From Leptospiraceae bacterium (GTDB taxonomy: Bacteria; Spirochaetota; Leptospiria; Leptospirales; Leptospiraceae): a DNA stretch of 64,000 nt. How positions within the stretch are numbered: the stretch's first letter is position 1; every line of letters begins with the position of its first letter. This document shows positions 1-64,000 of this stretch, in pieces. The stretch covers positions 1 through 64,000 of the forward strand of contig JABTUZ010000002.1 of NCBI GenBank assembly GCA_015075105.1, written 5' to 3'. The translations under genes and the position numbers were made by a program. Under the pieces are notes generated by a model. That model did not search any database. It was not told the origin of the DNA and was given only the letters and a program-made list of their open reading frames with translations.

Positions 1-53
1 ATAGAAATCTTTCAATAAGACAAATTTACAGCAGAATTCTATTAGCTTACACA

Positions 54-3000
54 CTATTCATAACTTTTAGGTCTAAATTTACTTTCAATAAATTCTCTAA
101 ACCTATCAATATATCCAAAGACTGCAGGAACTACGACTAATGTAACCAATGTAGATATAACAAGCCCTCCTATGATTGCCACTCCCATTGCAGTTCTTGC
201 TTTCGAGGCTTCGCTCATACCAATTGCAATTGGAACAGTACCTGCAATCATGGCAAGGCTTGTCATAAGAATAGGACGCAATCGAACTCGACCTGCTTCA
301 AGAATTGCTTTATTTCTATCGTGGCCATCTCTGATCCCCTGCAAAGCATGGTCAACGAGTAGGATAGAGTTTTTTGTAACTAGTCCCATTAAAAGGATAA
401 CCCCAATCATACTAAAAATATTTAACATTTCTCCGGTCATCGCAAGAGCAAGAAATGCTCCAGAAATTGCGGGTGGAATAGCGAGTAAAATAGTAAAAGG
501 CGTTATGAAAGATTCATAGAGACTTGCAAGAACTAAATAAATAAAAAGTAAAGCCATACCGAACGCAAGAATTATATTTTGCATTAACTCTTTAAGATCT
601 TCTGATTGACCTACAAAAGCGTACCTTACTCCGGGAGGGAGAGGAATTTCTTTTTCTAACATATTTTTCGTAAGCTCAGTTGCAGTGGCGATAGCTCCTT
701 TGGGCGTGAGATTCGCAGTGATTGGAATAATTCTGGATCGATCCTGACGAATAATTCTAGAAGGACCTAATTTTTCTACACCTGTACTGATTGCTGATAT
801 TGGAATAAGCCTATAAGGCGTCATTACGTTAGGAACCTTGGCTTCTTTATATGTTGATTTTAAATTCCTTTGTGATGGTTTTAATCTCATTCTTATATCG
901 TATTCCAACTCTTTAAAGTGTAGTTTCCCTACAACCTCTCCCGCAATATGGTATCGAAGTTCAGCTCCTGCTATACCTGGAGTGACACCTACCATCTGCA
1001 TTTTTTCAGGATTTAACTGGATCTGGTATTCTGGTTTTCCTGCTTGAAAAGAAGTCCCTATATCTGTGAGTTCAGGATTTCCTTTCAACTTCTCCATTAC
1101 TTTTTCTGAATACTTTTGGAGAACTTCTAAATCGTCTCCTATTAGGTTTAAGTTGAATGGAAACTGGACTCCACCTACAGCACTAAAGTCATTCACTTTT
1201 GGCTTTGCATAAATAAACTCTTTTAGCAAGTCTCTGATATATTCTTTTACTTGTGCAGTATTCCTTGTTCTTTCTTTGCGAGGTACTAAAGTTATTGTAG
1301 AAACTGACACGTTAGGCTCACCATCTTGGTTTCCGACTAACGTACCGATGAGATGAACTTCAGGGATTTGTTTTAACTTATCTTCAACTTTTCTAACAAC
1401 TTCTTCCATCCCTTTAAGAGATGTCCCTGGTGGCATCTCAAGAGCAACCATGAATTCTCCCTGATCATTTGGAGGCATAAAAGTCTTTTTTACGAGACTT
1501 AAAGAAAAAATACTTCCAACGAAAACTAAAAAAGCCCCTATTAAAATAATAAAAGGTCTATTCAACCCAAACTTCATTATATACACATATAGATTTTCTA
1601 AACCAGTTTGGAATTTATCAAAAGATCGAATTACAAAATTCTTCTTGTGAGAAACAGTTCCTGCAAAATATGCACTAAGCATAGGAGCTACTGTCAATGC
1701 GTCAAATAAACTGATAATCATTGCGAATACTACAGTCAAACCAAACTGCTTAAAAAATTGTCCGATGATACCGCTTAAAAAACCAACCGGTAAAAATACT
1801 GCAATTACAGTTGCAGTAGTTGCAATAACTGCAAGTGCAACTTCTTTTGTACCGATTTCAGAGGCTTTGAATGCAGGGATACCCTCTTCCAACTTTCTAA
1901 AAATATTTTCTCGAACCACAATAGCATCATCAACTAAGAGACCCACCGTTAAGGACAATGCCAGAAGTGTCATTACATTTATCGTGAATCCCATTATCAG
2001 CATCAGTACAAACGCACCAAGTAAACTATTCGGAAGTGCAAGCCCTGTAATGATTGTAGAGCGGACGTTTCCTAAAAATAAATAAACTACAACTACTGCC
2101 AATAAAATTCCTATGATAATAGCTTCACTAACGTCTTCAATATTAAACCTAATCCATTTTGACCCATCGTAGATGAGAGTTAGATTTGGTTTTCCTTTGT
2201 CATTTTTGACTTCTTCATTGATTGCATGAATTTTATCCATGACCGCATTTGCAACTGCAACAGTATTGGCTCCGGATTGCTTATACACTTCTAAAAATAT
2301 TGCAGGTCTTGAAACTCTGGTAATCTTTTCTTTTTCCTTTTTCTTAGAATAAAATTTATCGAAGAAACCAACCTTTTCTTTTTTCGTTTCGATTGGTGCA
2401 TAAATTGAACCGATTGATTTTTGATCTTCTGTTCCGTCTTTCACCTGACCGATCGCCTTTAGAATAATAGAATTTCCAAGCTCGCCACCAAAAAAAATAA
2501 TTGCATTTTCGATTTCTTTTAATGTTTCAAATCTACCTATTGTTCTAAAAGCTGTTTCTTTCGAGCCAGCCTCGTATTTACCGACAGGAACATTACTTCC
2601 TGCGGTTTTGAACTGATTCGCTATTGCTAATGCAGATATTTGTGCAGCGTTCATCTTTTCTCGATCTAATTCAATTTGAATTTCTCTTCTGACACCACCT
2701 GTAATTTTAATCGCACCGACATTACTAATTCTTTCTAACTGTGGTTTGATTACTTCTTTTGCAAGATCATATATTTCAGCATCTGATAAATCGGCAATAA
2801 GACCATAACGAACAATGGGTTGATCTGCCGGGTCAAATCTAATGATCACAGGCTCTTCAATTCCATCCGGAAGATTTCTTCTGACTTTGGCAGTTTTGTC
2901 TCTGACTTGTTGCTCTGCATATTTTATGTCTGTCGATAAATTAAATTCAGCAATAACAAGAGAAAGACTTTCCTGATTTCTGGAAGTGAGTCGTTTAAGT

Positions 3001-3227
3001 CCGGATATAGAACTCAACTCTTCTTCGAGTGGCTTAGAAATTAGATTCTCAATTTCCTCTGGTCCTGCTCCAGGGTAAATCGTACTTACGGTTACTACTG
3101 GAATGTTTATATCAGGAAAAAGATCTACACCTAGTCGGTTGAGAGACACCCAACCTGTAATAAGCATTAAAATAACTAAACTTGTAATAAAGATTGGGTG
3201 TTTGATAGAAAATCCGGCGATATTCAT
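54..3227 (-). CDS. RND-family efflux transporter, inner-membrane pump (HAE1/AcrB type)
   Basis: A 1057-residue protein, the usual length for a proton-driven RND pump of the hydrophobe/amphiphile class, which expels lipophilic compounds from the periplasm or membrane. The N-terminus has the typical short cytoplasmic stretch and first membrane helix (residues about 12-30). A large periplasmic loop follows, then the TM4 segment with the paired aspartates of the proton relay (VDDAIVV, near residue 431), a second periplasmic loop and a second helix bundle. An unusual lysine-rich insertion (KKKEKEK) lies near residue 300. No membrane-fusion or outer-membrane partner gene is visible next to it. A near-perfect palindrome upstream suggests TetR-type control. 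Family is confident; substrate unknown. Confidence 0.93.
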   Translation of the reverse strand: MNIAGFSIKHPIFITSLVILMLITGWVSLNRLGVDLFPDINIPVVTVSTIYPGAGPEEIENLISKPLEEELSSISGLKRLTSRNQESLSLVIAEFNLSTDIKYAEQQVRDKTAKVRRNLPDGIEEPVIIRFDPADQPIVRYGLIADLSDAEIYDLAKEVIKPQLERISNVGAIKITGGVRREIQIELDREKMNAAQISALAIANQFKTAGSNVPVGKYEAGSKETAFRTIGRFETLKEIENAIIFFGGELGNSIILKAIGQVKDGTEDQKSIGSIYAPIETKKEKVGFFDKFYSKKKEKEKITRVSRPAIFLEVYKQSGANTVAVANAVMDKIHAINEEVKNDKGKPNLTLIYDGSKWIRFNIEDVSEAIIIGILLAVVVVYLFLGNVRSTIITGLALPNSLLGAFVLMLIMGFTINVMTLLALSLTVGLLVDDAIVVRENIFRKLEEGIPAFKASEIGTKEVALAVIATTATVIAVFLPVGFLSGIIGQFFKQFGLTVVFAMIISLFDALTVAPMLSAYFAGTVSHKKNFVIRSFDKFQTGLENLYVYIMKFGLNRPFIILIGAFLVFVGSIFSLSLVKKTFMPPNDQGEFMVALEMPPGTSLKGMEEVVRKVEDKLKQIPEVHLIGTLVGNQDGEPNVSVSTITLVPRKERTRNTAQVKEYIRDLLKEFIYAKPKVNDFSAVGGVQFPFNLNLIGDDLEVLQKYSEKVMEKLKGNPELTDIGTSFQAGKPEYQIQLNPEKMQMVGVTPGIAGAELRYHIAGEVVGKLHFKELEYDIRMRLKPSQRNLKSTYKEAKVPNVMTPYRLIPISAISTGVEKLGPSRIIRQDRSRIIPITANLTPKGAIATATELTKNMLEKEIPLPPGVRYAFVGQSEDLKELMQNIILAFGMALLFIYLVLASLYESFITPFTILLAIPPAISGAFLALAMTGEMLNIFSMIGVILLMGLVTKNSILLVDHALQGIRDGHDRNKAILEAGRVRLRPILMTSLAMIAGTVPIAIGMSEASKARTAMGVAIIGGLVISTLVTLVVVPAVFGYIDRFREFIESKFRPKSYE

Positions 3228-3283
3228 GAATTTTTCCTTTGTTCAACACCAAAATTTAACCTACGAATCCAAAGTCAATTCCA

Positions 3284-3303
3284 TTAAATAACCGGTTAGT
3301 TAA
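3284..3303. promoter_or_regulatory. TetR-type operator upstream of the RND pump gene
   Basis: TTAAATAACCGGTTAGTTAA is a 20-bp palindrome with a single mismatched pair. It lies 57 bases before the RND start codon. An AACCGGTT centre with ACTAA-like arms is common in TetR/AcrR operators. Binding by any particular regulator is inference; the TetR gene at 5618-6304 is only one candidate. Confidence 0.5.
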
Positions 3304-3425
3304 TAAGGTGCTGTAATTTTACATTTGGTCTTAGTTCGAGTTGTTTGGATTTATGAAGCTGTCTAAGTACAGTTAGGTCCGGATAGTTCTTCGGCACAAT
3401 TTGATTTTTTGCTTGTTTCACTTTT

Positions 3426-3917
3426 TTATGTAGCTCTTTTGCTTCTTTCAGTTTTTCGCCACTTCTTATGTCGTATCAGCCTATTGTATCGGATAGTTTT
3501 TCTCTTGGAGAGGTAAACTCCTACCGCAATAGAACTGACCTTAGGTGGAACTCCAAAGTCATAGAACTTGGCAGGGATGAGTATGTCCCATCCGGCAATG
3601 TCAAGTAACAAAAGAAGAGTAAAAAGAGCCGTTCTTGAAATGCCAAGCCATTGAGCAAATTCTCCCAATTCAATCCAATCTGCATTCTCAGGACGAAAGT
3701 TCTTCTTTTGCAAATTTTGCCCTTCTTCCTGATACACCGTCTTAACACAATCCAACTTCTCAAAAGTCTTCCACAGCAAAACATTCCTGTATCTCTCCAA
3801 CAATTCATGCAAGTAATCCTCTCTCGAAATAGTTTCAGTCCTCGAGGTAAACTCATCCATATACTTCTCTGGAATAAGCAGACTCGATTGGGTTCGCTCA
3901 AATTTTTCTGGGTTCAT
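3426..3917 (-). CDS. DUF1564 family protein, copy 1
   Basis: A 163-residue protein of the DUF1564 family, known to me almost only from Leptospira and without assigned function. Visible family features are an N-terminal SLLIPEK stretch (residues 12-18), a charged helical middle, and the core W-x2-LG-x2-A-x3-G-x-SR-x2-LF-x2-LL-x-LD (about 81-110) followed by AGWD and a GVPP turn. The SR-x2-LF part could be a small helix-turn-helix, which is inference. It is almost identical to copy 3 (56138-56605) but has a longer basic tail. It starts behind a good site (TAGGAG) and a conserved repeat leader (3957-4205). Confidence 0.85.
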   Translation of the reverse strand: MNPEKFERTQSSLLIPEKYMDEFTSRTETISREDYLHELLERYRNVLLWKTFEKLDCVKTVYQEEGQNLQKKNFRPENADWIELGEFAQWLGISRTALFTLLLLLDIAGWDILIPAKFYDFGVPPKVSSIAVGVYLSKRKTIRYNRLIRHKKWRKTERSKRAT

Positions 3918-3956
3918 AGTATTCTCCTAATATAAAAGTTTTCATTCCTCTATCCC

Positions 3957-4205
3957 TGCCCTTGATATAAGGTAAAATAATATCACGATAGAAATAAAAT
4001 TTTTGCAATTTTAGAAAAATTTTTTTAGTTTTTACACAAAAAGTCCCAAATCTGCACTAAATGCGTAATCTCTTGAAAACACCCAAAAAAGGTGGAGTTC
4101 CCACATTTTTGCGTGAAAGGTGAACAATTGGTATAAAGCATGCACTTTTCAGAAAAAAATGGAGTTCCCGCATTTTTGCACGAAAAGTGCAAATTTACAC
4201 TAAAA
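3957..4205 (-). repeat. Repeat array A, leader of DUF1564 copy 1
   Basis: Non-coding array with two cores: GTGGAGTTCCCAC at 4092-4104 and a GGAGTTCCCG variant at 4161-4170. The second is followed by a perfect hairpin, TTTGCAC/GTGCAAA (4175-4193, loop GAAAA). Between the cores is a module containing GGTGAACAATTGGTATAAAG and CATGCACTTT, which recurs in clusters B and C. Nearer the gene is a module ending in AAAAAGTCCCAAATCTGCAC, which recurs in C, D and E. It lies between the 3' end of the patatin-like gene and the DUF1564 start and points towards the latter. Confidence 0.85.
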
Positions 4206-4213
4206 GTGTATTA

Positions 4214-5090
4214 CTAAAAAAGCATTGATTGTTCGGATTCTAAAAAAGAAATACCTTTTTGAAAACCATGATCGTATGCTTTTTCCAAGCCCTCATCTGT
4301 TGCGGTGAGAAAGTTTACTCCTATATCACCTAGGTCTATGTCTGGCTGGATTTTTAAAATAGTGGCATCTTCCATTGTATCTGTAATTTCTATAGCCCCA
4401 AACAAATCTGAATAAAAACCTCCCATTTCAGCAGAAATAGCAATTACTTTATTAAACCCGGCTGCAATTGTTTCTTTAACAGGGCACCCACAAGTATAAG
4501 CACCATCGATATATGCCTCGTTATCAATCCACGCAGGCTCTTTCCAACCTTGAAGTAATCTAGTAGTAGCATACAAAACATCTTTTATATTATCTTTGTT
4601 TAATTGGTATTTATTTATTGTTTGTTTTGTTGTCAAATATGAGTGGCTTAAGGTTTTCATTCGCCCATTTAGCATCTTTTTTATTTGCAGCAATCATTAA
4701 TAATCTGCCAAGTTTCGTTGCACCTTTTTCAGTTTGAGTCATCTCCTTACCTGTTTCAGTTACAACTTTGCTAACTCCGATCATTAAACGAGTAGCTTCA
4801 TCAGAAAATAAATCATCAATAAAGTCAGGAATAGCTAAATCGATTCCAATTTTAATGCAAGCACTCATATCAAAATTAAATTCTTTTACTCCATGAACTC
4901 TCATTTTCCAATAATCTACAGAGTTTAACTTTTCTAATTTATTTACAGATGCATAAATAATAGGTATAGATAGTGAAGAAGCTCCAGAATATGCATTTGG
5001 TTTTAATCCCCCTCTATTAAATGCGTCGAGAACACCATGTATAAACACACCACGAAAAGAGCTTGCAGCGCAAGCAATTGCAAAGTTCAT
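4214..5090 (-). pseudogene. Patatin-like phospholipase, split by a frameshift
   Basis: Two overlapping frames together give a patatin-like protein of about 290 residues. The 5' part (5090 to 4611) carries an oxyanion-like SSFRGVFIHGVLD stretch and G-A-S-S-L (residues 36-40), matching the GxSxG nucleophile elbow except for its last glycine. The 3' part (within 4214-4693) carries the DGAY motif with the catalytic aspartate. The frames cross in an A-rich stretch around 4611-4640, so this is a real one-base mutation or a sequencing error. It overlaps the upstream DUF6125-like gene by 4 bases (ATGA), so it is the third gene of the TetR operon. Patatin identity is fairly sure; activity is doubtful. 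Confidence 0.65.
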
Positions 5091-5608
5091 AATTTCTCTC
5101 CATTAAAATAGAATTCAATAGTCATTTCGCATACCCCATATTTATGCATACTGCATCCCACTGGTTTTGGTTGAATTGAGTAATTAATTTCTAATTCATC
5201 GAGCCAACCAAAAATTCTTTCAACTATACCACATTCATATTTATCGATAACACCAAGTCGCCTAACGCCTTCAAAAGCAAAACATTTAGGAACTTTCCAT
5301 TCTAATTTCCCGTCTTCAGAAAAGTTCATTTCAAAATTCATGAATACCCCCTTGATAATTTGAAAACTACTTCTCAAAAAATCTTGTAAATCAGTGATAT
5401 TTGAAATCCTTTTCAAGCCTAAAATTTTTTTTAAGCGTTTAACCTCAATTTTCGCCATAGTACGGACTGCATTCTTATTTAATAAATTAGTTTTATCAAT
5501 TCCAAATTCTTCCAAACAGCCAGCAAACCAAGTTGCATCATGTGTCATCCAGTTAGCATTTAATAAATTTTTCAACTCATCTTTTTCTAATTCTTCATAA
5601 GCTTTCAT
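5087..5608 (-). CDS. DUF6125-like protein
   Basis: A 173-residue soluble protein without a signal peptide. The N-terminal half has W-M-T-H-D-x2-W (residues 20-27), then E-x-KR-x-K-x-LGL, a pattern I remember from DUF6125 proteins of anaerobes. Three cysteines and a His (CSMHKYGVC, about 152-160) lie near the C-terminus, where a ligand or metal site is possible. Function is unknown. It is the middle gene of a three-gene operon, 9 bases after the TetR gene and overlapping the patatin-like gene by 4 bases. Confidence 0.6.
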   Translation of the reverse strand: MKAYEELEKDELKNLLNANWMTHDATWFAGCLEEFGIDKTNLLNKNAVRTMAKIEVKRLKKILGLKRISNITDLQDFLRSSFQIIKGVFMNFEMNFSEDGKLEWKVPKCFAFEGVRRLGVIDKYECGIVERIFGWLDELEINYSIQPKPVGCSMHKYGVCEMTIEFYFNGEKL

Positions 5609-5617
5609 AGCATTCTC

Positions 5618-6304
5618 CTATTTGGCTAAACCATTAAAAATAATTTCTAAGCTATTTTTGTAATGAGTGGAGAGGTTTTTAAAATTTAAAGATGCACAAA
5701 GACCTGCGACTCCAAAAAAAATGCCTCCTACTGCCATTGAAACCTCATCAAGATTTGTAGCCCTCGGAAGTTCACCGTCATCTACCGCCTTTTTTAAGGA
5801 TTGAAAAATTAATGTCCTTAGTCCGTCTCCAGATATTTTTTCTATTCCGTCAACACTTCCAAATGTTATAGTTTTTTCTGCATCCGTTACCGGTTGAACA
5901 AATTTACTTCTGGATAAAATGTCTGCTCTTGCTTGATATGCTAAAAGTTCTTTCATTAAATATGGATGAAGCTCCGAGGTTTTGCCTGTATAGGAAAAGA
6001 ATTGATAAATCGAATCGAGCCCTGACTTTGATTTTTGAGAATATAAAAATAATTCAATACTCCAAAGCCCCACAAAATAAAAAAATATATCATCCTTTTG
6101 AGGAAAATAATTGTAAAACGAAGGCTCGCTTATTTCAGCTTTTTTGCAGAGATCTTTTATTTTAATTTCACTTGCAGGTTTATTTTTAAGTTCTTTGATT
6201 AAACTATGCAGAAGTCTCAATCTTGATTTTGCATATTTTATTTCACGAACTGTAAAATGGGACAAATTTACTTTCCCATATTTTTTAAAGACTTGATTTG
6301 GCAC
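5618..6304 (-). CDS. TetR-family transcriptional regulator
   Basis: A 228-residue regulator. Residues about 28-75 form the TetR DNA-binding domain, with the recognition region I-K-D-L-C-x-K-A-x-I-S-x-x-S-F-Y-N-Y-F and K-D-D-I. The remainder is a helical ligand-binding domain. It is first gene of an operon with a DUF6125-like gene and a patatin-like gene, so it probably controls that operon itself. Repeated operator-like sequences lie upstream at 6385-6417, and repeat array B sits further upstream in the same orientation. The ligand is unknown. Confidence 0.85.
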   Translation of the reverse strand: MPNQVFKKYGKVNLSHFTVREIKYAKSRLRLLHSLIKELKNKPASEIKIKDLCKKAEISEPSFYNYFPQKDDIFFYFVGLWSIELFLYSQKSKSGLDSIYQFFSYTGKTSELHPYLMKELLAYQARADILSRSKFVQPVTDAEKTITFGSVDGIEKISGDGLRTLIFQSLKKAVDDGELPRATNLDEVSMAVGGIFFGVAGLCASLNFKNLSTHYKNSLEIIFNGLAK

Positions 6305-6369
6305 GACTGTTCTCCTGTTCTTTGTCTTGGATATAGCAAAGTAAAATTTATTTTGAAGGAATTTATCAT

Positions 6370-6417
6370 ATTATACAATATTGCCAACTATAAAATTATA
6401 GTCAACTATAAAATTAT
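6370..6417 (-). promoter_or_regulatory. Candidate promoter and operator of the TetR operon
   Basis: CAACTATAAAATTAT occurs twice in direct repeat (6385-6399 and 6403-6417, 18 bases apart). The first copy is also part of an ACTATAA/TTATAGT inverted repeat. On the minus strand a TATAAT is at 6370-6375. This looks like a regulated promoter for the TetR gene; the protein that binds is inferred. Confidence 0.4.
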
Positions 6418-6455
6418 TTCTTTAGTCAATTTCTTTTTTTACAGAAAAATTGCCA

Positions 6456-6780
6456 AATCCGTATCAAGCACACACTTTACTAAAAATGAGTGGAGTTCCC
6501 ACATTTTTGCATGAAAAGTGCAAAATCTGCACTAAACGCGAAATTTCAAAAACTCTACTAAAGCTCAAAACCTCTATCTACAAGATAAACCGATTTGCAA
6601 AGATTCTACCTCTACTATTTCCGACCTCAGACCTCCGTCATCAGTCCTCTGAATTGGAGTTCCCACATTATTGCATAAAAGGTGAACAATTGGTATAAAA
6701 CATGCACTTTACTGAAAAATTGGAGATCCCACATTTTTACACGAAAAGTGCAGAATTTGCATTAAACGCGAAAAAGAAAA
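6456..6780 (-). repeat. Repeat array B, upstream of the TetR operon
   Basis: Three core copies: GTGGAGTTCCCAC at 6490-6502, TGGAGTTCCCAC at 6655-6666 and TGGAGATCCCAC at 6721-6732. The first and third are followed by TTTTTGCAT or TTTTTACAC, then GAAAAGTGCA and the ATCTGCACTAAACGCGAAA module. The second is followed by the GGTGAACAATTGGTATAAA module of clusters A and C. Orientation relative to the downstream gene is the same as in the DUF1564 leaders, although this gene is a TetR regulator. The rest of this 509-base gene-free stretch holds only A/T-rich sequence. Confidence 0.8.
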
Positions 6781-6813
6781 AACTTCCCAATATAGGAATC
6801 TATCAAAAATAAT

Positions 6814-7182
6814 TTAATAGCTTTTCTTTCTAACTAAAAAATAAATCAGAAGCCATACAGCACTTCTCATTCCCATTGCAAATATACTTTTAGTAGCAAC
6901 ATGAGCACTTGTGAAAAAAATAAACAAGAGAATAAATAATACTAAAATATTTCCAATAAGCACAACCGAGGTGAGCTGGATTCGCAAAGTGGAATTTTTC
7001 CAGATAAAAAATGCTACTGCCAGAGAAAAAATAGCCATCCCTACATTGTAAAATACAAGCCATAACAGAACAATTTCATCTGATTTTCTATGCCCCAGGA
7101 TAACAGAGATTCCTTCGATTATAGAAGGGATTGCGATAAGGAGAGATAGGAAAACTGAAAGTTTTAATGTATATTTTTTCAT
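6814..7182 (-). CDS. Small integral membrane protein, unknown
   Basis: Not recognised. From the ATG at 7182 it has 122 residues with about four hydrophobic segments (roughly 6-26, 38-60, 68-90 and 96-118) and a basic C-terminal RKKSY tail. An in-frame TTG lies 36 bases upstream, but the ATG has AAGGAAG just before it and gives a clean first helix, so it is preferred. It is divergent from the MarR gene and shares with it a short control region holding a perfect inverted repeat, so MarR may regulate both. Confidence 0.6.
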   Translation of the reverse strand: MKKYTLKLSVFLSLLIAIPSIIEGISVILGHRKSDEIVLLWLVFYNVGMAIFSLAVAFFIWKNSTLRIQLTSVVLIGNILVLFILLFIFFTSAHVATKSIFAMGMRSAVWLLIYFLVRKKSY

Positions 7183-7189
7183 AACTTCC

Positions 7190-7245
7190 TTGACAAATTG
7201 AAAATAGTTAGTATCCAAATATTTAGGAGCCTAATAATTTGTCAA
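7190..7245. promoter_or_regulatory. Divergent control region with nested palindromes (MarR operator candidate)
   Basis: TTGACAAATT (7190-7199) and AATTTGTCAA (7236-7245) are perfect inverted repeats flanking the gap between the membrane-protein gene and the marR-like gene. Between them sits TTAGGAGCCTAA (7223-7234), itself a palindrome. This suits a MarR dimer controlling both directions. Left and right arms could also pair in RNA. Binding is inferred. Confidence 0.5.
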
Positions 7246-7246
7246 A

Positions 7247-7783
7247 TTGAATATGAGTAGAAATTTAACCATTCTAACATCTGAAACCATGAAAGACATC
7301 CAAAATCGGATTCTATCGCAAAATCCTAAATTAAATAAAAATTCTATAATGGTTAGTTCGCGAGCTTTGCTATTTACAATTCAGTTAAGTTCCTTATTAG
7401 ATTCTTATTTTCAATCTTCAGGGTTATCTCAGCCTGGATTTTTAACCTTACTTATATTGAATACGTTATGCGAAAGAGAATGGACTGTTTTAGAATTGTC
7501 TGAAGTGATTCGTGTTAAACCTCCAACCATGACTGGAATTTTAGACACTTTAGAAAAAGAAGATCTAGTAATTCGCAAGAAGTCGAGTAGAGACAGAAGA
7601 ATAGTAACAGTGGAGTTAAGTAAATCTGGAAAAAAGAAAATCAGAAAAATTGGTCCTATTCATTTCTCAAACATTGAATCTGCTTTTGGAAAATTGGATG
7701 AAAAATTTTTTAAAAGTCAGAAGAAAATCATGAATAAAATCGAAGGTGCATTTTTAGAGTTTTCAAGGAGAGGTTTAAAATGA
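7247..7783 (+). CDS. MarR-family transcriptional regulator
   Basis: A winged-helix regulator of up to 178 residues. Residues about 60-130 hold the MarR core: LTLLILNTLCERE, the LSEVIRVKPPTMTGILDTLE recognition helix and the D-R-R wing (RDRRIVTVELSKSGKK). The start is uncertain: TTG at 7247, ATG at 7253 or ATG at 7289, none with an ideal ribosome site. The stop overlaps the following RND gene as ATGA (7780-7783), implying translational coupling. It probably represses itself and the pump through the palindromes upstream. Confidence 0.85.
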   Translation: MNMSRNLTILTSETMKDIQNRILSQNPKLNKNSIMVSSRALLFTIQLSSLLDSYFQSSGLSQPGFLTLLILNTLCEREWTVLELSEVIRVKPPTMTGILDTLEKEDLVIRKKSSRDRRIVTVELSKSGKKKIRKIGPIHFSNIESAFGKLDEKFFKSQKKIMNKIEGAFLEFSRRGLK

Positions 7784-10700
7784 AAAATATAGTTCAGTTT
7801 TTTATAGAAAGGAAAATGGTATTGGATATTTTTCTTGCAGCGCTTTTTCTTTTTGGGTATTTCAGTATTGTAAACTCTAAAAAAGAAGGTTTTCCTGAAA
7901 TACCACTAAATAAAATTTTTGTACAAACAATTGTACCAGGTGGTTCGGCTAAGGATATAGAAATCAATGTAACTTCAAAGATTGAAGACCAGATAAAAGA
8001 AGTAGAAGGGATCAAAGAAATTATATCTTATTCAGAAGAAGGTGTTTCAAAGATTGAGATACAAGGCTTAGAAAAACTAAAACCCAGTCAATTTCAGAAG
8101 TTATTTTCAGATATTGAAAATGCAATTTCTAAGATAGATGACTTTCCTACAAATATAAAAGGCAAGCCGTCTATTTGGGAGGTCAAATCTTCTGATATGC
8201 CTGTTATGGAAATTGCCTATACAGGTGAGTATAAAAACCTAAAACCTTATTTAGAGGATTTGAAAGAAAGATTAAGGGTCTTAAAAGGTGTATCTAAAAT
8301 AGATATTATCGGTTTGGGTGATGAAGAAATACTGATCAAAGTAGACCCAGTGAAAGCGAGAAACAATTTTTTGGATTTAAGAGCTATAGCAAATTCATTA
8401 AAAATGCGTAACCAAGAAGGCTCCGCAGGAATCATTTACTCAAACGAAGGAGAAAAAAAAGTTACCCTAGAAGGAAAATATAAAACTACAACCGAATTAC
8501 TAAATACTGAATTAGTTACAAATGAACTAGGAAACTCTATCAAACTAAGAGACGTAGCACAAATTGAATTTACACCAGAAGATAAAAAGCTAATCGTTAG
8601 AAATAATGGTAAACCGGGTGCGCTTCTTGCTATAAGAAAATTAGGCTCTGAAGACTTACTAAAAACTGTAGATAGGGTAAATGAAGTTTTAAAAAAAGAA
8701 ATCTTACCAGATGGGGTTGAGTCTTTGGTTTTGTTAGATCAATCTACACTTACAAGAGATAGAATTAATCTACTTGTTGGAAACTCTATCATGGGTTTTA
8801 TTTTAGTAGTTTTAGTATTATTTTATTTTTTAAATTTTCAGACTGCATTTTGGACTGCATTCGGAATTCCTTTTTCTTTGCTTGGAATGTTGATATTTTT
8901 AAAAGTCATGGATATTTCTATAAACCTAATTTCACTTGCTGGATTTATTATTATCATAGGTATGCTTGTGGACGATGCAGTAGTTATTGCAGAAAAGTAC
9001 AACACTAACTTAGAATCAGGAATGGGGAAAATTGACTCTGCGGTAAATGCGGTTCAAAGAATGTGGGCTCCAGTTGTTGCATCGGCTCTTACTACTATGG
9101 TTGCATTTGCCCCACTATTTTTGGTAGGTGGGTTTCCGGGTGCTTTCATCTGGACTATTCCTTTAATGGTGATCGTCGGGTTAAGCGTCTCTTTAAGTGA
9201 AAGTTTTTTTATACTCCCTTCTCATTTACTCCATTCGAATATTAAAAAAGTACAGCAAAAAAAAATTATGGAAGTACTCGAAAACTTATACAAAAAAAGC
9301 CTTATCTGGGCTTTACTGAATAAGTTTAAATTTCTTTTTACTGCGACCGTACTTCTGTTTCTCTCTCTATTCCTATTGAAAAATTATGTAAAAAAAGATC
9401 CTTTTCCTCAAGACGCTGCGGAAGGTTTTTTTGTAAATTTAACATTTCCACTTGGTTATACCTCAATTCAAACAGAAAGTAATTTACAAAAAATTGAAAA
9501 CTTTTTATTAAATATGCCTAAAGAAGAAATTTTAGGCCTAAGTTCTAGGATTGGTGTGCAAACAGAATCCAGCACCATAGATCGCGGAATCCAAAATAAT
9601 TTAGCGACCATATTTGTGTATCTTACCCCTTACCAAAATAGAAAAAGAACTGCAAACGAAATCATGGAAAACTTACGGTCTGAAATAAAAAAATTAAATG
9701 CGAAAGATAGTTTTCAGTACTCTTTGAATTTAAAAAGAATCGGTCCCCCCATGGGAAAGGATATTGAGATACGAGTCATATCAAATAACGATAGCCTAAG
9801 AGAAAAAAAGGTTAAGTCTATAGAAGAATTTTTAAAAAACAGCAAAGGCGTAAATAATATAGATACAAATTCTATTCGAGGTTTAGACGAGTATGTGTTG
9901 AAATTGAATTATCTTGTATTGTCTGTGGTTGGGCTTACCGCAGAGGATGTTTTAAACTCGATACGAATTGCTATTAATGGGATTGTAGTTACAGATATGT
10001 CTAGAACAGATGACACGGTAAATTTACGAGTATTGCTCGACGACAAAATCCATTTCAACGATTTAAAGAAAAATGATCAAGATTCTATTCAGGCAAAAAA
10101 TTTACTTCCTATTAAAAATAAGCAAGGAAATTTAATCAATTTAGACCGCATGATAAATATCCAAGAGAAAACCTCTCTTGCATCTGTGAAGCACATCAAT
10201 TCTATTCGTGCGGAGATTCTCACTGCTGGTGTAGATCAAGAAATAATTTCTCCTGTAGAATTAATGGACTTAGTTAGAAAAAATTTTCCAGACGAGAAAA
10301 ACCTACAAATTCAATTTTCAGGGCAGCCACTTGAGACAAATTTAATTTTTTCAGGGCTAACCACCGCAGCAATTTTTGCAATTCTTGGAATTTACCTTAT
10401 TATAGCGCTTATTTTTCAATCATACACAAGGCCTATTGTAGTTATGCTTTCTCTTCCATTTATGGCTATAGGGTTAGCCTTTGTACTTGTCACCCATAAT
10501 ATTCCTGGCTCTATGATGGTTGGTGTGGCTGTTGTAGGTTTACTTGGGGTTGTAGTCAATTCTTCCATTGTACTTGTGGATACTATTCGCGAGCTTGGAG
10601 ATAAAAAAAAGTTTGATATTCAAACGATAACCGAGGGAAGCGTATCAAGGCTTAGACCAATATTTTTGACAACAACTACTACAATCCTTGGAGTAATGCC

Positions 10701-10893
10701 TACAGGCTACGGGATTGGAGGTTACGACCCATTTTTATCCCACATGTCTTTGGTATTGGCTTATGGTCTTTTATTTGCTACAATGATAACTTTATTTATC
10801 GTACCGATTTTACTTTTAATAGAAAATTCGATTCCTAACCCATTTCAGGGTAGTAAAATAATGAAAATCTTTTCAAAAAAACTTGCAGAATAA
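7780..10893 (+). CDS. RND-family efflux transporter, MarR-coupled
   Basis: A 1037-residue RND permease. It has a first membrane helix at about 14-32, a periplasmic loop, TM2-6 including the conserved VDDAVVIAEK (TM4, near residue 398), a second loop, and TM8-12 with a second N-S-S-I-V-L-V-D stretch. It is quite divergent from the pump at 54-3227 and lacks adjacent adaptor and outer-membrane genes. Translational coupling to the MarR gene points to inducible expression. Whether it exports drugs, lipids or another envelope component cannot be read from the sequence. Confidence 0.9.
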   Translation: MKNIVQFFIERKMVLDIFLAALFLFGYFSIVNSKKEGFPEIPLNKIFVQTIVPGGSAKDIEINVTSKIEDQIKEVEGIKEIISYSEEGVSKIEIQGLEKLKPSQFQKLFSDIENAISKIDDFPTNIKGKPSIWEVKSSDMPVMEIAYTGEYKNLKPYLEDLKERLRVLKGVSKIDIIGLGDEEILIKVDPVKARNNFLDLRAIANSLKMRNQEGSAGIIYSNEGEKKVTLEGKYKTTTELLNTELVTNELGNSIKLRDVAQIEFTPEDKKLIVRNNGKPGALLAIRKLGSEDLLKTVDRVNEVLKKEILPDGVESLVLLDQSTLTRDRINLLVGNSIMGFILVVLVLFYFLNFQTAFWTAFGIPFSLLGMLIFLKVMDISINLISLAGFIIIIGMLVDDAVVIAEKYNTNLESGMGKIDSAVNAVQRMWAPVVASALTTMVAFAPLFLVGGFPGAFIWTIPLMVIVGLSVSLSESFFILPSHLLHSNIKKVQQKKIMEVLENLYKKSLIWALLNKFKFLFTATVLLFLSLFLLKNYVKKDPFPQDAAEGFFVNLTFPLGYTSIQTESNLQKIENFLLNMPKEEILGLSSRIGVQTESSTIDRGIQNNLATIFVYLTPYQNRKRTANEIMENLRSEIKKLNAKDSFQYSLNLKRIGPPMGKDIEIRVISNNDSLREKKVKSIEEFLKNSKGVNNIDTNSIRGLDEYVLKLNYLVLSVVGLTAEDVLNSIRIAINGIVVTDMSRTDDTVNLRVLLDDKIHFNDLKKNDQDSIQAKNLLPIKNKQGNLINLDRMINIQEKTSLASVKHINSIRAEILTAGVDQEIISPVELMDLVRKNFPDEKNLQIQFSGQPLETNLIFSGLTTAAIFAILGIYLIIALIFQSYTRPIVVMLSLPFMAIGLAFVLVTHNIPGSMMVGVAVVGLLGVVVNSSIVLVDTIRELGDKKKFDIQTITEGSVSRLRPIFLTTTTTILGVMPTGYGIGGYDPFLSHMSLVLAYGLLFATMITLFIVPILLLIENSIPNPFQGSKIMKIFSKKLAE

Positions 10894-10919
10894 AATGCTT
10901 AAGCAAATTTTTATATATT

Positions 10920-11606
10920 ATGGGAACTCAAAATATAACTTCTATACTAAATGTAATTTTTAAATTACTCGGTATTAGTTTAATAATTGGGAGTAGTTTT
11001 TTTATAATTGCATATATTCAAGAAACAAGTTTTAAGGTAGGGTCAAACTACGGACCAAGTACTAAAGTGTCAGAAGATAGTCCGATTGGTTTTTGGGGAC
11101 TTAGCTTAGGAGTTTGGTTTCTTGTTTTATCTTGGGCTATTCAAAGTAATAGTAGGTATTCATTTATTACTCGTATTTTATTTACTATAATTTCATCGGC
11201 TCTTCCTATTTTTACACTTTTGTATTTTTTAAATAAGCCCTCTCCATATTCAAGTGCAATCCATGCACTCTATGATAAAAATGAATCTTACTTTAAAAAT
11301 TGGGATACGAGTAATCTTTCAAAAAAAGAATTGTCCTCTTTGTTTTCAGAAAGCATCCGTCATCGTGAGCCAAAAATCGGAAGGCTGATTGCCGAGTATA
11401 TTCAGCCTTTTACTTTTGCAGACGAAATGGATGATTTTGTATATTTATCTGCTATTACCTGTCAAGAGGAATTTTTTAAAATAATAAAAGAAAATAACCC
11501 GTCTCTTTATTATGCCCAAGAAAAAAATATAGAAGAAGTTTTAAAATCCAACTGTAAAAATTCAAACCTAATAAAAAAAATCCAAGGTCTATTCACAGTA
11601 AAATAA
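10920..11606 (+). CDS. Three-helix membrane protein with a soluble C-terminal domain, unknown
   Basis: Not recognised. It has 228 residues with membrane segments at about 11-32, 56-74 and 84-105, followed by a mostly helical, charged domain (110-228) with two cysteines (about 156 and 212). It starts 26 bases after the RND gene on the same strand, so it may be co-transcribed with the pump. There is no detectable enzymatic motif. Confidence 0.55.
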   Translation: MGTQNITSILNVIFKLLGISLIIGSSFFIIAYIQETSFKVGSNYGPSTKVSEDSPIGFWGLSLGVWFLVLSWAIQSNSRYSFITRILFTIISSALPIFTLLYFLNKPSPYSSAIHALYDKNESYFKNWDTSNLSKKELSSLFSESIRHREPKIGRLIAEYIQPFTFADEMDDFVYLSAITCQEEFFKIIKENNPSLYYAQEKNIEEVLKSNCKNSNLIKKIQGLFTVK

Positions 11607-11682
11607 ATTTCATTTTCTTAAATCTATGAAATTACTACGAAAAACCCTTTTCAAATATTGTAGTAATAGAAAGTCTAACCTT

Positions 11683-12741
11683 ATGAAGAAAAAAGAAATT
11701 GCTATAATCGTATTTTACCTTATAGGAGTATATTTTTTCATAGATTGCAAGTCTGGAAAAGAGAGAAAGGATTTGAAGCCGCATTATACTGAAAACGGGT
11801 TTAAAAACCCATCAAGTAAGTTTATTCGCCATGGGTTTGGTGCGATGGTGAAATGGAGATGGAATAGAGATGAGTTGATTCAGTCTTCAACCGATCCCAA
11901 AAATTACCAATTTGCACAAATAAAAAATGACGGAAAAATTCTTCGTGAAAATAATTCAAATTTTTCTGCAACTTGGATAGGACACGCAACCGTTCTTGTT
12001 CAAATAGAAGGTAAAAATATTTTAACCGACCCTATCTGGTCAGACAGATGCTCTCCCGTAAAATTTGCAGGGCCTAAGCGTTATACGAAACCGGGCGTAG
12101 CTTTGGATGATCTTCCAAAAATTGACTTAGTGATTATTAGTCATAATCATTACGACCATTTAGACACAGAAACTTTAATTGCACTGGAAAAAAAATTCCA
12201 ACCTCTGTTTCTTGCAGGTCTCGGTAACGAAAAATTTTTAAAAAACCTAGGGCTCTCAAAAGTGAAGGAGTTAGACTGGTGGGATGAAGTCCAAGAAAAA
12301 GAGATGAAAATTACTTTCACTCCTACTCAGCACTTTAGTGGAAGAAAAATTACAGACCTCGATAAAACTCTTTGGGGAAGTTATGTGGTATCCGGTATAA
12401 AGAAAAAATTTTATTTTTCGGGGGACACTGGATATTTTGAAGGGTTTAAAGAAATTGGAGAAAAATTCCCCGATTTAGATTTGGCTATTTTACCAATTGG
12501 GGCTTACGAACCAAGGTGGTTTATGAGTCCAATGCACGTTGACCCACACCAATCTGTTCAGGCATTTTTAGATCTAAAAGCAAAGTACATGATCCCTATG
12601 CACTATTTAACTTTTGTATTAACCGATGAAGCCTTAGATGAGCCTCTGCGGTTAGCTTACAGTGAGTTTGAAAATAGAAATATCTCTCTCGAAAAATTAT
12701 TAGGATTAAAAATCGGAGAGAGTTTTTTCTTTGATGAGTAA
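11683..12741 (+). CDS. MBL-fold hydrolase, NAPE-PLD-like, probably a lipoprotein
   Basis: Metallo-beta-lactamase-fold hydrolase resembling N-acyl-phosphatidylethanolamine phospholipase D and UlaG-type enzymes. Visible motifs are TWIGHATVLVQ, LTDPIWSDRCSP, the metal-binding SHNHYDHLD, a FSGDTGYF aspartate, and later histidines in SPMHVDPHQ and MHYLTF. The ATG at 11683 begins a clean signal sequence ending FFIDC, a plausible spirochaetal lipobox. An upstream in-frame ATG at 11626 adds 19 residues and is less likely. Probably a periplasmic or surface enzyme; its substrate, perhaps a phospholipid, is inferred. Confidence 0.8.
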   Translation: MKKKEIAIIVFYLIGVYFFIDCKSGKERKDLKPHYTENGFKNPSSKFIRHGFGAMVKWRWNRDELIQSSTDPKNYQFAQIKNDGKILRENNSNFSATWIGHATVLVQIEGKNILTDPIWSDRCSPVKFAGPKRYTKPGVALDDLPKIDLVIISHNHYDHLDTETLIALEKKFQPLFLAGLGNEKFLKNLGLSKVKELDWWDEVQEKEMKITFTPTQHFSGRKITDLDKTLWGSYVVSGIKKKFYFSGDTGYFEGFKEIGEKFPDLDLAILPIGAYEPRWFMSPMHVDPHQSVQAFLDLKAKYMIPMHYLTFVLTDEALDEPLRLAYSEFENRNISLEKLLGLKIGESFFFDE

Positions 12742-12757
12742 GATTTAGAATTCTATT

Positions 12758-13477
12758 TTAATTGCATTTTCCATCTATATCGCAAGAGTCACCTTCTACT
12801 ATCTGTATCTTTGGATTTGAGTTTTCTTTTTTCCATTCTGAGTAAGATTTTTCTAAGACCTCTAAAAATATTTCCGGTTTTTGTGCGCCGGACACTGCGT
12901 ATTTTTGATTAAACACAAAAAAAGGAACTCCCGTAACCCCGATTTGGTTTGCTTCCTGTAGGTCTGATTTTACTAAGTAGGAGAAATTATCATCGCTAAA
13001 AATATTTTTTAATTCAGACTCATCTAACCCGATTTCTTTTCCTATGTCGATTAAATTTGCAATATCAGCGATATCTTTATTTTTTGTAAAATAAGCATAG
13101 AAAAGTTTTTCTTCTACTTCGTCACCAAGCCCTTTTGATTTCGCAAATTGGATTAAGATATGGGCTTTGAAAGAATTTACTACTACTGAGCCTCGTAAAT
13201 TATAATCTAAACCTACACTTTTTGCATAATTTGTCACACTGTCCAGCATAGAGTTGACTTGTGCTATACTCATTCCTTTTCTTTTAGAAAGATATTCCAC
13301 TTGGTTCTCTTTCGCTGCTTCAGGTGCTTGTGGGTCTAATTGGTAGCTTTTCCAGATAAGCTCAACTTCACTGTTTTCTTTAAAATTTTTTAGAGCAGTT
13401 TCGTATTGTCTTTTCCCGATATAACAAAAAGGACACAATACGTCACTCCAGACTTCTACTTTCATTTTAGTTTCCAT
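12758..13477 (-). CDS. DsbA-family oxidoreductase, FrnE type
   Basis: A 239-residue thioredoxin-fold protein with the active site CPFC (residues 15-18) directly after the first strand, a long helical insertion and the cis-proline loop GVTGVPFFVFN. There is no signal peptide, so it is cytoplasmic like other FrnE/2-hydroxychromene isomerase-like DsbA proteins. The C-terminus has an additional CDIDGKC pair. It probably handles disulfides or glutathione-type chemistry under stress. It converges with the NAPE-PLD-like gene across only 16 bases. A second possible start (ATG at 13465) is four codons in. Confidence 0.85.
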   Translation of the reverse strand: METKMKVEVWSDVLCPFCYIGKRQYETALKNFKENSEVELIWKSYQLDPQAPEAAKENQVEYLSKRKGMSIAQVNSMLDSVTNYAKSVGLDYNLRGSVVVNSFKAHILIQFAKSKGLGDEVEEKLFYAYFTKNKDIADIANLIDIGKEIGLDESELKNIFSDDNFSYLVKSDLQEANQIGVTGVPFFVFNQKYAVSGAQKPEIFLEVLEKSYSEWKKENSNPKIQIVEGDSCDIDGKCN

Positions 13478-13509
13478 ATTTTTTTTTCTCCATATAAATT
13501 TTAAAAAAA

Positions 13510-14361
13510 TTAACTGATGATAAAACTCCTTTCACTAAAAGCAGGTAGTGTTGAAGGCTTTTCATAAAAAAATTTTATATCTTCTTTTTCATCTGAAAGC
13601 CCAAGTGCGTATAACACAGGTACAAAATGATCTGGTGTAGGTGCTGCTAATTTACCTAGTTTATGGCTTGTTTCGTAATTTATAATTTCAGTAAAATTCC
13701 TTTTTTCAATTTGTTTTTTTATCCAAGTATCATATTCTTCTTCCCAGCTATATGGGGTCATATCGTTGTTTTGCATTTTTTGCCCTGCTAGCTGCAAATT
13801 ATGGATAAGCGAACCACTACCAATAATCAATACATTTTTTTGCCTAAGAGGTTTTAATAGCCTCCCTAATTCAAAATGGTACTCAGGCTTTGCAAAATAA
13901 TTTATACTCAACTGAAAAACAGGAATGTTTGCATTTGGGAATAAATGCATAATTATAGGCCACGCGCCGTGGTCTAATCCCCAATCGGCTGTTTCTGTTA
14001 CACTAGGAATTATATTTTTTACTTCGTGTGCAATTTCTGGAGAGCCTTTAGCACTGTAGTAAACTTCATAATGCTCTTTTGGAAAACCATAATAATCATA
14101 AATTTGTTTCTGCTCGATAGATGCATTTACGAATGTACCTTTAGTGCACCAATGAGCAGAAATAACTAATGCACATTTTATTTCATAGTTTTTTTGTAAG
14201 TAAACTCCTAGTTCAAATAAAGCACTCCAAAACTCTCGTTTGTCTCTTGGTATTGGAATATCAAATGGATTTCCGTGAGACGTAAAAATTACTGGCATTT
14301 TTGTATTTTGTGTAGGGAGTGTATCAGTGATTTTTTTTAAACCAGCTAAATTTATATTCAT
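13510..14361 (-). CDS. ygiD: Extradiol aromatic-ring dioxygenase, YgiD/DODA type
   Basis: A 283-residue member of the class III extradiol dioxygenase family whose characterised members include 4,5-DOPA dioxygenase. The family zinc/iron ligands are visible: SHGNP (His near 29), SAHWCTKG (near 71) and WGLDHGAWP, plus a downstream GSGSLIHN histidine. The physiological substrate in bacteria is uncertain. It is 32 bases downstream of nothing else on its strand and is followed by the FrnE-type gene, so the two may form a small unit. Confidence 0.85.
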   Translation of the reverse strand: MNINLAGLKKITDTLPTQNTKMPVIFTSHGNPFDIPIPRDKREFWSALFELGVYLQKNYEIKCALVISAHWCTKGTFVNASIEQKQIYDYYGFPKEHYEVYYSAKGSPEIAHEVKNIIPSVTETADWGLDHGAWPIIMHLFPNANIPVFQLSINYFAKPEYHFELGRLLKPLRQKNVLIIGSGSLIHNLQLAGQKMQNNDMTPYSWEEEYDTWIKKQIEKRNFTEIINYETSHKLGKLAAPTPDHFVPVLYALGLSDEKEDIKFFYEKPSTLPAFSERSFIIS

Positions 14362-14491
14362 AGATTTTAAGGCTTACTTAAGCTATTTTAGATACACAAA
14401 TTAATACTTACAATTTACACTTTTAGTGTTTTAGATGCCTATATTTCAGCCAAGCTACCAAAATTTTAAAGTAATGCTGTTGCTTACTATA

Positions 14492-16156
14492 TTAGACTAA
14501 ATCAAATCTTTTATAAATTGATTTTTCTTCCATAAAAACTCTTCTAGGACTCCAATGTAAATTTTTTCCGATTCGAGTTAAGATTTTTTTGATTACAGTC
14601 GGGTCAGACTTACCTATGTTTGCTATCCCTGATCTTCTAAACAAAATATCTTCTGCAAATACAATATCTTCATTTTTGCAAATAAAATCAATTTCTTCCG
14701 GATAAAAAACTTCACCGTTTTCTAATTTATAGAATTCGTGTAAATTTGTATCTAAAGGAAGAGAAAATGTATCACTTCCATACCTATTTATTAGAGTCTC
14801 TAATTTTACTGAATCTAATTTAGGAAATTTTTTTGCTACGTCTTTTATCAAAGTTTTTTGGTCTGAAAAATTCCCACCGGATAAAGCTATTTCTTTTGTC
14901 TGACAAGGCTTATATTTGCCGGGTAAAAATTCTGCAAGTTTATTTACAAGCTCTTCTGCCACGCCTCTACTTGTAGTGTATTTTCCTCCAAGTGCTGCAA
15001 AAAATCCATTCATCCCGAAGTCTTTATAATCCACGATTTCAGTTTTTCTGGATGCGCTATAGGTATTGTCGGATACGTTAGACGACTCCTCAACTAAGGG
15101 ACGTAAACCCCCGTAAAAATTCAAAACATCCTTTTCTCCTAGATTTCCATTTCCATAAGAATAGTTCACCTCGTCTAAAAGTTCTAAAATTTCTTTTTTA
15201 GTGACCCTCATGCTATCCGGGTCGTCTTTATACACAGTGTCTGTTGTACCTATAATGTTACGATTTCTCCAAGGCAGAACAAATAGATGAGTACCGTCTT
15301 TTTTCTTTAGCACTACAGACTTGTCTGAGGTAATTTTCCTAATTACAGCATGGATTCCTTTGGAGCGAACTAAAACTTTTTCGGAATGAACTCCAGCAAT
15401 ACTTTCTATAAAATCTGCATAAGGACCTGAGGCGTTTACAACTGTCTTAGAACGAAGAATGCTTTCTTTTCCACTAATTGAATCAGTCACATAGATTAGA
15501 AAATTCCCGGAAGACTCTTTAGCTATCTTAGTTACTTTTGTATAATTTAAGGCGACTCCTCCTTTTTTTCTCGCAGAAAAAATAAATTCTGTAGTGTGCC
15601 TTTCAGGGTTATAATTTGCGTAGTCGTAGTAAACTATCGAGCCTACAAGATTTTCTCTTTTTAGTTTTGGATCTTCAGCAATTGTTTGCTCTCTTGTCAA
15701 TAAAAACCTATTTGGGATAATTAGGTCTTCTGTGATTCCTTCGTTTCTATTCTTAGAAATAAAATCCGCAAAGCTTAAACCCAATCGCATAATAGTTTTT
15801 TCCATAAAAGAATAGAGCGGTATCATCATGGGTAAAATTCTCATAGAGTGTGGAGAAATTTTTGCTAAAAGCTTTTTTTCATAGAGAGATTCTTTTACAA
15901 GGCCAATCTCAAGATTTTTTAAATAGCGTATCCCTCCGTGAATTAGTTTTGAGGTAGCTTGACTTGTCTTAGATGCATAATCGTCTTTTTCTAAAAGAAT
16001 AGATTTCATTCCTCTAAGAGTAGAGTCCCAAAGAATATTCGCACCTGTAATCCCCCCACCTACAATGAGTACGTCAAATACTTCATTCGAGTAGTTTGAA
16101 GCATATTGTTTTCTATTTGAAGGCTTGCTTTGAATTTTTCTTCCCAATTGTTTCAT
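14492..16156 (-). CDS. glpD: Glycerol-3-phosphate dehydrogenase, FAD-dependent
   Basis: A 554-residue GlpD. The dinucleotide-binding GGGITGANILWD lies near residue 33, LIHGGIRYLK follows, and the C-terminal DAO-C domain ends the protein. It oxidises glycerol-3-phosphate to dihydroxyacetone phosphate at the membrane and passes electrons to quinone. The ATG at 16156 has AAAGGAA before it, supporting this start although it overlaps the TetR gene by 44 bases. It is the last gene of an AGPS-like/TetR/glpD operon, so its DHAP product may feed either glycolysis or ether-lipid synthesis. Confidence 0.92.
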   Translation of the reverse strand: MKQLGRKIQSKPSNRKQYASNYSNEVFDVLIVGGGITGANILWDSTLRGMKSILLEKDDYASKTSQATSKLIHGGIRYLKNLEIGLVKESLYEKKLLAKISPHSMRILPMMIPLYSFMEKTIMRLGLSFADFISKNRNEGITEDLIIPNRFLLTREQTIAEDPKLKRENLVGSIVYYDYANYNPERHTTEFIFSARKKGGVALNYTKVTKIAKESSGNFLIYVTDSISGKESILRSKTVVNASGPYADFIESIAGVHSEKVLVRSKGIHAVIRKITSDKSVVLKKKDGTHLFVLPWRNRNIIGTTDTVYKDDPDSMRVTKKEILELLDEVNYSYGNGNLGEKDVLNFYGGLRPLVEESSNVSDNTYSASRKTEIVDYKDFGMNGFFAALGGKYTTSRGVAEELVNKLAEFLPGKYKPCQTKEIALSGGNFSDQKTLIKDVAKKFPKLDSVKLETLINRYGSDTFSLPLDTNLHEFYKLENGEVFYPEEIDFICKNEDIVFAEDILFRRSGIANIGKSDPTVIKKILTRIGKNLHWSPRRVFMEEKSIYKRFDLV

Positions 16157-16802
16157 TGTGATTTTCCTTTAATAAGATTCCGTGAAAAAAAACTTTCTCG
16201 ACAAATTGAAAGAATTTTTCTTTTTCTGTGATTTCTTTTACAAAGTGATTTTCAATAATTACATCTACCACTCCCCTTAACATTCCCCAGCCCGTACCGA
16301 CTAAAAAATATATATGGTGGTCTTCTATAAGACCTTCGTTCCTTGCTTCATTGTAAATATTTTCCATTAATTCGATTCGCTTTTTTCTTTCTTCTTCCAA
16401 TTCTTTTAAAATCTTTCTTGAAATATTTTCTTTTTTAACAGAGGATTCTATAACTCGTGAAATAAAATACTCATCCGGGTGGCTCAAGCAATGCTCCAAG
16501 TATTCTCGAATTACGAGTTTCATTTTTTCTAATGAATTGCGATTCGGACATATATTTTCTATTTTTAGTCTGAGTTTTTTATACCACTCCGTTAAAATTT
16601 TTGCCATGATTTCGTCTTTACTTTTGAAATGGAGATAGAGAGTAGTTCTACCTATTTCCATTTCGTTAGAGATCATTTCCATAGTGGAAGAAAATATCCC
16701 AAACTTGTAGAATACTTTCTTTCCGGCTTCTAAAATTTCAGCCTCTCTTTTTTGGAAATTTCTTTCTTTTCTTTCTTTGATTCCCAAAAGTTTAAAGCCC
16801 AA
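16113..16802 (-). CDS. TetR-family transcriptional regulator in the glpD operon
   Basis: A 229-residue regulator with the TetR helix-turn-helix at about residues 18-65 (GIFSSTMEMISNEMEIGRTT, LYLHFKSKDEI) and a helical sensor domain. It overlaps the AGPS-like gene upstream by 11 bases and glpD downstream by 44 bases, so all three are one transcript. A perfect TGACAC-A-GTGTCA palindrome upstream of the operon is the obvious operator candidate. An acyl or alkyl lipid precursor as ligand is a reasonable inference, not seen. Confidence 0.85.
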   Translation of the reverse strand: MGFKLLGIKERKERNFQKREAEILEAGKKVFYKFGIFSSTMEMISNEMEIGRTTLYLHFKSKDEIMAKILTEWYKKLRLKIENICPNRNSLEKMKLVIREYLEHCLSHPDEYFISRVIESSVKKENISRKILKELEEERKKRIELMENIYNEARNEGLIEDHHIYFLVGTGWGMLRGVVDVIIENHFVKEITEKEKFFQFVEKVFFHGILLKENHNETIGKKNSKQAFK

Positions 16803-18411
16803 GCATCCCCCCGGGATTCATAACTCCGGAAGGATCAAAATTTTTCTTTAAAGATTGAAGAGTTTTTAAACCCAATTCGCCTACCTCTGATTTCATCCAA
16901 GGAGAAAGCATTCTTCCTATTCCGTGATGGTGAGATAGAGAGCCTCCATTTTTGTGGATTGCATCAATGATTTCCTTTTGGTATTTAGTAAAATCAAGAA
17001 TCTCGTCCCCTTTTTTCATCGGACTCATAAATATAAAATATAAGTTCGCGCCATTTTCATAAGCGTGAGAAATATGAACTAAACAAAAAGTTTCAGTACG
17101 TGACTTCACAACTTGTCTGACCTTCTCCCAAAGATTAAGTAAGTTTTCCCAGCTAACCGCAGTTTCTAAAGTGTCGAGCATCATCGCTTGATCCATAAAA
17201 GCATCTCTAAGATAGGCACTGGAATATCTTTGCTCCAACCATTTTTTTACCGGGCTTTTTCCTGTTTCAAAACCGGAATATTTCTTTGCAATTTTTTTAA
17301 TCTTCTTTAATACAAATTTAGAATAGTCCTTGTCTCCATCTACAATTATGTGCATGAGACTTCTGTTCATTGGCGTATATCCGATTAAGGTTAAAAACTT
17401 ATCTGCAATGCTTCCAGTTTTACCGCTCATTTTAAAAGCAAGCTCTGTTTCCTCCGGGTCTTGCAGCCTAAAAAAATGCGGAAGTCCAAAACCTCCTTGC
17501 ATAACTTCCCTCATTGCGGTAACCGCACTTTCAAAATCTTTAAACATAAAAGAAGTTAGAGAAGAGTTCAGAGGATTGTATTTTCTTACCTTCATAGTAA
17601 TCTCTGTGATAACTCCAAAAATTCCCTCCGAGCCAAGAATGATTTGGTCTATATCAGGACCAATCGATGCTGCCGGATAATCCTTTGTAACTACTACACC
17701 CTCTGTAGTCACCATTCTAAGAGAGATTAGCATATCTTCCATCTTGCCGTAACCGGTTGATGCTTGACCTGCTCCTCTTGCAGCTACCCAACCACCTGGT
17801 GTAGAATACTCAAAAGACTGTGGAAAGTGCCCGCAAGTATAGCCTTTCTCATTTAAAAATTTTTCCAACAAAGGCCCTAGTATCCCAGCCTCTACTGTTA
17901 CCGTAGAATTTTTCTCATTTAGGCTTTTTACTTTTGTAAAGTGCTTGGACAGGTCTAAAGAAATTCCTCCTTTTGGCAGCTCCAAAGCGCGAGTTACAGA
18001 AGTCCTTCCCCCACAAGGGACTACAGGGATTTTTTTAGATTTGCAAATAGATAGAATTCGTATAACTTCCCTTTCGCTTCTAGGATAAATTACCGCATCG
18101 GGAGGGTTATCGATTATTCCTTTTCGAGCTTTTAAAATTTCTAAATAAAGTTTCGCTCCAGAATGCTTTGCCCGGTCTATGTCGGAAATAGAATAATTTT
18201 CCTTCCCTACAATGGAAATAAATTGTTTTGCGATCTGTGTAGAAATTTTGCTTTTCTTTGAAAGTTTTACTTCTACATTATTTTCTAAGTAAGGAATAGT
18301 TAAAATTTTCATGTTGTAGGACTCGCTCAAAAATTCTTGAACGTGAGGCTGCAACTTTTCTTCGTGCTTGTAGTCTCCCCATTTGTATATATCTCTGTAT
18401 GTTCTTTCCAC
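16792..18411 (-). CDS. FAD-linked oxidase, alkylglycerone-phosphate synthase-like
   Basis: A 539-residue flavoprotein of the FAD_binding_4 / FAD-oxidase_C type. It has the PPDAVIYPRSEREVI entry to the FAD domain, the CGGRTSV loop and the C-terminal SHHHGIGRMLSPW motif with catalytic-type histidines. Together with an N-terminal YKWGD segment these resemble alkyldihydroxyacetone-phosphate synthase, which exchanges an acyl for an alkyl chain on acyl-DHAP to start ether lipids. A D-lactate or glycolate dehydrogenase-like role is the main alternative. Co-transcription with glpD, which supplies DHAP, favours the ether-lipid reading. Confidence 0.75.
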   Translation of the reverse strand: MERTYRDIYKWGDYKHEEKLQPHVQEFLSESYNMKILTIPYLENNVEVKLSKKSKISTQIAKQFISIVGKENYSISDIDRAKHSGAKLYLEILKARKGIIDNPPDAVIYPRSEREVIRILSICKSKKIPVVPCGGRTSVTRALELPKGGISLDLSKHFTKVKSLNEKNSTVTVEAGILGPLLEKFLNEKGYTCGHFPQSFEYSTPGGWVAARGAGQASTGYGKMEDMLISLRMVTTEGVVVTKDYPAASIGPDIDQIILGSEGIFGVITEITMKVRKYNPLNSSLTSFMFKDFESAVTAMREVMQGGFGLPHFFRLQDPEETELAFKMSGKTGSIADKFLTLIGYTPMNRSLMHIIVDGDKDYSKFVLKKIKKIAKKYSGFETGKSPVKKWLEQRYSSAYLRDAFMDQAMMLDTLETAVSWENLLNLWEKVRQVVKSRTETFCLVHISHAYENGANLYFIFMSPMKKGDEILDFTKYQKEIIDAIHKNGGSLSHHHGIGRMLSPWMKSEVGELGLKTLQSLKKNFDPSGVMNPGGMLGL

Positions 18412-18825
18412 TATTTTTTCTCCTTTAAATTGTTTAAAATTTACACTTTGTTAATTTATGACACAGTGTCAAAATTATGCAAGTTTTTTTTTCCTCTTGG
18501 ATGAAGTTTGAGGTTGTGAATTCCGAAAATAGTAAAGTAGTTGAAAAATGGAACACTGGCAAGACAAGATAAGACATAAATCGAAAAAAAAGGAAGCGAG
18601 AAAACCCTTAGAAAATCAAAAGAGTGACTCTCAAGGCAGCAGTCTTTTTATTGTAAAACCCCTAAATCGTTACAAATTAAAGCAATTATTTTACTCCATT
18701 TTTCATAAATAATTCGTTTTTTATTTGCTTTTTTTCTGAAAATTTGCCGCAGTATCCTTGTCTAAAAATCAATAATTCTGAACATGGGATAATAAATATT
18801 CACTTCTCGTTCAAGAGGGATAAAC
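18412..18825. other. Gene-free divergent intergenic region
   Basis: This 414-base stretch separates the AGPS-like operon (minus) from a lipoprotein gene (plus). It holds the palindrome at 18459-18471. On the minus strand a TTGACA overlaps that palindrome and could be a -35 box, with no convincing -10. The remainder is A/T-rich with no coding frame I trust. Confidence 0.6.
18459..18471. promoter_or_regulatory. TetR-type operator of the AGPS-like/TetR/glpD operon
   Basis: TGACACAGTGTCA is a perfect 6+6 palindrome about 50 bases before the AGPS-like start. On the minus strand it overlaps TTGACA, so a bound dimer would cover the promoter. The operon carries its own TetR gene, which makes autoregulation likely but unproven. 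Confidence 0.6.
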
Positions 18826-19305
18826 ATGAAATCAATAAACACTATTCTAATTTCTATCGCTTTTATAACCACTTTGATTCATTGTGGTGGAAAAAACAAA
18901 CTCGATCCCGGATCCATAAATACTCTTAAAAGTATTTTAGAAATGAATCAATCTATACATACTGTGTTATTTTCTGATGACAAGGCTTTGCCGAGTGTGA
19001 ACGGACTACTCAAAACAATCGGAAACTCTAAAAATGAAGTTCAGAATTCCGAAGTAAAAAAATCTTTAGAAGCAATGGAAACAAGTTTAAAAAAGATTGG
19101 TGATTCTCCAAAAAGAGAAGATTATTTCAAAGAATTTTCTGCATTTAGTGAAGAACTTGCAGTCACTATGAAAAAATTCCAAATTGATTCTTCTTACAAT
19201 AGATTTTTTTGTCCGATGGTTTCCAAAACTTGGGTTTCCAAAGGAACTCAAATCAAAAATCCTTACGCATCGGACATGAGAGACTGTGGCGAAATTGTTA
19301 AGTAA
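18826..19305 (+). CDS. Lipoprotein with DUF3347-like C-terminus
   Basis: A 159-residue exported protein. A signal sequence ends in LIHCGG, a plausible spirochaetal lipobox. A helical middle is followed by a C-terminal segment with F-F-C-P-M-V, W-V-S-K-G, K-N-P-Y and M-R-D-C-G. This matches the end of DUF3347-type domains, which accompany heavy-metal efflux adaptors. The cysteine/methionine pattern may bind metal. The TAA stop is followed in the same frame by the next gene after one codon, which is unusual (see findings). Confidence 0.6.
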   Translation: MKSINTILISIAFITTLIHCGGKNKLDPGSINTLKSILEMNQSIHTVLFSDDKALPSVNGLLKTIGNSKNEVQNSEVKKSLEAMETSLKKIGDSPKREDYFKEFSAFSEELAVTMKKFQIDSSYNRFFCPMVSKTWVSKGTQIKNPYASDMRDCGEIVK

Positions 19306-19308
19306 TTT

Positions 19309-20298
19309 TTGGAAACAAAAAAACCACAAGCAAGGGATAAATGCTTCATAGACACCACTGTCTATGAAGTTTGCCCTTCTAACTGTAAATCTGTAATTGC
19401 ACAAAACCCTTGGGGAGGTAGATTAAAAAGTGAATGTATCGCTATAGAAAAATTAAGAGCATTCATGAATTCAGAAAATTCTTTTTCTGTTGCCATTAGC
19501 GCATTTCAACAAGCCTCACCACACTTCATAGAAGAGTTTGCCAGAAAAAGCAAGGGCTCACTCGATCTAATCCGATATTTCTTAAATATCTCTGACCAAA
19601 AAGATATAAACGAAATCACAAGTGCATTTTCTAACCGTACGTTACTTTCTATTATAGAATTGGATCTACAGAATTTTTCAAAAATGAGTAATGAAAAAAA
19701 TAGAGCAAAATTAGAAAATAATTATTTTAAGTCTAAAAATAGTTTGTTTTGGAATTTTGTATCTTCAAAAAAAATTTGCAACTTTATTCATTTCCTGATG
19801 AAGGAAAAAGAAGAATCCTCACTCGCAGCTCAATTTCTTTTGGTACTGCCTCCGGAAATAATTTCACAATTGGAAAACTATGCAAACCTATCCGATGAAG
19901 ACGAGAAGACACTCTATCATGCACTTGGGGACGGGATTTATGAACTTCCACTAAAGTCTCCAAAAATTTATCAGCACTTATTAGAGCTATTTAAAGATGA
20001 TTTGGAAATTTTCTTCATACTACAAACGATGGAAGAGTTGGTAAAAAGAAAAGCAATGATAATCAACACTACAGAGATTATTATTTCTGGATATAAAAAA
20101 CACGGATACGCTTTATCGTTTCAGGCGATCTATTCAGAATTGTATGGTATGGAAATCGAGCTAATAGTAGAAATCTTGGGTCAGCTAAGAGAAAGAAACA
20201 TTCTGACTCTTAGCGAGAAAAATTCACTTCAAAGATTGTTTGAAAGTGGTGGAATTGATTTTATCAAGGGAATAAAAACTGAGATTTTAGGGAAGTAA
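19309..20298 (+). CDS. Unknown protein in frame behind the lipoprotein gene
   Basis: Not recognised. It is 329 residues if the TTG at 19309 is the start. It opens with a cysteine-rich stretch (C12, C22, C26, C43) and continues as a helical, charged, soluble domain without motifs. There is no ribosome site before the TTG. The frame continues directly from the preceding lipoprotein gene, separated only by TAA and one codon. It could therefore be the second half of one gene broken by a stop, a read-through extension, or a separate gene starting further inside. Confidence 0.5.
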   Translation: METKKPQARDKCFIDTTVYEVCPSNCKSVIAQNPWGGRLKSECIAIEKLRAFMNSENSFSVAISAFQQASPHFIEEFARKSKGSLDLIRYFLNISDQKDINEITSAFSNRTLLSIIELDLQNFSKMSNEKNRAKLENNYFKSKNSLFWNFVSSKKICNFIHFLMKEKEESSLAAQFLLVLPPEIISQLENYANLSDEDEKTLYHALGDGIYELPLKSPKIYQHLLELFKDDLEIFFILQTMEELVKRKAMIINTTEIIISGYKKHGYALSFQAIYSELYGMEIELIVEILGQLRERNILTLSEKNSLQRLFESGGIDFIKGIKTEILGK

Positions 20299-20311
20299 CA
20301 CTTTAGAAAAT

Positions 20312-21118
20312 TTATTTACTTATTAAATGATTTAGAGAATGTACTTTTTGAAACCCAATAGGTAAAGAATGAGAAATCGTAAAGTGGAGAAATTCTTTTG
20401 CACGATAAATTGATTCGACTAAAGAATGACCCTTGGCTAAATAAGCACAAATTGCACTGGAGTAGGTGCACCCGGTTCCGTGAGAATTTACACCATGGAT
20501 AAAATTTTTAGTAAATGTATGTATATTTTTTCCGTCAAATAAAACATCCGTAGCTTCGTCGGTATTTTTCAAGTGACCACCTTTTAATAAAACCGGAACA
20601 CCAAAAAGCTCATAAATTGATTTTACAGAAGCCTCCATTTCAGGTCTTATTGTAATTTTTTTATTCAGTAAAATTTCTGCTTCATCAAGGTTTGGAGTAA
20701 TTAGATCAGAATAAGGAAGAAGATCTTTTTTTAAAGATTCAATTGCATCTTTTTGTAAAAGTAAGGCACCGCTCGTGGCTACCATAACCGGATCAACGAC
20801 TAACTGAAAATTTCTATTTTTCGCAAACTCCGAAACCTTACGAATGATTTTTTCTGAGAATAGCATCCCTGTCTTAACTGCATTCACAGGAAAAAATTCT
20901 AATACAGACCAAATCTGATCTTCTATAATTTCTAAAGGCACTTCTTGGATCGAAGAAACTCTATCTGGATTTTGAGATGTGATACAAGTAATTGCAGTTG
21001 TCCCATAAACTTTTAGTGAAGTAAAAGTTTTTATGTCCGCTTGAATCCCGGCTCCTCCACCAGAATCCGAGCCTGCAATAGATAGAGTAACAGGGAAAAG
21101 ACTCAAATCTATGGCCAA
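20312..21118 (-). CDS. thiD: Hydroxymethylpyrimidine (phosphate) kinase
   Basis: A 268-residue ribokinase-fold enzyme of thiamine synthesis that phosphorylates HMP and HMP-phosphate. The N-terminal GSDSGGGAGIQADIKTF and C-terminal GTGCTYSSAI anion-hole motif are both present. It overlaps the alkyltransferase-like gene by 10 bases and ends a hisE/ATL/thiD operon of unrelated functions. No other thi gene is in the window. Confidence 0.93.
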   Translation of the reverse strand: MAIDLSLFPVTLSIAGSDSGGGAGIQADIKTFTSLKVYGTTAITCITSQNPDRVSSIQEVPLEIIEDQIWSVLEFFPVNAVKTGMLFSEKIIRKVSEFAKNRNFQLVVDPVMVATSGALLLQKDAIESLKKDLLPYSDLITPNLDEAEILLNKKITIRPEMEASVKSIYELFGVPVLLKGGHLKNTDEATDVLFDGKNIHTFTKNFIHGVNSHGTGCTYSSAICAYLAKGHSLVESIYRAKEFLHFTISHSLPIGFQKVHSLNHLISK

Positions 21119-21411
21119 CCGTATTTTTTTAAATCTACCGTGTTATTTTCATCGAATTCAATTCCCTCAGAAGAAAGAATTTCTTTTTGAAGTAAGTAAC
21201 GCACTGTGTCTCCTTTGAAGCTGATCTGCCCTTTTGAGTTTATCACTCTTTGCCAAGGAATTGTATCGTCTTTGGATACGTGTAAGGCATAACCTACTGC
21301 TCTTGCCGCCCTTGGTTTACCAAGAATTACCGCAATCCTGCCGTAAGTAGAGATTTTTCCTTTTGGAATTTTTTTTGTGACTTTGTACACTTCTTTGTAG
21401 AAGTTTGACAT
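21109..21411 (-). CDS. Alkyltransferase-like protein (MGMT homologue without catalytic cysteine)
   Basis: A 100-residue protein equal to the DNA-binding domain of O6-alkylguanine-DNA alkyltransferases. The helix-turn-helix and arginine finger region are visible (GKISTYGRIA, RAARAVGYAL). The usual PCHR active site reads PWQR, so the acceptor cysteine is replaced by tryptophan. That is the hallmark of ATL proteins, which bind alkylated guanines and hand them to nucleotide-excision repair. It lies 5 bases after hisE and overlaps thiD. Confidence 0.85.
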   Translation of the reverse strand: MSNFYKEVYKVTKKIPKGKISTYGRIAVILGKPRAARAVGYALHVSKDDTIPWQRVINSKGQISFKGDTVRYLLQKEILSSEGIEFDENNTVDLKKYGWP

Positions 21412-21416
21412 ACTTT

Positions 21417-21695
21417 CTAAGAGTGTCTTTTCTTTAATTCTTCCAAGATAGTTTGAAAAGAAATTCCTTTTTCTACCAACAAAACTTCTAAATGAAAAAC
21501 TAAATCGGCTACTTCATGGATGAATTCTTCTCTATCTGAATTTTTAGAAGCAATGATTACCTCGCCCGCCTCTTCGCCTATTTTTTTTAAAATTCGGTCA
21601 ATACCACCTCTAAAAAGATCGGCTGTATAAGATTTTTCAGGTTTCTCAGTTTTTCTTTTTTCGAGAGTTTTTTCTAATGCAAATAAAAATTCCAT
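21417..21695 (-). CDS. hisE: Phosphoribosyl-ATP pyrophosphatase
   Basis: A 92-residue stand-alone HisE that hydrolyses PR-ATP in histidine synthesis. The MazG-like helical core is visible: [13 protein letters not shown] and E-V-A-D-L-V-F-H-L. These acidic residues bind magnesium. It is unfused to HisI and away from other his genes. It heads the hisE/ATL/thiD operon. Confidence 0.92.
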
Positions 21696-21742
21696 ATATT
21701 CAATGGTCTAAAAGAATGAGTATAAAGTAAAGAAGGATTTTT

Positions 21743-22570
21743 TTGAATTATAGAATACTGACATTTTTTTTGATTTGCTGGAGTCTATCCCCGACAAAAC
21801 TATATAGCGAAACTATTTGGTTGAAATCAATAAAGCAAGGTTTTGAACTCGCAAAAAAAACAGGTAAACCTATTGTAATTGATTTGTATGCCGACTGGTG
21901 CTCCTATTGTAAAGTGTTGGAAAACGAAATTTTTCCTTCTACACCGGTTACCAAAGAATTAGAAAAATTTATTCCTGTTCGATTGAATGGAGAAGAGTTC
22001 CCAAATCTTATGAGCCGTTACGAGGTTAAGGGTTACCCTACAATTTTATTTTTAGATAAGAACGGAAATTTTATAGATAAACTAACCGGTCTTCCTTCTA
22101 AAGAAATGGTTTTATCAAAACTAAAAATTGTTTATGAAAAAAAAGATATTGAAGGAATTTTACTCGCCAACCACAAAAAAGATCCCGATGGAGTGGAAAT
22201 TAATTACAAACTCGGAATTTATTACTACCAAAGTGGAGATATCCAAAAATCAGAAAAATATTTCTTAACTTCCGTCAATTCAAAAAAGATAGAAGCCCCC
22301 GATAAAAGATACAATTCAAATTACAATTTATGTTTAATTCAAATTGAAAAAGAAATGTACCTAGACGCAGTGAATTGCTGGACCAAATATTTAGAAACCT
22401 ACCCTCCTCCAAAAGGAGACGAGCGTTCTGCCAGATATTACAGAGGACTTTCACTTAGTAAACTTCAAAGAATCAAAGAAGCCAAAGAAGACCTTGTGAA
22501 AGCGAAAGAGCTTGCAGGAAATGTAGAAGAAAAAAAACAAATTACAAAAGTACTGAACTCTTTAAAATAA
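21743..22570 (+). CDS. Exported thioredoxin-like protein with TPR repeats
   Basis: A 275-residue protein from a TTG start preceded by AAGGA. A signal peptide covers about residues 1-22. A thioredoxin domain follows, with D-W-C-S-Y-C (C53, C56) and a cis-Pro loop V-K-G-Y-P-T-I, resembling the DsbD C-terminal or DUF255 type. At least two TPR-like helical pairs make up the C-terminus (about 150-180 and 228-262). It is probably a periplasmic disulfide reductase or adaptor. It is divergent from hisE. Confidence 0.8.
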   Translation: MNYRILTFFLICWSLSPTKLYSETIWLKSIKQGFELAKKTGKPIVIDLYADWCSYCKVLENEIFPSTPVTKELEKFIPVRLNGEEFPNLMSRYEVKGYPTILFLDKNGNFIDKLTGLPSKEMVLSKLKIVYEKKDIEGILLANHKKDPDGVEINYKLGIYYYQSGDIQKSEKYFLTSVNSKKIEAPDKRYNSNYNLCLIQIEKEMYLDAVNCWTKYLETYPPPKGDERSARYYRGLSLSKLQRIKEAKEDLVKAKELAGNVEEKKQITKVLNSLK

Positions 22571-23122
22571 TTATTTATAAGAATAAAATACATCCCAGAT
22601 TCCCCAAAACCTTCCGACGCTTGAATAATTCGGAGAAAGAAAAACTTCAATTCTTCCATCAGGAAATTCTTCAGGAAAAACCGGGATTTTTGCAGGGTTT
22701 TTTGGAGTTTTGGCATAATCAAAAATTATCGTTTCTTTTACTTTCCCATTAATTTTTACAGATAGTTTCTGAATTGATTGAGTATTTTTTCCAATAGATT
22801 CGTAAGTAGTCAGATCAAGATAGAGGTAGAGTGTGGACTTAATTGTTGGATCAGCCGTTAAAAAAAACGATAAACCCTCACTTGGAATACTTCTACAAAT
22901 CCCGTCTTTTAAACCATAAGCAGGATCATCGGGAAGAAGTTTTAAAGACTGAAAATTTGCCCACACTTTTAAGTTATCGTAACTGCAAGTTTCTTCTGGC
23001 TTTAAAGACTCCCCTTTTTCAGAGAGATGAGTAAAATTAATATATTTTTTTATATCCGGCAATGTTTTTGATGCCAAATTAGAAATAAAAAAAAACATGA
23101 AAATAAGAAATAAAAATTTCAT
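22571..23122 (-). CDS. Exported protein, unknown
   Basis: Not recognised. From the ATG at 23122 it has 183 residues with a clear signal peptide (MKFLFLIFMFFFISNLAS) and a beta-rich mature part containing two cysteines. An in-frame ATG at 23173 would add 17 residues before the signal peptide and is unlikely. It is a candidate secreted or periplasmic carbohydrate-binding-like domain, but no motif proves it. The stop codon abuts the end of the thioredoxin-TPR gene on the other strand. Confidence 0.55.
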   Translation of the reverse strand: MKFLFLIFMFFFISNLASKTLPDIKKYINFTHLSEKGESLKPEETCSYDNLKVWANFQSLKLLPDDPAYGLKDGICRSIPSEGLSFFLTADPTIKSTLYLYLDLTTYESIGKNTQSIQKLSVKINGKVKETIIFDYAKTPKNPAKIPVFPEEFPDGRIEVFLSPNYSSVGRFWGIWDVFYSYK

Positions 23123-23167
23123 TCTATACTTATATTCGGATTTTGAGTTAGTGAATCGGAGGAAAAT

Positions 23168-24097
23168 TTGCATATCATTCGAGATTTAAACAGAATTTCA
23201 GATGAATTTTCTAAAGGCTCAATTGTAACCCTAGGGAATTTTGACGGAATTCACCTCGCCCACGAGGCACTACTAAAAAACCTTGTCACAATTTCAAAAT
23301 CAAAAAATTTGCTTTCTGTTGTCGTTACCTATTTTCCTAATCCTGCACTGGTGCTAAGAAAAAATTCTAACTTTAAAAATATTGTAACTCAAGAAGAAAA
23401 AGAATACCTAATTAAAAATTGTGGGGTAGATTTTCTTGTTATCATCCCTTTTACTCAAGAACTTGCAAATACCAATGCTGAGATTTTTTTAAAAAACATA
23501 TTAATAGAAAAATTAAACGCAAAAGAAATGATTATCGGATTCAACCATTGCTTTGGAAAAAATCGTGAAGGAGATTTTGACTTTTTACTTAAGCATTCCA
23601 AAAAATATAATTTCCAGGTAGATAAATTTGAGCCTGTGTATTTTGATGAAGAAAAAATTTCCAGCTCTCTTGTCAGAAATTTAATTTTACAGGGTGATAT
23701 AGAAAAAGCAAATAAACTGCTTGGAAGAGGTTTTGACGTTCAAGGAAAGGTAAAGCATGGCTTTCATAGAGGAAAACAAATCGGATTTCCAACTGCCAAT
23801 ATCGAAATTCCACAAGAAATTATTTTGCCTCCTGTTGGTGTCTATGCTTCTCAAACTGAAATCAAAGGAGATGTATATTATTCTATGACCAATATTGGAA
23901 CAAATCCAACTTTTGAAAATAATGCCTTGAGTATAGAAACTCATATTTTGGATTATACGGGGGAATTACACGGTAAGGAACTGAAAACAATTTTTGTAAA
24001 AAGAATCAGAGACGAAAAAAAATTTTCATCTATTGATTCTTTAGTTCGCCAATTGCATGAAGACGAAAAAATTTGCAGATCCTTGTTTGGGATTTGA
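23168..24097 (+). CDS. ribF: Bifunctional riboflavin kinase / FAD synthetase
   Basis: A 309-residue RibF making FMN and FAD. The N-terminal nucleotidyltransferase domain carries GNFDGIHLAH and a later S-S-x-L-V-R. The C-terminal kinase domain carries HGFHRGKQIGFPTANIE. It starts with TTG at 23168 behind GGAGG, a strong ribosome site. It is followed by repeat array C. Confidence 0.95.
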   Translation: MHIIRDLNRISDEFSKGSIVTLGNFDGIHLAHEALLKNLVTISKSKNLLSVVVTYFPNPALVLRKNSNFKNIVTQEEKEYLIKNCGVDFLVIIPFTQELANTNAEIFLKNILIEKLNAKEMIIGFNHCFGKNREGDFDFLLKHSKKYNFQVDKFEPVYFDEEKISSSLVRNLILQGDIEKANKLLGRGFDVQGKVKHGFHRGKQIGFPTANIEIPQEIILPPVGVYASQTEIKGDVYYSMTNIGTNPTFENNALSIETHILDYTGELHGKELKTIFVKRIRDEKKFSSIDSLVRQLHEDEKICRSLFGI

Positions 24098-24177
24098 GAA
24101 CAGACATTCTTGATATGATTTAACACTACAACAGTAAGAAGTTGATAGGGTGCTTTTTATGTAATTGTAGAAAATTC

Positions 24178-24415
24178 AATTTTTGTGGGATCTCCACTCT
24201 TTTCTGTAAAGTGCATGCTTTATACCAATTGTTCACCTTTCACGCAAAAATGTGGGAACTCCACTTTTTTAGGGGATTTCAAGAGTTTACGCCTTTAGTG
24301 CAGATTTGGGACTTTTTCTGTAAAAGCTAAAAAAATTTTCCAAAAATTACAAAAATTTTTTTTCTAAAGCAAACTTTTTTTACCTTATAAAGAAGAGCAG
24401 AAAAATTTACTTTAA
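24178..24415 (+). repeat. Repeat array C, leader of DUF1564 copy 2
   Basis: Fills the 328 bases between ribF and DUF1564 copy 2. Two cores, GTGGGATCTCCAC (24185-24197) and GTGGGAACTCCAC (24252-24264), flank the module GCATGCTTTATACCAATTG. The gene-proximal module (CAAGAGTTTACGC, TTTAGTGCAGATTTGGGAC) follows. Reverse-complemented array A aligns with this from end to end, with few differences by eye, up to the A/T-rich segment before the start codon. Confidence 0.85.
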
Positions 24416-24425
24416 GGAGAAATTT

Positions 24426-24890
24426 ATGAACCCAGAAAAATATGTAGAAACACAATCGAGCTTGCTTGTTCCGGCAAAATACATGGACGAGTTCAATAGA
24501 AGAACGACAGGTTTATCAAGGAGGAGATACCTAAACGTATTGTTGAACAGATACAGAAATGTGATTCTTTGGGGAACTTTTAAGAAGATGGAGAGGGTGA
24601 AAAAGGCCTATCAAGAAGTCGGGCAAAATTTGCAGAAGAAGAATTTTACCCCATATAACGAGGACTGGATTGAGCTTGGCATTCTTGCAGACTGGCTCGG
24701 TACCACAAAGACAGCTCTTTTTACTCTTCTGTTAGTGCTTGACCTTGCCGAATGGGACATAATTCTCCCCGGCAGATTCTTCGAGAATGGAGTTCCCACC
24801 CCGGTGACCACGATTGCGGGGGGAGCTTACCTCTCCAAGAGAAAAACGACCCGCTACAATAGGCTGATACGACAAAAGAGCAAATATTAG
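24426..24890 (+). CDS. DUF1564 family protein, copy 2
   Basis: A 154-residue member of the same family as copies 1 and 3, but clearly more diverged (roughly two thirds identical by eye). The core W-x2-LG-x2-A-x3-G-x2-K-x-ALF, LLVLDLAEWD and the basic tail KRKTTRYNRLIRQK are kept. It has a strong TAAGGAG site. Its 3' half looks less A/T-rich than neighbouring genes. Function is unknown; DNA or RNA binding to the adjacent repeats is a hypothesis. Confidence 0.85.
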   Translation: MNPEKYVETQSSLLVPAKYMDEFNRRTTGLSRRRYLNVLLNRYRNVILWGTFKKMERVKKAYQEVGQNLQKKNFTPYNEDWIELGILADWLGTTKTALFTLLLVLDLAEWDIILPGRFFENGVPTPVTTIAGGAYLSKRKTTRYNRLIRQKSKY

Positions 24891-25020
24891 TAAAATAAGA
24901 GAAAAGAAAAAATATACTAAGATGACAACATGCAAAATATATTAGACATGCTATACCAACAGCCTCCAAAAAGTGCAGCTAATTACTTTTCCATGCAATC
25001 AGCTGCAAAGTAAATATCTT

Positions 25021-26532
25021 TCAGAAACTGTATTGGGCAAATAGATTGAGAATTTGTCTAGTGCCGAGTTGTGGCCCGTTCAGGTGTTGGTGGAACGGTG
25101 CTCCGGCTTCAAACCCAAAACGAAATCCCTGAAAGATTCCTCCAGTTACAAAAAAGTTAAATCCTAAAAATGCATCTGACCTTGTTCCGCCTTGTTTAAA
25201 AGGATCATTTTGAGGATCCATTTTCGGATCTAATGAAGTATCTGAGCCTAATAAATTTTCCCAAGTTTGTTTTTGCACCCGAACAGAAATACTCCAGAAA
25301 TCAAATATCAAAAATGAAAGCCATGTTGACCCTTCATATCTATTTCCAAATCTATAATTATTTTCATTTTTGCCCATTCGAAGATACGCTTGAGTAAAGA
25401 GTCCCCATGACAACCGTTTATAATTTCCATTATAGCTAAACTGTGGCTGAAGACTGAATGTACCTGTACCCAGTTGCATATTGTAAGGAACCTTTTGTTT
25501 ACCCATCATAGGCATCCAGTCTCTTTCATCGTTAGAGCCTGTAGGCATTAAAAGCCCCATCCCCCAAAATAGAGAATGATTTTCATTATGAAAAAAACGA
25601 TATGCAGCACTGAAACTAACGTCCCCTACTCCACCAGAACTCATAGGTGCTTTATCAAAATTACTGGAAATCATTGTCATTGTATTTCTAACAACCGGGA
25701 CCATAAACATAATCATCCAGTTCTCTGTTACATTTGTCATTAAACTTGCCATGTGCATTTCCATTACCATATCTCCCGGTACAGACATATAATGGTATGA
25801 GTTTGGATTCATTATAGGAAAAACATTCCCGAGTGATGAACCTGTAATCAGACTACCTGAAGGCATTTGAACTGAAGGATCGTGTTGTTGATAATAAAGA
25901 GTCGCGTATTCATTAATAGATTTCTTTCCATTCATAAGTCCGTACATATTCATACCCATATATCGATAATCTATCATCCAAGACCCAACTTCATGTGCAT
26001 GAGGAGCCATGATGCCGGCCGGAGAAACTGCATCAGCTCTATTGTGCATAGCGTGTGACGCATGGTTGTGATGACCGTGGTGATCATGATCACCTTCTCC
26101 GGATTTCAACTGAACATCTTTTACTTGGAATTCAATTTTTTCTATTTGACCATTATCAAAGGTAAGAATTATATTTTTTTTTTCTCCAAGTTTAAGAGGA
26201 TTTTTAATACCGATTAACATGATATGTAGTCCACCAGGTTTTAATTCAGTCGAACCATTTGCCTTAATTAGAATAGTTTCTACCTGACGCATTTTCATTA
26301 CACCCGACTCCATGGTCATAGTGTGCATTTCAACTACTTTAGAAATATCAGACTCTACTTTAATCAGACTAACGTCCGAGATAGAATTATTTTTTATAGT
26401 CAGAAAAGCCGCAGAATTCGGACTCACAGGGGGCACGTGTTTTATATATGCGTTTTCAATGATTATATTATTATCTTTTCCGAAAATCGAAAAAGATAAA
26501 AAGAAAAGTAACAAAATAACTTTTTTTTTCAT
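25021..26532 (-). CDS. PCu(A)C copper chaperone domain fused to a Met-rich barrel-like domain
   Basis: A 503-residue exported protein from the ATG at 26532, which has TTAGGAG before it. After a signal peptide, residues about 20-140 form a PCu(A)C domain with the full copper motif H-x10-M-x21-H-x-M (H70, M81, H103, M105). A His-rich linker (DHDHHGHHNH) leads to a C-terminal domain of about 320 residues rich in Met, Gly and aromatic residues. It ends in F-A-Q-Y-S-F, as outer-membrane beta-barrels do. The fusion suggests a copper-sensing or copper-transporting outer-membrane protein. The barrel is inferred. Confidence 0.75.
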   Translation of the reverse strand: MKKKVILLLFFLSFSIFGKDNNIIIENAYIKHVPPVSPNSAAFLTIKNNSISDVSLIKVESDISKVVEMHTMTMESGVMKMRQVETILIKANGSTELKPGGLHIMLIGIKNPLKLGEKKNIILTFDNGQIEKIEFQVKDVQLKSGEGDHDHHGHHNHASHAMHNRADAVSPAGIMAPHAHEVGSWMIDYRYMGMNMYGLMNGKKSINEYATLYYQQHDPSVQMPSGSLITGSSLGNVFPIMNPNSYHYMSVPGDMVMEMHMASLMTNVTENWMIMFMVPVVRNTMTMISSNFDKAPMSSGGVGDVSFSAAYRFFHNENHSLFWGMGLLMPTGSNDERDWMPMMGKQKVPYNMQLGTGTFSLQPQFSYNGNYKRLSWGLFTQAYLRMGKNENNYRFGNRYEGSTWLSFLIFDFWSISVRVQKQTWENLLGSDTSLDPKMDPQNDPFKQGGTRSDAFLGFNFFVTGGIFQGFRFGFEAGAPFHQHLNGPQLGTRQILNLFAQYSF

Positions 26533-26619
26533 AGTATTTTTTCTCCTAAGAAACATATAGTTTCAAAATTTTTTTAAATTTGTTTTATACGGTAAATTTC
26601 CGATTTTTTAAAAAAAAAT

Positions 26620-27138
26620 TTAGGAGATAGGAGGTCTTTCTATTGAACTTAAAATCACATCTACTAAAAAATGGTGTGCTTCTTTGATAGTTTCACCCTT
26701 CAATAATACAATTTTATAGAGACTTTCAAAATTTTGAATAAACACAAACTGTGCTAAAAAATCATTCATCTTTTTCAAAATGGAGCCATTTTTACACGTA
26801 CAAACGTGGGCTGAAGATTTTTTTTTATGACAATCTGGAATTGAATTCAAGTCGGATTGAGTGAACTTAGTGTTCACCTCATGCTTTTCAAATTCTGAAT
26901 TATGATTGCACTGACATACAAATACAAAAACTATCAATTCAGAACTATGGAGATTTTGTAAAAGTAAACTATAAGAAATTAAGACAATTGCGACTAATGC
27001 TGAAAATTGTTTCCATATTTTTGCAAGAAATCTAAACTGGGTAGTTATGAATTTATTAAAACTCAAGTGAAATAAATTTGTGATATAGGCTTTTTCTATT
27101 TTTAATAATACGATATTTTTCACAAAAATGACTCTCAA
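26620..27138 (-). CDS. Membrane-anchored Cys/His-rich protein, paralogue 1
   Basis: Not a family I can name. It has 172 residues with one membrane segment (about 44-62), then C75-x-C77-N-H79, P-D-C103-H104, H111-x-C113-x-C115. The same ordered motif occurs in the protein at 29386-29880. The pattern suggests a metal site, most likely copper or zinc given the neighbours. Together they bracket the FixH-like, SCO and lipoprotein genes. The N-terminal 40 residues before the membrane segment may not be real; internal ATG starts are lacking, so the full frame is kept. Confidence 0.5.
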   Translation of the reverse strand: MRVIFVKNIVLLKIEKAYITNLFHLSFNKFITTQFRFLAKIWKQFSALVAIVLISYSLLLQNLHSSELIVFVFVCQCNHNSEFEKHEVNTKFTQSDLNSIPDCHKKKSSAHVCTCKNGSILKKMNDFLAQFVFIQNFESLYKIVLLKGETIKEAHHFLVDVILSSIERPPIS

Positions 27139-27234
27139 TACTATTTTTTATTTTTCGCTCGACCGGTCATCTTATTTTTTCATTTATTCTTTATTCGTGT
27201 TGAATGAAAAACCTTTTCCTATAATCTTGGATTT

Positions 27235-27711
27235 GTGAATATTCGCATTGATTTCTTTTTTTGCCTGATTTTCTCTTTAAGTCTATTTCAGATTCATTGT
27301 AATAATTTTTACTCCACAAATTACAAAAATACCATAATCGCCATTGAGAATAATACTCAGTGCGATTTACAAAAAGGAAAATGTGAATTTGAAATTTCTA
27401 AAGAGAATACAATCTGGTTAGAATTTTTTCCGAAACCAATTGTTCCAAACAACAAACACAGAGCAATTCTACACATTCAAAATTTAGAATGGACTCCTAA
27501 GGAAATAGATTTTATCGGAGTCGATATGGAAATGAGTTTTAATAGGCCTGAATGGAAAAGAAAAAGTCCACACGAATTCACTACTGATTTTGTAATCGAG
27601 TCTTGTGCGTCAGGCGAAATCCGATGGAAAGCTCTTGTTCTTCTTCAAAACAATGACAACAAATTGTACGGAATTCCGTTTTATTTCAAAGCAGGAAGTA
27701 AAAAAAGATAA
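27235..27711 (+). CDS. Small lipoprotein, FixH/SCO-partner-like
   Basis: A 158-residue protein with a signal sequence ending FQIHC (lipobox). The mature part contains two cysteines near residue 45, then G-V-D-M-E-M-S-F-N-R and E-S-C-A-S-G-x-I-R-W. This resembles the small proteins that often precede SCO genes in other bacteria and have a FixH-like fold. It starts at GTG with a weak ribosome site, and the stop lies 17 bases before the SCO start. A role in copper delivery is inferred from context. Confidence 0.5.
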   Translation: MNIRIDFFFCLIFSLSLFQIHCNNFYSTNYKNTIIAIENNTQCDLQKGKCEFEISKENTIWLEFFPKPIVPNNKHRAILHIQNLEWTPKEIDFIGVDMEMSFNRPEWKRKSPHEFTTDFVIESCASGEIRWKALVLLQNNDNKLYGIPFYFKAGSKKR

Positions 27712-27728
27712 ATTTGATCAGGAGAAAT

Positions 27729-28292
27729 ATGAAAAATTTTTACATTACACTAATTTTGCTGTTACTCTTCTTTGGATGCAAAAAAACCACAGAAGTCGAA
27801 TTAAAAACACGTCCGATCGGAGGCGATTTTCAACTGCAATCGGAATTAGGGGCTTATTCTCTCACACAATCGAGGGGAAAGGTCGTGCTGATTTATTTTG
27901 GATTCACCTCTTGTCCTGATGTCTGCCCTACCACGCTTTCCAATGCTTCTCAAGCTTTTAAAAATTTAAAACCCAACGAAATAAAAAACACCCTTATGTT
28001 ATTTATCACTGTTGACCCGGAGAGGGATACTTTAAATAAATTGCAGGAGTATTCAAAATTTTTCCATCCACAAATACTTGCACTTACTGGTTCTGTAGAA
28101 GATATTCGAAAAGCAGCTTCTCTGTATGGTGCGACATTTAGGAAACAAGAGCTTTCCTCTCATTTAGGCTATACAATGGATCATACTACCAGCGTGTTTG
28201 TGGTGAACAAAGAAGGGAAGTTAGTTGGATCTATTCCTCACGGATCATCACCCGATGAGTTCAAGACCGCAATTCGAAAAGCATTAAATTAA
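27729..28292 (+). CDS. SCO1/SenC-family copper protein, lipoprotein
   Basis: A 187-residue SCO protein from the ATG at 27729, which has AGGAG before it and a lipobox FFGC after a short hydrophobic segment. The thioredoxin-like domain has the copper-binding C-P-D-V-C pair and a downstream ligand histidine in M-D-H-T-T-S-V-F. SCO proteins deliver copper to the CuA site of cytochrome oxidase. NosZ in this window also contains a CuA site, so it is a second possible client. Confidence 0.9.
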   Translation: MKNFYITLILLLLFFGCKKTTEVELKTRPIGGDFQLQSELGAYSLTQSRGKVVLIYFGFTSCPDVCPTTLSNASQAFKNLKPNEIKNTLMLFITVDPERDTLNKLQEYSKFFHPQILALTGSVEDIRKAASLYGATFRKQELSSHLGYTMDHTTSVFVVNKEGKLVGSIPHGSSPDEFKTAIRKALN

Positions 28293-28323
28293 AAATCCCC
28301 TTTTAGAATATTCTCGGTTTAAG

Positions 28324-28367
28324 TTTTGCCATAGAGTTTTTTTTAAATTATTTTTCCCTATGGCAAA
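28324..28367. terminator. Bidirectional hairpin between convergent genes
   Basis: TTTTGCCATAG (28324-28334) and CTATGGCAAA (28358-28367) pair over 10 bases around an A/T-rich loop. It sits exactly between the SCO gene and the convergent lipoprotein gene. The loop is long, so it may be a weak terminator. Confidence 0.5.
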
Positions 28368-28379
28368 TTATTTTTATCC

Positions 28380-29180
28380 TTACTCTGTTTCGGAAAGAAT
28401 TGTTCCTACAGTAAATGAAGTAATTGTTGCGCCATTTAATACAAAACCAATTTTTGATCCGGAGGTATAGACTGGAACATTCATCATCTGCATTATCGGG
28501 TAATACATCATGCTTCCTCTTTCAGTGCTGGAAACACTTGAACATGCTTTATCCCAGCCATTCATATAACGCATTCCTGTCGCCGTATATTGAAAATCTA
28601 AACAATAAGTATAGGCAGTATTTGCATTGGAAATCGGTGCAGAGACAGAACTTCCCTTGCTTGTATTTGCAAATGATCCATCAGCCGATTTTTTGTACTG
28701 TGCTTGAGCACCAGCAGCCAATCTATAAGTTGGCCCGCTTAAAGCAAGACTAGTTCCAGACCCATAAGCAATCACATCTATATAACCGGAAGAGTTGTTG
28801 ATTGTGAATGTTACTTCTACGCTTGTTCCTCCTTTAGATTGGTCTAATGAAATATCCCCGGTACTTCCGATCAACGAAGAAGTCGAAGTACCTGTTGCGC
28901 CTAACGTTATCCCTGATGACGATAAACCGATTGTGGCAAACCCGGCAGCATCACAAGCACTAATAGAATACTTTGTTCTGGCAGAGTTAGGGACTTGAGT
29001 CAACTTACTGGTGATAGCACTAACTGAAGAAGTTGTACAATTTGGATTTGTAATACCGTTACTCGCTAAAAGTAGCGCTAAAATCGAAGTATTATCATCA
29101 TTCTCTTTAGTTTTCATTATTCCACAATAATTAAGTGAAAGCATTGCTAATATAGCAAAAATAGTTATAGTTCTTTTCAT
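28380..29180 (-). CDS. Lipoprotein, unknown, low-complexity
   Basis: Not recognised. It has 266 residues with a signal sequence ending SLNYC and a Ser/Thr/Gly-rich mature region. Four further cysteines (near 48, 75, 192 and 211) may form disulfides. A Met-rich patch (MMYYPIMQMM, about 225-234) is notable next to copper genes. It is probably a surface lipoprotein and may belong to a beta-sandwich class, but nothing proves it. Confidence 0.6.
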   Translation of the reverse strand: MKRTITIFAILAMLSLNYCGIMKTKENDDNTSILALLLASNGITNPNCTTSSVSAITSKLTQVPNSARTKYSISACDAAGFATIGLSSSGITLGATGTSTSSLIGSTGDISLDQSKGGTSVEVTFTINNSSGYIDVIAYGSGTSLALSGPTYRLAAGAQAQYKKSADGSFANTSKGSSVSAPISNANTAYTYCLDFQYTATGMRYMNGWDKACSSVSSTERGSMMYYPIMQMMNVPVYTSGSKIGFVLNGATITSFTVGTILSETE

Positions 29181-29305
29181 AAAATTCCTTTAGAAACTTT
29201 TCCATTAAGTTTCCGTTAAATATAATCTTTTGCGTCATTGTTAAAATACAATCGGTAGCCTGACGAAACCCCGATAATAATTCATGTTATTACTTTTCTG
29301 AAATA

Positions 29306-29341
29306 ACTCTTCGCCACATAGAATTACTTGCAGCGAAGAGT
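29306..29341. terminator. Strong hairpin downstream of paralogue 2
   Basis: ACTCTTCGC (29306-29314) and GCGAAGAGT (29333-29341) pair perfectly over 9 bases. It is 45 bases past the stop of the minus-strand gene at 29386. No U-tract follows directly on that strand, so terminator or attenuator function is tentative. Confidence 0.4.
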
Positions 29342-29385
29342 ACTAAAAAAATTTTCTTGGCTGTGAAAATTTTTAAATGATTGTA

Positions 29386-29880
29386 TTAGAAATTTTTTGG
29401 AGGCTCATCTGGGATTTGTGAATGACCGTTTAACAAATTGTTTGAATCGCTGGCAAAAGCGATAGATGATTCTATTTGAGGTGTAAACGAAAATGCAAAT
29501 ATTAGAAAATTAGGATTCATCGACTGAGATTGGATTGAATTAGATGAATGCTTCTTCTTGGTACAACTACACTTATGGGTTTCATTATTTTTTGCCGAAT
29601 GACAATTTGGAAATTCTTTATTCTCTTCAATTTGAAGTTTTTCTGTTTTGGATTGAAAAATTAAATCTTCAGGACTGCTACTCACTGAATTGTGAATCTC
29701 TTTATCTGAAGAGTGGTTGCATTCGCAAATTTGAGATTGAAAGTACAAACTACTCGCAAAAATTCCACTCTCAATAAACACTACCTTGCAAAAGAAAATC
29801 AAAACCATTCCAAAGGTTTTCAATAAATGAAGCGGTTTCTGGAATTTCTTACTCATAGACTTTCTTTTTAAGTTTTTCAA
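29386..29880 (-). CDS. Membrane-anchored Cys/His-rich protein, paralogue 2
   Basis: A 164-residue protein with one membrane segment (about 22-44), then C52-x-C54-N-H56, P-N-C93-H94, H102-x-C104-x-C106. This order and spacing matches paralogue 1 at 26620-27138, although the rest is unlike. The tail is Ser- and Asn-rich and ends in P-P. The common pattern suggests a metal-binding periplasmic domain. The family name is unknown to me. Confidence 0.5.
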   Translation of the reverse strand: MKNLKRKSMSKKFQKPLHLLKTFGMVLIFFCKVVFIESGIFASSLYFQSQICECNHSSDKEIHNSVSSSPEDLIFQSKTEKLQIEENKEFPNCHSAKNNETHKCSCTKKKHSSNSIQSQSMNPNFLIFAFSFTPQIESSIAFASDSNNLLNGHSQIPDEPPKNF

Positions 29881-29947
29881 GATATATTTACTATAGCAAA
29901 TTTAAACATTTTGTCTTTGATATTTGTCAAGCGAAAACAAAAAATCC

Positions 29948-30718
29948 TCAAACCTTATATTCCTGAATTAAATGAATAATAAAGCTGATTAAGCCACTGA
30001 ATACATAAAATATAATGATCCCGTAAAGTATCCAAGGGAATTTAGTCCACCCCACTGCAAACACCAAAATAATGAACCCGGTCAAAACAATAAATATTTT
30101 AGAGCGTGAAAATTTTCCTCTCATGGCTACTTGAGGCTTTGAATATTTAATCGTAGATACCATTAGAATTGCTACCAAAATAAAACCTGCAATTGAGATC
30201 CAGTTTGGGATTTGAGATACATTGAAACTAATCGGAAATAGTGCGACTAACACTCCGGCAACAGGAGATGGAAGTCCGGTAAATGAGCCCGGGTCGTGTG
30301 CCACAGTAAAACGAGCCAATCTGTAAGCTGCACAAATCGGAAAAATTGCAGCGACGAGCATCCCATAAGGTAAGAAATCAGGCATTCCGTAAAAATCCAT
30401 TTTATAATCTTCTAAAATCATTTTATACATCAAATGACCCGGCGCAATCCCAAAGGTAGTCAGATCGGCTAAGGTGTCTAACTCTGCACCGAGATCACTC
30501 GTAGCGTTTAAAGCGCGAGCAGCCATCCCGTCAAACCCATCAAAAAGTGCCGCTAGAATAATGAAAAAACCAGACAATAAAAATATTTGAGAATTTCCAG
30601 TTCCGTCCTTAGTCACTTCGGAAGCGATAAGAATCGAAACAAAACCCATAGTAAGATTTCCAAGTGACAGAGTATTTGGAATCCAAGAAAGTTTAATCTT
30701 CATAAATTTATTCCTCAC
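29948..30718 (-). CDS. pssA: Phosphatidylserine synthase (CDP-alcohol phosphatidyltransferase)
   Basis: A 256-residue membrane enzyme. The CDP-alcohol phosphotransferase motif D-G-x2-A-R-x8-G-x3-D-x3-D is seen as DGMAARALN, then S-D-L-G-A-E-L-D-T-L-A-D (about residues 61-85). About seven membrane segments follow. It converts CDP-diacylglycerol and serine to phosphatidylserine. It overlaps tsaD by 11 bases; an internal ATG at 30703 is an alternative start. The subfamily is inferred from length and motif context. Confidence 0.85.
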   Translation of the reverse strand: MRNKFMKIKLSWIPNTLSLGNLTMGFVSILIASEVTKDGTGNSQIFLLSGFFIILAALFDGFDGMAARALNATSDLGAELDTLADLTTFGIAPGHLMYKMILEDYKMDFYGMPDFLPYGMLVAAIFPICAAYRLARFTVAHDPGSFTGLPSPVAGVLVALFPISFNVSQIPNWISIAGFILVAILMVSTIKYSKPQVAMRGKFSRSKIFIVLTGFIILVFAVGWTKFPWILYGIIIFYVFSGLISFIIHLIQEYKV

Positions 30719-31721
30719 GAACAGAGCTGACTTTGAAATCCAAGGGGCTCGTTATTCCTTTTTTTAATAAATAATATCCAAGGCAGGCAACCATTGCTCC
30801 GTTATCTGTGCATAGTATTTTTCTATTTGGCATTGTTAATCGAAAATTTATTTTTTCCGAAAAATTTTGCAATCTTTTTCTAAGGGTAGAATTTGCAGCA
30901 ACCCCTCCTGCAACTACTACTTCTCTGATTTTAGTAAGAGCGACTGCACGCTTGATATTTTTTTCAACCAAGTGGAAAGCAGTTTCTTGGAAATGATAAC
31001 AGATTTTTTCTATTTCGCTTAGGTAGTTTGGATTTTTTTTTAGATAATACAACACGGCGGTTTTTAACCCGCTATACGAAAATAAAATTTTCCCAAGAGG
31101 TAAATCTTTTAGCAATTCAGGAAAAATTGCAGACTCATTAAGATCGGGGGTGTATTTATTAGCAAGTTTTTCTATTTCAGGCCCTCCGGGGTAGTTGAGG
31201 TTCAATAGGGTGGCTACCTTATCAAAAGCCTCACCGAGAGCGTCGTCTCTTGTGTCACCGATTAGTTTCATTTTTCCGAAATCCTCGACTTGAAAAATTG
31301 CAGAATTTCCACCCGATAGCAGTACTCCGAGATAGGGGAATTTTGGGTTTTTCTCTTCTAATCGAACTACATTCAGATGGGCTTCCAAGTGATCTAAGGC
31401 AATTAACGGAATTTTTAGAGATAAGCTCAAACACCTTGCTAACTGTGCCCCGATAATTAAAGAGCCAAGTAATCCTGGGTATGCAGTTACGGCAACATAT
31501 TCTATTTCTTTTAAACTTACCTTTGATTCATTTAGAATAGATTCCAATATAGAGTTAATTTTTTCGAGGTGTGCTCTCGATGCAATCTCAGGAACTACTC
31601 CTCCATAGCTCGAATGCAAATCCACTTGGCTGTAAACTTTTAAAGCAATTTCCTTTTTGCCGTCTTCTACAATTCCTATTGAAGTTTCATCGCAACTTGT
31701 TTCAATTCCAAGTCCAAGCAT
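30708..31721 (-). CDS. tsaD: tRNA N6-adenosine threonylcarbamoyltransferase
   Basis: A 337-residue TsaD/Gcp/Kae1 protein making the t6A37 modification of ANN-decoding tRNAs. The ASKHA-type N-terminus (GIETSCDETS), the metal-binding H-x3-H region as DHLEAHLN, GVLLSGGNSAI, and VVAGGVAANSTLR are all present. It ends 11 bases inside the pssA frame and starts 3 bases after the ctpA stop, so ctpA-tsaD-pssA are probably co-transcribed. Confidence 0.95.
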   Translation of the reverse strand: MLGLGIETSCDETSIGIVEDGKKEIALKVYSQVDLHSSYGGVVPEIASRAHLEKINSILESILNESKVSLKEIEYVAVTAYPGLLGSLIIGAQLARCLSLSLKIPLIALDHLEAHLNVVRLEEKNPKFPYLGVLLSGGNSAIFQVEDFGKMKLIGDTRDDALGEAFDKVATLLNLNYPGGPEIEKLANKYTPDLNESAIFPELLKDLPLGKILFSYSGLKTAVLYYLKKNPNYLSEIEKICYHFQETAFHLVEKNIKRAVALTKIREVVVAGGVAANSTLRKRLQNFSEKINFRLTMPNRKILCTDNGAMVACLGYYLLKKGITSPLDFKVSSVREE

Positions 31722-31724
31722 GGC

Positions 31725-33095
31725 TCAATTGGAAGAGATCAATTCTATGGCTTTTTTCAATTGAGGGTCGAACTCTAAGTCAACCAAAGGAGCTTTTTTC
31801 CCAATCCCTATCTCTCTTTTTAAAAGTAACCGTGAGATTTTATCGGATACATTGTATTTTTTTTGTTTCAAAATATTTTGAAACTTTTTAATATTTTCAA
31901 CGTTGTAGTCCGGATTTTCAGTTATAAATTTCTTTAATATCCCTTCTTTAAAAACCTTGTCCATGTAAAATCTATCGTCGTCTGCAGGGGTCAGCTGATT
32001 CACTACTACATCCGGTGATATACCTTTTCCGTGAATAGACACACCACTCGGAGTGTAGTATTTTTGAATAGTGATCGCTACACCGGTTTTATGAGGCAAA
32101 GGATAAATATTTTGTACAGAGCCTTTTCCAAATGATTGGTTTCCTAAAATTTTTCCTCTTTTATTATCCTGAACTGCCCCGGCTAAGATCTCGGCAGCGC
32201 TCGCCGACCCGTTGTTTATAAGTATTGCAAGTGGAATTTCTGTGTATTTTTTTCCTGTAGATTTAGAACGAAATACTTTTACAAGCTCGCCTCCTCGGCC
32301 TTTTACAGATACTATATCCAGATTCGGTTTTAAAAAATAATCAGACATTTCCACTGCAAGGTCGAGCAGTCCTCCCGGGTTATTTCGTAAATCTAAAATA
32401 ATTCCTTTTGCTTTTCTTTTATCTACGAACTCATCCATAATTGTTTCAAATTCTTTCGTGGTACTTTCCTTTCCCATGAATTGAGACAAACGAATGTAGC
32501 CGATTTTTTCTTTTTCTAAAAATTGTGACTTGAGATAATCTATTTTAATCAGTTCTCTTGTAAGCGTAAGTGAAATAGGATTGTGAAGATTTTTTCTGAT
32601 AATTTTTAAAGAAATTGGTGTTCCAACCTGACCTCTCATCATTTTAATAGCATCCGTTAAACCCATTTTCTCTGTAGGCTTTCCGTTTATCTCAACGATT
32701 CTGTCTTGTGGTTGAATCCCTGCCTTAGAAGCTGGAGTGTCATCAATCGGAGTGATTACAAAAAGCGATCCGTTAGAATACGAAACCTCAATACCAAGCC
32801 CCCCAAAACTACCTCTTGTCTCATTTTGAAGTTCCTTGAATTCTTCTTCATTTAAAAATCGAGAATGAGGATCGCCCAAGCTGGAGATAACCCCTCGAAT
32901 GGCTCCTGTGTACAAAGACTTTTCATCCACCTTCTCTACATAGTCTGTTTCGATAAAAGCTATTACTTCATGAAAAATCTGTAGGTATTTTTCAGACTCT
33001 TCAGAAATTGCTTTTGCGCGTTGAATAGAAAATGCAGATACACACAATAAAACAAATACTAGGGAAATCCAGAGAATTCTTTCTTTAATCTTCAT
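31725..33095 (-). CDS. ctpA: C-terminal processing peptidase, S41 family
   Basis: A 456-residue serine protease from the ATG at 33095. It has a signal or anchor segment, a PDZ domain (about 85-170) and the S41 domain with nucleophile N-N-G-S-A-S-A-A-E-I and general-base lysine in Q-S-F-G-K-G-S-V-Q. It cleaves C-terminal tails of envelope proteins. A TTG seven codons upstream is possible but less likely. The start lies within the end of the small lipoprotein gene, so the two are coupled. Confidence 0.92.
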   Translation of the reverse strand: MKIKERILWISLVFVLLCVSAFSIQRAKAISEESEKYLQIFHEVIAFIETDYVEKVDEKSLYTGAIRGVISSLGDPHSRFLNEEEFKELQNETRGSFGGLGIEVSYSNGSLFVITPIDDTPASKAGIQPQDRIVEINGKPTEKMGLTDAIKMMRGQVGTPISLKIIRKNLHNPISLTLTRELIKIDYLKSQFLEKEKIGYIRLSQFMGKESTTKEFETIMDEFVDKRKAKGIILDLRNNPGGLLDLAVEMSDYFLKPNLDIVSVKGRGGELVKVFRSKSTGKKYTEIPLAILINNGSASAAEILAGAVQDNKRGKILGNQSFGKGSVQNIYPLPHKTGVAITIQKYYTPSGVSIHGKGISPDVVVNQLTPADDDRFYMDKVFKEGILKKFITENPDYNVENIKKFQNILKQKKYNVSDKISRLLLKREIGIGKKAPLVDLEFDPQLKKAIELISSN

Positions 33096-33369
33096 GCCTT
33101 TGTTCCAGTCTTTCAAATAATTTTGGATGAGAAATTTTTAACTTTAACTTTACTTTTTGTTGATCTAATCTAAAAACTTTGCATACTTCTAAAAAAATTT
33201 CTCGATCCGTTTTCAGCTTCATCCCTTCTTCTTGATTCAAATTTTGTATGAACCGAGTTACTGAAATCCTTTCAACAAGTTTATTTATATCGGAGTCTGT
33301 TACTTCTCTTTTGACAGGAGCACAAAAATTAATAAATACAAACATAAATACAAATAGACTAAATTTCAT
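33085..33369 (-). CDS. Small lipoprotein coupled to ctpA
   Basis: A 94-residue protein with a signal sequence ending FINFC, then a short charged helical domain without motifs. It overlaps the ctpA start. It could be an adaptor or regulator of the protease, by analogy with NlpI-Prc, but there is no sequence resemblance to NlpI. Confidence 0.55.
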   Translation of the reverse strand: MKFSLFVFMFVFINFCAPVKREVTDSDINKLVERISVTRFIQNLNQEEGMKLKTDREIFLEVCKVFRLDQQKVKLKLKISHPKLFERLEQRHED

Positions 33370-33458
33370 AAAAATACATTAAACCTTTATACAATTTTTA
33401 GGGATAGCAAAAATTTGAATAGAATTTTACGAAATAGATTTAAGTTTGAAACAATTTT

Positions 33459-35351
33459 CTAAACTATTTCAGTTCCTGCAAATTGGTTGTCGTATAGCTT
33501 TTTGTACACTCCATTTTGCTCTAAAAGAGAATCGTGATTTCCTTTTTCTACAATTTTTCCATTTTCCATTACAAGTATAGTTGGAATTCTTCGTATTGTG
33601 GAAAGTCTGTGAGCAATTACAAATGTAGTTCTATTTTTAAAGAGCCTTTCTAAAGCCTTGTTTACCAATTTTTCGGATTCAACATCGAGTGCACTTGTTG
33701 CCTCATCAAGAATCATGATTTCGGGATTTCTGAGAAGTGCACGAGCAATCACAAGTCTTTGTCTTTGACCTCCCGATAAATTCAAACCTCGAATTCCAAG
33801 AACACTGTCATATCCATTTTCCATTTCTAAAATAAAGTCATGTGCATGAGCCAACCTTGCAGCGCGAATGATTTCTTTTCTTGTGGACTCTGGTCTTCCG
33901 CAAGCGATATTGTCTGCAACACTTCCGTGGAACAGAAAAATATCTTGTGTCACTATTCCGATTTTTTTTCTTAGCTCGATTAGACTCAAATTTCTAATAT
34001 CAATTCCATCGAATAAAATAGATCCTTGAGTAGGGTCAAAAAATCTAGGGATTAAGTCCATTAAGGAGGATTTGCCACTACCACTCGTCCCTACAAGTGC
34101 AACTGTTTCTCCTACTTTCACTTTCAGGTCAATCCCTTTGATTACCTCTTGACTATTTCCGTGATAAGAAAATCTTAAATTGTTAAATTCGATCGAATCT
34201 TGTAATTTTTCAAGAACTTGAACAGAGCCAACCTCGTGCCTTTCCCCACGTAAATCCATTAACTCAAAAATTCTATTTCCCGAAACGATTGCTTGGGTAA
34301 TTTTCCCCACCATCTGAGAAAGCTGGGTCAGTGGTCTAAGTAAAAATAAAAGCGTTAGTAGAAATGCCATAAACTCACCTTGAGTAAATCTACCCGAATA
34401 GATTAGCTTTGCACCAATAGCAAAAAATCCCATCACTACCATAGAAGAGCTTAACTCTACAAGGCTTGGAGCGATTTGTACATAAAACTGACCTTTGAAG
34501 TTTCTTCTATAGACTTTATTGTTAATATCAGAAAACTTTTCAGTTTCTAATTTCTCCATAGAAAAAGTTTTAATCACTTTTACACCAGAGATTATCTCTT
34601 GGATATGTGCGTTTAAGTCCGCGATTCTTTCTTGAGATTTTGTTGTGGACTTTGTGATTTTCCTAGTGAATAGAGTTACAGGAAAAATAACAATCGGTAC
34701 AGTGAGGGATGCTGTTATGAGTAGCTCTGTATTCAAATACAATAGTATAATCAGATGAGTAACTACATAAAAAAAATTAATAATTGCATCTCTTAGATTG
34801 CTGGAAATAACTGCTGCGACTACCTCAACATCATTTACTATTCGGCTCATAAGCAAACCGGTCTTTTCTCTATAAAAGTACGTTAGTGGTAATAGTTGGG
34901 TTTTTTCAAATAGTTCTTGGCGTATATCTCTAACAGCCTTGTATCCCGTTGTAGCTATGCAATACACCGACAATAAAAAAGTAATCAATTTCAAAAAGTA
35001 CAGTGGAACGATTGCCTTACAAACTGCCCAAACTACTTCTCTCGGTTCCATGTCTTTTGCTTTTTCGTTCACCCATTCTTTTGCAATGATGATGATTTTC
35101 TTGGATCGTTCCAATCCGTCTAAAGAATCGGATCCGAAAATTCTTTCTTTTAATAATATATTTTTTTCAGGAAGGGTTAGCTCCAATTTCAGCCTTGTTT
35201 TTTTTTCTGCTCCAAGAGAATCAAAAAGAGGGATTAATGCAGTTAAAGAAGCTGCATTCAATAAGGCTGTAAATAAGGCAAATACAACTCCTATTGTAAA
35301 TCTGGTCTTGTATCGAAAAGAGTAAGATAGAAGTCTAAAAAAGGTTTTCAG
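33459..35351 (-). CDS. ABC exporter, MsbA/lipid-type
   Basis: A fused permease-ATPase of about 630 residues. The six-helix membrane domain is followed by Walker [10 protein letters not shown], signature LSGGQRQR and Walker [11 protein letters not shown]. Extending upstream in frame from the first TTG (35261) gives a basic N-terminus and completes the first membrane helix ([14 protein letters not shown]). A CTG at 35351, overlapping the TGA of the acyl-CoA dehydrogenase gene and preceded by GAAGGA, is the most plausible start. Lipid A or lipid flipping is the likely role; drug export is the alternative. Confidence 0.8.
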
Positions 35352-36514
35352 AAGTTTGGTCCTTCTATCCCCTTTCCGTCGTTCAGGAATTTAGAGATAA
35401 TCACTCTTTGAATTTGTGAAGTCCCTTCATAAATCTGAAAAATTTTTGAATCACGCATCAGTTTTTCTACAGGATATTCTGTATTGTATCCATATCCACC
35501 AAAAATCTGAACTGCATCTGTGCATATCCTTACACACATATCTGCACAAAATGCTTTTGCAATAGAAGCTTGATACGTGTTTTTATATCCATTGTCCATG
35601 AGCCAAGCAGCCTGCCAACAAAGTAGTCTTCCAGCTTCCACATCTCTCGCCATTTCTGCCAATAAGAAACTCACTCCTTGGTTTGCAGATACTGGTTTTC
35701 CGAATGCGTTACGTGTATTCGCATAACGAATGGAATGCTCCATAGCAGACCTTGCTACACCCACAGCACCTATGGCAACTGCGGGTCTTGTATGGTCAAA
35801 AGCACCCATGGCTATTTTAAACCCATCGCCCTCGTTTCCTACCATCTGGCTCTTGTGTACTTTTACATCTTCAAAGGTTACACCTCTTGTATCAGAGCAC
35901 CTTTGACCCATGTTCTTTTCTTTTTTGCCTATGATGACTCCGGAACTTTTTGAATCTATAATAAACCCTGTCATTCCCTTATGTCCGGCTGCCGGGTCTG
36001 TATTAGTCAATACAAACATCCAATCAGACACTCCAGCATTTGTGATCCACATTTTAGATCCGTTTACTATGTATTCGTCACCCACTCTTTTTGCAGTAGT
36101 TCGAATAGAGGCAACATCTGATCCAGCACCGGGCTCAGTCACTGCATAAGCAGCCAATTGAAACTCTGAAGTCATGGGCTGTACAAATTTTTTCAAAAGC
36201 TCTTCGCTAGCGCCCATTAACACAGGTGCGAGTGCGAGATTATTTGCAAGTATGGCAGTAGCCATTCCTGAACAAGCAGCGTTCAATTCTTCAACAATGA
36301 TTACCTCGTCTAAGTCCTTCATTTCAGCACCGTTAAACCGTGAAGGAATGTGGAGGTTCATTAGACCCACCTCCCACGCTTTTTTTAGAATAGCCATCGG
36401 GTATTCTCCGGTTTGGTCATGAAATTCGGCTTTCGGGATCATTTCATTTTTCCCGAAATCTCTTGCCATATCTCTTAGAGCTTTTTGCTCATCTGTCATC
36501 GAAAAATTTATCAT
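35348..36514 (-). CDS. Acyl-CoA dehydrogenase
   Basis: A 388-residue flavoprotein with the family signatures [12 protein letters not shown] and the C-terminal [20 protein letters not shown]. The catalytic glutamate is in the I-Y-E-G-T-S-Q-I-Q segment. It oxidises acyl-CoA and passes electrons through ETF. It follows the Fe-S oxidoreductase gene by 26 bases, which would return those electrons to the quinone pool. Chain-length preference resembles medium or short-chain enzymes. Confidence 0.93.
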
Positions 36515-36540
36515 CCTACTTCCTCTACAAAAACAGATTC

Positions 36541-38610
36541 CTAAATGGATCTGGCTACAAGCTCAGCTATATCTTCAACTTTTACGTTTTCTGTCTTACC
36601 CGCAGCTTTCACCCCATCCGAAATCATTGTAATGCAGAATGGACAAGCCGTCGCAATCGTTGAAGCTTCTGTATCGAGTAATTGCCCTGTTCTTTTGTTG
36701 TTGATTCGGTCGTTGTTTTGCTCTTCCATCCACATTTGAGCACCACCCGCACCACAACAAAGCCCCTTTTCATGGTGATCAATCGGCTCACTCACTTGCT
36801 GTCCGGTAACTGCAGCTACTACATCTCTCGGGTGACTATAGTTATCGTTGTATCTTCCTATGTAACAAGAATCGTGGTAGGTATATTTTCCTGCCTTCAT
36901 ATCCTGTGAAACTGAAATGTCCAATTTCTTTTCCTGAATCAACTGATTGATTAGCTCGCTATGGTGAATCACTTCGTAGTTTCCTCCAAATTGAGGATAC
37001 TCATTTTTAATCGTATTAAAACCATGAGGACATGCAGTCACAATCTTTTTCACATTGTATCTGTTTAGTGTATCCACATTGGTTTGAGCAAGAGTTTGAT
37101 AGAGGTATTCGTTTCCTCCTCTTCTTGCAGAATCTCCTGTACAATTTTCTTCTGTTCCAAGAATTCCAAACTTCACATTGGCCTTCTGTAATATCTTTAC
37201 AAAGGATCTCGCAATGTTTTTATTTCTTTCGTCAAAAGCCCCAGCACAACCAACCCAATAGAGTATATCTACATTAGGGTCTTCTGCTAAAGTTTTTACT
37301 CCGAGATCAGCCGCCCAATCCGCACGGGTGTGAGCACCGACTCCCCAAGGGTTAGAATTATTTTCCATATTTGTAAATGCCAATTGAAGCTCTTGAGGAA
37401 ATTTAGACTCCGCAAGAACTAAATGTTTTCTCATTTCCATAATTGCACTTACGTGGTTGTTACCTACAGGACAGGCTTGCACACAAGCGTAGCAAGAAGT
37501 GCAACCCCATATCTCTTCTTCAGAAATATAACTTCCGATTACACCTGTTTCCATGCCCATAATTTCTTCTGCAGTTTTGCCTGATTTTTTTGCAGACATT
37601 ACTTCAGGCATTTTTTCCATCAGAGAATGCTTTAAGTCAACGATGATCTTTTTAGGATTGAGTAATTTTCCTGTACGATTGGCAGGGCACTGAATTTGAC
37701 ATCTTCCGCACTCGATACAAGCCAATCCGTCTAATAAATTCGGCCAAGGGAAGTCTTGAATCTTATTCGATCCCCAAGGAGTATTTTCGTCTTCGAGATT
37801 TGTTTTAAAAAGCGCACCCTTAGGAGTATCGCTAAATAAGAAAAAATTAATAGGTGCAAAAATCAAGTGACCGTGTTTGGAAGTAGGTACATACAACATG
37901 AATGAGAACACCGTAAGAATGTGCCCCCACCAGAAAATTCGATAGAATACATCAGCCGTTTCACCAGTAACTCCGATTGCAGTAAAAAAGCTCGCAATCC
38001 CGTCAGCAATCACTGAAGAGTGAGAAGAACTACTGTATTTAAATCCAGCTTGTTTTGCACCTTCCCCCAAAAGAGTCGAAATCATAAGGGTAGCTATTAA
38101 AGAAATCACTATTGCAGACGCTCTTGATGGAATATCTAAACCTTTTGCTTTTGTAATCCATCTTCTCCAAGCAAAAAATCCAAGACCGGTAAGAACTAAA
38201 AAAGATACCCACTGAACCATGGTTTCATAAGTGTGTGCTACATCGGTAGAAATAAGCCCTGCGAGAGAAAACTGATATGGGTCGTCCATTCCCCAACCAA
38301 ATACACCTGCGATCATCTGGCTTGTAGTATGAATTGTATAAACTATGAAACCGTAAAAAATAAAAGCGTGCATGATCCCGCGAAGTGGTTCTTGAAATAA
38401 TTTTTTCTGCAATATTACATTGAAAAAAACACTTTTTAATCTAAAACTCAGGTTGGGGTATTTTTTAAAATCCTCTGTACCTGTTGCATCTCTACCTGTG
38501 AAGGTAAGTTCGAGTCTGTAAAGAATCGCACGAATAAAGACATAATTTGCTATTATAAAAAAAACCGTAAAAGATACGTGGAATAAGATTCTAAGTGTTG
38601 TATTTTCCAA
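36541..38610 (-). CDS. Membrane Fe-S oxidoreductase, ETF:(mena)quinone type
   Basis: A 689-residue protein. The N-terminal half has about six membrane segments like nitrate-reductase gamma subunits. Two [4Fe-4S] motifs follow ([12 protein letters not shown] and [12 protein letters not shown]). Two CCG domains come last, one degenerate (CVGCAG) and one with GLCCGAGG. The architecture matches FadF/EMO proteins thought to move electrons from ETF to quinone. The acyl-CoA dehydrogenase immediately downstream supports that role. Confidence 0.85.
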
Positions 38611-38814
38611 GGTGAGCTTCCTTATAAGAAATTTAGAACTATTTCAATCGCTTAAGGATTGATATGGCCTTTTCCTAAGAAAAAATAATCTTCATGTGTG
38701 TCGATTCATTTTTCATGGCACAAAAAAACAAATTTCAAAAATAATTCTTTCATTGAGATTGATTTTCAAAAACTTGTTGAATAACATATACTGATATAGT
38801 ATGAGGGATATTGG

Positions 38815-39351
38815 ATGAGACTTGTTTCTTTTTATTTCATAATTATTTTTTCGCTGATTGCCTCGAATTTTTGCAGTAACCCAATTCAGAAAAAATTAAA
38901 AGAACTGCAAAAGTGCAAAGCGACCCTAAAATATTCCAAAATCATCCAAGCTAAGATGCTACTCTTCCCGCCCGTACCTAAAATTTTCTTTAAAGCCGGT
39001 GTAGATATTTCCAATAACAACGAAGTAGAGGTAGCAATAGACAAGTTCGATTTTACGGTATATTTGAATAATCCAGAAGAAGGGAAAAAACTGCCCCTTG
39101 CCTACGTTACCTCTCCCGAGTCCTACAAAATCCCTCCCTTGACTGCGCAAACTATCGAAATAGACTTAGAAACACTATTTGAAAAAAGTAAGGGAGAAAA
39201 TGTATTAGAAATCGCAAGTACGGTTATGAAAAAAGGGCTGACCACAGGTGAGTTGGAGCTACTAATTGAAGGGACTATAGAATTCAGCACCTCACTTGGA
39301 AATTTTAACATACCGTTCAGCCAAATTACAAAATCCAAGATTAAGTTTTAG
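38815..39351 (+). CDS. LEA14-like lipoprotein
   Basis: A 178-residue protein with a signal sequence ending SNFC (lipobox), then a beta-rich WHy/LEA14-like domain with N-N-E-V-E-V-A-I-D-K-F-D-F-T-V-Y. Such domains occur in desiccation and envelope proteins; the role here is unknown. It is divergent from the Fe-S oxidoreductase gene over a 204-base A/T-rich gap. Confidence 0.6.
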   Translation: MRLVSFYFIIIFSLIASNFCSNPIQKKLKELQKCKATLKYSKIIQAKMLLFPPVPKIFFKAGVDISNNNEVEVAIDKFDFTVYLNNPEEGKKLPLAYVTSPESYKIPPLTAQTIEIDLETLFEKSKGENVLEIASTVMKKGLTTGELELLIEGTIEFSTSLGNFNIPFSQITKSKIKF

Positions 39352-39590
39352 TGATTAAAGATTTTAAATCAAAGATTTTTTCCTAAAAATATTCAGGGTT
39401 TTTAAGTTTGAAGCATGGCAATACAAAATTGGTAGCGAAAGAGCGTCTTTGTTTACAGAGCCAAGGCTTGATTTATATATTTTTAAAAATAGCAAATCAA
39501 ACACTCGATACGAATATCGTTTTACTTGACAGCAAAAAATGAAAACTTAAAATTTATTTATGACTACTACACTACTTCAAAATAGAGATT

Positions 39591-39704
39591 TGTGGGAGAA
39601 ATGGTTTTGAATCCAGTATGAGCCGAAAAGGAAACTGCTGGGACAATTCTGTTGCAGAATCTTTTTTCAAGGCTTTAAAGTTTGAAGAAAAATTTGTGAC
39701 TTAA
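39591..39704 (+). pseudogene. IS3-family transposase, 3' remnant
   Basis: The frame reads NGFESSMSRKGNCWDN, then SVAESFFKALK and a stop at 39702-39704. This is the catalytic-glutamate region of an IS3-type DDE transposase, truncated on the left. Just after it, at 39710-39730, TGTCCACTAAAACGGGTACA looks like the terminal repeat of such an element. It is different from the complete IS3-family element at 40595. Confidence 0.8.
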
Positions 39705-39748
39705 AAATCTGTCCACTAAAACGGGTACACCGTTTAGAGTAACCGACG

Positions 39749-39798
39749 TTGCCGGAATGCGAAGGTCTGAGGAACTCAAGACCGAAGCATGTAGGCAA
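39749..39798. repeat. Long symmetric hairpin, structure 1
   Basis: Arms TTGCC-GGA-ATGC-GAA-GGTCT and AGACC-GAA-GCAT-GTA-GGCAA pair in three blocks (5, 4 and 5 bp) separated by symmetric 3-base bulges, with a loop GAGGAACTCA. It is richer in G+C than its surroundings. It lies behind the IS3 remnant. The role is unknown; a REP-like or recombination-site palindrome is possible. Confidence 0.6.
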
Positions 39799-39823
39799 TG
39801 TCTCCGAGCCAACCGTATGACTA

Positions 39824-39941
39824 GCAAGTCCTGTGACTGAACGGATGGCGCGCAAACTTGCTCCGGTTCCTGAGCCTCATCTTTTCGAGGCGTATCGAAG
39901 GACTGCAAGTTTCGTGACAGTAGTGAAGGCACTGGACTTGC
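39824..39941. repeat. Nested hairpin, structure 2
   Basis: Outer arms GCAAGTCC (39824-39831) and GGACTTGC (39934-39941) enclose an inner stem, AAACTTGC (39854-39861) with GCAAGTTT (39905-39912). Inside it TCCT/AGGA and GCCTC/GAGGC also pair. Such multi-tier symmetry is far beyond chance at this length. The inner part resembles REP-type palindromes I remember from other bacterial genomes. Short frames read through it are products of the palindrome, not genes. Confidence 0.6.
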
Positions 39942-39971
39942 GATAACTTTCCAAATAAACTAAAAAATTCC

Positions 39972-40045
39972 ACTTAAACAACCAGCGGCTCGGAGCAAGA
40001 AGCCACATTTTCTCGTGGCTTCGCAGTGGCTAATCTTTGTTAGAT
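39972..40045 (-). other. attC-like recombination-site candidate, structure 3
   Basis: The central stem GAAGCCAC (39999-40006) / GTGGCTTC (40015-40022) is flanked by partly complementary arms. One outer end is GTTAGAT (40039-40045), which fits the integron R' box GTTRRRY. The other is ACTTAAAC (39972-39979), one base longer than the matching RYYYAAC. On the minus strand it lies directly 3' of the restriction-modification operon, where a gene cassette would carry its attC. No integrase gene is in the window. Confidence 0.4.
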
Positions 40046-40644
40046 GCTGTTTTTTGCTACAATTACTATGAAGATTTCCCCCATGACTTCTTCTCTTTAA
40101 ATTATCACTTGAAATAACTTACTTCAAATAATTGTTGTCACAGTCTCATATAAACTAACGAGGCAATTTTGTCTCATCCTGAATTTTGTTCCGTGATTAT
40201 GACCAGTTCTTGCATCAAAGTCTACTAAAATATTTCCGCTTTCGATTGCTTGTAAAAAACCTTCGAAACTAAATTTCTGTAACATCATCACTTTGCTGTA
40301 ATTGTAAAATTCTTTTCCTTTTACTTTTTTTACTTCTGCTTGAACATAAAAACAATTTAAAAGCTTTGTTCCAACAATACTGGCTAAGTCATCGAAGCCC
40401 CAATAAGGTTGTGGATTTAATTCTTTCAAACCCACTTTTGCTTTTACTGTTTTTAACCAGTCAGAATGTTTTTCAAGTGAAACTAATTTTGAATCAAAGG
40501 ATATTAGGATTTTCTTTTCTTCTCGATTAATTTTTACGATAAAGCCTCTATCACTAGCGGATAATCCATGTATGGTTTGTCTAAAACTGGTCTTGCCCCC
40601 TAAAACTGGAATACAAAAAAAGGGGATAAAGGAGACTTGATAAT

Positions 40645-40977
40645 ATGATAAGAAGAAATAACTATGGCAAAGAATTTAAGGAACAAATAGTAATGGAAAT
40701 TTTGTCCGGGCAGAGTTCCGTTTCGCAAATAGCTCAAAGGGAAAAGGTAAATCCTCAAACAATCCGAAATTGGAGAAATGAGATAGATACAGGAAAGTTT
40801 GAACAAAATAATCAAACCGAATTTGCTTTAAGGAAACGAGTCGCAGAATTGGAAGGTGCACTTGCCAACCTTGCGTTAGATAATCACATTTTAAAAAAAG
40901 CCCAAAAATATCTGCAAGACTGGAAGCAAAAAGAGAAATTATCAGGAAGTATCTCGCACCAGAATTTGGAATTGTAA
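40645..40977 (+). CDS. IS3-family OrfA (helix-turn-helix)
   Basis: A 110-residue protein with a transposase_8-type helix-turn-helix (GQSSVSQIAQREKVNPQTIR) and a C-terminal leucine-zipper-like stretch. Alone it probably regulates transposition. It is joined to OrfB by frameshifting at 40892-40900. Confidence 0.9.
   Translation: MIRRNNYGKEFKEQIVMEILSGQSSVSQIAQREKVNPQTIRNWRNEIDTGKFEQNNQTEFALRKRVAELEGALANLALDNHILKKAQKYLQDWKQKEKLSGSISHQNLEL
40892..40900 (+). promoter_or_regulatory. Programmed -1 frameshift signal of the IS3 element
   Basis: AAAAAAAG lies near the end of orfA in the phase TTA-AAA-AAA-G. A slip back by one base puts ribosomes into a frame that runs without a stop through S-P-K-I-S-A-R-L-E-A-K-R into orfB. 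This is the standard way IS3 elements make the OrfAB transposase. Confidence 0.75.
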
Positions 40978-40991
40978 AAAGCTGTAAAGCT

Positions 40992-41771
40992 TTGGAGATC
41001 AGTATCTCTTCCTTTTATTACCAATCGGATGCAAAGATTAAAAGAAAACAGGAGGATAAGCAACTAATAGAAAAGATTGAAGCATATCTGGATTTAATGC
41101 CTCAATCAGGTTACAGGTCTGTCACTTATTTTCTGAGAAATGATATGAAAATCAATCATAAGCGAGTTTACAGGATCATGCATGAAAACCTTTTAAAATG
41201 CAGTCCGAAGAGGGCTTATCATCATGCGACCACGGATTCAAAACATAACCTGAAAAAATATCCAAATCTTCTTAAGGACAAGTCAATTAATCATGCACGA
41301 GTAATAGTTGGTGATGTTACTTTTTTTGATGTTCAGGGGAAAAATCATTATCTGGCATCACTAATGGATATGGAAAACAGAGAGGTCATCGGACGAGCTG
41401 TTTCTGATAAACTTAATAGTGAACTTGTCAGGTCTGCATTTGAGTCGGCTCTCATGAACAGAGGAAGTCTCGAAGGTTACATTCATCATACTGATTCTGA
41501 TAGAAGATATTGTTCGCATGAATATATAGAACTTCTGAACAATTCCAAAATACAAATTTCAATGTGTCTTGGTAATGCATATGAAAATGCACACGCAGAA
41601 TCTTTTAATAAAACTATCAAGTATCAAGAGATAAATATCTCCTGTTATGCTGATAAAATTGAAGCAGCCAAAAGTATTTTTCAATTTATTGATCGGTACA
41701 ATTCAATCAGACCTCATTCAGCTTTAGGAGGACTATCTCCTCTGCAATTTAAAAATAAACAAAAAATATGA
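40992..41771 (+). CDS. IS3-family OrfB (DDE transposase domain)
   Basis: A 259-residue catalytic part (from the first internal ATG; the true product is an OrfAB fusion). The HTH_21 region Q-S-G-Y-R-S-V-T-Y is followed by the integrase core. The three acidic residues are seen in V-G-D-V-T-F-F, H-H-T-D-S-D-R-R and A-Y-E-N-A-H-A-E-S-F. The frame is complete. Confidence 0.92.
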   Translation: MEISISSFYYQSDAKIKRKQEDKQLIEKIEAYLDLMPQSGYRSVTYFLRNDMKINHKRVYRIMHENLLKCSPKRAYHHATTDSKHNLKKYPNLLKDKSINHARVIVGDVTFFDVQGKNHYLASLMDMENREVIGRAVSDKLNSELVRSAFESALMNRGSLEGYIHHTDSDRRYCSHEYIELLNNSKIQISMCLGNAYENAHAESFNKTIKYQEINISCYADKIEAAKSIFQFIDRYNSIRPHSALGGLSPLQFKNKQKI

Positions 41772-42377
41772 TTTTTTTCTTTACAGTTTTAGGGGGGCAC
41801 TTCAAACTCATTTCATCTTTGGAATATTTCTGTCCTGCTTCTTTGTGTTTCCAGCCATAATTTGGTAACAATACTAGTGGAACAAATTTTATCGCTCTCG
41901 GTGATGGTTCTGTATGAAATAAAGTTGTTAATGATGTTGTATTTATTCGCTGAGATTTTAATTCCCATTCTGCTGCGTTTGGAATTGGTAGGTTATTTTC
42001 TGTTATCCCCAATAAATCTTCTAACGTGTTTCCAATTCCACCTTGATTTCCGTGTCTTGTATTCTTAATCCAACCAGTATTTGCAATTTTCTTTAATTCT
42101 TCAATTAATTTTTCTTTTGTATATATTTTCATTTTGTCGTACTGAATAATGATAAATACTCTGCTTTCGATGTTAAACAATTCATTCCATTTTCCTTAAT
42201 CCTTCTTTCTGACATTTCACAATAGTCGGGAGATAACTCTATTCCGATATAATTTCTATTTAATGCTTTAGAGACTAATGCCGTTGTGCCGCTCCCAGAA
42301 AAAGGGTCTAATATTAGCTCTGCACTTGTAGAAGAAATAATTCTTTCTATTAAAGCTACAGGAAAAGGTGCAGGATG

Positions 42378-43696
42378 GAAGGTGTAATTAATTTTGTGTA
42401 AATATCTTTTACTCCGAAAATAAAAGAGGGTAAAGAATATGGCAAAAACAAAATCCAGAAAAGACGAGCTCCTTGAAGAGTTGATCAAGGAATACAAAAA
42501 TCCTGAAGAATTGATCGGTGAAAATGGTCTTCTGAAAGAATTAACCAAAGCTATAGTCGAGAAGGCTATGCGGCAGGAACTGACCCATGAATTGGGTTAT
42601 GAAAAACATTCTCGGCAAAATGGTGCCGGCAATTCCCGCAATGGTTTTTCGAAAAAGACTATCAAGGGCGATTTTGGAAACCTGGAAATCGACGTTCCCA
42701 GAGACCGGAATTCCGAATTTGAACCGAAGATAATCAAGAAAAACCAGACCCATTGGAATGGATTTGATGATAAAATAATTTCTATGTATGCGCGAGGAAT
42801 GACGACACGCGACATCCAGGCTCATCTTCAGGAAATCTATCAGGTTGAAGTTTCTCCTGATCTGATCTCCACAGTAACAGATGGTGTAATCGAAGAAGTA
42901 GTAAAATGGCAGACCAGACCTATTGATTCAATCTATCCGATTATTTATCTTGATGCATTGAGGGTCAAAATTAGAGACGATGGTCAGGTCAAAAACAAGG
43001 CTGTTCATATGGCTATCGGCGTCAATATGAACGGTTTAAAAGAGGTTTTGGGCTTCTGGATTGAAGAAAATGAAGGATCCAAGTTCTGGCTCCAAATCCT
43101 GACTGAACTAAAAAACCGTGGGTTGCAGGATATATTGATTGCCTGTGTTGATGGACTTACCGGTTTTCCGGAAGCGATTAAAACTATTTATCCAAATGCC
43201 GAAGTTCAGCTTTGTATCGTTCATATGGTCAGAAATTCTCTGAAGTATGTTTCCTTTAAAAATCGAAAAGAGCTTTCATCTGACTTGAAAAAAATCTATC
43301 GTGCAGTGAACGTTGAGGAAGCAAAATTAAAACTTCAGGAATTTTCTAAAAAATGGGATTCAAAATATCCGATGATTTCAAAATCCTGGGAAAACAGATG
43401 GAATGAGATAATTCCTTTTCTTGCCTATCCGGCAGAAATCAGAAAAGTAATTTACACAACCAATGCAATCGAGTCTTTGAATATGACGCTTCGAAAAGTG
43501 ATCAAAAACCGGGCTTCATTTCCCAATGATGATGCGGCAAAAAAACTGTTGTATCTGGCTCTGCAGAATGCATCAAAAAAATGGACCATGCCTATCCGGG
43601 ATTGGGGTGCTGCGATTAATCAGTTTGCAATAAATTTTGAAGGGAGAATGGAAATTTAAACGGAAAAGGATTTTACACAAAATTTCCTACACCCTC
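42378..43696 (+). mobile_element. Complete IS256-family insertion sequence, 1319 bp
   Basis: Inverted ends begin GAAGGTGTA on the left and GAGGGTGTA on the right (reverse complement), and share ATTTTGTGTAAA further in. The direct repeat GCAGGATG is present at 42370-42377 and 43697-43704, an 8-bp target duplication as known for IS256 elements. It carries one complete transposase gene and splits the methylase gene. Confidence 0.9.
42439..43659 (+). CDS. IS256-family transposase
   Basis: A 406-residue mutator-type DDE transposase. Hallmarks are [17 protein letters not shown], the early catalytic Asp in Y-L-D-A-L-R, the A-C-V-D-G-L-T-G-F region and the C-terminal [10 protein letters not shown] with the catalytic Glu. 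It is full length and undamaged, so the element may still be mobile. Confidence 0.95.
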
Positions 43697-44534
43697 GCAG
43701 GATGTTCATTTTTCATTTCTTGAGTAAATTCCCATACATCTCCAACAGCGTTTGCTTTTGGAACTAATTTAAATTTTGGTTTAGCGATCAAGTAAATTAC
43801 TTCATAAGTTGGCAGAAAATATCCGGGATTAAAATTTATTCCTCCTTTTCTACGCCAAATTATAATTTGTCTCACAGGAAATCCATTCACTATATTTTGT
43901 CTATCTTGGAGTATACCATCCTGAACTCTCCATTTATGATTGTAAAAAATAGCTCCATCATCTTTTATCAATCGAAACATTTCAGTTAAACAATTACGCT
44001 GCCAAGCTTCATATTCATCATGGGGCATACAATCATCATAATGACTATACCCATTGATGAGTGCGGCTCCTGCCCATTTGCCGCTTCGACCATCTTTCAT
44101 TCCATTGCCAGTTGAGTTTTTTAGATTATAGGGTGGAGAAGTAACAACTAAATCTAAGGATTCATCTGGCATTTCTTTCATAACTTCTATAGAATCCCCG
44201 CATATTATTTTATTGATAAAGTCTTTTGGATATTTTAAATTCTTTTTCAATATTTTTTCCTCCTCTATTTTCTTAAAAATTATTTTTAGTAAAAACTCAA
44301 CGAGTTCAATTTTTCCGAAAAAGACATAATAATTTTACTCTAAAACAAAAATCATTTCTAAGGAAAGTATTTTTTAGCAAAACTATACAAGTTTAAATCT
44401 AGGTTTCTCTAGTTTATTTTGTTAGCTTGATACAAATATTTCTAAAACCAACATTTCTTGACCGAGAATGTGTCATGGGGGCAAGAAGTAGAAAGGTCTG
44501 AGCAAAAGATGGCACATAACTCACTTTAAAGTAA

Positions 44535-44740
44535 TATTTTTCTATTCTTGCCTTCTGATATATGATAAAAAAATATCGCAATAGAAATAGATTTCTTTCT
44601 AAATTTACAGAAAAAGTCCTAAAATTGTACTAAACGTGTAATTCACCGAAAACGATGGAGATCCCACATTTTTGCACGAAAAGTGCAACATCTGCACTAA
44701 AAGCGAAAAATCAAAACCTCTAACGAAAAAAAAATCTAAC
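44535..44740 (-). repeat. Repeat array D, upstream of the methylase gene
   Basis: One core, TGGAGATCCCAC (44656-44667), followed by a TTGCAC/GTGCAA hairpin (44672-44688) and ATCTGCACTAAAAGCGAAA. On its gene side the TTACAGAAAAAGTCC module and the A/T-rich stretch of the DUF1564 leader are recognisable (ATATCGCAATAGAAATAG), but no DUF1564 gene follows. Instead the R-M operon begins at 44250. The remainder of this 596-base gene-free stretch shows no other structure. Confidence 0.75.
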
Positions 44741-44846
44741 TTCTCTATTTTTGTCACCATTCCACAGATTAGTTCCTACATTATTGGAAGAGTTTAGTTG
44801 TAAATTAGACTATTCAAGGAAGCCAAGTTGATTAAATAGCAAATGG

Positions 44847-47345
44847 CTATTCCAGCTGATCGTCACCTTGAAAAAGATTTTTGTATTTTTTCTTTTTAGG
44901 TAGAGTCAAGGGAATTGGCTTTGATTTTTTTTCTTCCACAGGTTCTACTGCCACCCCAAGATGGTCTTGGCAAATCTCAGTAGGAATTGTTCCTTTTACA
45001 AAATATTCATCAATAGTTTTAGTACATTGAACTCCCGGAAGTTTTCCAGAAATTGCACAAACTTTTTTTGTTATCACATTGATATCGCCAAAATCAAATT
45101 GTTTGGTTGACTCCCCCAACAATGCGTTCTGCATAAAGCGGCCCCAGATCGGTGCAGCTACAACACCTCCCGACATTCCTCTTCCAAGGCTAATTGTTCC
45201 GGTATCAAATCCAAGCCAAACAGAGCTGACGAGCTCCGGTGTATAGCCAACGAACCAAGCATCACGAAAGTTATTTGTTGTACCAGTCTTACCTGCGGCC
45301 GGTCTCCTTAATCCGTAAGAAAGCGCACTTTTTCCTGTACCTTTTCTAATAACGTCTTCCATCATAGAAGTCATTATAAAACTTACTTCAGGCGAAATAA
45401 TTTGTTTTCTTGTCCGTTTATTGTGCTCAATACGAAAATCTTGAATTACTTTCCCTTTATCATCTGTAATGTATAATACACTAATCGGAAAGACCTCTTT
45501 CCCTTTGCTTGCAAAAGCAGCGTAAGCGCGAGTTAGCTCATAAGGAGTTACTTCAAATGCACCAAGGGAAACCGAATAATTATGAGGGATTTCTCTTCCT
45601 CCATCTAATTGAAGCATAGCTTTTAAAGAAGGCATTATTTTTGACAGACCAACGTGTTCAACCACTCTGACAGCCACAGAATTTTTTGAACTTTCTAAAG
45701 CTGAACGTAATCGAGTAAACCCGGAATACTCATCGCTATAATTTTCCGGAGTCCATTCATCTCCATCATCCATTAAATATTGAATCGGAGAATCTAAAAA
45801 TATAGTTGCTGCGGTTACATTTTTTTTAGGGTCAGGGTTTTGAAAATAATTGTCCATCGTTGCTGCATAAACTAAAGGTTTAAAAGAAGATCCGGGCTGC
45901 CTATAGGCTTGAACTGGTCTAATTTGTTGATTGTCGGAGCGAAAACCGGAACCACCTACAAGTGCCGTAATATATCCCGTATCAGGGCGCATACTAATGA
46001 TTCCCCCTTCTACAGGAAGTAGGTGATCTTGAGTATTTTGTTTAATAAAATTAAAATCAATTATCTCCCCCACATTTTCAGAGCCGGTTAAGAGATTGAG
46101 CATAGCCAAATTATCTCTATAGTCTTCCTGATAAGAGCTTCTAAATGTTCTCTCCATTCTGGAAATCTTAAATTTAAAATCAGACAAATCAAAAAGATTA
46201 GAAATAATATCATAAGCCTGACCATACTCTTTATCAAAAATTTCTACATTTTTAAATGAGCGTTGGTTAGACATTTCTGTTTGGCGAGTAAGTCCAGCCT
46301 GAAGAGCTTTTTCAGCTTCAGTTTGATGACGAATATTAAGAGTCGAGTAGATTTTGAAACCACCACTATACAGTTTATTTGTGTTTATCGTTTTATTCAA
46401 ATTTTTTCGGACATACTCTGTGAAATACGGAAAACGATTTAATCTATCAGAAAACGCTGAATCATTTGGAGATCTATTCAAAGTCATATAGTAATCGGCA
46501 AACTTGGAATACTCTTCTTCTGCAGTTTGAATATCCATCTTCCCTGTCTCTATAAGTTTCATAAATACGATTCTAACCTTATTATTAGAAACAATCGGAT
46601 TTACAAGAGGGCTAAATTCTTTTGGTCTGGTAGTCAAGCTGGACAATAACGCTGCTTCCCCCCAAGTAAGGTCATTTAGATCTTTACGGAAATAAAATCT
46701 TGCAGCAGCCCCTGCGCCTAACGTCCCGTGACCAAGGGGAATTTCGTTGAGATACATCTCCATAATAGTATCTTTGTCGTAAACCATTTCCATTAAAAAT
46801 GCAAGCCACACTTCTCTTGCTTTTCTTAAAAATGACCTCTCGATACTGAGGAACTTTATTCTTGTAACTTGCTGCGTTATGGTGGATGCACCTTCCCTGA
46901 TTTTTCCGGCAATTAGATTCACCGCGAAAGCTCTAAAAATTCCTCTAAAATCTACTCCCGTATGAGAATAAAAATTATTATCCTCAGTTGACAAGAAGCA
47001 CTGAATCAGATTGTGTCTTTTGTCTTTTCCTGAAGATTCTGGTTTCAAGGAATGGATAGGAACTACTACTCTAGAAAATTTATAAAATTCAGCAATTGGT
47101 TCATATTCATTTTTGGAATTAATTCCATAAAGAATAGATGGTCTTTCGTAATCATTTGCTTTTTGAATTTTAAAAAAATCGGTAGGAGATGCGACAATGA
47201 GAAGAATATTTAGAAAACATAGTATAGAAGCTATCGCTACGAGTTTTCCAAAATCATTTTCTTTACACCCGAAAAAAGTAAGCGTGTCTCTAAATTTTGT
47301 GATAATTAATCGGCTGAGTAGATTCGGAGATTCATTTTGTTTCAT
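44847..47345 (-). CDS. Penicillin-binding protein 1A family, bifunctional
   Basis: An 832-residue class A PBP. It has an N-terminal anchor, a glycosyltransferase domain with EDNNFYSHTGVD and GASTITQQ, and a transpeptidase domain with SxxK in PGSSFKP, the S-K-N box and KTGTTNNFRDAW. It polymerises and crosslinks peptidoglycan in the periplasm. The tail is Lys-rich. It is followed, on the same strand, by array D and the R-M operon rather than by an obvious partner. Confidence 0.94.
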   Translation of the reverse strand: MKQNESPNLLSRLIITKFRDTLTFFGCKENDFGKLVAIASILCFLNILLIVASPTDFFKIQKANDYERPSILYGINSKNEYEPIAEFYKFSRVVVPIHSLKPESSGKDKRHNLIQCFLSTEDNNFYSHTGVDFRGIFRAFAVNLIAGKIREGASTITQQVTRIKFLSIERSFLRKAREVWLAFLMEMVYDKDTIMEMYLNEIPLGHGTLGAGAAARFYFRKDLNDLTWGEAALLSSLTTRPKEFSPLVNPIVSNNKVRIVFMKLIETGKMDIQTAEEEYSKFADYYMTLNRSPNDSAFSDRLNRFPYFTEYVRKNLNKTINTNKLYSGGFKIYSTLNIRHQTEAEKALQAGLTRQTEMSNQRSFKNVEIFDKEYGQAYDIISNLFDLSDFKFKISRMERTFRSSYQEDYRDNLAMLNLLTGSENVGEIIDFNFIKQNTQDHLLPVEGGIISMRPDTGYITALVGGSGFRSDNQQIRPVQAYRQPGSSFKPLVYAATMDNYFQNPDPKKNVTAATIFLDSPIQYLMDDGDEWTPENYSDEYSGFTRLRSALESSKNSVAVRVVEHVGLSKIMPSLKAMLQLDGGREIPHNYSVSLGAFEVTPYELTRAYAAFASKGKEVFPISVLYITDDKGKVIQDFRIEHNKRTRKQIISPEVSFIMTSMMEDVIRKGTGKSALSYGLRRPAAGKTGTTNNFRDAWFVGYTPELVSSVWLGFDTGTISLGRGMSGGVVAAPIWGRFMQNALLGESTKQFDFGDINVITKKVCAISGKLPGVQCTKTIDEYFVKGTIPTEICQDHLGVAVEPVEEKKSKPIPLTLPKKKKYKNLFQGDDQLE

Positions 47346-47353
47346 TATGAAAA

Positions 47354-48421
47354 TTAAAGAGGAGAAAATTCCTTCATACTTGTAATCTCTTGAAATTTTA
47401 AACCTGTGTCAAGGTTGAAACCACCGTACTCTTTCAAAAATGCTTCTCTCTTAATACGATTGTTCAGATATTCCCATGCAAGAGTAACTGCGTCTTTTGC
47501 AGAAGTAGTCGCATTATTGACCAATGTTATAAATGAGTCATTTCTCTTGATCGACTTATCTGCCGGATAGTGCCATTCCCTTTCCTCATTATTCATGATA
47601 CGAGGATCAATTTCAGTTTGAAGTGGAAGCATGAGTACTGTAGAATTTGCTTTTTTAAAAGTTATCATATCAATGAACTTCAATATATTTCGAGTAACAC
47701 TCTTTTTTGTATCAAGCACTTTATTGAATCTTAAAAAACCGATATAGGAATCATTAATCACATCCAGAGGAATCATTTTTCCTTCAGAGCCAATATACTT
47801 TTCTTTAAATTCAACCGGAAAAGTTTCTTGAAGTCCTCTTTGCCAAAATTTCCAAATCATAGGGTCTAACTTTAATATCCCGTCTCTCCCTCGGACTCTC
47901 ACATCAACATGGTGAGGAAAATCATAATCATGAGGGCTCATTCCCCATCTGTAATGCAATAAATAGGAGTCGAGTGCGTACTCTACCTTCAAGTGGGCAA
48001 TTTGTGCTTGAGAGCTAATCTTTGGGTTCTTATTATAAAAATCACCCGATATGTAAAAAATGTACGGATGAGTTACAATATCGACAACGCAATGGACTAA
48101 ATAACCAAAAGTAAATGCTATAAACCTGTCTCGATAAATTCCATCTTCGGTTTCAAAAATAATGTCTAAAAAATTCAAAATCAATTCAGCTACATTTTTA
48201 TGATGAGACAAATCACCCCAATATTGAGATTTTTTATTCAAAACGGGCGTAAGAAGATGGTAAAAATAAAAAATATCCGGGGCAACAGTCCCAAGGTTTG
48301 CGTAATTTTTATTTTCCTCAATTCTTAAAGTTTTAGCAATTTTTTTTTGTTCTACAGTGCCGTGGTCCAAATGCTTGCAAACCTGTGACAACACTTCGAG
48401 ATGAGTAATTTTCCCTGCCAT
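47354..48421 (-). CDS. Zinc-dependent phospholipase C family protein
   Basis: A 355-residue protein from the ATG at 48421, which has GAGG six bases before it. The first residues MAGKITHLEV are typical for the family. Zinc-ligand-type histidines and aspartates are spread over the first 130 residues (THLEV, VAPDIF, DLSHHKN, GYLVHCVVDIVTHP). There is no signal peptide. It may act on phospholipids, but activity of this bacterial group is little characterised. It ends 8 bases before the PBP1A start, suggesting one operon. Confidence 0.8.
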   Translation of the reverse strand: MAGKITHLEVLSQVCKHLDHGTVEQKKIAKTLRIEENKNYANLGTVAPDIFYFYHLLTPVLNKKSQYWGDLSHHKNVAELILNFLDIIFETEDGIYRDRFIAFTFGYLVHCVVDIVTHPYIFYISGDFYNKNPKISSQAQIAHLKVEYALDSYLLHYRWGMSPHDYDFPHHVDVRVRGRDGILKLDPMIWKFWQRGLQETFPVEFKEKYIGSEGKMIPLDVINDSYIGFLRFNKVLDTKKSVTRNILKFIDMITFKKANSTVLMLPLQTEIDPRIMNNEEREWHYPADKSIKRNDSFITLVNNATTSAKDAVTLAWEYLNNRIKREAFLKEYGGFNLDTGLKFQEITSMKEFSPL

Positions 48422-48662
48422 AATAGCCTCTATCAATGATTTGAATTTTAAAAAATTCTGCAAATAAAAAATTTTTCTAAAAGTATATTTCCCCTAAAAA
48501 GACTTTTTGCAAATGAACTATTCATCAAAATTTCAGCTTCGGTAATCATTACTCTGAGAATTTCTTAGAAAAAATACATTAAGGTCAATAGAGAGTTATC
48601 CTATTCTATGCTCTTTTACTTCCGTATTGCTAAATTGTGACAAAAGTTTGAATATAAAAATT

Positions 48663-48678
48663 TATGATATTTATCATA
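48663..48678. promoter_or_regulatory. Perfect palindrome upstream of the nos cluster
   Basis: TATGATATTTATCATA is a 7+7 perfect inverted repeat with a TT centre. It is 20 bases upstream of the FNR-like box. It looks like a second regulator site, perhaps of Fur, PerR or NsrR type; which one cannot be said from this. Confidence 0.4.
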
Positions 48679-48697
48679 ATGAAAATTTAGAAGTATT

Positions 48698-48711
48698 TTG
48701 ATATAGGTCAA
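48698..48711 (+). promoter_or_regulatory. FNR/DNR-like box for the nos cluster
   Basis: TTGATATAGGTCAA matches the FNR/DNR consensus TTGAT-N4-ATCAA at nine of ten positions. Its centre lies about 36 bases before the start point predicted from TATGAT at 48729, close to the class II activator position. Control by oxygen limitation or nitric oxide is an inference consistent with the downstream genes. Confidence 0.6.
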
Positions 48712-48786
48712 TTAAACTTAAAATTTTCTATGATAGAAACATAAGTATATAAAATATGTTCATATACAGGAGGAATATAGAAAATC

Positions 48787-49254
48787 ATGAAAAAAAGAAA
48801 TACTTACTCGGTGAGTCTCACTCTTTTCATTCTTATTTTTGTTTTAGGGATTGGCTGCTCTAAAAAAGAAGAGAATGCAAGCAGTGAAGAATCTGGTAAA
48901 AGTAAAATAAATCCTATGGAAGTTAAGGGAATTGGTCCAGTTTCAAAAGTTGATCTTGGGGCTTTAGATGCAAAAAGAGCAGGTAAAGGAAAGACTGAGT
49001 TTGAGTCTAAATGCTCGGCTTGTCATAAGATTGATGAAAAAGTAGTGGGGCCTGCCATAAAAGGAATTACTACCAGAAGGACTCCCGAATGGATTATGAA
49101 TATGATTTTGAATCCGGTCGAGATGACTCAGAAAGATCCTATTGCAAAAGAGCTTCTTGAAGAGCATCTAACACAAATGACTTTCCAAAATGTAAGTCAA
49201 GACGAAGCAAGGGATATGCTTGAATATTTCCGACAGGTAGATGAACAAAAATAA
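48787..49254 (+). CDS. Mono-haem c-type cytochrome lipoprotein of the nos cluster
   Basis: A 155-residue lipoprotein (signal ending LGIGC, C24). The mature part has one haem site C76-S-A-C79-H80 and a likely axial Met in Q-M-T-F near 137. It is the first gene of the nos cluster, 19 bases before nosZ. The obvious role is electron donor to NosZ, corresponding to the NosC-type cytochromes of clade II clusters. It is anchored at a membrane by lipid. Confidence 0.88.
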   Translation: MKKRNTYSVSLTLFILIFVLGIGCSKKEENASSEESGKSKINPMEVKGIGPVSKVDLGALDAKRAGKGKTEFESKCSACHKIDEKVVGPAIKGITTRRTPEWIMNMILNPVEMTQKDPIAKELLEEHLTQMTFQNVSQDEARDMLEYFRQVDEQK

Positions 49255-49273
49255 ATTTAACAAGGAGTAAAAT

Positions 49274-51181
49274 ATGCTGGCAAAAGCAATGCTGAAACTT
49301 GCGTTACTCGCAATTTCTTTCAGCTTAATCAACCAGTGCGGCGGTTCCGGAGGGAAGGCTACCTTAGCGGCTAACGCAGCACAAAAAGTATATGTTGCCC
49401 CAGGTGAAAAGGACGAAGTATATGCCCTTTTGTCTGGAGGATTTAACGGACAGGTAAGTGTACAAGGTATTCCTTCAGGAAGAGTATTCAAAATTATTCC
49501 TGTATTTTCATTGCACACTGAAAATGGGTATGGATTTGACGAAGAAACTAAAGATATGCTTCTCACTTCCAAAGGTTATATTCCTTGGGATGATACTCAT
49601 CATCCGGAGGCTTCTCTAACCGATGGAAATCACGACGGTCGTTGGTTATTCATTAATGGAAACAACACTCCAAGGATTGCAAGAATTGATCTGACTACTT
49701 TTGAAACAAAAGAAATCATAGAGATTCCAAACATTGCAGGGAATCACTCTTCTCCTTTCCTTACCGAGAACACAGAGTACGCAATGTCTGCAACCAGATT
49801 TAGTATTCCTGTTCCTCAAAGAGATATCGCTATCGAAGAAATGGGAAAAGGTAAGTTCAATGGTGTTCTTTCCATGATCAAAATTGATCCAAAAACAGGA
49901 AAGATGAGTCTTGATCTACAAACTATGCTACCTGCTTATGATTATGATTTGGCTCGTTGTGGAAAAGGGCCTTCTCGTGATTGGTGCTTTTTTAGTATGT
50001 ACAATACTGAAATGGCGTTTCAAATGCTTGAGGTTGGGGCTTCAAAAAAAGATAAGGATTATATCCTAGCTTTCAATTGGAAAAAAGCAAGTGAATGTAA
50101 GGCAAAAGCAAGAGACTTTAGTGGTACTTATGTTCACAATATATGGCCTGAAAACCAAAAAACTGTTTCAACCAAACATAATGGCGTGAAAATGTTAGAC
50201 CCGAAAGATTGCCCTGGAATAGCGTATTTTTTACCGACTCCAAAAAGTCCACACGGTGCTGACGTTGATCCAACAGGTGAATACATTGTAGGTGGTGGAA
50301 AATTAGCTACGATTATTTCAGTCCACTCTTTTTCTAAACTTTTAAAAGCCGCAACAGACCCGGCAGCAAAAGATGGAGAAGCTGGAGGAATTCCTATTTT
50401 AAAATATGAATCAACTCTTGCAGGTGAAGTAAAAAAACCATGTCTTGGTCCTCTACATACAGAATTTGACAACAATGGGTATGCTTATACTTCTTGTTTT
50501 GTTAGCTCCGAGGTAGTAAAATGGAAACCCGGTACATGGGAAGTAATACAAAAACTTCCTGCATACTATAGCGTTGGTCACTTAAGTATTGTGGGTGGCG
50601 ATAATAAAAAACCTTTCGGAAAATATCTACTTGCTATGAATAAAATCACCAAGGATAGATACTTACCTGTAGGAATGGAATTGCCTCAATCTGCACAGCT
50701 CTACGATATTTCTGGAAGTAAAGCCGAGCTTTTGGCTGACTTTCCTACAATTGGGGAACCTCATTACGCCCAGATGATTCCAGCGAAACTTCTCAAAGAT
50801 AAAACTAAAAAGATTTATCCTCTTGAAGAAAACAAGCACCCTTATGCTGCAAAAAAAGAGTCTGAGGCTAAAGTAGTTAGAGAAGGAAATGTAGTTAGAG
50901 TGTATTTAACTGCAATCCGATCTCATTTTAAGCCGGACATGGTTCAAGTGAAAAGAGGAGACTTAGTGTATTTCCACGTTACAAATCTCGAGCAAGACTT
51001 TGATATTCCGCACGGATTTGCAATTGCAGGTGCACCTTTACCAAACATCCTTGTGATGCCAGGTCAAACTCGCACGGTGAAATGGGAAGCGAAAGAAGTT
51101 GGAGTATTTCCTTTCTATTGTACAGATTTCTGCTCTGCTCTGCATCAGGAAATGCAACAATACATCAGGGTAACTCCTTAG
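49274..51181 (+). CDS. nosZ: Nitrous oxide reductase, clade II-like
   Basis: A 635-residue NosZ reducing N2O to N2. CuZ histidines are seen in DDTHHPEAS (H109, H110), AGNHSS (H158), SPHGAD, PLHTEF, GHLSI and EPHYAQ. The CuA site is H580, then C616-x3-C620-x3-H624-x2-M627. The N-terminus is a plain Sec-like signal with no twin arginine, as in clade II enzymes. A cysteine at 22 (INQC) could even be lipidated, although Gln before it is unusual. Context (NosB-like protein, NosL, NosD, NosF, NosY; no NosR) also fits clade II. Confidence 0.95.
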   Translation: MLAKAMLKLALLAISFSLINQCGGSGGKATLAANAAQKVYVAPGEKDEVYALLSGGFNGQVSVQGIPSGRVFKIIPVFSLHTENGYGFDEETKDMLLTSKGYIPWDDTHHPEASLTDGNHDGRWLFINGNNTPRIARIDLTTFETKEIIEIPNIAGNHSSPFLTENTEYAMSATRFSIPVPQRDIAIEEMGKGKFNGVLSMIKIDPKTGKMSLDLQTMLPAYDYDLARCGKGPSRDWCFFSMYNTEMAFQMLEVGASKKDKDYILAFNWKKASECKAKARDFSGTYVHNIWPENQKTVSTKHNGVKMLDPKDCPGIAYFLPTPKSPHGADVDPTGEYIVGGGKLATIISVHSFSKLLKAATDPAAKDGEAGGIPILKYESTLAGEVKKPCLGPLHTEFDNNGYAYTSCFVSSEVVKWKPGTWEVIQKLPAYYSVGHLSIVGGDNKKPFGKYLLAMNKITKDRYLPVGMELPQSAQLYDISGSKAELLADFPTIGEPHYAQMIPAKLLKDKTKKIYPLEENKHPYAAKKESEAKVVREGNVVRVYLTAIRSHFKPDMVQVKRGDLVYFHVTNLEQDFDIPHGFAIAGAPLPNILVMPGQTRTVKWEAKEVGVFPFYCTDFCSALHQEMQQYIRVTP

Positions 51182-51322
51182 TTTAACCAAAGAATTGAAT
51201 AGAAGTGGAGCAGAAAATATTTTTTTGCTCCACTCTATTTACAAAAATTGAAGCGAAAAGAAAAAATAATATTTCGATTCTTAGTAAAATCAAAAAATCG
51301 AAAAACAAACAGAGGCTCTAAT

Positions 51323-51916
51323 ATGTTTAAAGTAATCAGCGGTTTAAACCGTCACTTAATCTTAGCAATAGTTGTTCTTTTAATCGGAGTTTATTTTGTA
51401 CCGATTTGGTATATTTCCCTTGCAGCCCCTCAGTATCCAGAGGGTTTAAGTATGAATATCTGGATTAATAAAATTAGTGGGGGCACTCCTTATGATTTGC
51501 AAAATATCAATCTGCTAAACCATTATATCGGGATGGCTGAAATCGTAGAAACATCCATTCCGGAATTATTATTCATGCCATACATTTTAGCGTATATGAT
51601 AGCAGGAGCAATCGTAACCTATTTTTTTCCGAGATATATTATGTACATTTTTGGTATAGTAAACTTTGTTTTAGTTGCTAGTGCAGGGTTGTATGATTTT
51701 TGGAGATGGGAATACAATTACGGACACAACTTAAAACCTGACGCTGCCATTGTAGTTCCAGGGATGACTTACCAACCACCACTTTTATTTTGCAAAGAAT
51801 TATTGAATATCACGGCTTGTAGCCTTCCTCACTTAGGTGCATTTTTTCTATTTGCTTCTTTGGGGATATTGATATTTGTAGTATGGAAAGAAAAAACTAT
51901 TAAGGTTGAAAATTAA
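51323..51916 (+). CDS. Membrane protein of the nos cluster, NosB-like
   Basis: A 197-residue protein from the ATG at 51323 (GAGG before it; a TTG at 51248 would add 25 basic residues). It has about four membrane segments. After the first comes the conserved-looking L-A-A-P-Q-Y-P-E-G-L, and I-N-L-L-N-H-Y-I-G-M follows. A membrane protein at this place, right after nosZ, is typical for clade II clusters. The job may be in electron transfer or copper-site assembly; it is not known to me. Confidence 0.65.
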   Translation: MFKVISGLNRHLILAIVVLLIGVYFVPIWYISLAAPQYPEGLSMNIWINKISGGTPYDLQNINLLNHYIGMAEIVETSIPELLFMPYILAYMIAGAIVTYFFPRYIMYIFGIVNFVLVASAGLYDFWRWEYNYGHNLKPDAAIVVPGMTYQPPLLFCKELLNITACSLPHLGAFFLFASLGILIFVVWKEKTIKVEN

Positions 51917-51931
51917 ACAAGAGGTATAACA

Positions 51932-52411
51932 ATGAAAAGAAAAGATTTTATTTCAAAAGCGACAGCAATTACAACAGGTCTTGTTGCAACAGGGATCTTG
52001 TCCCAAACAAAAAAACACGACCATGACCATTCTGACCCAAACCACAAACACGATCCGAAACACGACCACTCAAAACATATTAAATATGGTATGTTGATTA
52101 CAAAAATAATGGATTGCATCAAAACAGGAAATATCTGCAAGGATCATTGCCTAATGTCTCTTGCAGATGGAGATAAGACTATGTTGGGTTGTGCAAAATC
52201 TGTAAATGAAATGCTCTCTTCTTGCGAAGCACTATTTCAACTTGCAGTTACGAATTCTGAATTCACTCCAAAAATGGCAACTCTGTGCATGGAAATTTGT
52301 TTAAAGTGTGAAAAAGAATGCCAAAAACACGCATCCAAACATAAAGTGTGTGCTGATTGTGGTGCAAGCTGTAAAGCGTGTGCTGATGAATGCAAAAAAA
52401 TAGCAGCTTAA
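51932..52411 (+). CDS. Copper-storage (Csp/DUF326-like) four-helix-bundle protein, exported
   Basis: A 159-residue protein with 14 cysteines arranged in C-x3-C and similar spacings along predicted helices (DCIKTGNICKDHC, CMEICLKCEKEC, CADCGASCKACADEC), as in the copper-storage proteins Csp. The N-terminus (KRKDFISKATA) resembles a twin-arginine signal with KR, so it is probably exported, as Csp1 is. A His/Asp-rich linker follows. Its position between nosZ and nosL suggests a copper reservoir for NosZ maturation. Confidence 0.8.
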   Translation: MKRKDFISKATAITTGLVATGILSQTKKHDHDHSDPNHKHDPKHDHSKHIKYGMLITKIMDCIKTGNICKDHCLMSLADGDKTMLGCAKSVNEMLSSCEALFQLAVTNSEFTPKMATLCMEICLKCEKECQKHASKHKVCADCGASCKACADECKKIAA

Positions 52412-52417
52412 TCTAAA

Positions 52418-52903
52418 ATGAATTTCAAAAAAATTATAATAGCGATAACTATTTTATCGCTTTTTTTTTGTGGGTGCATTGATAAAAATCCGGAAAATAT
52501 TTCTCCAGGAGAAAAGAAATGTGAACACTGCAAAATGGATATAGCACAAATGAACTACCATTCACAAATCATCTCTCCCAAGGGAAGAAAATTTCATTTT
52601 GATTCTATAGAGTGTATGATTTCCTATTGGCTAGAAAATGAACATAGGACAGAAAAACTATTTGTTAGAAATTTTTCTGACTTTAAAAATTCAAAAGAAT
52701 GGCTTGAGATTTCCAATACATTTTTTTTGAAATCAGATAAATTAATTTCTCCGATGAGTGCAAATATTTCTTCTTACAAAAATCTTGAAGGTGCAAACAA
52801 AGCCAAAGATGAATATGGCGGGAAAATTTTAGACCTCTCTGAATTGAAACAATACATTCGTACAGATTGGAAAAAGGAATTATCAGAGAAAACAAAACAC
52901 TAA
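52418..52903 (+). CDS. nosL: NosL copper chaperone, lipoprotein
   Basis: A 161-residue lipoprotein (signal ending LFFCGC) with the Cu(I)-binding motif C35-x2-C38-x-M40 and a conserved F-D-S-I-E-C-M region. NosL hands copper to NosZ for the CuZ site. It lies 6 bases after the Csp-like gene and its TAA overlaps the ATG of nosD (TAATG). Confidence 0.9.
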   Translation: MNFKKIIIAITILSLFFCGCIDKNPENISPGEKKCEHCKMDIAQMNYHSQIISPKGRKFHFDSIECMISYWLENEHRTEKLFVRNFSDFKNSKEWLEISNTFFLKSDKLISPMSANISSYKNLEGANKAKDEYGGKILDLSELKQYIRTDWKKELSEKTKH

Positions 52904-54135
52904 TGCTTTATTTATTATTTTTTATCGGTATCTTTTCTATTTCAGAAACTTTTGCATCTACCCTAATTGTAGATCCTAAAGGGAAAATTTCAACCATTAC
53001 GGAAGCTATACAATTAGCAAAAGACTCCGATACAATTGAAATTTCACCCGGGACTTATTCCGAGGGAATGATTACTATAACTAAAAAACTTCGTTTGATT
53101 GCAAAAGGAAATGTAATCGTGGACGGTCAAACAAAAGAGCATGTAATCAGTATCAATGCGGATAACGTCCGAATTGAAGGAATGCAAATCATGAACAGTG
53201 GAGTTAGCTCCATGAGAGAATTTGCAGGGATTCATGTTAAAGGCTCCAAAAACTGTGAACTTGTAGGAAATAAATTAATCAATAACGCTTATGGTTTTTA
53301 TCTTGAAAAATCAGAAAATTGTTTAATCGAAAACAACGAATCAATCGGAAATGCTAAAGATGAAATTTACGGTGGAAATGGAATTCATCTCTGGTCAGCT
53401 TCCGGGCACACCATTAAAGGAAATACTCTCAACAAACACAGAGACGGTTTATACTTTGAATTTTCATCTAATTTAAAAATTGAAAATAATTCAAGCTCTG
53501 ATAGCATTCGCTATGGAATGCACTTTATGTTTTCCCATGAAAATGTATTTCGTAAAAATAAATTTTTTCGTAACTCCTCAGGTGTTGCAATTATGTATTC
53601 ACGAGATACGATAGTAGAAGAAAACACTTTTGAGCAAAACTGGGGTAGTGGGTCTCATGGAATATTGTTAAAAGAAATTTCTACAAGTAGATTTTATAAA
53701 AATATTTTTAAAGAAAATGCACAAGGTATATATGCAGACAACGCAAATAGAAATATTTTTTCAGAAAATCAATTTTTGAGAAATGGATGGGCTATCAATA
53801 TTCTTGGAAACTGTGAAGAAAATAAGTTTGAAAGAAATAATTTCATAGAAAACGTGTTTGATCTTGGAACAAATTCTCGTGACAACTCAAATGATTATAC
53901 TGGAAATTATTGGGATAAATACAGAGGATTCGATATGGATAAAGATGGCGTAGGAGACAAGCCTCACACACCAGTGCAATTTTTTGGATATTGGGTAAAC
54001 GTATATCCGGTACTGACACTTCTCTTTGAGTCTCCAATAGTAGAAATGTTAGAAATAGCAGAAAAGGCATTTCCAGTAATTAGCCCGGTATCCCTTTTAG
54101 ATTCAAAACCAAGTTTAAGAGTATTTCAATTATGA
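52903..54135 (+). CDS. nosD: NosD periplasmic maturation factor
   Basis: A 410-residue protein from the ATG at 52903, which overlaps the nosL stop and starts a clean signal peptide. An in-frame start 36 bases earlier would spoil it. It is a right-handed beta-helix of many carbohydrate-binding/sugar-hydrolysis-type repeats (N-x-I-x-x-N patterns from about 80 to 340). It works with NosF and NosY in assembling CuZ. The stop overlaps nosF as ATGA. Confidence 0.92.
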   Translation: MLYLLFFIGIFSISETFASTLIVDPKGKISTITEAIQLAKDSDTIEISPGTYSEGMITITKKLRLIAKGNVIVDGQTKEHVISINADNVRIEGMQIMNSGVSSMREFAGIHVKGSKNCELVGNKLINNAYGFYLEKSENCLIENNESIGNAKDEIYGGNGIHLWSASGHTIKGNTLNKHRDGLYFEFSSNLKIENNSSSDSIRYGMHFMFSHENVFRKNKFFRNSSGVAIMYSRDTIVEENTFEQNWGSGSHGILLKEISTSRFYKNIFKENAQGIYADNANRNIFSENQFLRNGWAINILGNCEENKFERNNFIENVFDLGTNSRDNSNDYTGNYWDKYRGFDMDKDGVGDKPHTPVQFFGYWVNVYPVLTLLFESPIVEMLEIAEKAFPVISPVSLLDSKPSLRVFQL

Positions 54136-54845
54136 TAGTAATAAAAAATTTATCAAAAACATTTAACGGAAATAAAGTAATCAGTGATTTTTCTCTTGCA
54201 ATCGAAGAAAATCGAATCACTGCTCTTGTAGGTCCCAATGGCTCAGGAAAGACTACACTTTTAAAATGCATTCTCGGACTGACCTTCCCTGATCCAAACA
54301 GCTCAATTGAAAAAGATGGAATCAAAATTTCTTCAATAGAAGAAGAAGTGCATAAAGAAATCGGCTATATGCCTCAAACTCCAAATTTTCCTAAAAATTT
54401 AAAAGTTACAGAAATCCTCGATATATTCAAAAGAATAGATTCTGCTCCTCCCGATTACATGCTTGAACTCATGGGAGATTTAGAAATCTGGAAATTTGAA
54501 AATAAATTATTTGGAGAGCTATCAGGTGGAATGAAGCAAAAAATAAATATCCTGCAATGCTTCGGCTTTAGAAAGAAACTCTATATTGCAGATGAACCTA
54601 CTTCCAGTTTGGATCCGCACATGTCTTACTTCTTAAAAAGTCTATTAAAGAAAAGAAAAGAATCAGGCGCATCCATTATTTTTACTTCTCACATAATGAG
54701 TGAAGTACAAGAAATTGCTGAAAAAGTCTGTCTTCTTGTAGATGGCCGATTGGTTCTACACGAAACACCTTCAAATATTTTATCCATGAACAATGCTTCT
54801 AACTTAGAAGAAGCAATGAGAATGTACTGGGAGAAAAGAAAATGA
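54132..54845 (+). CDS. nosF: NosF ABC ATPase
   Basis: A 237-residue ATPase with Walker A GPNGSGKTT, Q-loop (M-P-Q-T), signature LSGGMKQK and Walker B with A-D-E-P-T-S-S-L-D. With NosY and NosD it forms the transporter needed for CuZ, probably for a sulfur species or conformational work on NosL/NosD. Both its ends overlap neighbours as ATGA, so translation is coupled. Confidence 0.93.
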   Translation: MIVIKNLSKTFNGNKVISDFSLAIEENRITALVGPNGSGKTTLLKCILGLTFPDPNSSIEKDGIKISSIEEEVHKEIGYMPQTPNFPKNLKVTEILDIFKRIDSAPPDYMLELMGDLEIWKFENKLFGELSGGMKQKINILQCFGFRKKLYIADEPTSSLDPHMSYFLKSLLKKRKESGASIIFTSHIMSEVQEIAEKVCLLVDGRLVLHETPSNILSMNNASNLEEAMRMYWEKRK

Positions 54846-55648
54846 AATTATTTTCACAAGATTTTCGTCAAATCGTGTATCTTGAATTTTATGAAAATAT
54901 CCGCAACAAATGGGTTTTTCTTTATGCAATTGCTTTTTTTATGATTTGCTCTTTGACAATTTATTTTGGTGGGAAACAAAGCTCTAAGATTACAGCCAGT
55001 TTACTGAATATTTTTCTATTACTAATTCCAATCTTTGGGCTATTGTTTGGCAGCGTAAATTTTATGGAATCTCTTCCGTTTATGGAGGTAATTTTATCTC
55101 GTCCTGTAAGTAGGGCAAAACTATTTCTTGGCAAATGGATTGGAGCTAACCTCGGACTCAATCTCGGTTTTGTTTCTGGTACAGCAATTCCTTTGATCTT
55201 ATTTATGGATCCAAGCGAAGGAAAAATTTTTCTCTCGATACAACTACTGATTTATGGAGTTTTATTAAACAGTATATTTCTTAGTCTCTCATTTCTTGCG
55301 TCCATCATAATTATAAAAAAAGAAATGGTACTCGGAAGTATTTTAATTATTTGGTTTTACTTTTACTTTTTATACGATCTGTTAATAGTCGGGATTAGTA
55401 TTTTCTTTGGAGAGTATCCTCTCGAAGTTCCAGTTCTTGGAATGGTTTTGCTAAACCCTTTAGATTTAGTCAGAGTAATTATTTTACTACAAATGGATTC
55501 TGCGGTATTACTCGGATTTACTTCAGCCTTCTTTCAAAAATATTTAGGAAATGTAAGCGGGATTTTTCTTTGCTTTGTTTTCTTAAGTGTGTGGATTATT
55601 ACACCTATTTTTATCGGTGTCAGGATCTTTAAAAGCAAAGATCTGTAA
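54842..55648 (+). CDS. nosY: NosY ABC permease
   Basis: A 268-residue membrane protein with six hydrophobic segments (about 27-45, 55-75, 97-120, 133-160, 165-190 and 235-262) and the ABC2-type short loop L-S-R-P-V-S-R. It is the partner of NosF and last gene of the nos cluster. Downstream is repeat array E, with no clear terminator. Confidence 0.9.
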   Translation: MKLFSQDFRQIVYLEFYENIRNKWVFLYAIAFFMICSLTIYFGGKQSSKITASLLNIFLLLIPIFGLLFGSVNFMESLPFMEVILSRPVSRAKLFLGKWIGANLGLNLGFVSGTAIPLILFMDPSEGKIFLSIQLLIYGVLLNSIFLSLSFLASIIIIKKEMVLGSILIIWFYFYFLYDLLIVGISIFFGEYPLEVPVLGMVLLNPLDLVRVIILLQMDSAVLLGFTSAFFQKYLGNVSGIFLCFVFLSVWIITPIFIGVRIFKSKDL

Positions 55649-55699
55649 AGGTTTATCCTATCGTATTTTCTCATAAACTAATTTATGTCTAAAATACCC

Positions 55700-56075
55700 G
55701 CAAAAATGTTGGAACCCCAATTCGGGGGACGAATGATTGAAATAGTGGAGTTGGAATTTTTTTTATATAGCTCTATCTTTTTGTTAGAGGTTTTTAGCTT
55801 TAGTATAGTTTTTTAAAATTTCGCATTTAGTGCAGATTTTGCTCTTTTCGTGCTAAAATGTGGGAACTCCATTCTTTTTTTGAGGAATTGCACATTTAGT
55901 ACGGGTTCAGAACTTTTCGTGCAAAAATGTGGGAACTCCACTTTTTTGGGGGATTTCAAGAGATTACGCATTTAATGCAGAATTTGGACTTTTTCTGTAA
56001 AAGTTAAAAAATTTTTTCTAAAATCGCAAAAATTTTATTTCTATCACGATATTATTTTACCTTATATCAAGAGGC
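55700..56075 (+). repeat. Repeat array E, leader of DUF1564 copy 3
   Basis: Three cores: a degenerate GTTGGAACCCCAA (55708-55720), GTGGGAACTCCAT (55860-55872) and GTGGGAACTCCAC (55929-55941). Modules seen in A-D recur: CGCATTTAGTGCAGATTT before the second core, TTTTCGTGCAAAAATG before the third, and AAGAGATTACGCATTTAATG after it. The A/T-rich stretch ATTTCTATCACGATATTATT is nearly the same as upstream of copy 1. It fills the gap between nosY and DUF1564 copy 3. Confidence 0.85.
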
Positions 56076-56137
56076 AAGAAATAGTGGCTGGGGGCAGAAA
56101 CTATATGAGGAAAAAATTTTTGTGTTAGGAGAATACT

Positions 56138-56605
56138 ATGAACCCGGAAAAATTTGAGCGAACTCAATCAAGTTTACTCATTCCAGAAAAATTTATGGAT
56201 GAGTTTAATTGTAGGACAGAAAATATTTCGAGAGAGGATTACTTGCATGATTTGTTAGAGAGGTACAGGAATGTTTTGCTGTGGAAGACTTTTGAGAAGT
56301 TGGATTGTGTGAAAACTTGTTACCAAGAAGAAGGGCAGAATCTTCAGAAGAAGAACTTTCGCCCTGAGAATGCAGATTGGATTGAGCTTGGTGAGTTTGC
56401 TCAATGGCTTGGTATTTCAAGAACGGCTCTTTTTACTCTTCTTTTGTTACTTGACATTGCCGGATGGGACATAATCATCCCTGCCAAGTTCTATGACTTT
56501 GGAGTTCCACCCAAGGTCAGTTCGATTGCGATAGGAGTTTACCTCTCCAAGAGAAAAACCATACGATACAATAGGCTGATACGACATAAGATGTGGCGAA
56601 ACTAA
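56138..56605 (+). CDS. DUF1564 family protein, copy 3
   Basis: A 155-residue protein almost identical to copy 1 apart from a few substitutions and a shorter tail (ends MWRN). The 5' leader is also nearly shared, so copies 1 and 3 are a recent duplication over some 800 bases including non-coding sequence. It starts behind TTAGGAG. Function is unknown. Confidence 0.85.
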   Translation: MNPEKFERTQSSLLIPEKFMDEFNCRTENISREDYLHDLLERYRNVLLWKTFEKLDCVKTCYQEEGQNLQKKNFRPENADWIELGEFAQWLGISRTALFTLLLLLDIAGWDIIIPAKFYDFGVPPKVSSIAIGVYLSKRKTIRYNRLIRHKMWRN

Positions 56606-56662
56606 AAAAAATACAAAACAAACAAAAAAAAATAAAGGGCCTTCTGAAAGTGGACAGGATAG

Positions 56663-57106
56663 CTATCTCTGGAAAAAATCGTCTAATTTTTCATTTGGTG
56701 TTTCAATTTGGCTACAATATTGATTAACCAAATCAGTCATAGAGACAATCTGAAATATTGGATGATCCAAAATACCACTATTTTTCAATTCATTTCTTTC
56801 CTCTTCTATTCCATCAATGTGAATCCACGTATCAAACCTTGAGCTACCATTTTCCGATATTTCTACCGCAATGATATACTCAAAAAGACCAAATTTTTTA
56901 ATAAACACTTTAAAACTATCCAAAGGAGACTGAAGCAATTTTTCTCGAAATTTATGAGATTCGCTTGGGTAATTTTCTGGTTTGTTTTGACTATAGTATC
57001 GATTTAAAACTTCTACTATTCTTATAAATTCTTCTTTCTTATTCTTTAGCTCAACCCAGTTTGAATCAAACATTTTCTCAGATTTTGTATTTATTTTTTT
57101 ATTCAT
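56663..57106 (-). CDS. Soluble protein, unknown
   Basis: Not recognised. It is a 147-residue charged protein without signal or membrane segment. The middle has a beta-like stretch (FEYIIAVEISENGSSRFDTW) and the rest is probably helical. It may be an immunity-, SUKH- or Imm-like small protein, but I see no proof. It is isolated between DUF1564 copy 3 and icd. Confidence 0.5.
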   Translation of the reverse strand: MNKKINTKSEKMFDSNWVELKNKKEEFIRIVEVLNRYYSQNKPENYPSESHKFREKLLQSPLDSFKVFIKKFGLFEYIIAVEISENGSSRFDTWIHIDGIEEERNELKNSGILDHPIFQIVSMTDLVNQYCSQIETPNEKLDDFFQR

Positions 57107-57270
57107 AAACCTATCCCTTATTTTTAATCTATAAGGTAAAAAAAAATCAGAGTAGGAAAATTTTTTTTACGTTTTACTAAATTATATAGTTCAGAAAACT
57201 ATCAAAAAAGAGATAAAATAGGAAACAAACGTAAATATTTTTAAAATTCATATCAATAGAGGAGAACAAC

Positions 57271-58479
57271 ATGAGTAAAATTAAAGTAAAAACCCCATTA
57301 GTAGAATTAGACGGAGACGAAATGACAAGAGTAATCTGGAAAGAAATCAAAGACAGATTCATTTCGCCCTATCTCGACATTCAGTTAGATTATTATGATT
57401 TGTCGGTTACCTATCGTGACAAGACAGAAGATAAAGTTACAGTAGACTCAGCCAATGCGATTATTAAGTATGGAGTAGGTGTAAAATGTGCAACTATTAC
57501 TCCAAATGCAGACAGAGTAAAAGAATATTCCTTGAAAAAGGAATGGCCTTCTCCGAATGGAACAATTCGGTCTATCTTAGACGGGACGGTTTTTCGTAAA
57601 CCAATTATTGTAAACAATATTCCTGCTGCAGTCAAGTCATGGAAAAAACCCATCATCATAGGAAGGCACGCTTATGGAGATATTTACAAAAATACAGAAC
57701 TAATCATCGACGAGCCGGGGAAGGCAGAAATAGTATTTACAAATTCTTCTGGTGCAGAAAAAGCAAGAGTAACTATTCAAGATTTTAAAACTCCGGGTGT
57801 AGTGATGGGGATGCACAATATAGATAAATCCATTGAAAGTTTTGCTAAAGCTTGTTTTAATTATGCTCTATCAGAGAAAGTAAATATTTGGTTTGCAACC
57901 AAAGATACAATTTCTAAAAAATACCACGCTAAATTTAGAAAAATTTTTGATGAGATGGCAGTTTCCAAAAAATCTGAACTTGAAAACGCTAAAATTGACT
58001 ATAGCTATTTTCTAATTGATGATGCAGTCGCTCAAATCATAAAGCACGAGGGAGGAATGCTCTGGGCTTTGATGAATTACGACGGGGACGTTATGAGTGA
58101 TATGGTAGCATCCGGATTTGGATCACTTGGCTTAATGACTAGTGTATTAGTTTCTCCTGACGGAAAATTTGAATACGAAGCTGCACACGGAACGGTTACT
58201 AGGCACTTCCGTAAATACCAAAAAGGAGAAACGACATCTACAAATTCAGTTGCTTCTATTTTTGCTTGGACAGGAGCTCTCGCTAAAAGAGGAGAGTTAG
58301 ACGGAATACCTGAGGTTACAAGTTTTGCACAAAATTTAGAAAAAGCTGTTTTAGATACGATTGAATCTGGCGAGATGACAAAAGATCTAATCCTACTAAC
58401 TACAAGCGCGAATAAAAAAGAATTAGATACTTTTCAGTTTATGGAAGCAGTTCAAACAAGATTGAACAAACTAATTTAA
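57271..58479 (+). CDS. icd: Isocitrate dehydrogenase, NADP-dependent
   Basis: A 402-residue enzyme of the homodimeric type otherwise common in eukaryotes and some bacteria. It has [11 protein letters not shown] at the N-terminus, the substrate-binding [17 protein letters not shown] and [10 protein letters not shown]. It oxidises isocitrate to 2-oxoglutarate. The start has a GAGGAG site. Confidence 0.95.
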
Positions 58480-58529
58480 GAAAATTTTTGCCACTTCAAG
58501 AAATTGGGGTGGCTATTCCGATATTCTAT

Positions 58530-59372
58530 ATGATGAAATTTTCTTCTAATGCAATAGTAGGACTTGGATTTACGGCATTTATGCTTGTAAGTTTTTATTT
58601 CACGATTATCAAACAAGTTGATATAGATTCCAAATACCCTTACAAGCTCAAACTATACTACTCAAAGATAGACGGGATCCGAAAAGGTACAGAAGTTTAT
58701 CTAAATGGTATTTTATTTGGAATGGTGAATAGTTTTCAAGAAATCTCTGCAAATGATGTCCCTGATAAAAGATTTTTAGAATATGGGAAAAGCGATGCAA
58801 TAGAATTGGTTCTGAAAATTTCAGAGCCTTTGACTTTATGGAATAATTACAAAATTCGATTTAAGAATACTACAATGTTTTCTGGAAGAACAATCGAAAT
58901 AGACCCCGGATCTTATGAAGGCGAATCTTCTACCTATTTTCAACCAAGTTTTAGAACAGGAGAAAAAATTCCTGACTTTTCTCCATCGGCAAGTTACTAT
59001 GACGATTTTTTTGCATCTTCTGCAAGACTAATAGAGGACAACCGTCCAGAGATTAAAATTGCAGTAGAGAATCTAACCGAAGTTTCAACAAAACTTCAAT
59101 ACGGAAACGGGACTCTCCCACAATTCATCAATAACGATATAGTTTATGATGCGTTAGCCGAAACAGCAAGCGACCTGAGCATATTTGGAAAAGATTTAAG
59201 AAGAACCCAAGAATCACTTAGAGAGTCCAATATTATCCCTGCACCTTTTGCAATCAATCTTTATAAAAGAAATACTACAATCGGTAGAATTTCTGATAGG
59301 CTTTATGTTGTAAAACCACAAAGTCAAAAAAATCTTGAACTATATTACAAATCAAAACTACTTGGCTTATGA
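58530..59372 (+). CDS. MlaD/MCE-domain protein
   Basis: A 280-residue protein from the ATG at 58530 (a TTG 42 bases upstream is possible). One membrane helix (about 7-25) is followed by an MCE domain with K-I-D-G-I-R-K-G-T-E-V-Y-L-N-G-I-L-F-G and P-L-T-L-W. The C-terminal third is helical. MCE proteins bind lipids between the membranes. There are no Mla ATPase or permease genes here, so partners must be elsewhere. Confidence 0.8.
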   Translation: MMKFSSNAIVGLGFTAFMLVSFYFTIIKQVDIDSKYPYKLKLYYSKIDGIRKGTEVYLNGILFGMVNSFQEISANDVPDKRFLEYGKSDAIELVLKISEPLTLWNNYKIRFKNTTMFSGRTIEIDPGSYEGESSTYFQPSFRTGEKIPDFSPSASYYDDFFASSARLIEDNRPEIKIAVENLTEVSTKLQYGNGTLPQFINNDIVYDALAETASDLSIFGKDLRRTQESLRESNIIPAPFAINLYKRNTTIGRISDRLYVVKPQSQKNLELYYKSKLLGL

Positions 59373-60511
59373 AAGTTGCGGTCATTCACGATTGGCTAAC
59401 AGGGATGCGGGGAGGAGAAAAAGTACTTGAGTCTATTTTAAAAATTTTTCCAAATTCTGAACTTTTTACACTCTTCTATTCAAAGGGCAGCCTAAGCCCT
59501 CTAATCGAAAATCGAAAAATCCATACTGCATTTACAGATAAACTCCCATTTAAAAAATCTAAGTATAGAAATTATCTGCCTCTATTCCCAACTGCCATAG
59601 AAACGTTTGATTTAAGAGGATTTGATCTAATTCTTTCCAGCTCTCATTGTGTAGCAAAAGGAATAATCTCCCCTCCGGATTCAACGCACATTTCTTATAT
59701 CCATTCACCCATGCGTTACGTTTGGGATATGTACTACGAGTATTTTCCGAAAAAATCCGGGATAAAAAATTTCTTGATTCAGTTCATCTCTAACTACTTA
59801 AGAATATGGGACGTAACCAGTGCTCAAAGGGTAGATAAATATGTGTGCAATTCTAAATTTGTAGCAAAAAGAGTGAAGAAATACTATTCCAAAGACTCTA
59901 ATGTAATCTACCCGCCGTGTTTGGAAACTGGTACCAAAATAATCAATGAAAAAAAAGAGGATTATTACCTAATTGTTTCTGCCTTTGCTCCCTACAAAAG
60001 AATTGATCTCGCAATAGAATCTTTTCGTATCAATGGAAAAAAGTTAGTAATCATTGGAAGCGGGCAAGACGAGGGAATTCTTAAAAAAAGTGCTCCTAAG
60101 AATATAACCTTTCTATCAGGTGTCTCTAAAACTGAAATAGAAGAGTATTATAAAAGAGCAAGAGGGTTTATTTTTCCGGGGTTAGAGGACTTTGGGATTA
60201 CCCCTGTAGAAGCACAAAAATTTTGTACCCCTGTAATAGCCTACGGCAAAGGTGGGGTTTTAGAGACTGTCAATGACAAAAAGACAGGTGTTTTCTTTCA
60301 AAATCAGAATATTGGAGATTTGAACGAGGCTATAATGGTTTCAGAGAAAATTCGGTACAATCCGGAGGATTTCCAAAAGAATATTGAAAGATTTACCGAA
60401 GAAAAATTCATAATTGAAATGAAAAATACGGTCGATGAAGTACTTAGGGGTAATATAAGTTTTGATCGTAGTCCACAGGTTAAACAAAAGCGAAGTAGTA
60501 ATAAACGCTAG
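59369..60511 (+). CDS. Glycosyltransferase, GT4-like
   Basis: A 380-residue GT-B enzyme. It has an N-terminal domain VIHDWLTGMRGGEKVLE, then H-S-P-M-R-Y-V-W-D-M-Y. The C-terminal nucleotide-sugar domain carries S-A-F-A-P-Y-K-R-I-D-L-A-I and P-G-L-E-D-F-G-I-T-P-V-E-A-Q. It probably transfers a hexose in LPS or exopolysaccharide synthesis. It overlaps the MCE gene by 4 bases (ATGA) and the flbD frame by 50 bases. Confidence 0.88.
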   Translation: MKVAVIHDWLTGMRGGEKVLESILKIFPNSELFTLFYSKGSLSPLIENRKIHTAFTDKLPFKKSKYRNYLPLFPTAIETFDLRGFDLILSSSHCVAKGIISPPDSTHISYIHSPMRYVWDMYYEYFPKKSGIKNFLIQFISNYLRIWDVTSAQRVDKYVCNSKFVAKRVKKYYSKDSNVIYPPCLETGTKIINEKKEDYYLIVSAFAPYKRIDLAIESFRINGKKLVIIGSGQDEGILKKSAPKNITFLSGVSKTEIEEYYKRARGFIFPGLEDFGITPVEAQKFCTPVIAYGKGGVLETVNDKKTGVFFQNQNIGDLNEAIMVSEKIRYNPEDFQKNIERFTEEKFIIEMKNTVDEVLRGNISFDRSPQVKQKRSSNKR

Positions 60512-60674
60512 TCAGATTGAATCATTAGAATCAACCCCCGATACTGTAATCGTACTCGTAAATGACAAAAGATATATAGTACGAGAAACTATATCTGAAG
60601 TCATAGATAAGGTTATAGAATATAAAAAAAAGATATTTCAATTTCCTTTTAATGGAACAGAAAAAAAGGGATAA
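60462..60674 (+). CDS. flbD: FlbD flagellar protein
   Basis: A 70-residue protein of the FlbD family, small proteins of unknown function encoded next to motA in spirochaetes and Gram-positives. The pattern R-L-N-x3-V-V-I-N-A-x2-I-E, then T-P-D-T-V-I is clear. It starts with TTG at 60462 inside the end of the glycosyltransferase gene, and motA follows after 10 bases. Confidence 0.85.
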   Translation: MIVVHRLNKSEVVINASQIESLESTPDTVIVLVNDKRYIVRETISEVIDKVIEYKKKIFQFPFNGTEKKG

Positions 60675-60684
60675 TGGTTAAATT

Positions 60685-61467
60685 ATGGATATAGCTACAA
60701 TCATTGGTTTAGCGTTTGGTTTGACAGTACTACTACTTGGAACTATAACAGCGGGTTTAAATCCGATGTCGATTTTGGATATTCCTTCGATTTTGATTAC
60801 ATTTGGTGGTGGTATTGCTGCAACAGTTATTTCTACTTCTTGGTCAAATACAATGAATATTGTAAATGTATCGAAAAAAGCATTCTCCGAACCAAAATTC
60901 GATATACCCGGACTTATTACTACTCTTGTTTCTTTTTCAGAAAAAGCAAGAAGAGAAGGACTACTTGCACTCGAAGATGATGTTTCTGAGTTGCCCGATG
61001 AATTTCTTCGTAAAGGAATTCAACTTGTAGTGGACGGAACAGACCCTGAATTAGTGAGAAATATCATGGAAACTGAAATGTCGAATATTGCCTCGAGACA
61101 CTCCTCGGGTAGGAACTGGTGGGATTCCCTAGGTGGTCTTGCTCCCGGATTTGGAATGCTTGGAACTCTTATCGGACTTATCGGTATGTTGAAAAACATG
61201 GGCTCTGGAGATTCGAGTGCAATCGGTATCGGTATGGCTGCTGCTCTTATTACCACGCTTTACGGATCTTTTATATCCAACCTGCTCGCTATCCCAATGG
61301 TAAAAAAACTCATGATGAGAAGTGAAGACGAATTATCCATGAAACAAATTATGATAGAAGGCACATTGTCCATCCAATCCGGGGACAACCCTAGGATTGT
61401 AAAAGAAAAACTTTCCAGCTTCCTCTCTCCTTCCGAAAGAGGAGCCTTGAAAGATGATGAAAAATAG
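60685..61467 (+). CDS. motA: Flagellar motor stator protein MotA
   Basis: A 260-residue stator subunit with four membrane segments. The C-terminal pair contains P-G-F-G-M-L-G-T-L-I-G-L-I-G-M-L and the T-L-Y-G-S-F-I-S-N-L helix, with a charged cytoplasmic loop (R and E residues at about 95-140) for contact with FliG. It forms the proton or ion channel with MotB. Confidence 0.95.
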   Translation: MDIATIIGLAFGLTVLLLGTITAGLNPMSILDIPSILITFGGGIAATVISTSWSNTMNIVNVSKKAFSEPKFDIPGLITTLVSFSEKARREGLLALEDDVSELPDEFLRKGIQLVVDGTDPELVRNIMETEMSNIASRHSSGRNWWDSLGGLAPGFGMLGTLIGLIGMLKNMGSGDSSAIGIGMAAALITTLYGSFISNLLAIPMVKKLMMRSEDELSMKQIMIEGTLSIQSGDNPRIVKEKLSSFLSPSERGALKDDEK

Positions 61468-61477
61468 GAAAGCATAG

Positions 61478-62305
61478 ATGGCAAAACAACAAAAGTGTCC
61501 AGAATGTATTCAAAAAGTAGCGGAGTATATGCTTACCTATGGGGATATGGTCACTCTACTTCTATGTTTTTTTATTATGTTATACACCACAGGTAAAACT
61601 AACGCACGTGAAATGCAGATTATTTTATCTGTGTTCAAGTCAACAACCGGGTTTTTTGACGGAGGACAAACTCTATCCAAAGGTACCTTAGAAGAATTTG
61701 GAATGAATATTGAATCCCTTCCTTCACAAACAAGAGGAAAGGCTCTTTCCAAAGCAAAAAGAACTGCAACAGAATTATTTAAACCAGAAATTCGTGCAGG
61801 GAAAGTTAGGGTTTCTGAAGACGAGAGAGGGCTTGTGATTTCTTTAGCTGGGGCTGACTATTTTGATCCCGGGTCGGCTATTTTATTACCAGAAATAAAA
61901 GAAACTTTAAAGAAAGCGTCCGGGTTAATGAAAGAATTAGAAAGATTTGTAAGAGTCGAAGGACATAGTGACGAAGACGCAGTCCTACCCGGTACAAATC
62001 CCGGAAGAGAAGAAAGAATTTATTTGAATAACTGGGACCTTGCCGGTGCGAGAGCAATCAATTCCACAGTGTATCTTATTAATTATGGGAAGTTAGATCC
62101 AAGCTGGTTTCAAGCAGTAAGTTTCGGCTCATATCGACCCATGATAGTAGAAGATCCTGGCAGCCCAGAAGCAAAAGCGTATAACAGAAGAATTGATATA
62201 GTAATTTTAACAGAGAGATCGGTTAAGAGGAAAACGTCAGAGAGCAAATTCGGACTCCCTAAAAGCAAAATCTCAAACACCGAAACTACAACAGAGGAAG
62301 AATAG
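61478..62305 (+). CDS. motB: Flagellar motor stator protein MotB
   Basis: A 275-residue protein. The single membrane helix carries the ion-binding Asp (L-T-Y-G-D-M-V-T-L-L-L). A plug/linker region and a C-terminal OmpA-like peptidoglycan-binding domain follow (V-E-G-H-S-D-E-D, then N-R-R-I-D-I-V-I). CPEC near the N-terminus (residues 6-9) is a small oddity. It starts 10 bases after motA. Confidence 0.94.
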   Translation: MAKQQKCPECIQKVAEYMLTYGDMVTLLLCFFIMLYTTGKTNAREMQIILSVFKSTTGFFDGGQTLSKGTLEEFGMNIESLPSQTRGKALSKAKRTATELFKPEIRAGKVRVSEDERGLVISLAGADYFDPGSAILLPEIKETLKKASGLMKELERFVRVEGHSDEDAVLPGTNPGREERIYLNNWDLAGARAINSTVYLINYGKLDPSWFQAVSFGSYRPMIVEDPGSPEAKAYNRRIDIVILTERSVKRKTSESKFGLPKSKISNTETTTEEE

Positions 62306-62314
62306 GAGAAAAAT

Positions 62315-62833
62315 ATGGGTGATGCAGAAATAGATGATGAAGGCAGTGCCCCGGCGGCTGAAGCGACTGGAAGTTCACCGATTATTAAATGGCTATTGTA
62401 TATCGCAGGAGCCATATTTGGAATAATTATTGTTGTTGTAATAGCTATGTTTGTAGCTCAAAAAACTGCAACCAGTGTATTTAAACAACAAAAAAATATA
62501 GCATTAGTGAAAGCCCCTCCCCCACTCGACGTATTTAGATTTACAGATGAATTTAGAATAAATACTGCCGATGTCGGAGAATCTCATTTTATTAAATTGA
62601 AACTTTCTTTTGGTTACGACAAAGGGCAAGCAGCACTCGGAGGCGAGCTTGCAGAAAGGATGCCACAAATGCAAAATATCATTAATCTGATAATTTCCAG
62701 AAAGACTAAAGAAGATTTAAGAACAGTGGTTCAACAGCTTGATTTACGAGAAGAAATAAAAGCTCATATCAATCATATCTTGACAAATGGCAAGATCAAA
62801 GAAGTTTACTTTCAAGAATTTATCATCAATTAA
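62315..62833 (+). CDS. fliL: Flagellar basal-body-associated protein FliL
   Basis: A 172-residue protein with an acidic N-terminus, one membrane helix (about 26-48) and a periplasmic SPFH-like domain (I-K-L-K-L-S-F-G-Y, R-T-V-V-Q-Q-L, I-Y-F-Q-E-F-I). It supports the stators. It ends only 3 bases before a convergent gene, so transcription must end within that gene. Confidence 0.88.
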   Translation: MGDAEIDDEGSAPAAEATGSSPIIKWLLYIAGAIFGIIIVVVIAMFVAQKTATSVFKQQKNIALVKAPPPLDVFRFTDEFRINTADVGESHFIKLKLSFGYDKGQAALGGELAERMPQMQNIINLIISRKTKEDLRTVVQQLDLREEIKAHINHILTNGKIKEVYFQEFIIN

Positions 62834-62836
62834 GGG

Positions 62837-63652
62837 TTATTCTTCCAAAGCTGAAAAAATTTCTTTAAGTAAGGTTTTTCCTTCTTGCTTACTTCCGGTT
62901 TTTTTATCAATGTATTTGTTTAAAAATCCCGGGAGTTTTTTATTTCTGACGTTGTAAGAAATGATTTTTTTATTCAACTGAATAGATTGAGTTTTTGTAA
63001 ATTGAAAATTTTCAGAAATTTTTTTTGACAGTAGATTGCTTTCCTCAGTAGGATTGGTTTTGCTACTCAAAACTCTACGATTCAAAAAATCTTCAATTTT
63101 TAGTACATTTTCTTTGACTAACCTCCTGATCAAATTTTTGGTAATAGAATTTTTTTCCAAAAAATCTGATAATATTTTAATAATAAAGATTCTGTCCGGT
63201 CCGAAAAAAACTGAAGATGCCTCAAAAAATCCGGAAGACTCCATATCAACAAATACCTTCTCTTTGAAAATAGAAGAATCAAAGACAGGAGTATCTGAGG
63301 TTACAATAGAAATCTCTCTAAACGAACTTTGGAATACATCAGGATAGTAATCTTTTTTTGTTGCCAAGTCTGTAACTTTATGGACTAAAAAAATATCTCC
63401 GATAGATTTACTTAGATCGTTTGACCCACAAATCCCAATATTGAATATGAAATCATTCGAGCTTATTTTGAATTTATTTAATAAAATCGCAGTACCTATC
63501 GCTGAATTAATTTTACCTACACCGGTGATAATTAATTTTATCCGATCACTTGAATAAATAGAAAATCTATTTTTCGTATCTTCTAATTTTAATTGAAAAT
63601 TTTCGATAATCGGTTCTGCCTCAGACCTTAAAGCAACCGAAACGAATACCAT
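62837..63652 (-). CDS. Nucleosidase/phosphorylase-like protein (MTA/SAH nucleosidase fold)
   Basis: A 271-residue protein. Residues 1-165 match the PNP/UDP superfamily: VSVALRSEAEPII at the start, a G-V-G-K-I-N-S-A glycine loop, N-I-G-I-C-G and the V-D-M-E-S-S-G-F substrate motif. It carries an extra C-terminal extension of about 100 residues, rich in Lys, without match. MTA/SAH nucleosidases are about 230 residues, so the tail is unusual. The reaction (nucleoside or futalosine hydrolysis) is unproven. Confidence 0.75.
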   Translation of the reverse strand: MVFVSVALRSEAEPIIENFQLKLEDTKNRFSIYSSDRIKLIITGVGKINSAIGTAILLNKFKISSNDFIFNIGICGSNDLSKSIGDIFLVHKVTDLATKKDYYPDVFQSSFREISIVTSDTPVFDSSIFKEKVFVDMESSGFFEASSVFFGPDRIFIIKILSDFLEKNSITKNLIRRLVKENVLKIEDFLNRRVLSSKTNPTEESNLLSKKISENFQFTKTQSIQLNKKIISYNVRNKKLPGFLNKYIDKKTGSKQEGKTLLKEIFSALEE

Positions 63653-63662
63653 GAAAAGAAGC

Positions 63663-64000
63663 TCAATTCATTCCGTAGATCATCTCATATATAACTTTCA
63701 TTCCAAGTTGCAAATTTTGAATAGATATACTTTCATTTTTCCCATGCATTCCATCTATATCTTCTGCAGTCATTATCGCAGGTATTAGCCCATAGCACTT
63801 TAAACCTAACTTTCTTAAAAAATGAGAATCAGTTGCACCAGGAGAAAGAAAAGGAGTAATTACTGCCCCAGTTTCATTTTTCATTGCGACAGAGGAAAGA
63901 ATCTGAAATAGCTCACCGTTTAGATCGGAAGAAGTAGGTGGCTGTTTACTGATAACCTCAATTGTAATATTTCTCCCTTTAGCCAATTCTTGTATTTTCT
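63663..64000 (-). CDS. M20-family metallopeptidase, 3' part (runs off the window)
   Basis: The visible C-terminal 112 or so residues belong to an M20/M25/M40 peptidase: P-G-A-T-D-S-H-F-L-R-K-L-G, then E-D-I-D-G-M-H-G-K-N-E-S-I, with the metal-ligand His of the C-terminal catalytic domain. The frame is open to the window edge, so the 5' part is missing here. It is probably an aminoacylase or carboxypeptidase-type enzyme. It lies 10 bases before the nucleosidase-like gene on the same strand. Confidence 0.8.
   Translation of the reverse strand, partial: KIQELAKGRNITIEVISKQPPTSSDLNGELFQILSSVAMKNETGAVITPFLSPGATDSHFLRKLGLKCYGLIPAIMTAEDIDGMHGKNESISIQNLQLGMKVIYEMIYGMN

Follow-up and report, generated by a model that had tools for sequence, protein, structure and literature searches.

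Repeat arrays in a Leptospiraceae genome mostly precede DUF1564 genes, which carry an inverted copy of the repeat core

The dispersed repeat arrays of this Leptospiraceae genome are not general-purpose leaders; most of them precede copies of one small gene, DUF1564, and the core of the repeat recurs, inverted, near the 3′ end of the gene itself. A second genus has a like layout built on an unrelated core. We give about even chances to the reading that DUF1564 binds DNA at sites of its own that differ from genus to genus, the arrays being the cis half of a two-part module. The repeats came to attention in a 64,000-nucleotide stretch (here, the window), in which a first-pass annotation had reported eleven cores in five clusters; all eleven were located, the copy at 55708 being degenerate (3 mismatches). 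The window features are:

3426..3917, minus strand: DUF1564 gene, 163 aa, clade d1/d3 (Pfam PF07600, 71.2 bits, cut-off 25)
3544..3556, plus strand: core-like sequence (GGTGGAACTCCAA), inverted inside the DUF1564 ORF, 3 mismatches
3918..4205, minus strand: array 1 and leader, cores at 4092-4104 and 4159-4171
6456..6780, minus strand: array 2, without DUF1564, cores at 6490-6502, 6654-6666 and 6720-6732; a TetR-type gene lies 187 bp on
24178..24425, plus strand: array 3 and leader, cores at 24185-24197 and 24252-24264
24426..24890, plus strand: DUF1564 gene, 154 aa, clade d2 (PF07600, 51.5 bits, cut-off 25)
24787..24799, minus strand: inverted core (GTGGGAACTCCAT) inside the DUF1564 ORF, encoding G-V-P-T, 1 mismatch
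44535..44740, minus strand: array 4, DUF1564-type leader with the DUF1564 gene absent (apparent remnant), core at 44655-44667
55700..56137, plus strand: array 5 and leader, cores at 55708 (degenerate), 55860-55872 and 55929-55941
56138..56605, plus strand: DUF1564 gene, 155 aa, protein modelled (PF07600, 68.3 bits; two predicted beta-alpha-alpha units)
56499..56511, minus strand: core-like sequence (GGTGGAACTCCAA), inverted inside the DUF1564 ORF, 3 mismatches

The core is an 11- to 13-bp pseudo-palindrome, TGG-N5-CCA, with A or T at its centre. TGGGAWCTCCA occurs exactly 208 times genome-wide against once for the reversed pattern, and core matches with at most one mismatch number 186 against one; in the window, a scan at up to 3 mismatches gives 22 core matches, while 100 shuffles average 7.45 and never exceed 16. 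The centre base is the sole difference in 170 of the 186 array cores (A in 97, T in 73), which is what the midpoint of a palindrome should show, although selecting the cores at up to one mismatch favours centre-only variation. The cores are mostly extragenic, although 28 of 241 fall within DUF1564 genes. Our census comprises 76 arrays containing the 186 cores, an array being by construction a run of same-strand cores, and a handful of these arrays consist of one doubtful core each (C1:335474, C1:1116717, C1:1095503, and C2:1032913). The search covered 79 stretches (460,878 bases) around listed cores or DUF1564 matches, together with the window, so degenerate arrays may have been missed; N-masked bases number 2,501 in locus L117 and 400 in L139. 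The earlier description of the clusters as mosaics of longer modules holds, with a 67-bp unit (59 core spacings of exactly 67) and a second unit of ~164 bp (17 spacings of exactly 164), and direct repeats of one to five cores stand upstream of each DUF1564 gene. Close inverted core pairs are not typical, one MITE-like pair being seen at C2:204878-205044. Searches of the literature (titles and abstract openings) found nothing describing these repeats.

A DUF1564 gene or fragment lies within 700 bp downstream of 51 of the 76 arrays and is in the same orientation in all 51, whereas the next gene after the other 25 arrays is on the same strand in 12 and on the opposite strand in 13. The fixed orientation that had been claimed for all five clusters is therefore a DUF1564 rule, and outside DUF1564 orientation is random; under the refuting condition that the first-pass annotation had set, the arrays before the TetR and R-M genes do not speak for a general leader. 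Viewed from the gene, an array is present at 51 of 60 DUF1564 places (fragments included). In the window, DUF1564 does follow three clusters (PF07600 matches of 51.5-71.2 bits), and the TetR-type gene was found 3′ of one array as reported; 406 bp downstream of the other array is a 187-aa ORF with an N6_N4 methylase domain. Placement before the TetR and R-M genes looks incidental. At least five of the 25 arrays without DUF1564, including the R-M array of the window, retain a recognisable DUF1564 leader and have the look of remnants, judging from their sequence; in the TetR array, unlike the R-M array, a remnant of that leader is not clear. The leader had also been described as better conserved than the proteins, which is mildly so for clusters 1 and 3 (leaders 85.5% and ORFs 75.6% identical in nucleotides), but the seven leader pairs involving the TetR or R-M leader reach 74-81% with the same lenient aligner.

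Absent from the first-pass account are the core-like inverted sequences inside all three window DUF1564 ORFs. Across the genome (G000), the core or a one-base-shorter form lies inverted near the 3′ end of 27 of 28 full DUF1564 ORFs, with this in-gene cognate core ~100 bp ahead of the stop codon; in clade d1/d3 it is one base short. The word shared by the upstream 500 bp and the ORF is GGAACTCCA, inverted, which 21 of the 28 upstream regions and 27 of the 28 ORFs contain; for the full word TGGGAACTCCA the counts are 21 and 13. Reversed-ORF controls in G000 and G004 gave no shared 10- or 11-base word. In G000 the wobble positions under the in-gene core do not stand out, 8 of 26 listed columns being fully conserved.

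The genome G004, of genus g5, has a like layout with the unrelated core TTGTAGTAACAAC, which is present there in 113 copies versus 3 for the reversed pattern; in G000, G001, G002, G003, and G006 it numbers 5-10 copies versus 2-8 reversed. The shared word in G004 is TGTAGTAACAA, in 8 of 14 upstream regions and 8 of 14 ORFs. Among the 23 listed of its 27 DUF1564 genes, 16 have a same-strand upstream core, 11 have an inverted core at the 3′ end, and none has a core on the wrong strand; 70 of the 100 listed cores (of 113) are near no listed DUF1564 gene, and the gene tie therefore looks looser in G004. In G004 the wobble bases of the four codons that span the in-gene core are fully conserved; of 41 four-fold columns, 5 are fully conserved (P = 4.9e-5). 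A second genus with another core and a like plan suggests that the protein and its own DNA sites evolve together. In five further genomes (G003, G006, G008, G014, and G017), DUF1564 is present with no recurrent upstream core matching the ORF, and the arrays are therefore not a family-wide feature.

These observations bear on the view that DUF1564 genes are old paralogs homogenised by gene conversion, with the arrays passive, functionless tandem repeats and the in-gene match due to chance. Sharp homology edges and unrelated flanks would fit it equally well, and units of period 67 and 164 fit slippage, but an inverted in-gene match in two genera with unrelated cores, absent from the reversed-ORF control, and the G004 wobble conservation leave it very improbable.

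The predicted fold of DUF1564 is a ribbon-helix-helix (RHH) dimer contained within one chain, and the gene product is probably a DNA-gripping protein. PF07600 has 49 places in the genome at E <= 0.001 (47 above the cut-off) and is the only Pfam match of the three window proteins at E <= 0.001; 18 of the 100 searched genomes contain DUF1564, often in at least 10 copies each, with counts in relatives being among the matches listed, up to 31 per genome. AlphaFold models from two genera have a beta-alpha-alpha unit twice in one chain, and the C-terminal third has pLDDT < 50 in both. Foldseek placed F-relaxosome chains E/F/G at ranks 1-10 (prob 0.82-0.99) and 1-9 (prob 0.89-1.00) for the two models, with E-values > 0.001, and VIA-align of a DUF1564 model gave an F-relaxosome chain Z 8.9 over 95 residues, followed by AvtR (4hv0; Z 6.1 over 78 residues) and VirC2 (Z 3.9). 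We take these relaxosome chains as TraY from the three TraY molecules described in PMC12117103, since the structure match names the complex only; TraY is, weakly, the best PDB match for the DUF1564 proteins of two genera. By sequence, DUF1564 matched none of the solved structures. The strand-1 motif is uniform per genome (TQSSLL in 31 of 32 matched proteins in G000, TVST[LF]R in 13 of 13 in G004, and TSCT[LV]L in 15 of 15 in G003) and mixed in G006. Searches of plasmids and phages with one protein each gave no match; in viral contigs, 249 candidate stretches (alignment A2) yielded none that was confirmed, and the 18-base array pattern had no match. A literature search on the name DUF1564 found nothing; the identifier PF07600 does occur in papers.

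If the module reading is right, the array would be the cis-acting half, the other half would be DUF1564 as a predicted small single-chain RHH protein, and the core would be its binding site. DUF1564 would load as a train along the upstream array and from there form a bridge to the in-gene site of opposite orientation. In this way it would regulate its own gene and also the sister copies, given that the paralogs within a genome all have one core in common. The two bracketing sites might likewise delimit a unit that spreads through the genome, and arrays without DUF1564 would be at least partly remnants after gene loss. The binding, bridging, autoregulation, and spread are what we infer. With a predicted fold, a candidate site, and differing sites in two genera, a family whose function was unknown becomes a protein-site pair open to testing. 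Were the in-gene site required, it would be a DNA signal whose evolution within protein-coding sequence keeps pace with an array outside the gene, and a repeat family would thereby have the means to stay tied to its own gene.

Several known systems offer partial parallels. According to PMC12117103, a single F TraY polypeptide contains a whole RHH dimer, and three such molecules line up on oriT as a train, two of them direct and the third inverted. DUF1564 would share the single-chain dimer, and the TraY train on direct and inverted subsites is likewise comparable; unlike TraY, DUF1564 is dispersed, multicopy, and chromosomal, with no sequence match to solved structures or in the plasmid collection. 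VirC2 with overdrive is a system comparable to TraY/oriT. AvtR, an archaeal-virus tandem-RHH regulator and the second fold match, differs in being a single viral regulator, and a fold match does not imply shared function. The lac O2 and gal systems have repressors with an operator inside a coding region, and their upstream and inside sites could be bridged by a loop as here; in contrast, the inner site here sits in the putative repressor's own gene and is always inverted. REP sites flank RAYT genes. The REPIN-RAYT tie links short repeats to a dedicated gene (PMC3116915), and the likeness extends to a short, genome-specific palindromic repeat in more than 100 copies (here 208 exact cores, mostly extragenic), which accompanies the copies of a gene for a DNA-binding protein, here a predicted one, and has cognate sites flanking that gene. 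Here, however, the gene encodes a predicted RHH protein and not a Y1 (HUH) transposase, DUF1564 is itself multicopy, the repeats are direct and not alternating, close inverted core pairs, the counterpart of the replicative unit of REPs, are not typical, and one site is within coding sequence. We tentatively entertain a REPIN-RAYT-like partnership lacking a transposase, in which a multicopy single-chain RHH gene has an upstream array, an in-gene copy, and a DNA-reading strand that change together between genera.

The in-gene copy is always inverted, though a palindromic operator need not be, which would suit inverted termini or RNA pairing equally. As termini, the upstream and inverted in-gene cores would be the recognition ends of a small array-DUF1564 element that DUF1564 would move with a nuclease supplied in trans, and the arrays its 5′ ends and remnants. 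DUF1564 ORFs up to 97% identical do occur at unrelated places, with homology between copies stopping close to the stop codon; many arrays start at the core or just before it, and in four aligned G004 genes conservation begins at the upstream core; DUF1564 is beside ribF in this genome and in none of 11 relatives; and UniProt annotates a PF07600 protein of L. interrogans as a mobile element protein (PMC12457778). Yet DUF1564 has no transposase motif, the homology ends ~100 bp past the in-gene core, and gene conversion between old paralogs would yield an equally sharp edge. No target-site duplication or clean empty site was found among the elements examined, and blastn of both flanks of 51 elements gave no place with the flanks joined. 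Loci L072/L108 have matches to L114 and L120 in the 5′ flanks and none in the 3′ flanks, and L083/L086 share a 1.6-kb duplicated segment, one copy with DUF1564 and one without, broken in the leader. The genome has one full-length and one partial Y1 transposase match, both away from the window DUF1564 genes, and the 3.3-kb locus of the full-length one has no core. Some DUF1564 neighbours are found next to it again in relatives (21 protein-locus pairs, of which 12 reach >=50% identity, as raw counts with no null), so some DUF1564 places may be old. On balance we doubt the termini reading; a mobile leader or recombination site, as the first-pass annotation proposed, is possible.

Pairing between RNAs, in which array transcripts complementary to the in-gene core would silence DUF1564 mRNAs in cis or in trans, we regard as unlikely. 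The inverted orientation is what complementarity requires, in both genera, and two mutually exclusive stems of one unit class have modestly raised counts of compensating double changes (35 versus a shuffled mean of 20.1, and 30 versus 17.8), reached by none of 500 shuffles for either stem, although related units inflate such counts. Against it, T at the centre of 73 of the 186 array cores breaks pairing with the in-gene copy, as the missing base in d1/d3 also speaks against it; the core hairpin has no covariation, the other unit class lacks stem 1, and Rfam at gathering thresholds gave no match over the 64-kb window. The earlier proposal of a functional RNA thus stands as weakly supported, through the changes in one of the two unit classes. 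Mutual-information covariation was dropped, its signal being dominated by unit subfamilies.

The core hairpin with its T-run is terminator-like in the direction of the gene (1 versus a shuffle mean of 0.2, and 2 versus 0.2), and a T-run follows 118 of the 186 array cores, as with a terminator. That the arrays are transcription terminators insulating DUF1564 from read-through nevertheless seems a long shot, with 68 of the 186 lacking a T-run of 4 within 9 bases, no T-run after the core in the four aligned G004 genes, and the inverted in-gene copy left unexplained. The 164-bp units are notable among the cores without a T-run.

The 3′ flanks have a character of their own. In the first 30 nt after the stop, 16 of 32 elements are A-rich and T-poor (A >= 0.6, T <= 0.1) versus 1 of 348 control genes, and even copies whose ORFs are 95-97% identical have different flanks (a comparison of 22 of the 31 ORFs; the start was not located for the other 9). 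An integron attC was rejected by eye, as the tail is not palindromic. Retroposition with a poly(A)-like tail was also rejected: reverse transcriptase (PF00078) had no match at E <= 0.001 in G000, G004, and G006, with one match in G003 below the cut-off, and a CGAAGCTATGCC-like motif (>=7 of 12) lies 59-64 nt after the stop at 24 of 40 loci in G003, G005, and G006, a set distance that points to a 3′ region of fixed length rather than random tailing.

Within the source genome (G000; 3.42 Mb in four contigs, the window being C2:1-64000), the core at up to one mismatch occurs 186 times against a single copy of its reversed pattern, and the exact word TGGGAWCTCCA occurs 208 times, again against one; 241 cores at up to one mismatch lie within the 79 stretches fetched around the listed cores and DUF1564 matches of this genome. 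The same word is found at most 17 times in each of 99 other genomes of the phylum, so the array family belongs to the G000 lineage; the named loci encoding relatives of its DUF1564 come from Leptospiraceae MAGs. Cores within an array are direct repeats, spaced at exactly 67 bp (n = 59) or exactly 164 bp (n = 17), with further spacings near these values. Short units carry CTTTTTT or similar directly 3′ of the core, long units carry AATTCGGAGG there, and one unit class has a GTGCA/TGCAC/GTGCA/GTGGG series 5′ of the core in 10-bp steps, which would place the series on one helix face. Array cores read TGGGAACTCCA in 97 and TGGGATCTCCA in 73 of the 186 copies, and the centre base is free (A or T), like the central position of a palindromic site for a protein. 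At C1:227840 (stretch L077) there is a 21-bp tandem repeat, TTGGAACTCCACCTAAAACTG, with a core-like word within it.

The 186 cores fall into 76 arrays, and 51 of these have a DUF1564 gene or fragment within 700 bp downstream, on the same strand in all 51; the median distance between last core and first DUF1564 match is 164 nt. For the other 25 arrays, the next gene (at least 100 aa) is on the same strand in 12 and on the opposite strand in 13. The first-pass annotation had the arrays always pointing the same way upstream of a gene, be it DUF1564, a TetR operon or an R-M operon; given these counts, the rule holds for DUF1564 alone. DUF1564 was found at 60 places in the genome, including fragments, several of them interrupted by stops, and an array is present at 51 of the 60. 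At least five arrays lacking DUF1564 retain a DUF1564-type leader:

C1:316344, array without DUF1564, DUF1564 leader kept
C1:1724981, array without DUF1564, DUF1564 leader kept
C2:44656 (inside the window), array without DUF1564, DUF1564 leader kept
C2:754480, array without DUF1564, DUF1564 leader kept
C2:996185, array without DUF1564, DUF1564 leader kept

How such arrays come to keep the leader is illustrated by stretches L083 and L086, which have a 1.6-kb segment in common, one with and one without the DUF1564 gene. Two further DUF1564-less arrays (C1:1942569 and C1:1943475; L110) lie upstream of ORFs that by eye are ParA-like and RHH-antitoxin-like. A TTCG(T)-T-run-GCA-like stretch precedes the DUF1564 start in G003, G004, G006 and G000 (by eye), and could be the origin of TTTTCGTGCAAAAATG, the end of the G000 unit.

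The upstream-core word GGAACTCCA recurs, inverted, inside 27 of the 28 full-length G000 DUF1564 ORFs (complete TGGGAACTCCA in 13 of 28), ~100 bp before the stop; with reversed ORFs as a control, upstream region and ORF had no 10-mer or 11-mer in common. This strict inversion would be natural if the in-gene copy and the upstream core were the ends of an element, and also if array and in-gene copy paired as RNA; the free centre base of the core argues against pairing.

A genome of another genus, G004, has 27 DUF1564 matches and a different upstream word, TTGTAGTAACAAC, present at up to one mismatch in 113 copies versus three for the reversed pattern (5-10 versus 2-8 in five other genomes searched alongside). 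Among the 23 listed G004 DUF1564 genes, it lies upstream on the same strand in 16, inverted at the 3′ end in 11, and on the wrong strand in none. The residues under the in-gene core are V-V-T-T in G004 and G-V-P in G000. All four G004 codons under it keep their wobble base in every paralog sharing the codon box, against a mean conservation of 0.71 over 41 four-fold columns (P = 4.9e-5, a P value to be read with caution since the paralogs are related); the same test was not telling for the G000 in-gene core.

Two alignments were modelled, one of 52 sequences headed by a window protein and one of 28 headed by a G004 protein; both models predict strand-helix-helix twice per chain, with an unreliable C-terminal third. 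In a PDB fold search, F-plasmid relaxosome chains, taken to be TraY, ranked 1-10 for the window-led model (prob 0.82-0.99) and 1-9 for the G004-led model (0.89-1.00), with E-values of 0.017-0.43; the VIA-align Z scores were 8.9 against TraY (95 residues), 6.1 against AvtR and 3.9 against VirC2. No solved structure was related to DUF1564 in sequence, the one match (E 0.71) being taken as chance. In ribbon-helix-helix (RHH) proteins generally the first strand reads DNA; the DUF1564 first-strand motif is uniform within each of G000, G004 and G003 and differs among the three. According to PMC12117103, F TraY is an RHH dimer within one polypeptide, reads DNA with its first strand, and occupies oriT as a three-member train in which two molecules are direct and the third is inverted. 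We propose that DUF1564 probably binds the core, loads on the array as a train, bridges to the in-gene copy, and thereby regulates its own gene and its sisters. Of this model, the arrays, their tie to DUF1564, the inverted in-gene copy, the parallel in a second genus and the conservation of that genus's in-gene core at nucleotide level are observed, the fold is predicted, and binding, bridging and regulation are inferred. Two results count against this model: of the 100 G004 cores listed, 70 have no listed DUF1564 nearby, and the DUF1564-bearing genomes G003, G006, G008, G014 and G017 lack such a shared upstream/ORF word.

The nearest known kind is REPIN-RAYT (PMC3116915), alike in plan but different in protein: in a Pfam search (E ≤ 0.001) the three DUF1564 proteins of the window matched PF07600 alone, not the Y1 transposase that defines REPIN-RAYT. 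A literature search on DUF1564 by name returned no paper; PF07600 is mentioned in passing in two papers, one of which (PMC12457778) notes that one such protein is labelled a mobile element protein in UniProt. DUF1564 copies in unrelated surroundings reach 97% identity, with homology edges near the stop. Transposition of the module and gene conversion could each produce this pattern, and a search for empty sites gave none. The ~60 nt after the DUF1564 stop are A-rich, T-poor and differ between near-identical copies (e.g. window 56600-56660; L196-L235), and 24 of 40 loci in G003, G005 and G006 have a CGAAGCTATGCC-like motif 59-64 nt past the stop. Small-gene mosaics, in which 250-400 bp blocks recur variously combined, adjoin DUF1564 fragments (L072, L108, L114, L120, L099). 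A ~180-bp MITE-like stretch lies between inverted GTGGGAACTCCACTTTTTTAG copies at C2:204878-205054 (L116), with a similar one at C1:1770989 (L103). A probable insertion-sequence end, GACTTTTTGCAGGTG, is repeated on the 5′ side of several arrays (L086:2922-3865; 5′ ends at C2:935079, C2:1009677, C2:133470, C1:582299 and C1:284656). The sole full-length Y1 transposase ORF (151 aa; C2:1282651-1282992) is ~2 kb from a DUF1564 array, a nearness that may be chance, since arrays with 2.3 kb on either side cover 10% of the genome.

Follow-up and report, generated by a model that had tools for sequence, protein, structure and literature searches.

A Csp1-family copper storage gene within a clade II nos operon of Leptospiraceae

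The nos operon and its upstream region

The DNA analysed here (the window) is a 64,000-nucleotide stretch of a Leptospiraceae genome. On its forward strand lies a tight run of genes in the order cytochrome c–nosZ–nosB–csp1–nosL–nosD–nosF–nosY, with csp1 in the fourth position. The first gene (48787–49254) encodes a lipoprotein-like c-type cytochrome (PF00034), whose position is the same in every related nos cluster examined. It is followed by nosZ (49274–51181), which encodes a Sec-type (clade II) nitrous oxide reductase (TIGR04246, 890 bits), and by the gene for a NosB-like membrane protein (51323–51916, counting from a likely ATG; the mechanical ORF begins at 51248). The latter protein has no match among Pfam or NCBIfam models and was assigned from its position and its homologues in relatives. 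Downstream of csp1 (51932–52411) are nosL, encoding the copper chaperone for NosZ (52418–52903; PF05573, 51 bits), nosD (52867–54135 from the mechanical ORF start, with the true start probably near 52903; TIGR04247, 425 bits), and the genes for the ABC ATPase NosF (54132–54845; PF00005 and position) and the ABC permease NosY (54842–55648; PF12679 and position). The matches to TIGR04246, PF05573, TIGR04247, PF00005 and PF12679 identify a clade II nos cluster, with Sec-type NosZ accompanied by NosL, NosD, NosF and NosY. As in other clusters of this type, nosZ–nosB occurs with nosL, nosD, nosF, nosY and a c-type cytochrome; the window differs in having csp1 between nosB and nosL and a lipobox-like N-terminus on NosZ.

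That N-terminal lipobox-like Cys (e.g. LINQCGG, VSCGKK) is found in the window (49274–49340) and in every one of the 18 Spirochaetota relatives whose genomes were examined (loci L012–L029), and NosZ in these Spirochaetota may therefore be a membrane-anchored lipoprotein. The cytochrome and NosL also carry a lipobox-like N-terminal Cys. In one of the related genomes (L028, G080:C6:9151–10958), the nosZ frame contains several stops and a frame change and appears to be decaying.

A pattern scan of the region upstream of the operon located an FNR/CRP-type palindrome on the forward strand (TTGATATAGGTCAA, 48698–48711). It has one mismatch and by itself does not exceed chance expectation (shuffle fraction 0.066). 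Perfect TTGATN4ATCAA sites are present 5' of the corresponding cytochrome gene in G095 and G217, both of which carry csp1, and in G075 and G129. The window site taken together with the perfect sites of the relatives suggests that the whole nos operon is under FNR/CRP-type control. We also considered an attenuator between csp1 and nosL, where a terminator-like hairpin (52441–52461, forward strand; an 8-pair stem followed by about nine T, the U run) lies just inside the nosL start. The hairpin has no counterpart in the relatives, in which nosL directly follows csp1, and we rejected this possibility.

A Csp1-family copper storage protein

The csp1 ORF begins with an ATG preceded by an AGAGG-type ribosome-binding site, lies 15 bp from the end of the NosB-like ORF (51916) and 6 bp from the start of the nosL ORF (52418), and encodes 159 residues with exactly 14 Cys. 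Its product matches the NCBIfam model TIGR04401 ('Csp1 family four helix bundle copper storage protein') with 146.4 bits (E 7e-43) against a curated cut-off of 100 bits, and the match spans all of the model (positions 1–151 of 151). No Pfam family matches the protein, DUF326/Csp3 included. The match to the solved Csp1 of Methylosinus (MtCsp1; PDB 5fjd) has E 6e-21, and all 13 MtCsp1 Cys align with Cys of the csp1 product. The one additional Cys, C119, is invariant among 11 aligned Csp1s of the class Leptospiria.

An AlphaFold2 model built from a 25-sequence alignment of the locus proteins is a four-helix bundle with pLDDT of 97–99 in the bundle. All 14 Cys are located on the four predicted helices (residues 53–78, 82–106, 112–131 and 138–158; 52088–52405, forward strand). 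The best structural matches of the model are apo-Csp1 (5fjd, Z 21.3) and Cu(I)-Csp1 (5fje, Z 20.8), with a deviation of 1.1 Å over 110 residues; Csp3 structures come next (5fig, 5arm and 6ei0, Z 17.6–20.4). At the mouth of the bundle, H72 and M84 align with MtCsp1 His36 and Met48, and no equivalents of MtCsp1 Met40 and Met43 are retained. Two further His residues, H133 and H137 in the loop between helices 3 and 4, show almost no variation across the wider family and are absent from MtCsp1.

The first 50 residues (51932–52081, forward strand) comprise a Tat-like signal and a His-rich linker, as judged from alignments, and are modeled with low pLDDT. The linker (HDHDHSDPNHKHDPKHDHSKH, 52010–52080) lies between the signal and the bundle; it is common among the Csp1s of both Spirochaetota and Pseudomonadota and is missing from the two other nos-linked copies described below. 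The signal is twin-arginine-like, but in its sequence, K-R-K-D-F-I, the R-R pair is replaced by R-K. R-K is present in 12/12 of the Spirochaetota Csp1s found and R-R in every Pseudomonadota Csp1 with a readable N-terminus, and the Tat motif may have been relaxed in the spirochete lineage. TatC is encoded in the source genome. The Tat-signal model TIGR01409 has no match there, and it finds matches in 12 of the 14 control genomes. This signal-like N-terminus aligns with those of exported Csp1s, which sets the protein apart from the Csp3/DUF326 group, defined by the lack of an export signal. On this evidence the csp1 product is likely exported, perhaps through Tat.

The protein resembles Csp1 of Methylosinus trichosporium OB3b (5fjd, 5fje) in fold, in its 13/13 Cys, in the His36 and Met48 mouth residues and, probably, in being exported (PMC5171941), and differs in having C119, the H133/H137 pair of the helix 3–4 loop and the R-K signal. 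The genetic context also differs, methane oxidation being the setting of the Methylosinus protein and the nos operon that of the window gene. A second relative is NGO1701 Csp of Neisseria gonorrhoeae, an exported Csp1-type protein from outside the methanotrophs (PMC12510493), whose bundle is about 39% identical to that of the window protein. It has 15 Cys and binds 15 Cu(I), and the role shown for it is protection against copper toxicity (PMC12510493). In the gonococcal record NZ_CP119140, a nosZ-like match lies about 360 kb from the csp gene. Cytosolic Csp3s (5fig, 5arm, 6ei0) share the Cys-lined bundle and His residues in the helix 3–4 region (PMC5171941), but they have no signal sequence, are less similar in sequence and, in MtCsp3 and BsCsp3, contain 18–19 Cys (PMC5171941).

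The TIGR04401 score, the MtCsp1 match and the predicted bundle rule out a chance Cys-rich ORF, and we conclude that 51932–52411 encodes a Csp1-family copper-storage protein. An earlier note on this DNA had placed a 14-Cys copper-storage protein with a TAT-like signal between the NosB-like gene and nosL. The coordinates and Cys count agree with ours, the family assignment is borne out by the 146.4-bit match and the predicted Csp1 bundle, and the structure prediction proposed as a check returns a bundle that superposes on Csp1, with the Cys conserved by alignment. The description of the signal stands insofar as it is twin-arginine-like, and needs correcting in that the pair is R-K.

Distribution of the nosB–csp1–nosL arrangement

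Our sample of the class comprised 48 genomes, 12 with Csp1 and 17 with NosZ. Csp1s were surveyed by profile search with TIGR04401; a search with alignment patterns, which fell mostly in the signal region, had given only five loci. In three of the 17 nosZ genomes csp1 lies between nosB and nosL: the window genome, in which it is the single Csp1 found by a genome search, and G095 and G217, which are Leptospiraceae bacterium UBA2033 and another Leptospiraceae MAG. The Csp1 proteins of these two are 45–46% identical to that of the window. Among the other 14 nosZ genomes, 10 lack Csp1 altogether and four (G075, G208, G069 and G129) have one elsewhere; two genomes (G017 and G029) have Csp1 and no NosZ. 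In the fully examined clusters of the class (G075, G208, G129, G137 and G055), nosL directly follows nosB, as it does in G013, whose cluster comes from outside the class, and in G069 nosL is found at the far end.

A tree of seven nos proteins, with Csp1 left out, unites the three carriers in one clade (98/98 support) with G075 as sister. A single insertion of csp1 into the nos operon is the simplest explanation of this clade, and is likely. The Csp1 gene tree places the linked copies outside a well-supported clade of unlinked Leptospiraceae Csp1s (G017, G029 and G075) and neither supports nor rejects one origin for them. Between G095 and G217, csp1 has a dN of 0.046 and a dS of 1.2, compared with 0.042 and 1.2 for NosZ; at about 0.04, its dN/dS is similar to those of NosZ and NosB, and the gene is under purifying selection. 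Its position is unchanged across carriers whose flanking nos proteins are about 65% identical.

The unlinked Leptospiraceae Csp1 genes are each preceded by a gene for a small, Cys-containing, lipoprotein-like protein (L043:7420–7854, L036:1063–1416 and L044:8148–8468). The two that were scanned have no Pfam match; a partnership with these Csp1s is possible.

Outside the class, 33 of 398 Pseudomonadota genomes have a Csp1 above the cut-off, about 60 have NosZ and 13 have both. None of the 33 shows linkage in the stretches examined, some of which are short contigs where linkage past the ends is possible. Genes that recur beside the Pseudomonadota copies include those for redoxin-like proteins and for outer-membrane-like proteins that match no Pfam model. 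One Pseudomonadota Csp1, 53% identical to that of the window, has nirS, two c-type cytochromes and a TonB receptor as neighbours (region L054:7346–11116). Its genome also encodes a clade II-type NosZ, and the locus provides a second denitrification-gene neighbourhood for Csp1. The 345 Bacteroidota genomes yielded no Csp1 above the cut-off, and their weak Csp-like matches are not near nosZ. Among the matches listed for plasmid records there is no linked pair. The sampled Pseudomonadota (398) and Bacteroidota (345) thus show no sign of a general nosZ–csp1 linkage across bacteria. Within the class, NosZ occurs in 7/12 genomes with Csp1 and in 10/36 of the others (p 0.06, not significant); the association is stronger by phylum (p 6e-7 for Spirochaetota and 3e-4 for Pseudomonadota, with kinship not controlled). 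Given the within-class value and the uncontrolled kinship, we keep the phylum-level result out of the main evidence.

The csp1 placement is therefore real but narrow: a lineage-specific variant of a known nos cluster and no general rule. A gene-neighbourhood survey, which the earlier note had proposed, finds csp1 at the nosB/nosL position in two further genomes, all within one clade of one family. The note's description of these proteins as best known from methanotrophs does justice to the literature; the family itself has a wide distribution (33/398 Pseudomonadota and 12/48 class genomes). We found no published report of csp1 in a nos operon in the searchable literature, which does not cover most subscription journals, and the placement, suggested in that note to be new for the family, appears unreported.

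A proposed copper reservoir for NosZ

Of the known biological sinks for N2O, NosZ is the main one, and it fails under copper shortage. Each subunit contains six Cu. To our knowledge, there is no settled account of how copper gets to NosL in the periplasm. We propose that Csp1 is a periplasmic Cu(I) reservoir that is co-expressed with NosZ and feeds NosL and NosDFY, a reading to which we assign a probability of roughly 60%. It builds on the Csp1 family membership, the predicted fold, the conserved Cys and mouth ligands, the operon position, the recurrence of nosB–csp1–nosL in a single clade and purifying selection; the FNR-like sites and the sole Csp1 of the genome are in keeping with it. MtCsp1 provides the precedent: it is exported, its tetramer binds as many as 52 Cu(I), it releases Cu(I) rapidly, its mouth residues His36 and Met48 are ligands of Cu13 and of Cu11/Cu13, and MtCsp1 and MtCsp2 are implicated in copper storage for a cuproenzyme in vivo (PMC5171941).

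In the model, Csp1 would be exported to the periplasm and fold as a Cys-lined four-helix bundle holding roughly 13–15 Cu(I) per monomer. Following the capture of csp1 by a clade II nos operon, the protein would be made when NosZ is made. It would load with periplasmic copper, storing and buffering Cu(I) locally, and would release Cu(I) to NosL at the more open end of the bundle, which is lined by His and Met. NosL would pass the copper to NosDFY and on to the four-copper CuZ site of NosZ, and possibly to CuA as well. At about 14 Cu(I) per monomer, a Csp1 tetramer would hold copper for some four NosZ dimers. Supply of copper to NosZ, the role that the earlier note suggested for the protein, is plausible. 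More tentative, and in our judgement somewhat short of an even chance, is that Csp1 is a dedicated NosZ reservoir, placed under oxygen/NO control and delivering to NosL–NosDFY such that NosZ can be assembled when free copper is scarce.

Several observations weigh against the reservoir reading. Linkage is lacking in 14 of the 17 nosZ genomes of the class, including the sister G075 with its Csp1 elsewhere, and in the stretches examined of the 33 Pseudomonadota genomes with Csp1; the within-class association is at p 0.06; G017 and G029 have Csp1 without NosZ; and the gonococcal protein protects against copper toxicity. The serious rival, if a less likely one, is a general periplasmic copper buffer, which would take up excess Cu(I) and protect the cell without specific service to NosZ. 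An excess of Cu(I) is the likelier because nos genes are expressed under anaerobic, reducing conditions, and deletion of the gonococcal gene makes cells more copper-sensitive (PMC12510493). Most Csp1s lie away from nos genes, and these include the Csp1s of close relatives that lack NosZ; selection would also keep a buffer that is expressed alongside nos. Against a buffer stand the exact nosB/nosL position, which is conserved in three species and not beside efflux genes, and the fact that this gene is the only Csp1 of the source genome.

It is quite improbable that csp1 is a passenger that landed in the operon by chance and is co-transcribed there, its position having no functional meaning: a single inferred insertion and the unlinked clusters elsewhere in the class would fit, but the frame and ligands are intact, dN/dS is about 0.04 and the position has been kept while the flanking nos proteins diverged. 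Least probable is a thiol or redox role in NosZ maturation, such as keeping sites reduced or donating sulfur, which 14 Cys beside maturation genes and the sulfide of CuZ might suggest, since all MtCsp1 copper ligands are conserved on the same predicted fold and we know of no Csp with such a role.

The presence of csp1 in the nos operon, which among the sampled genomes is confined to the window genome and two relatives, suggests that a copper reservoir is set aside for N2O removal. A storage protein fixed within the nos operon offers a direct genetic handle on copper delivery to NosL, for which the sister cluster of G075, without csp1, is a natural comparison. If the reservoir reading is correct, a storage step would lie upstream of NosL, for which we found no description for any nos system in the searchable literature, and N2O respiration would join methane oxidation and metal tolerance among the roles of Csp1.
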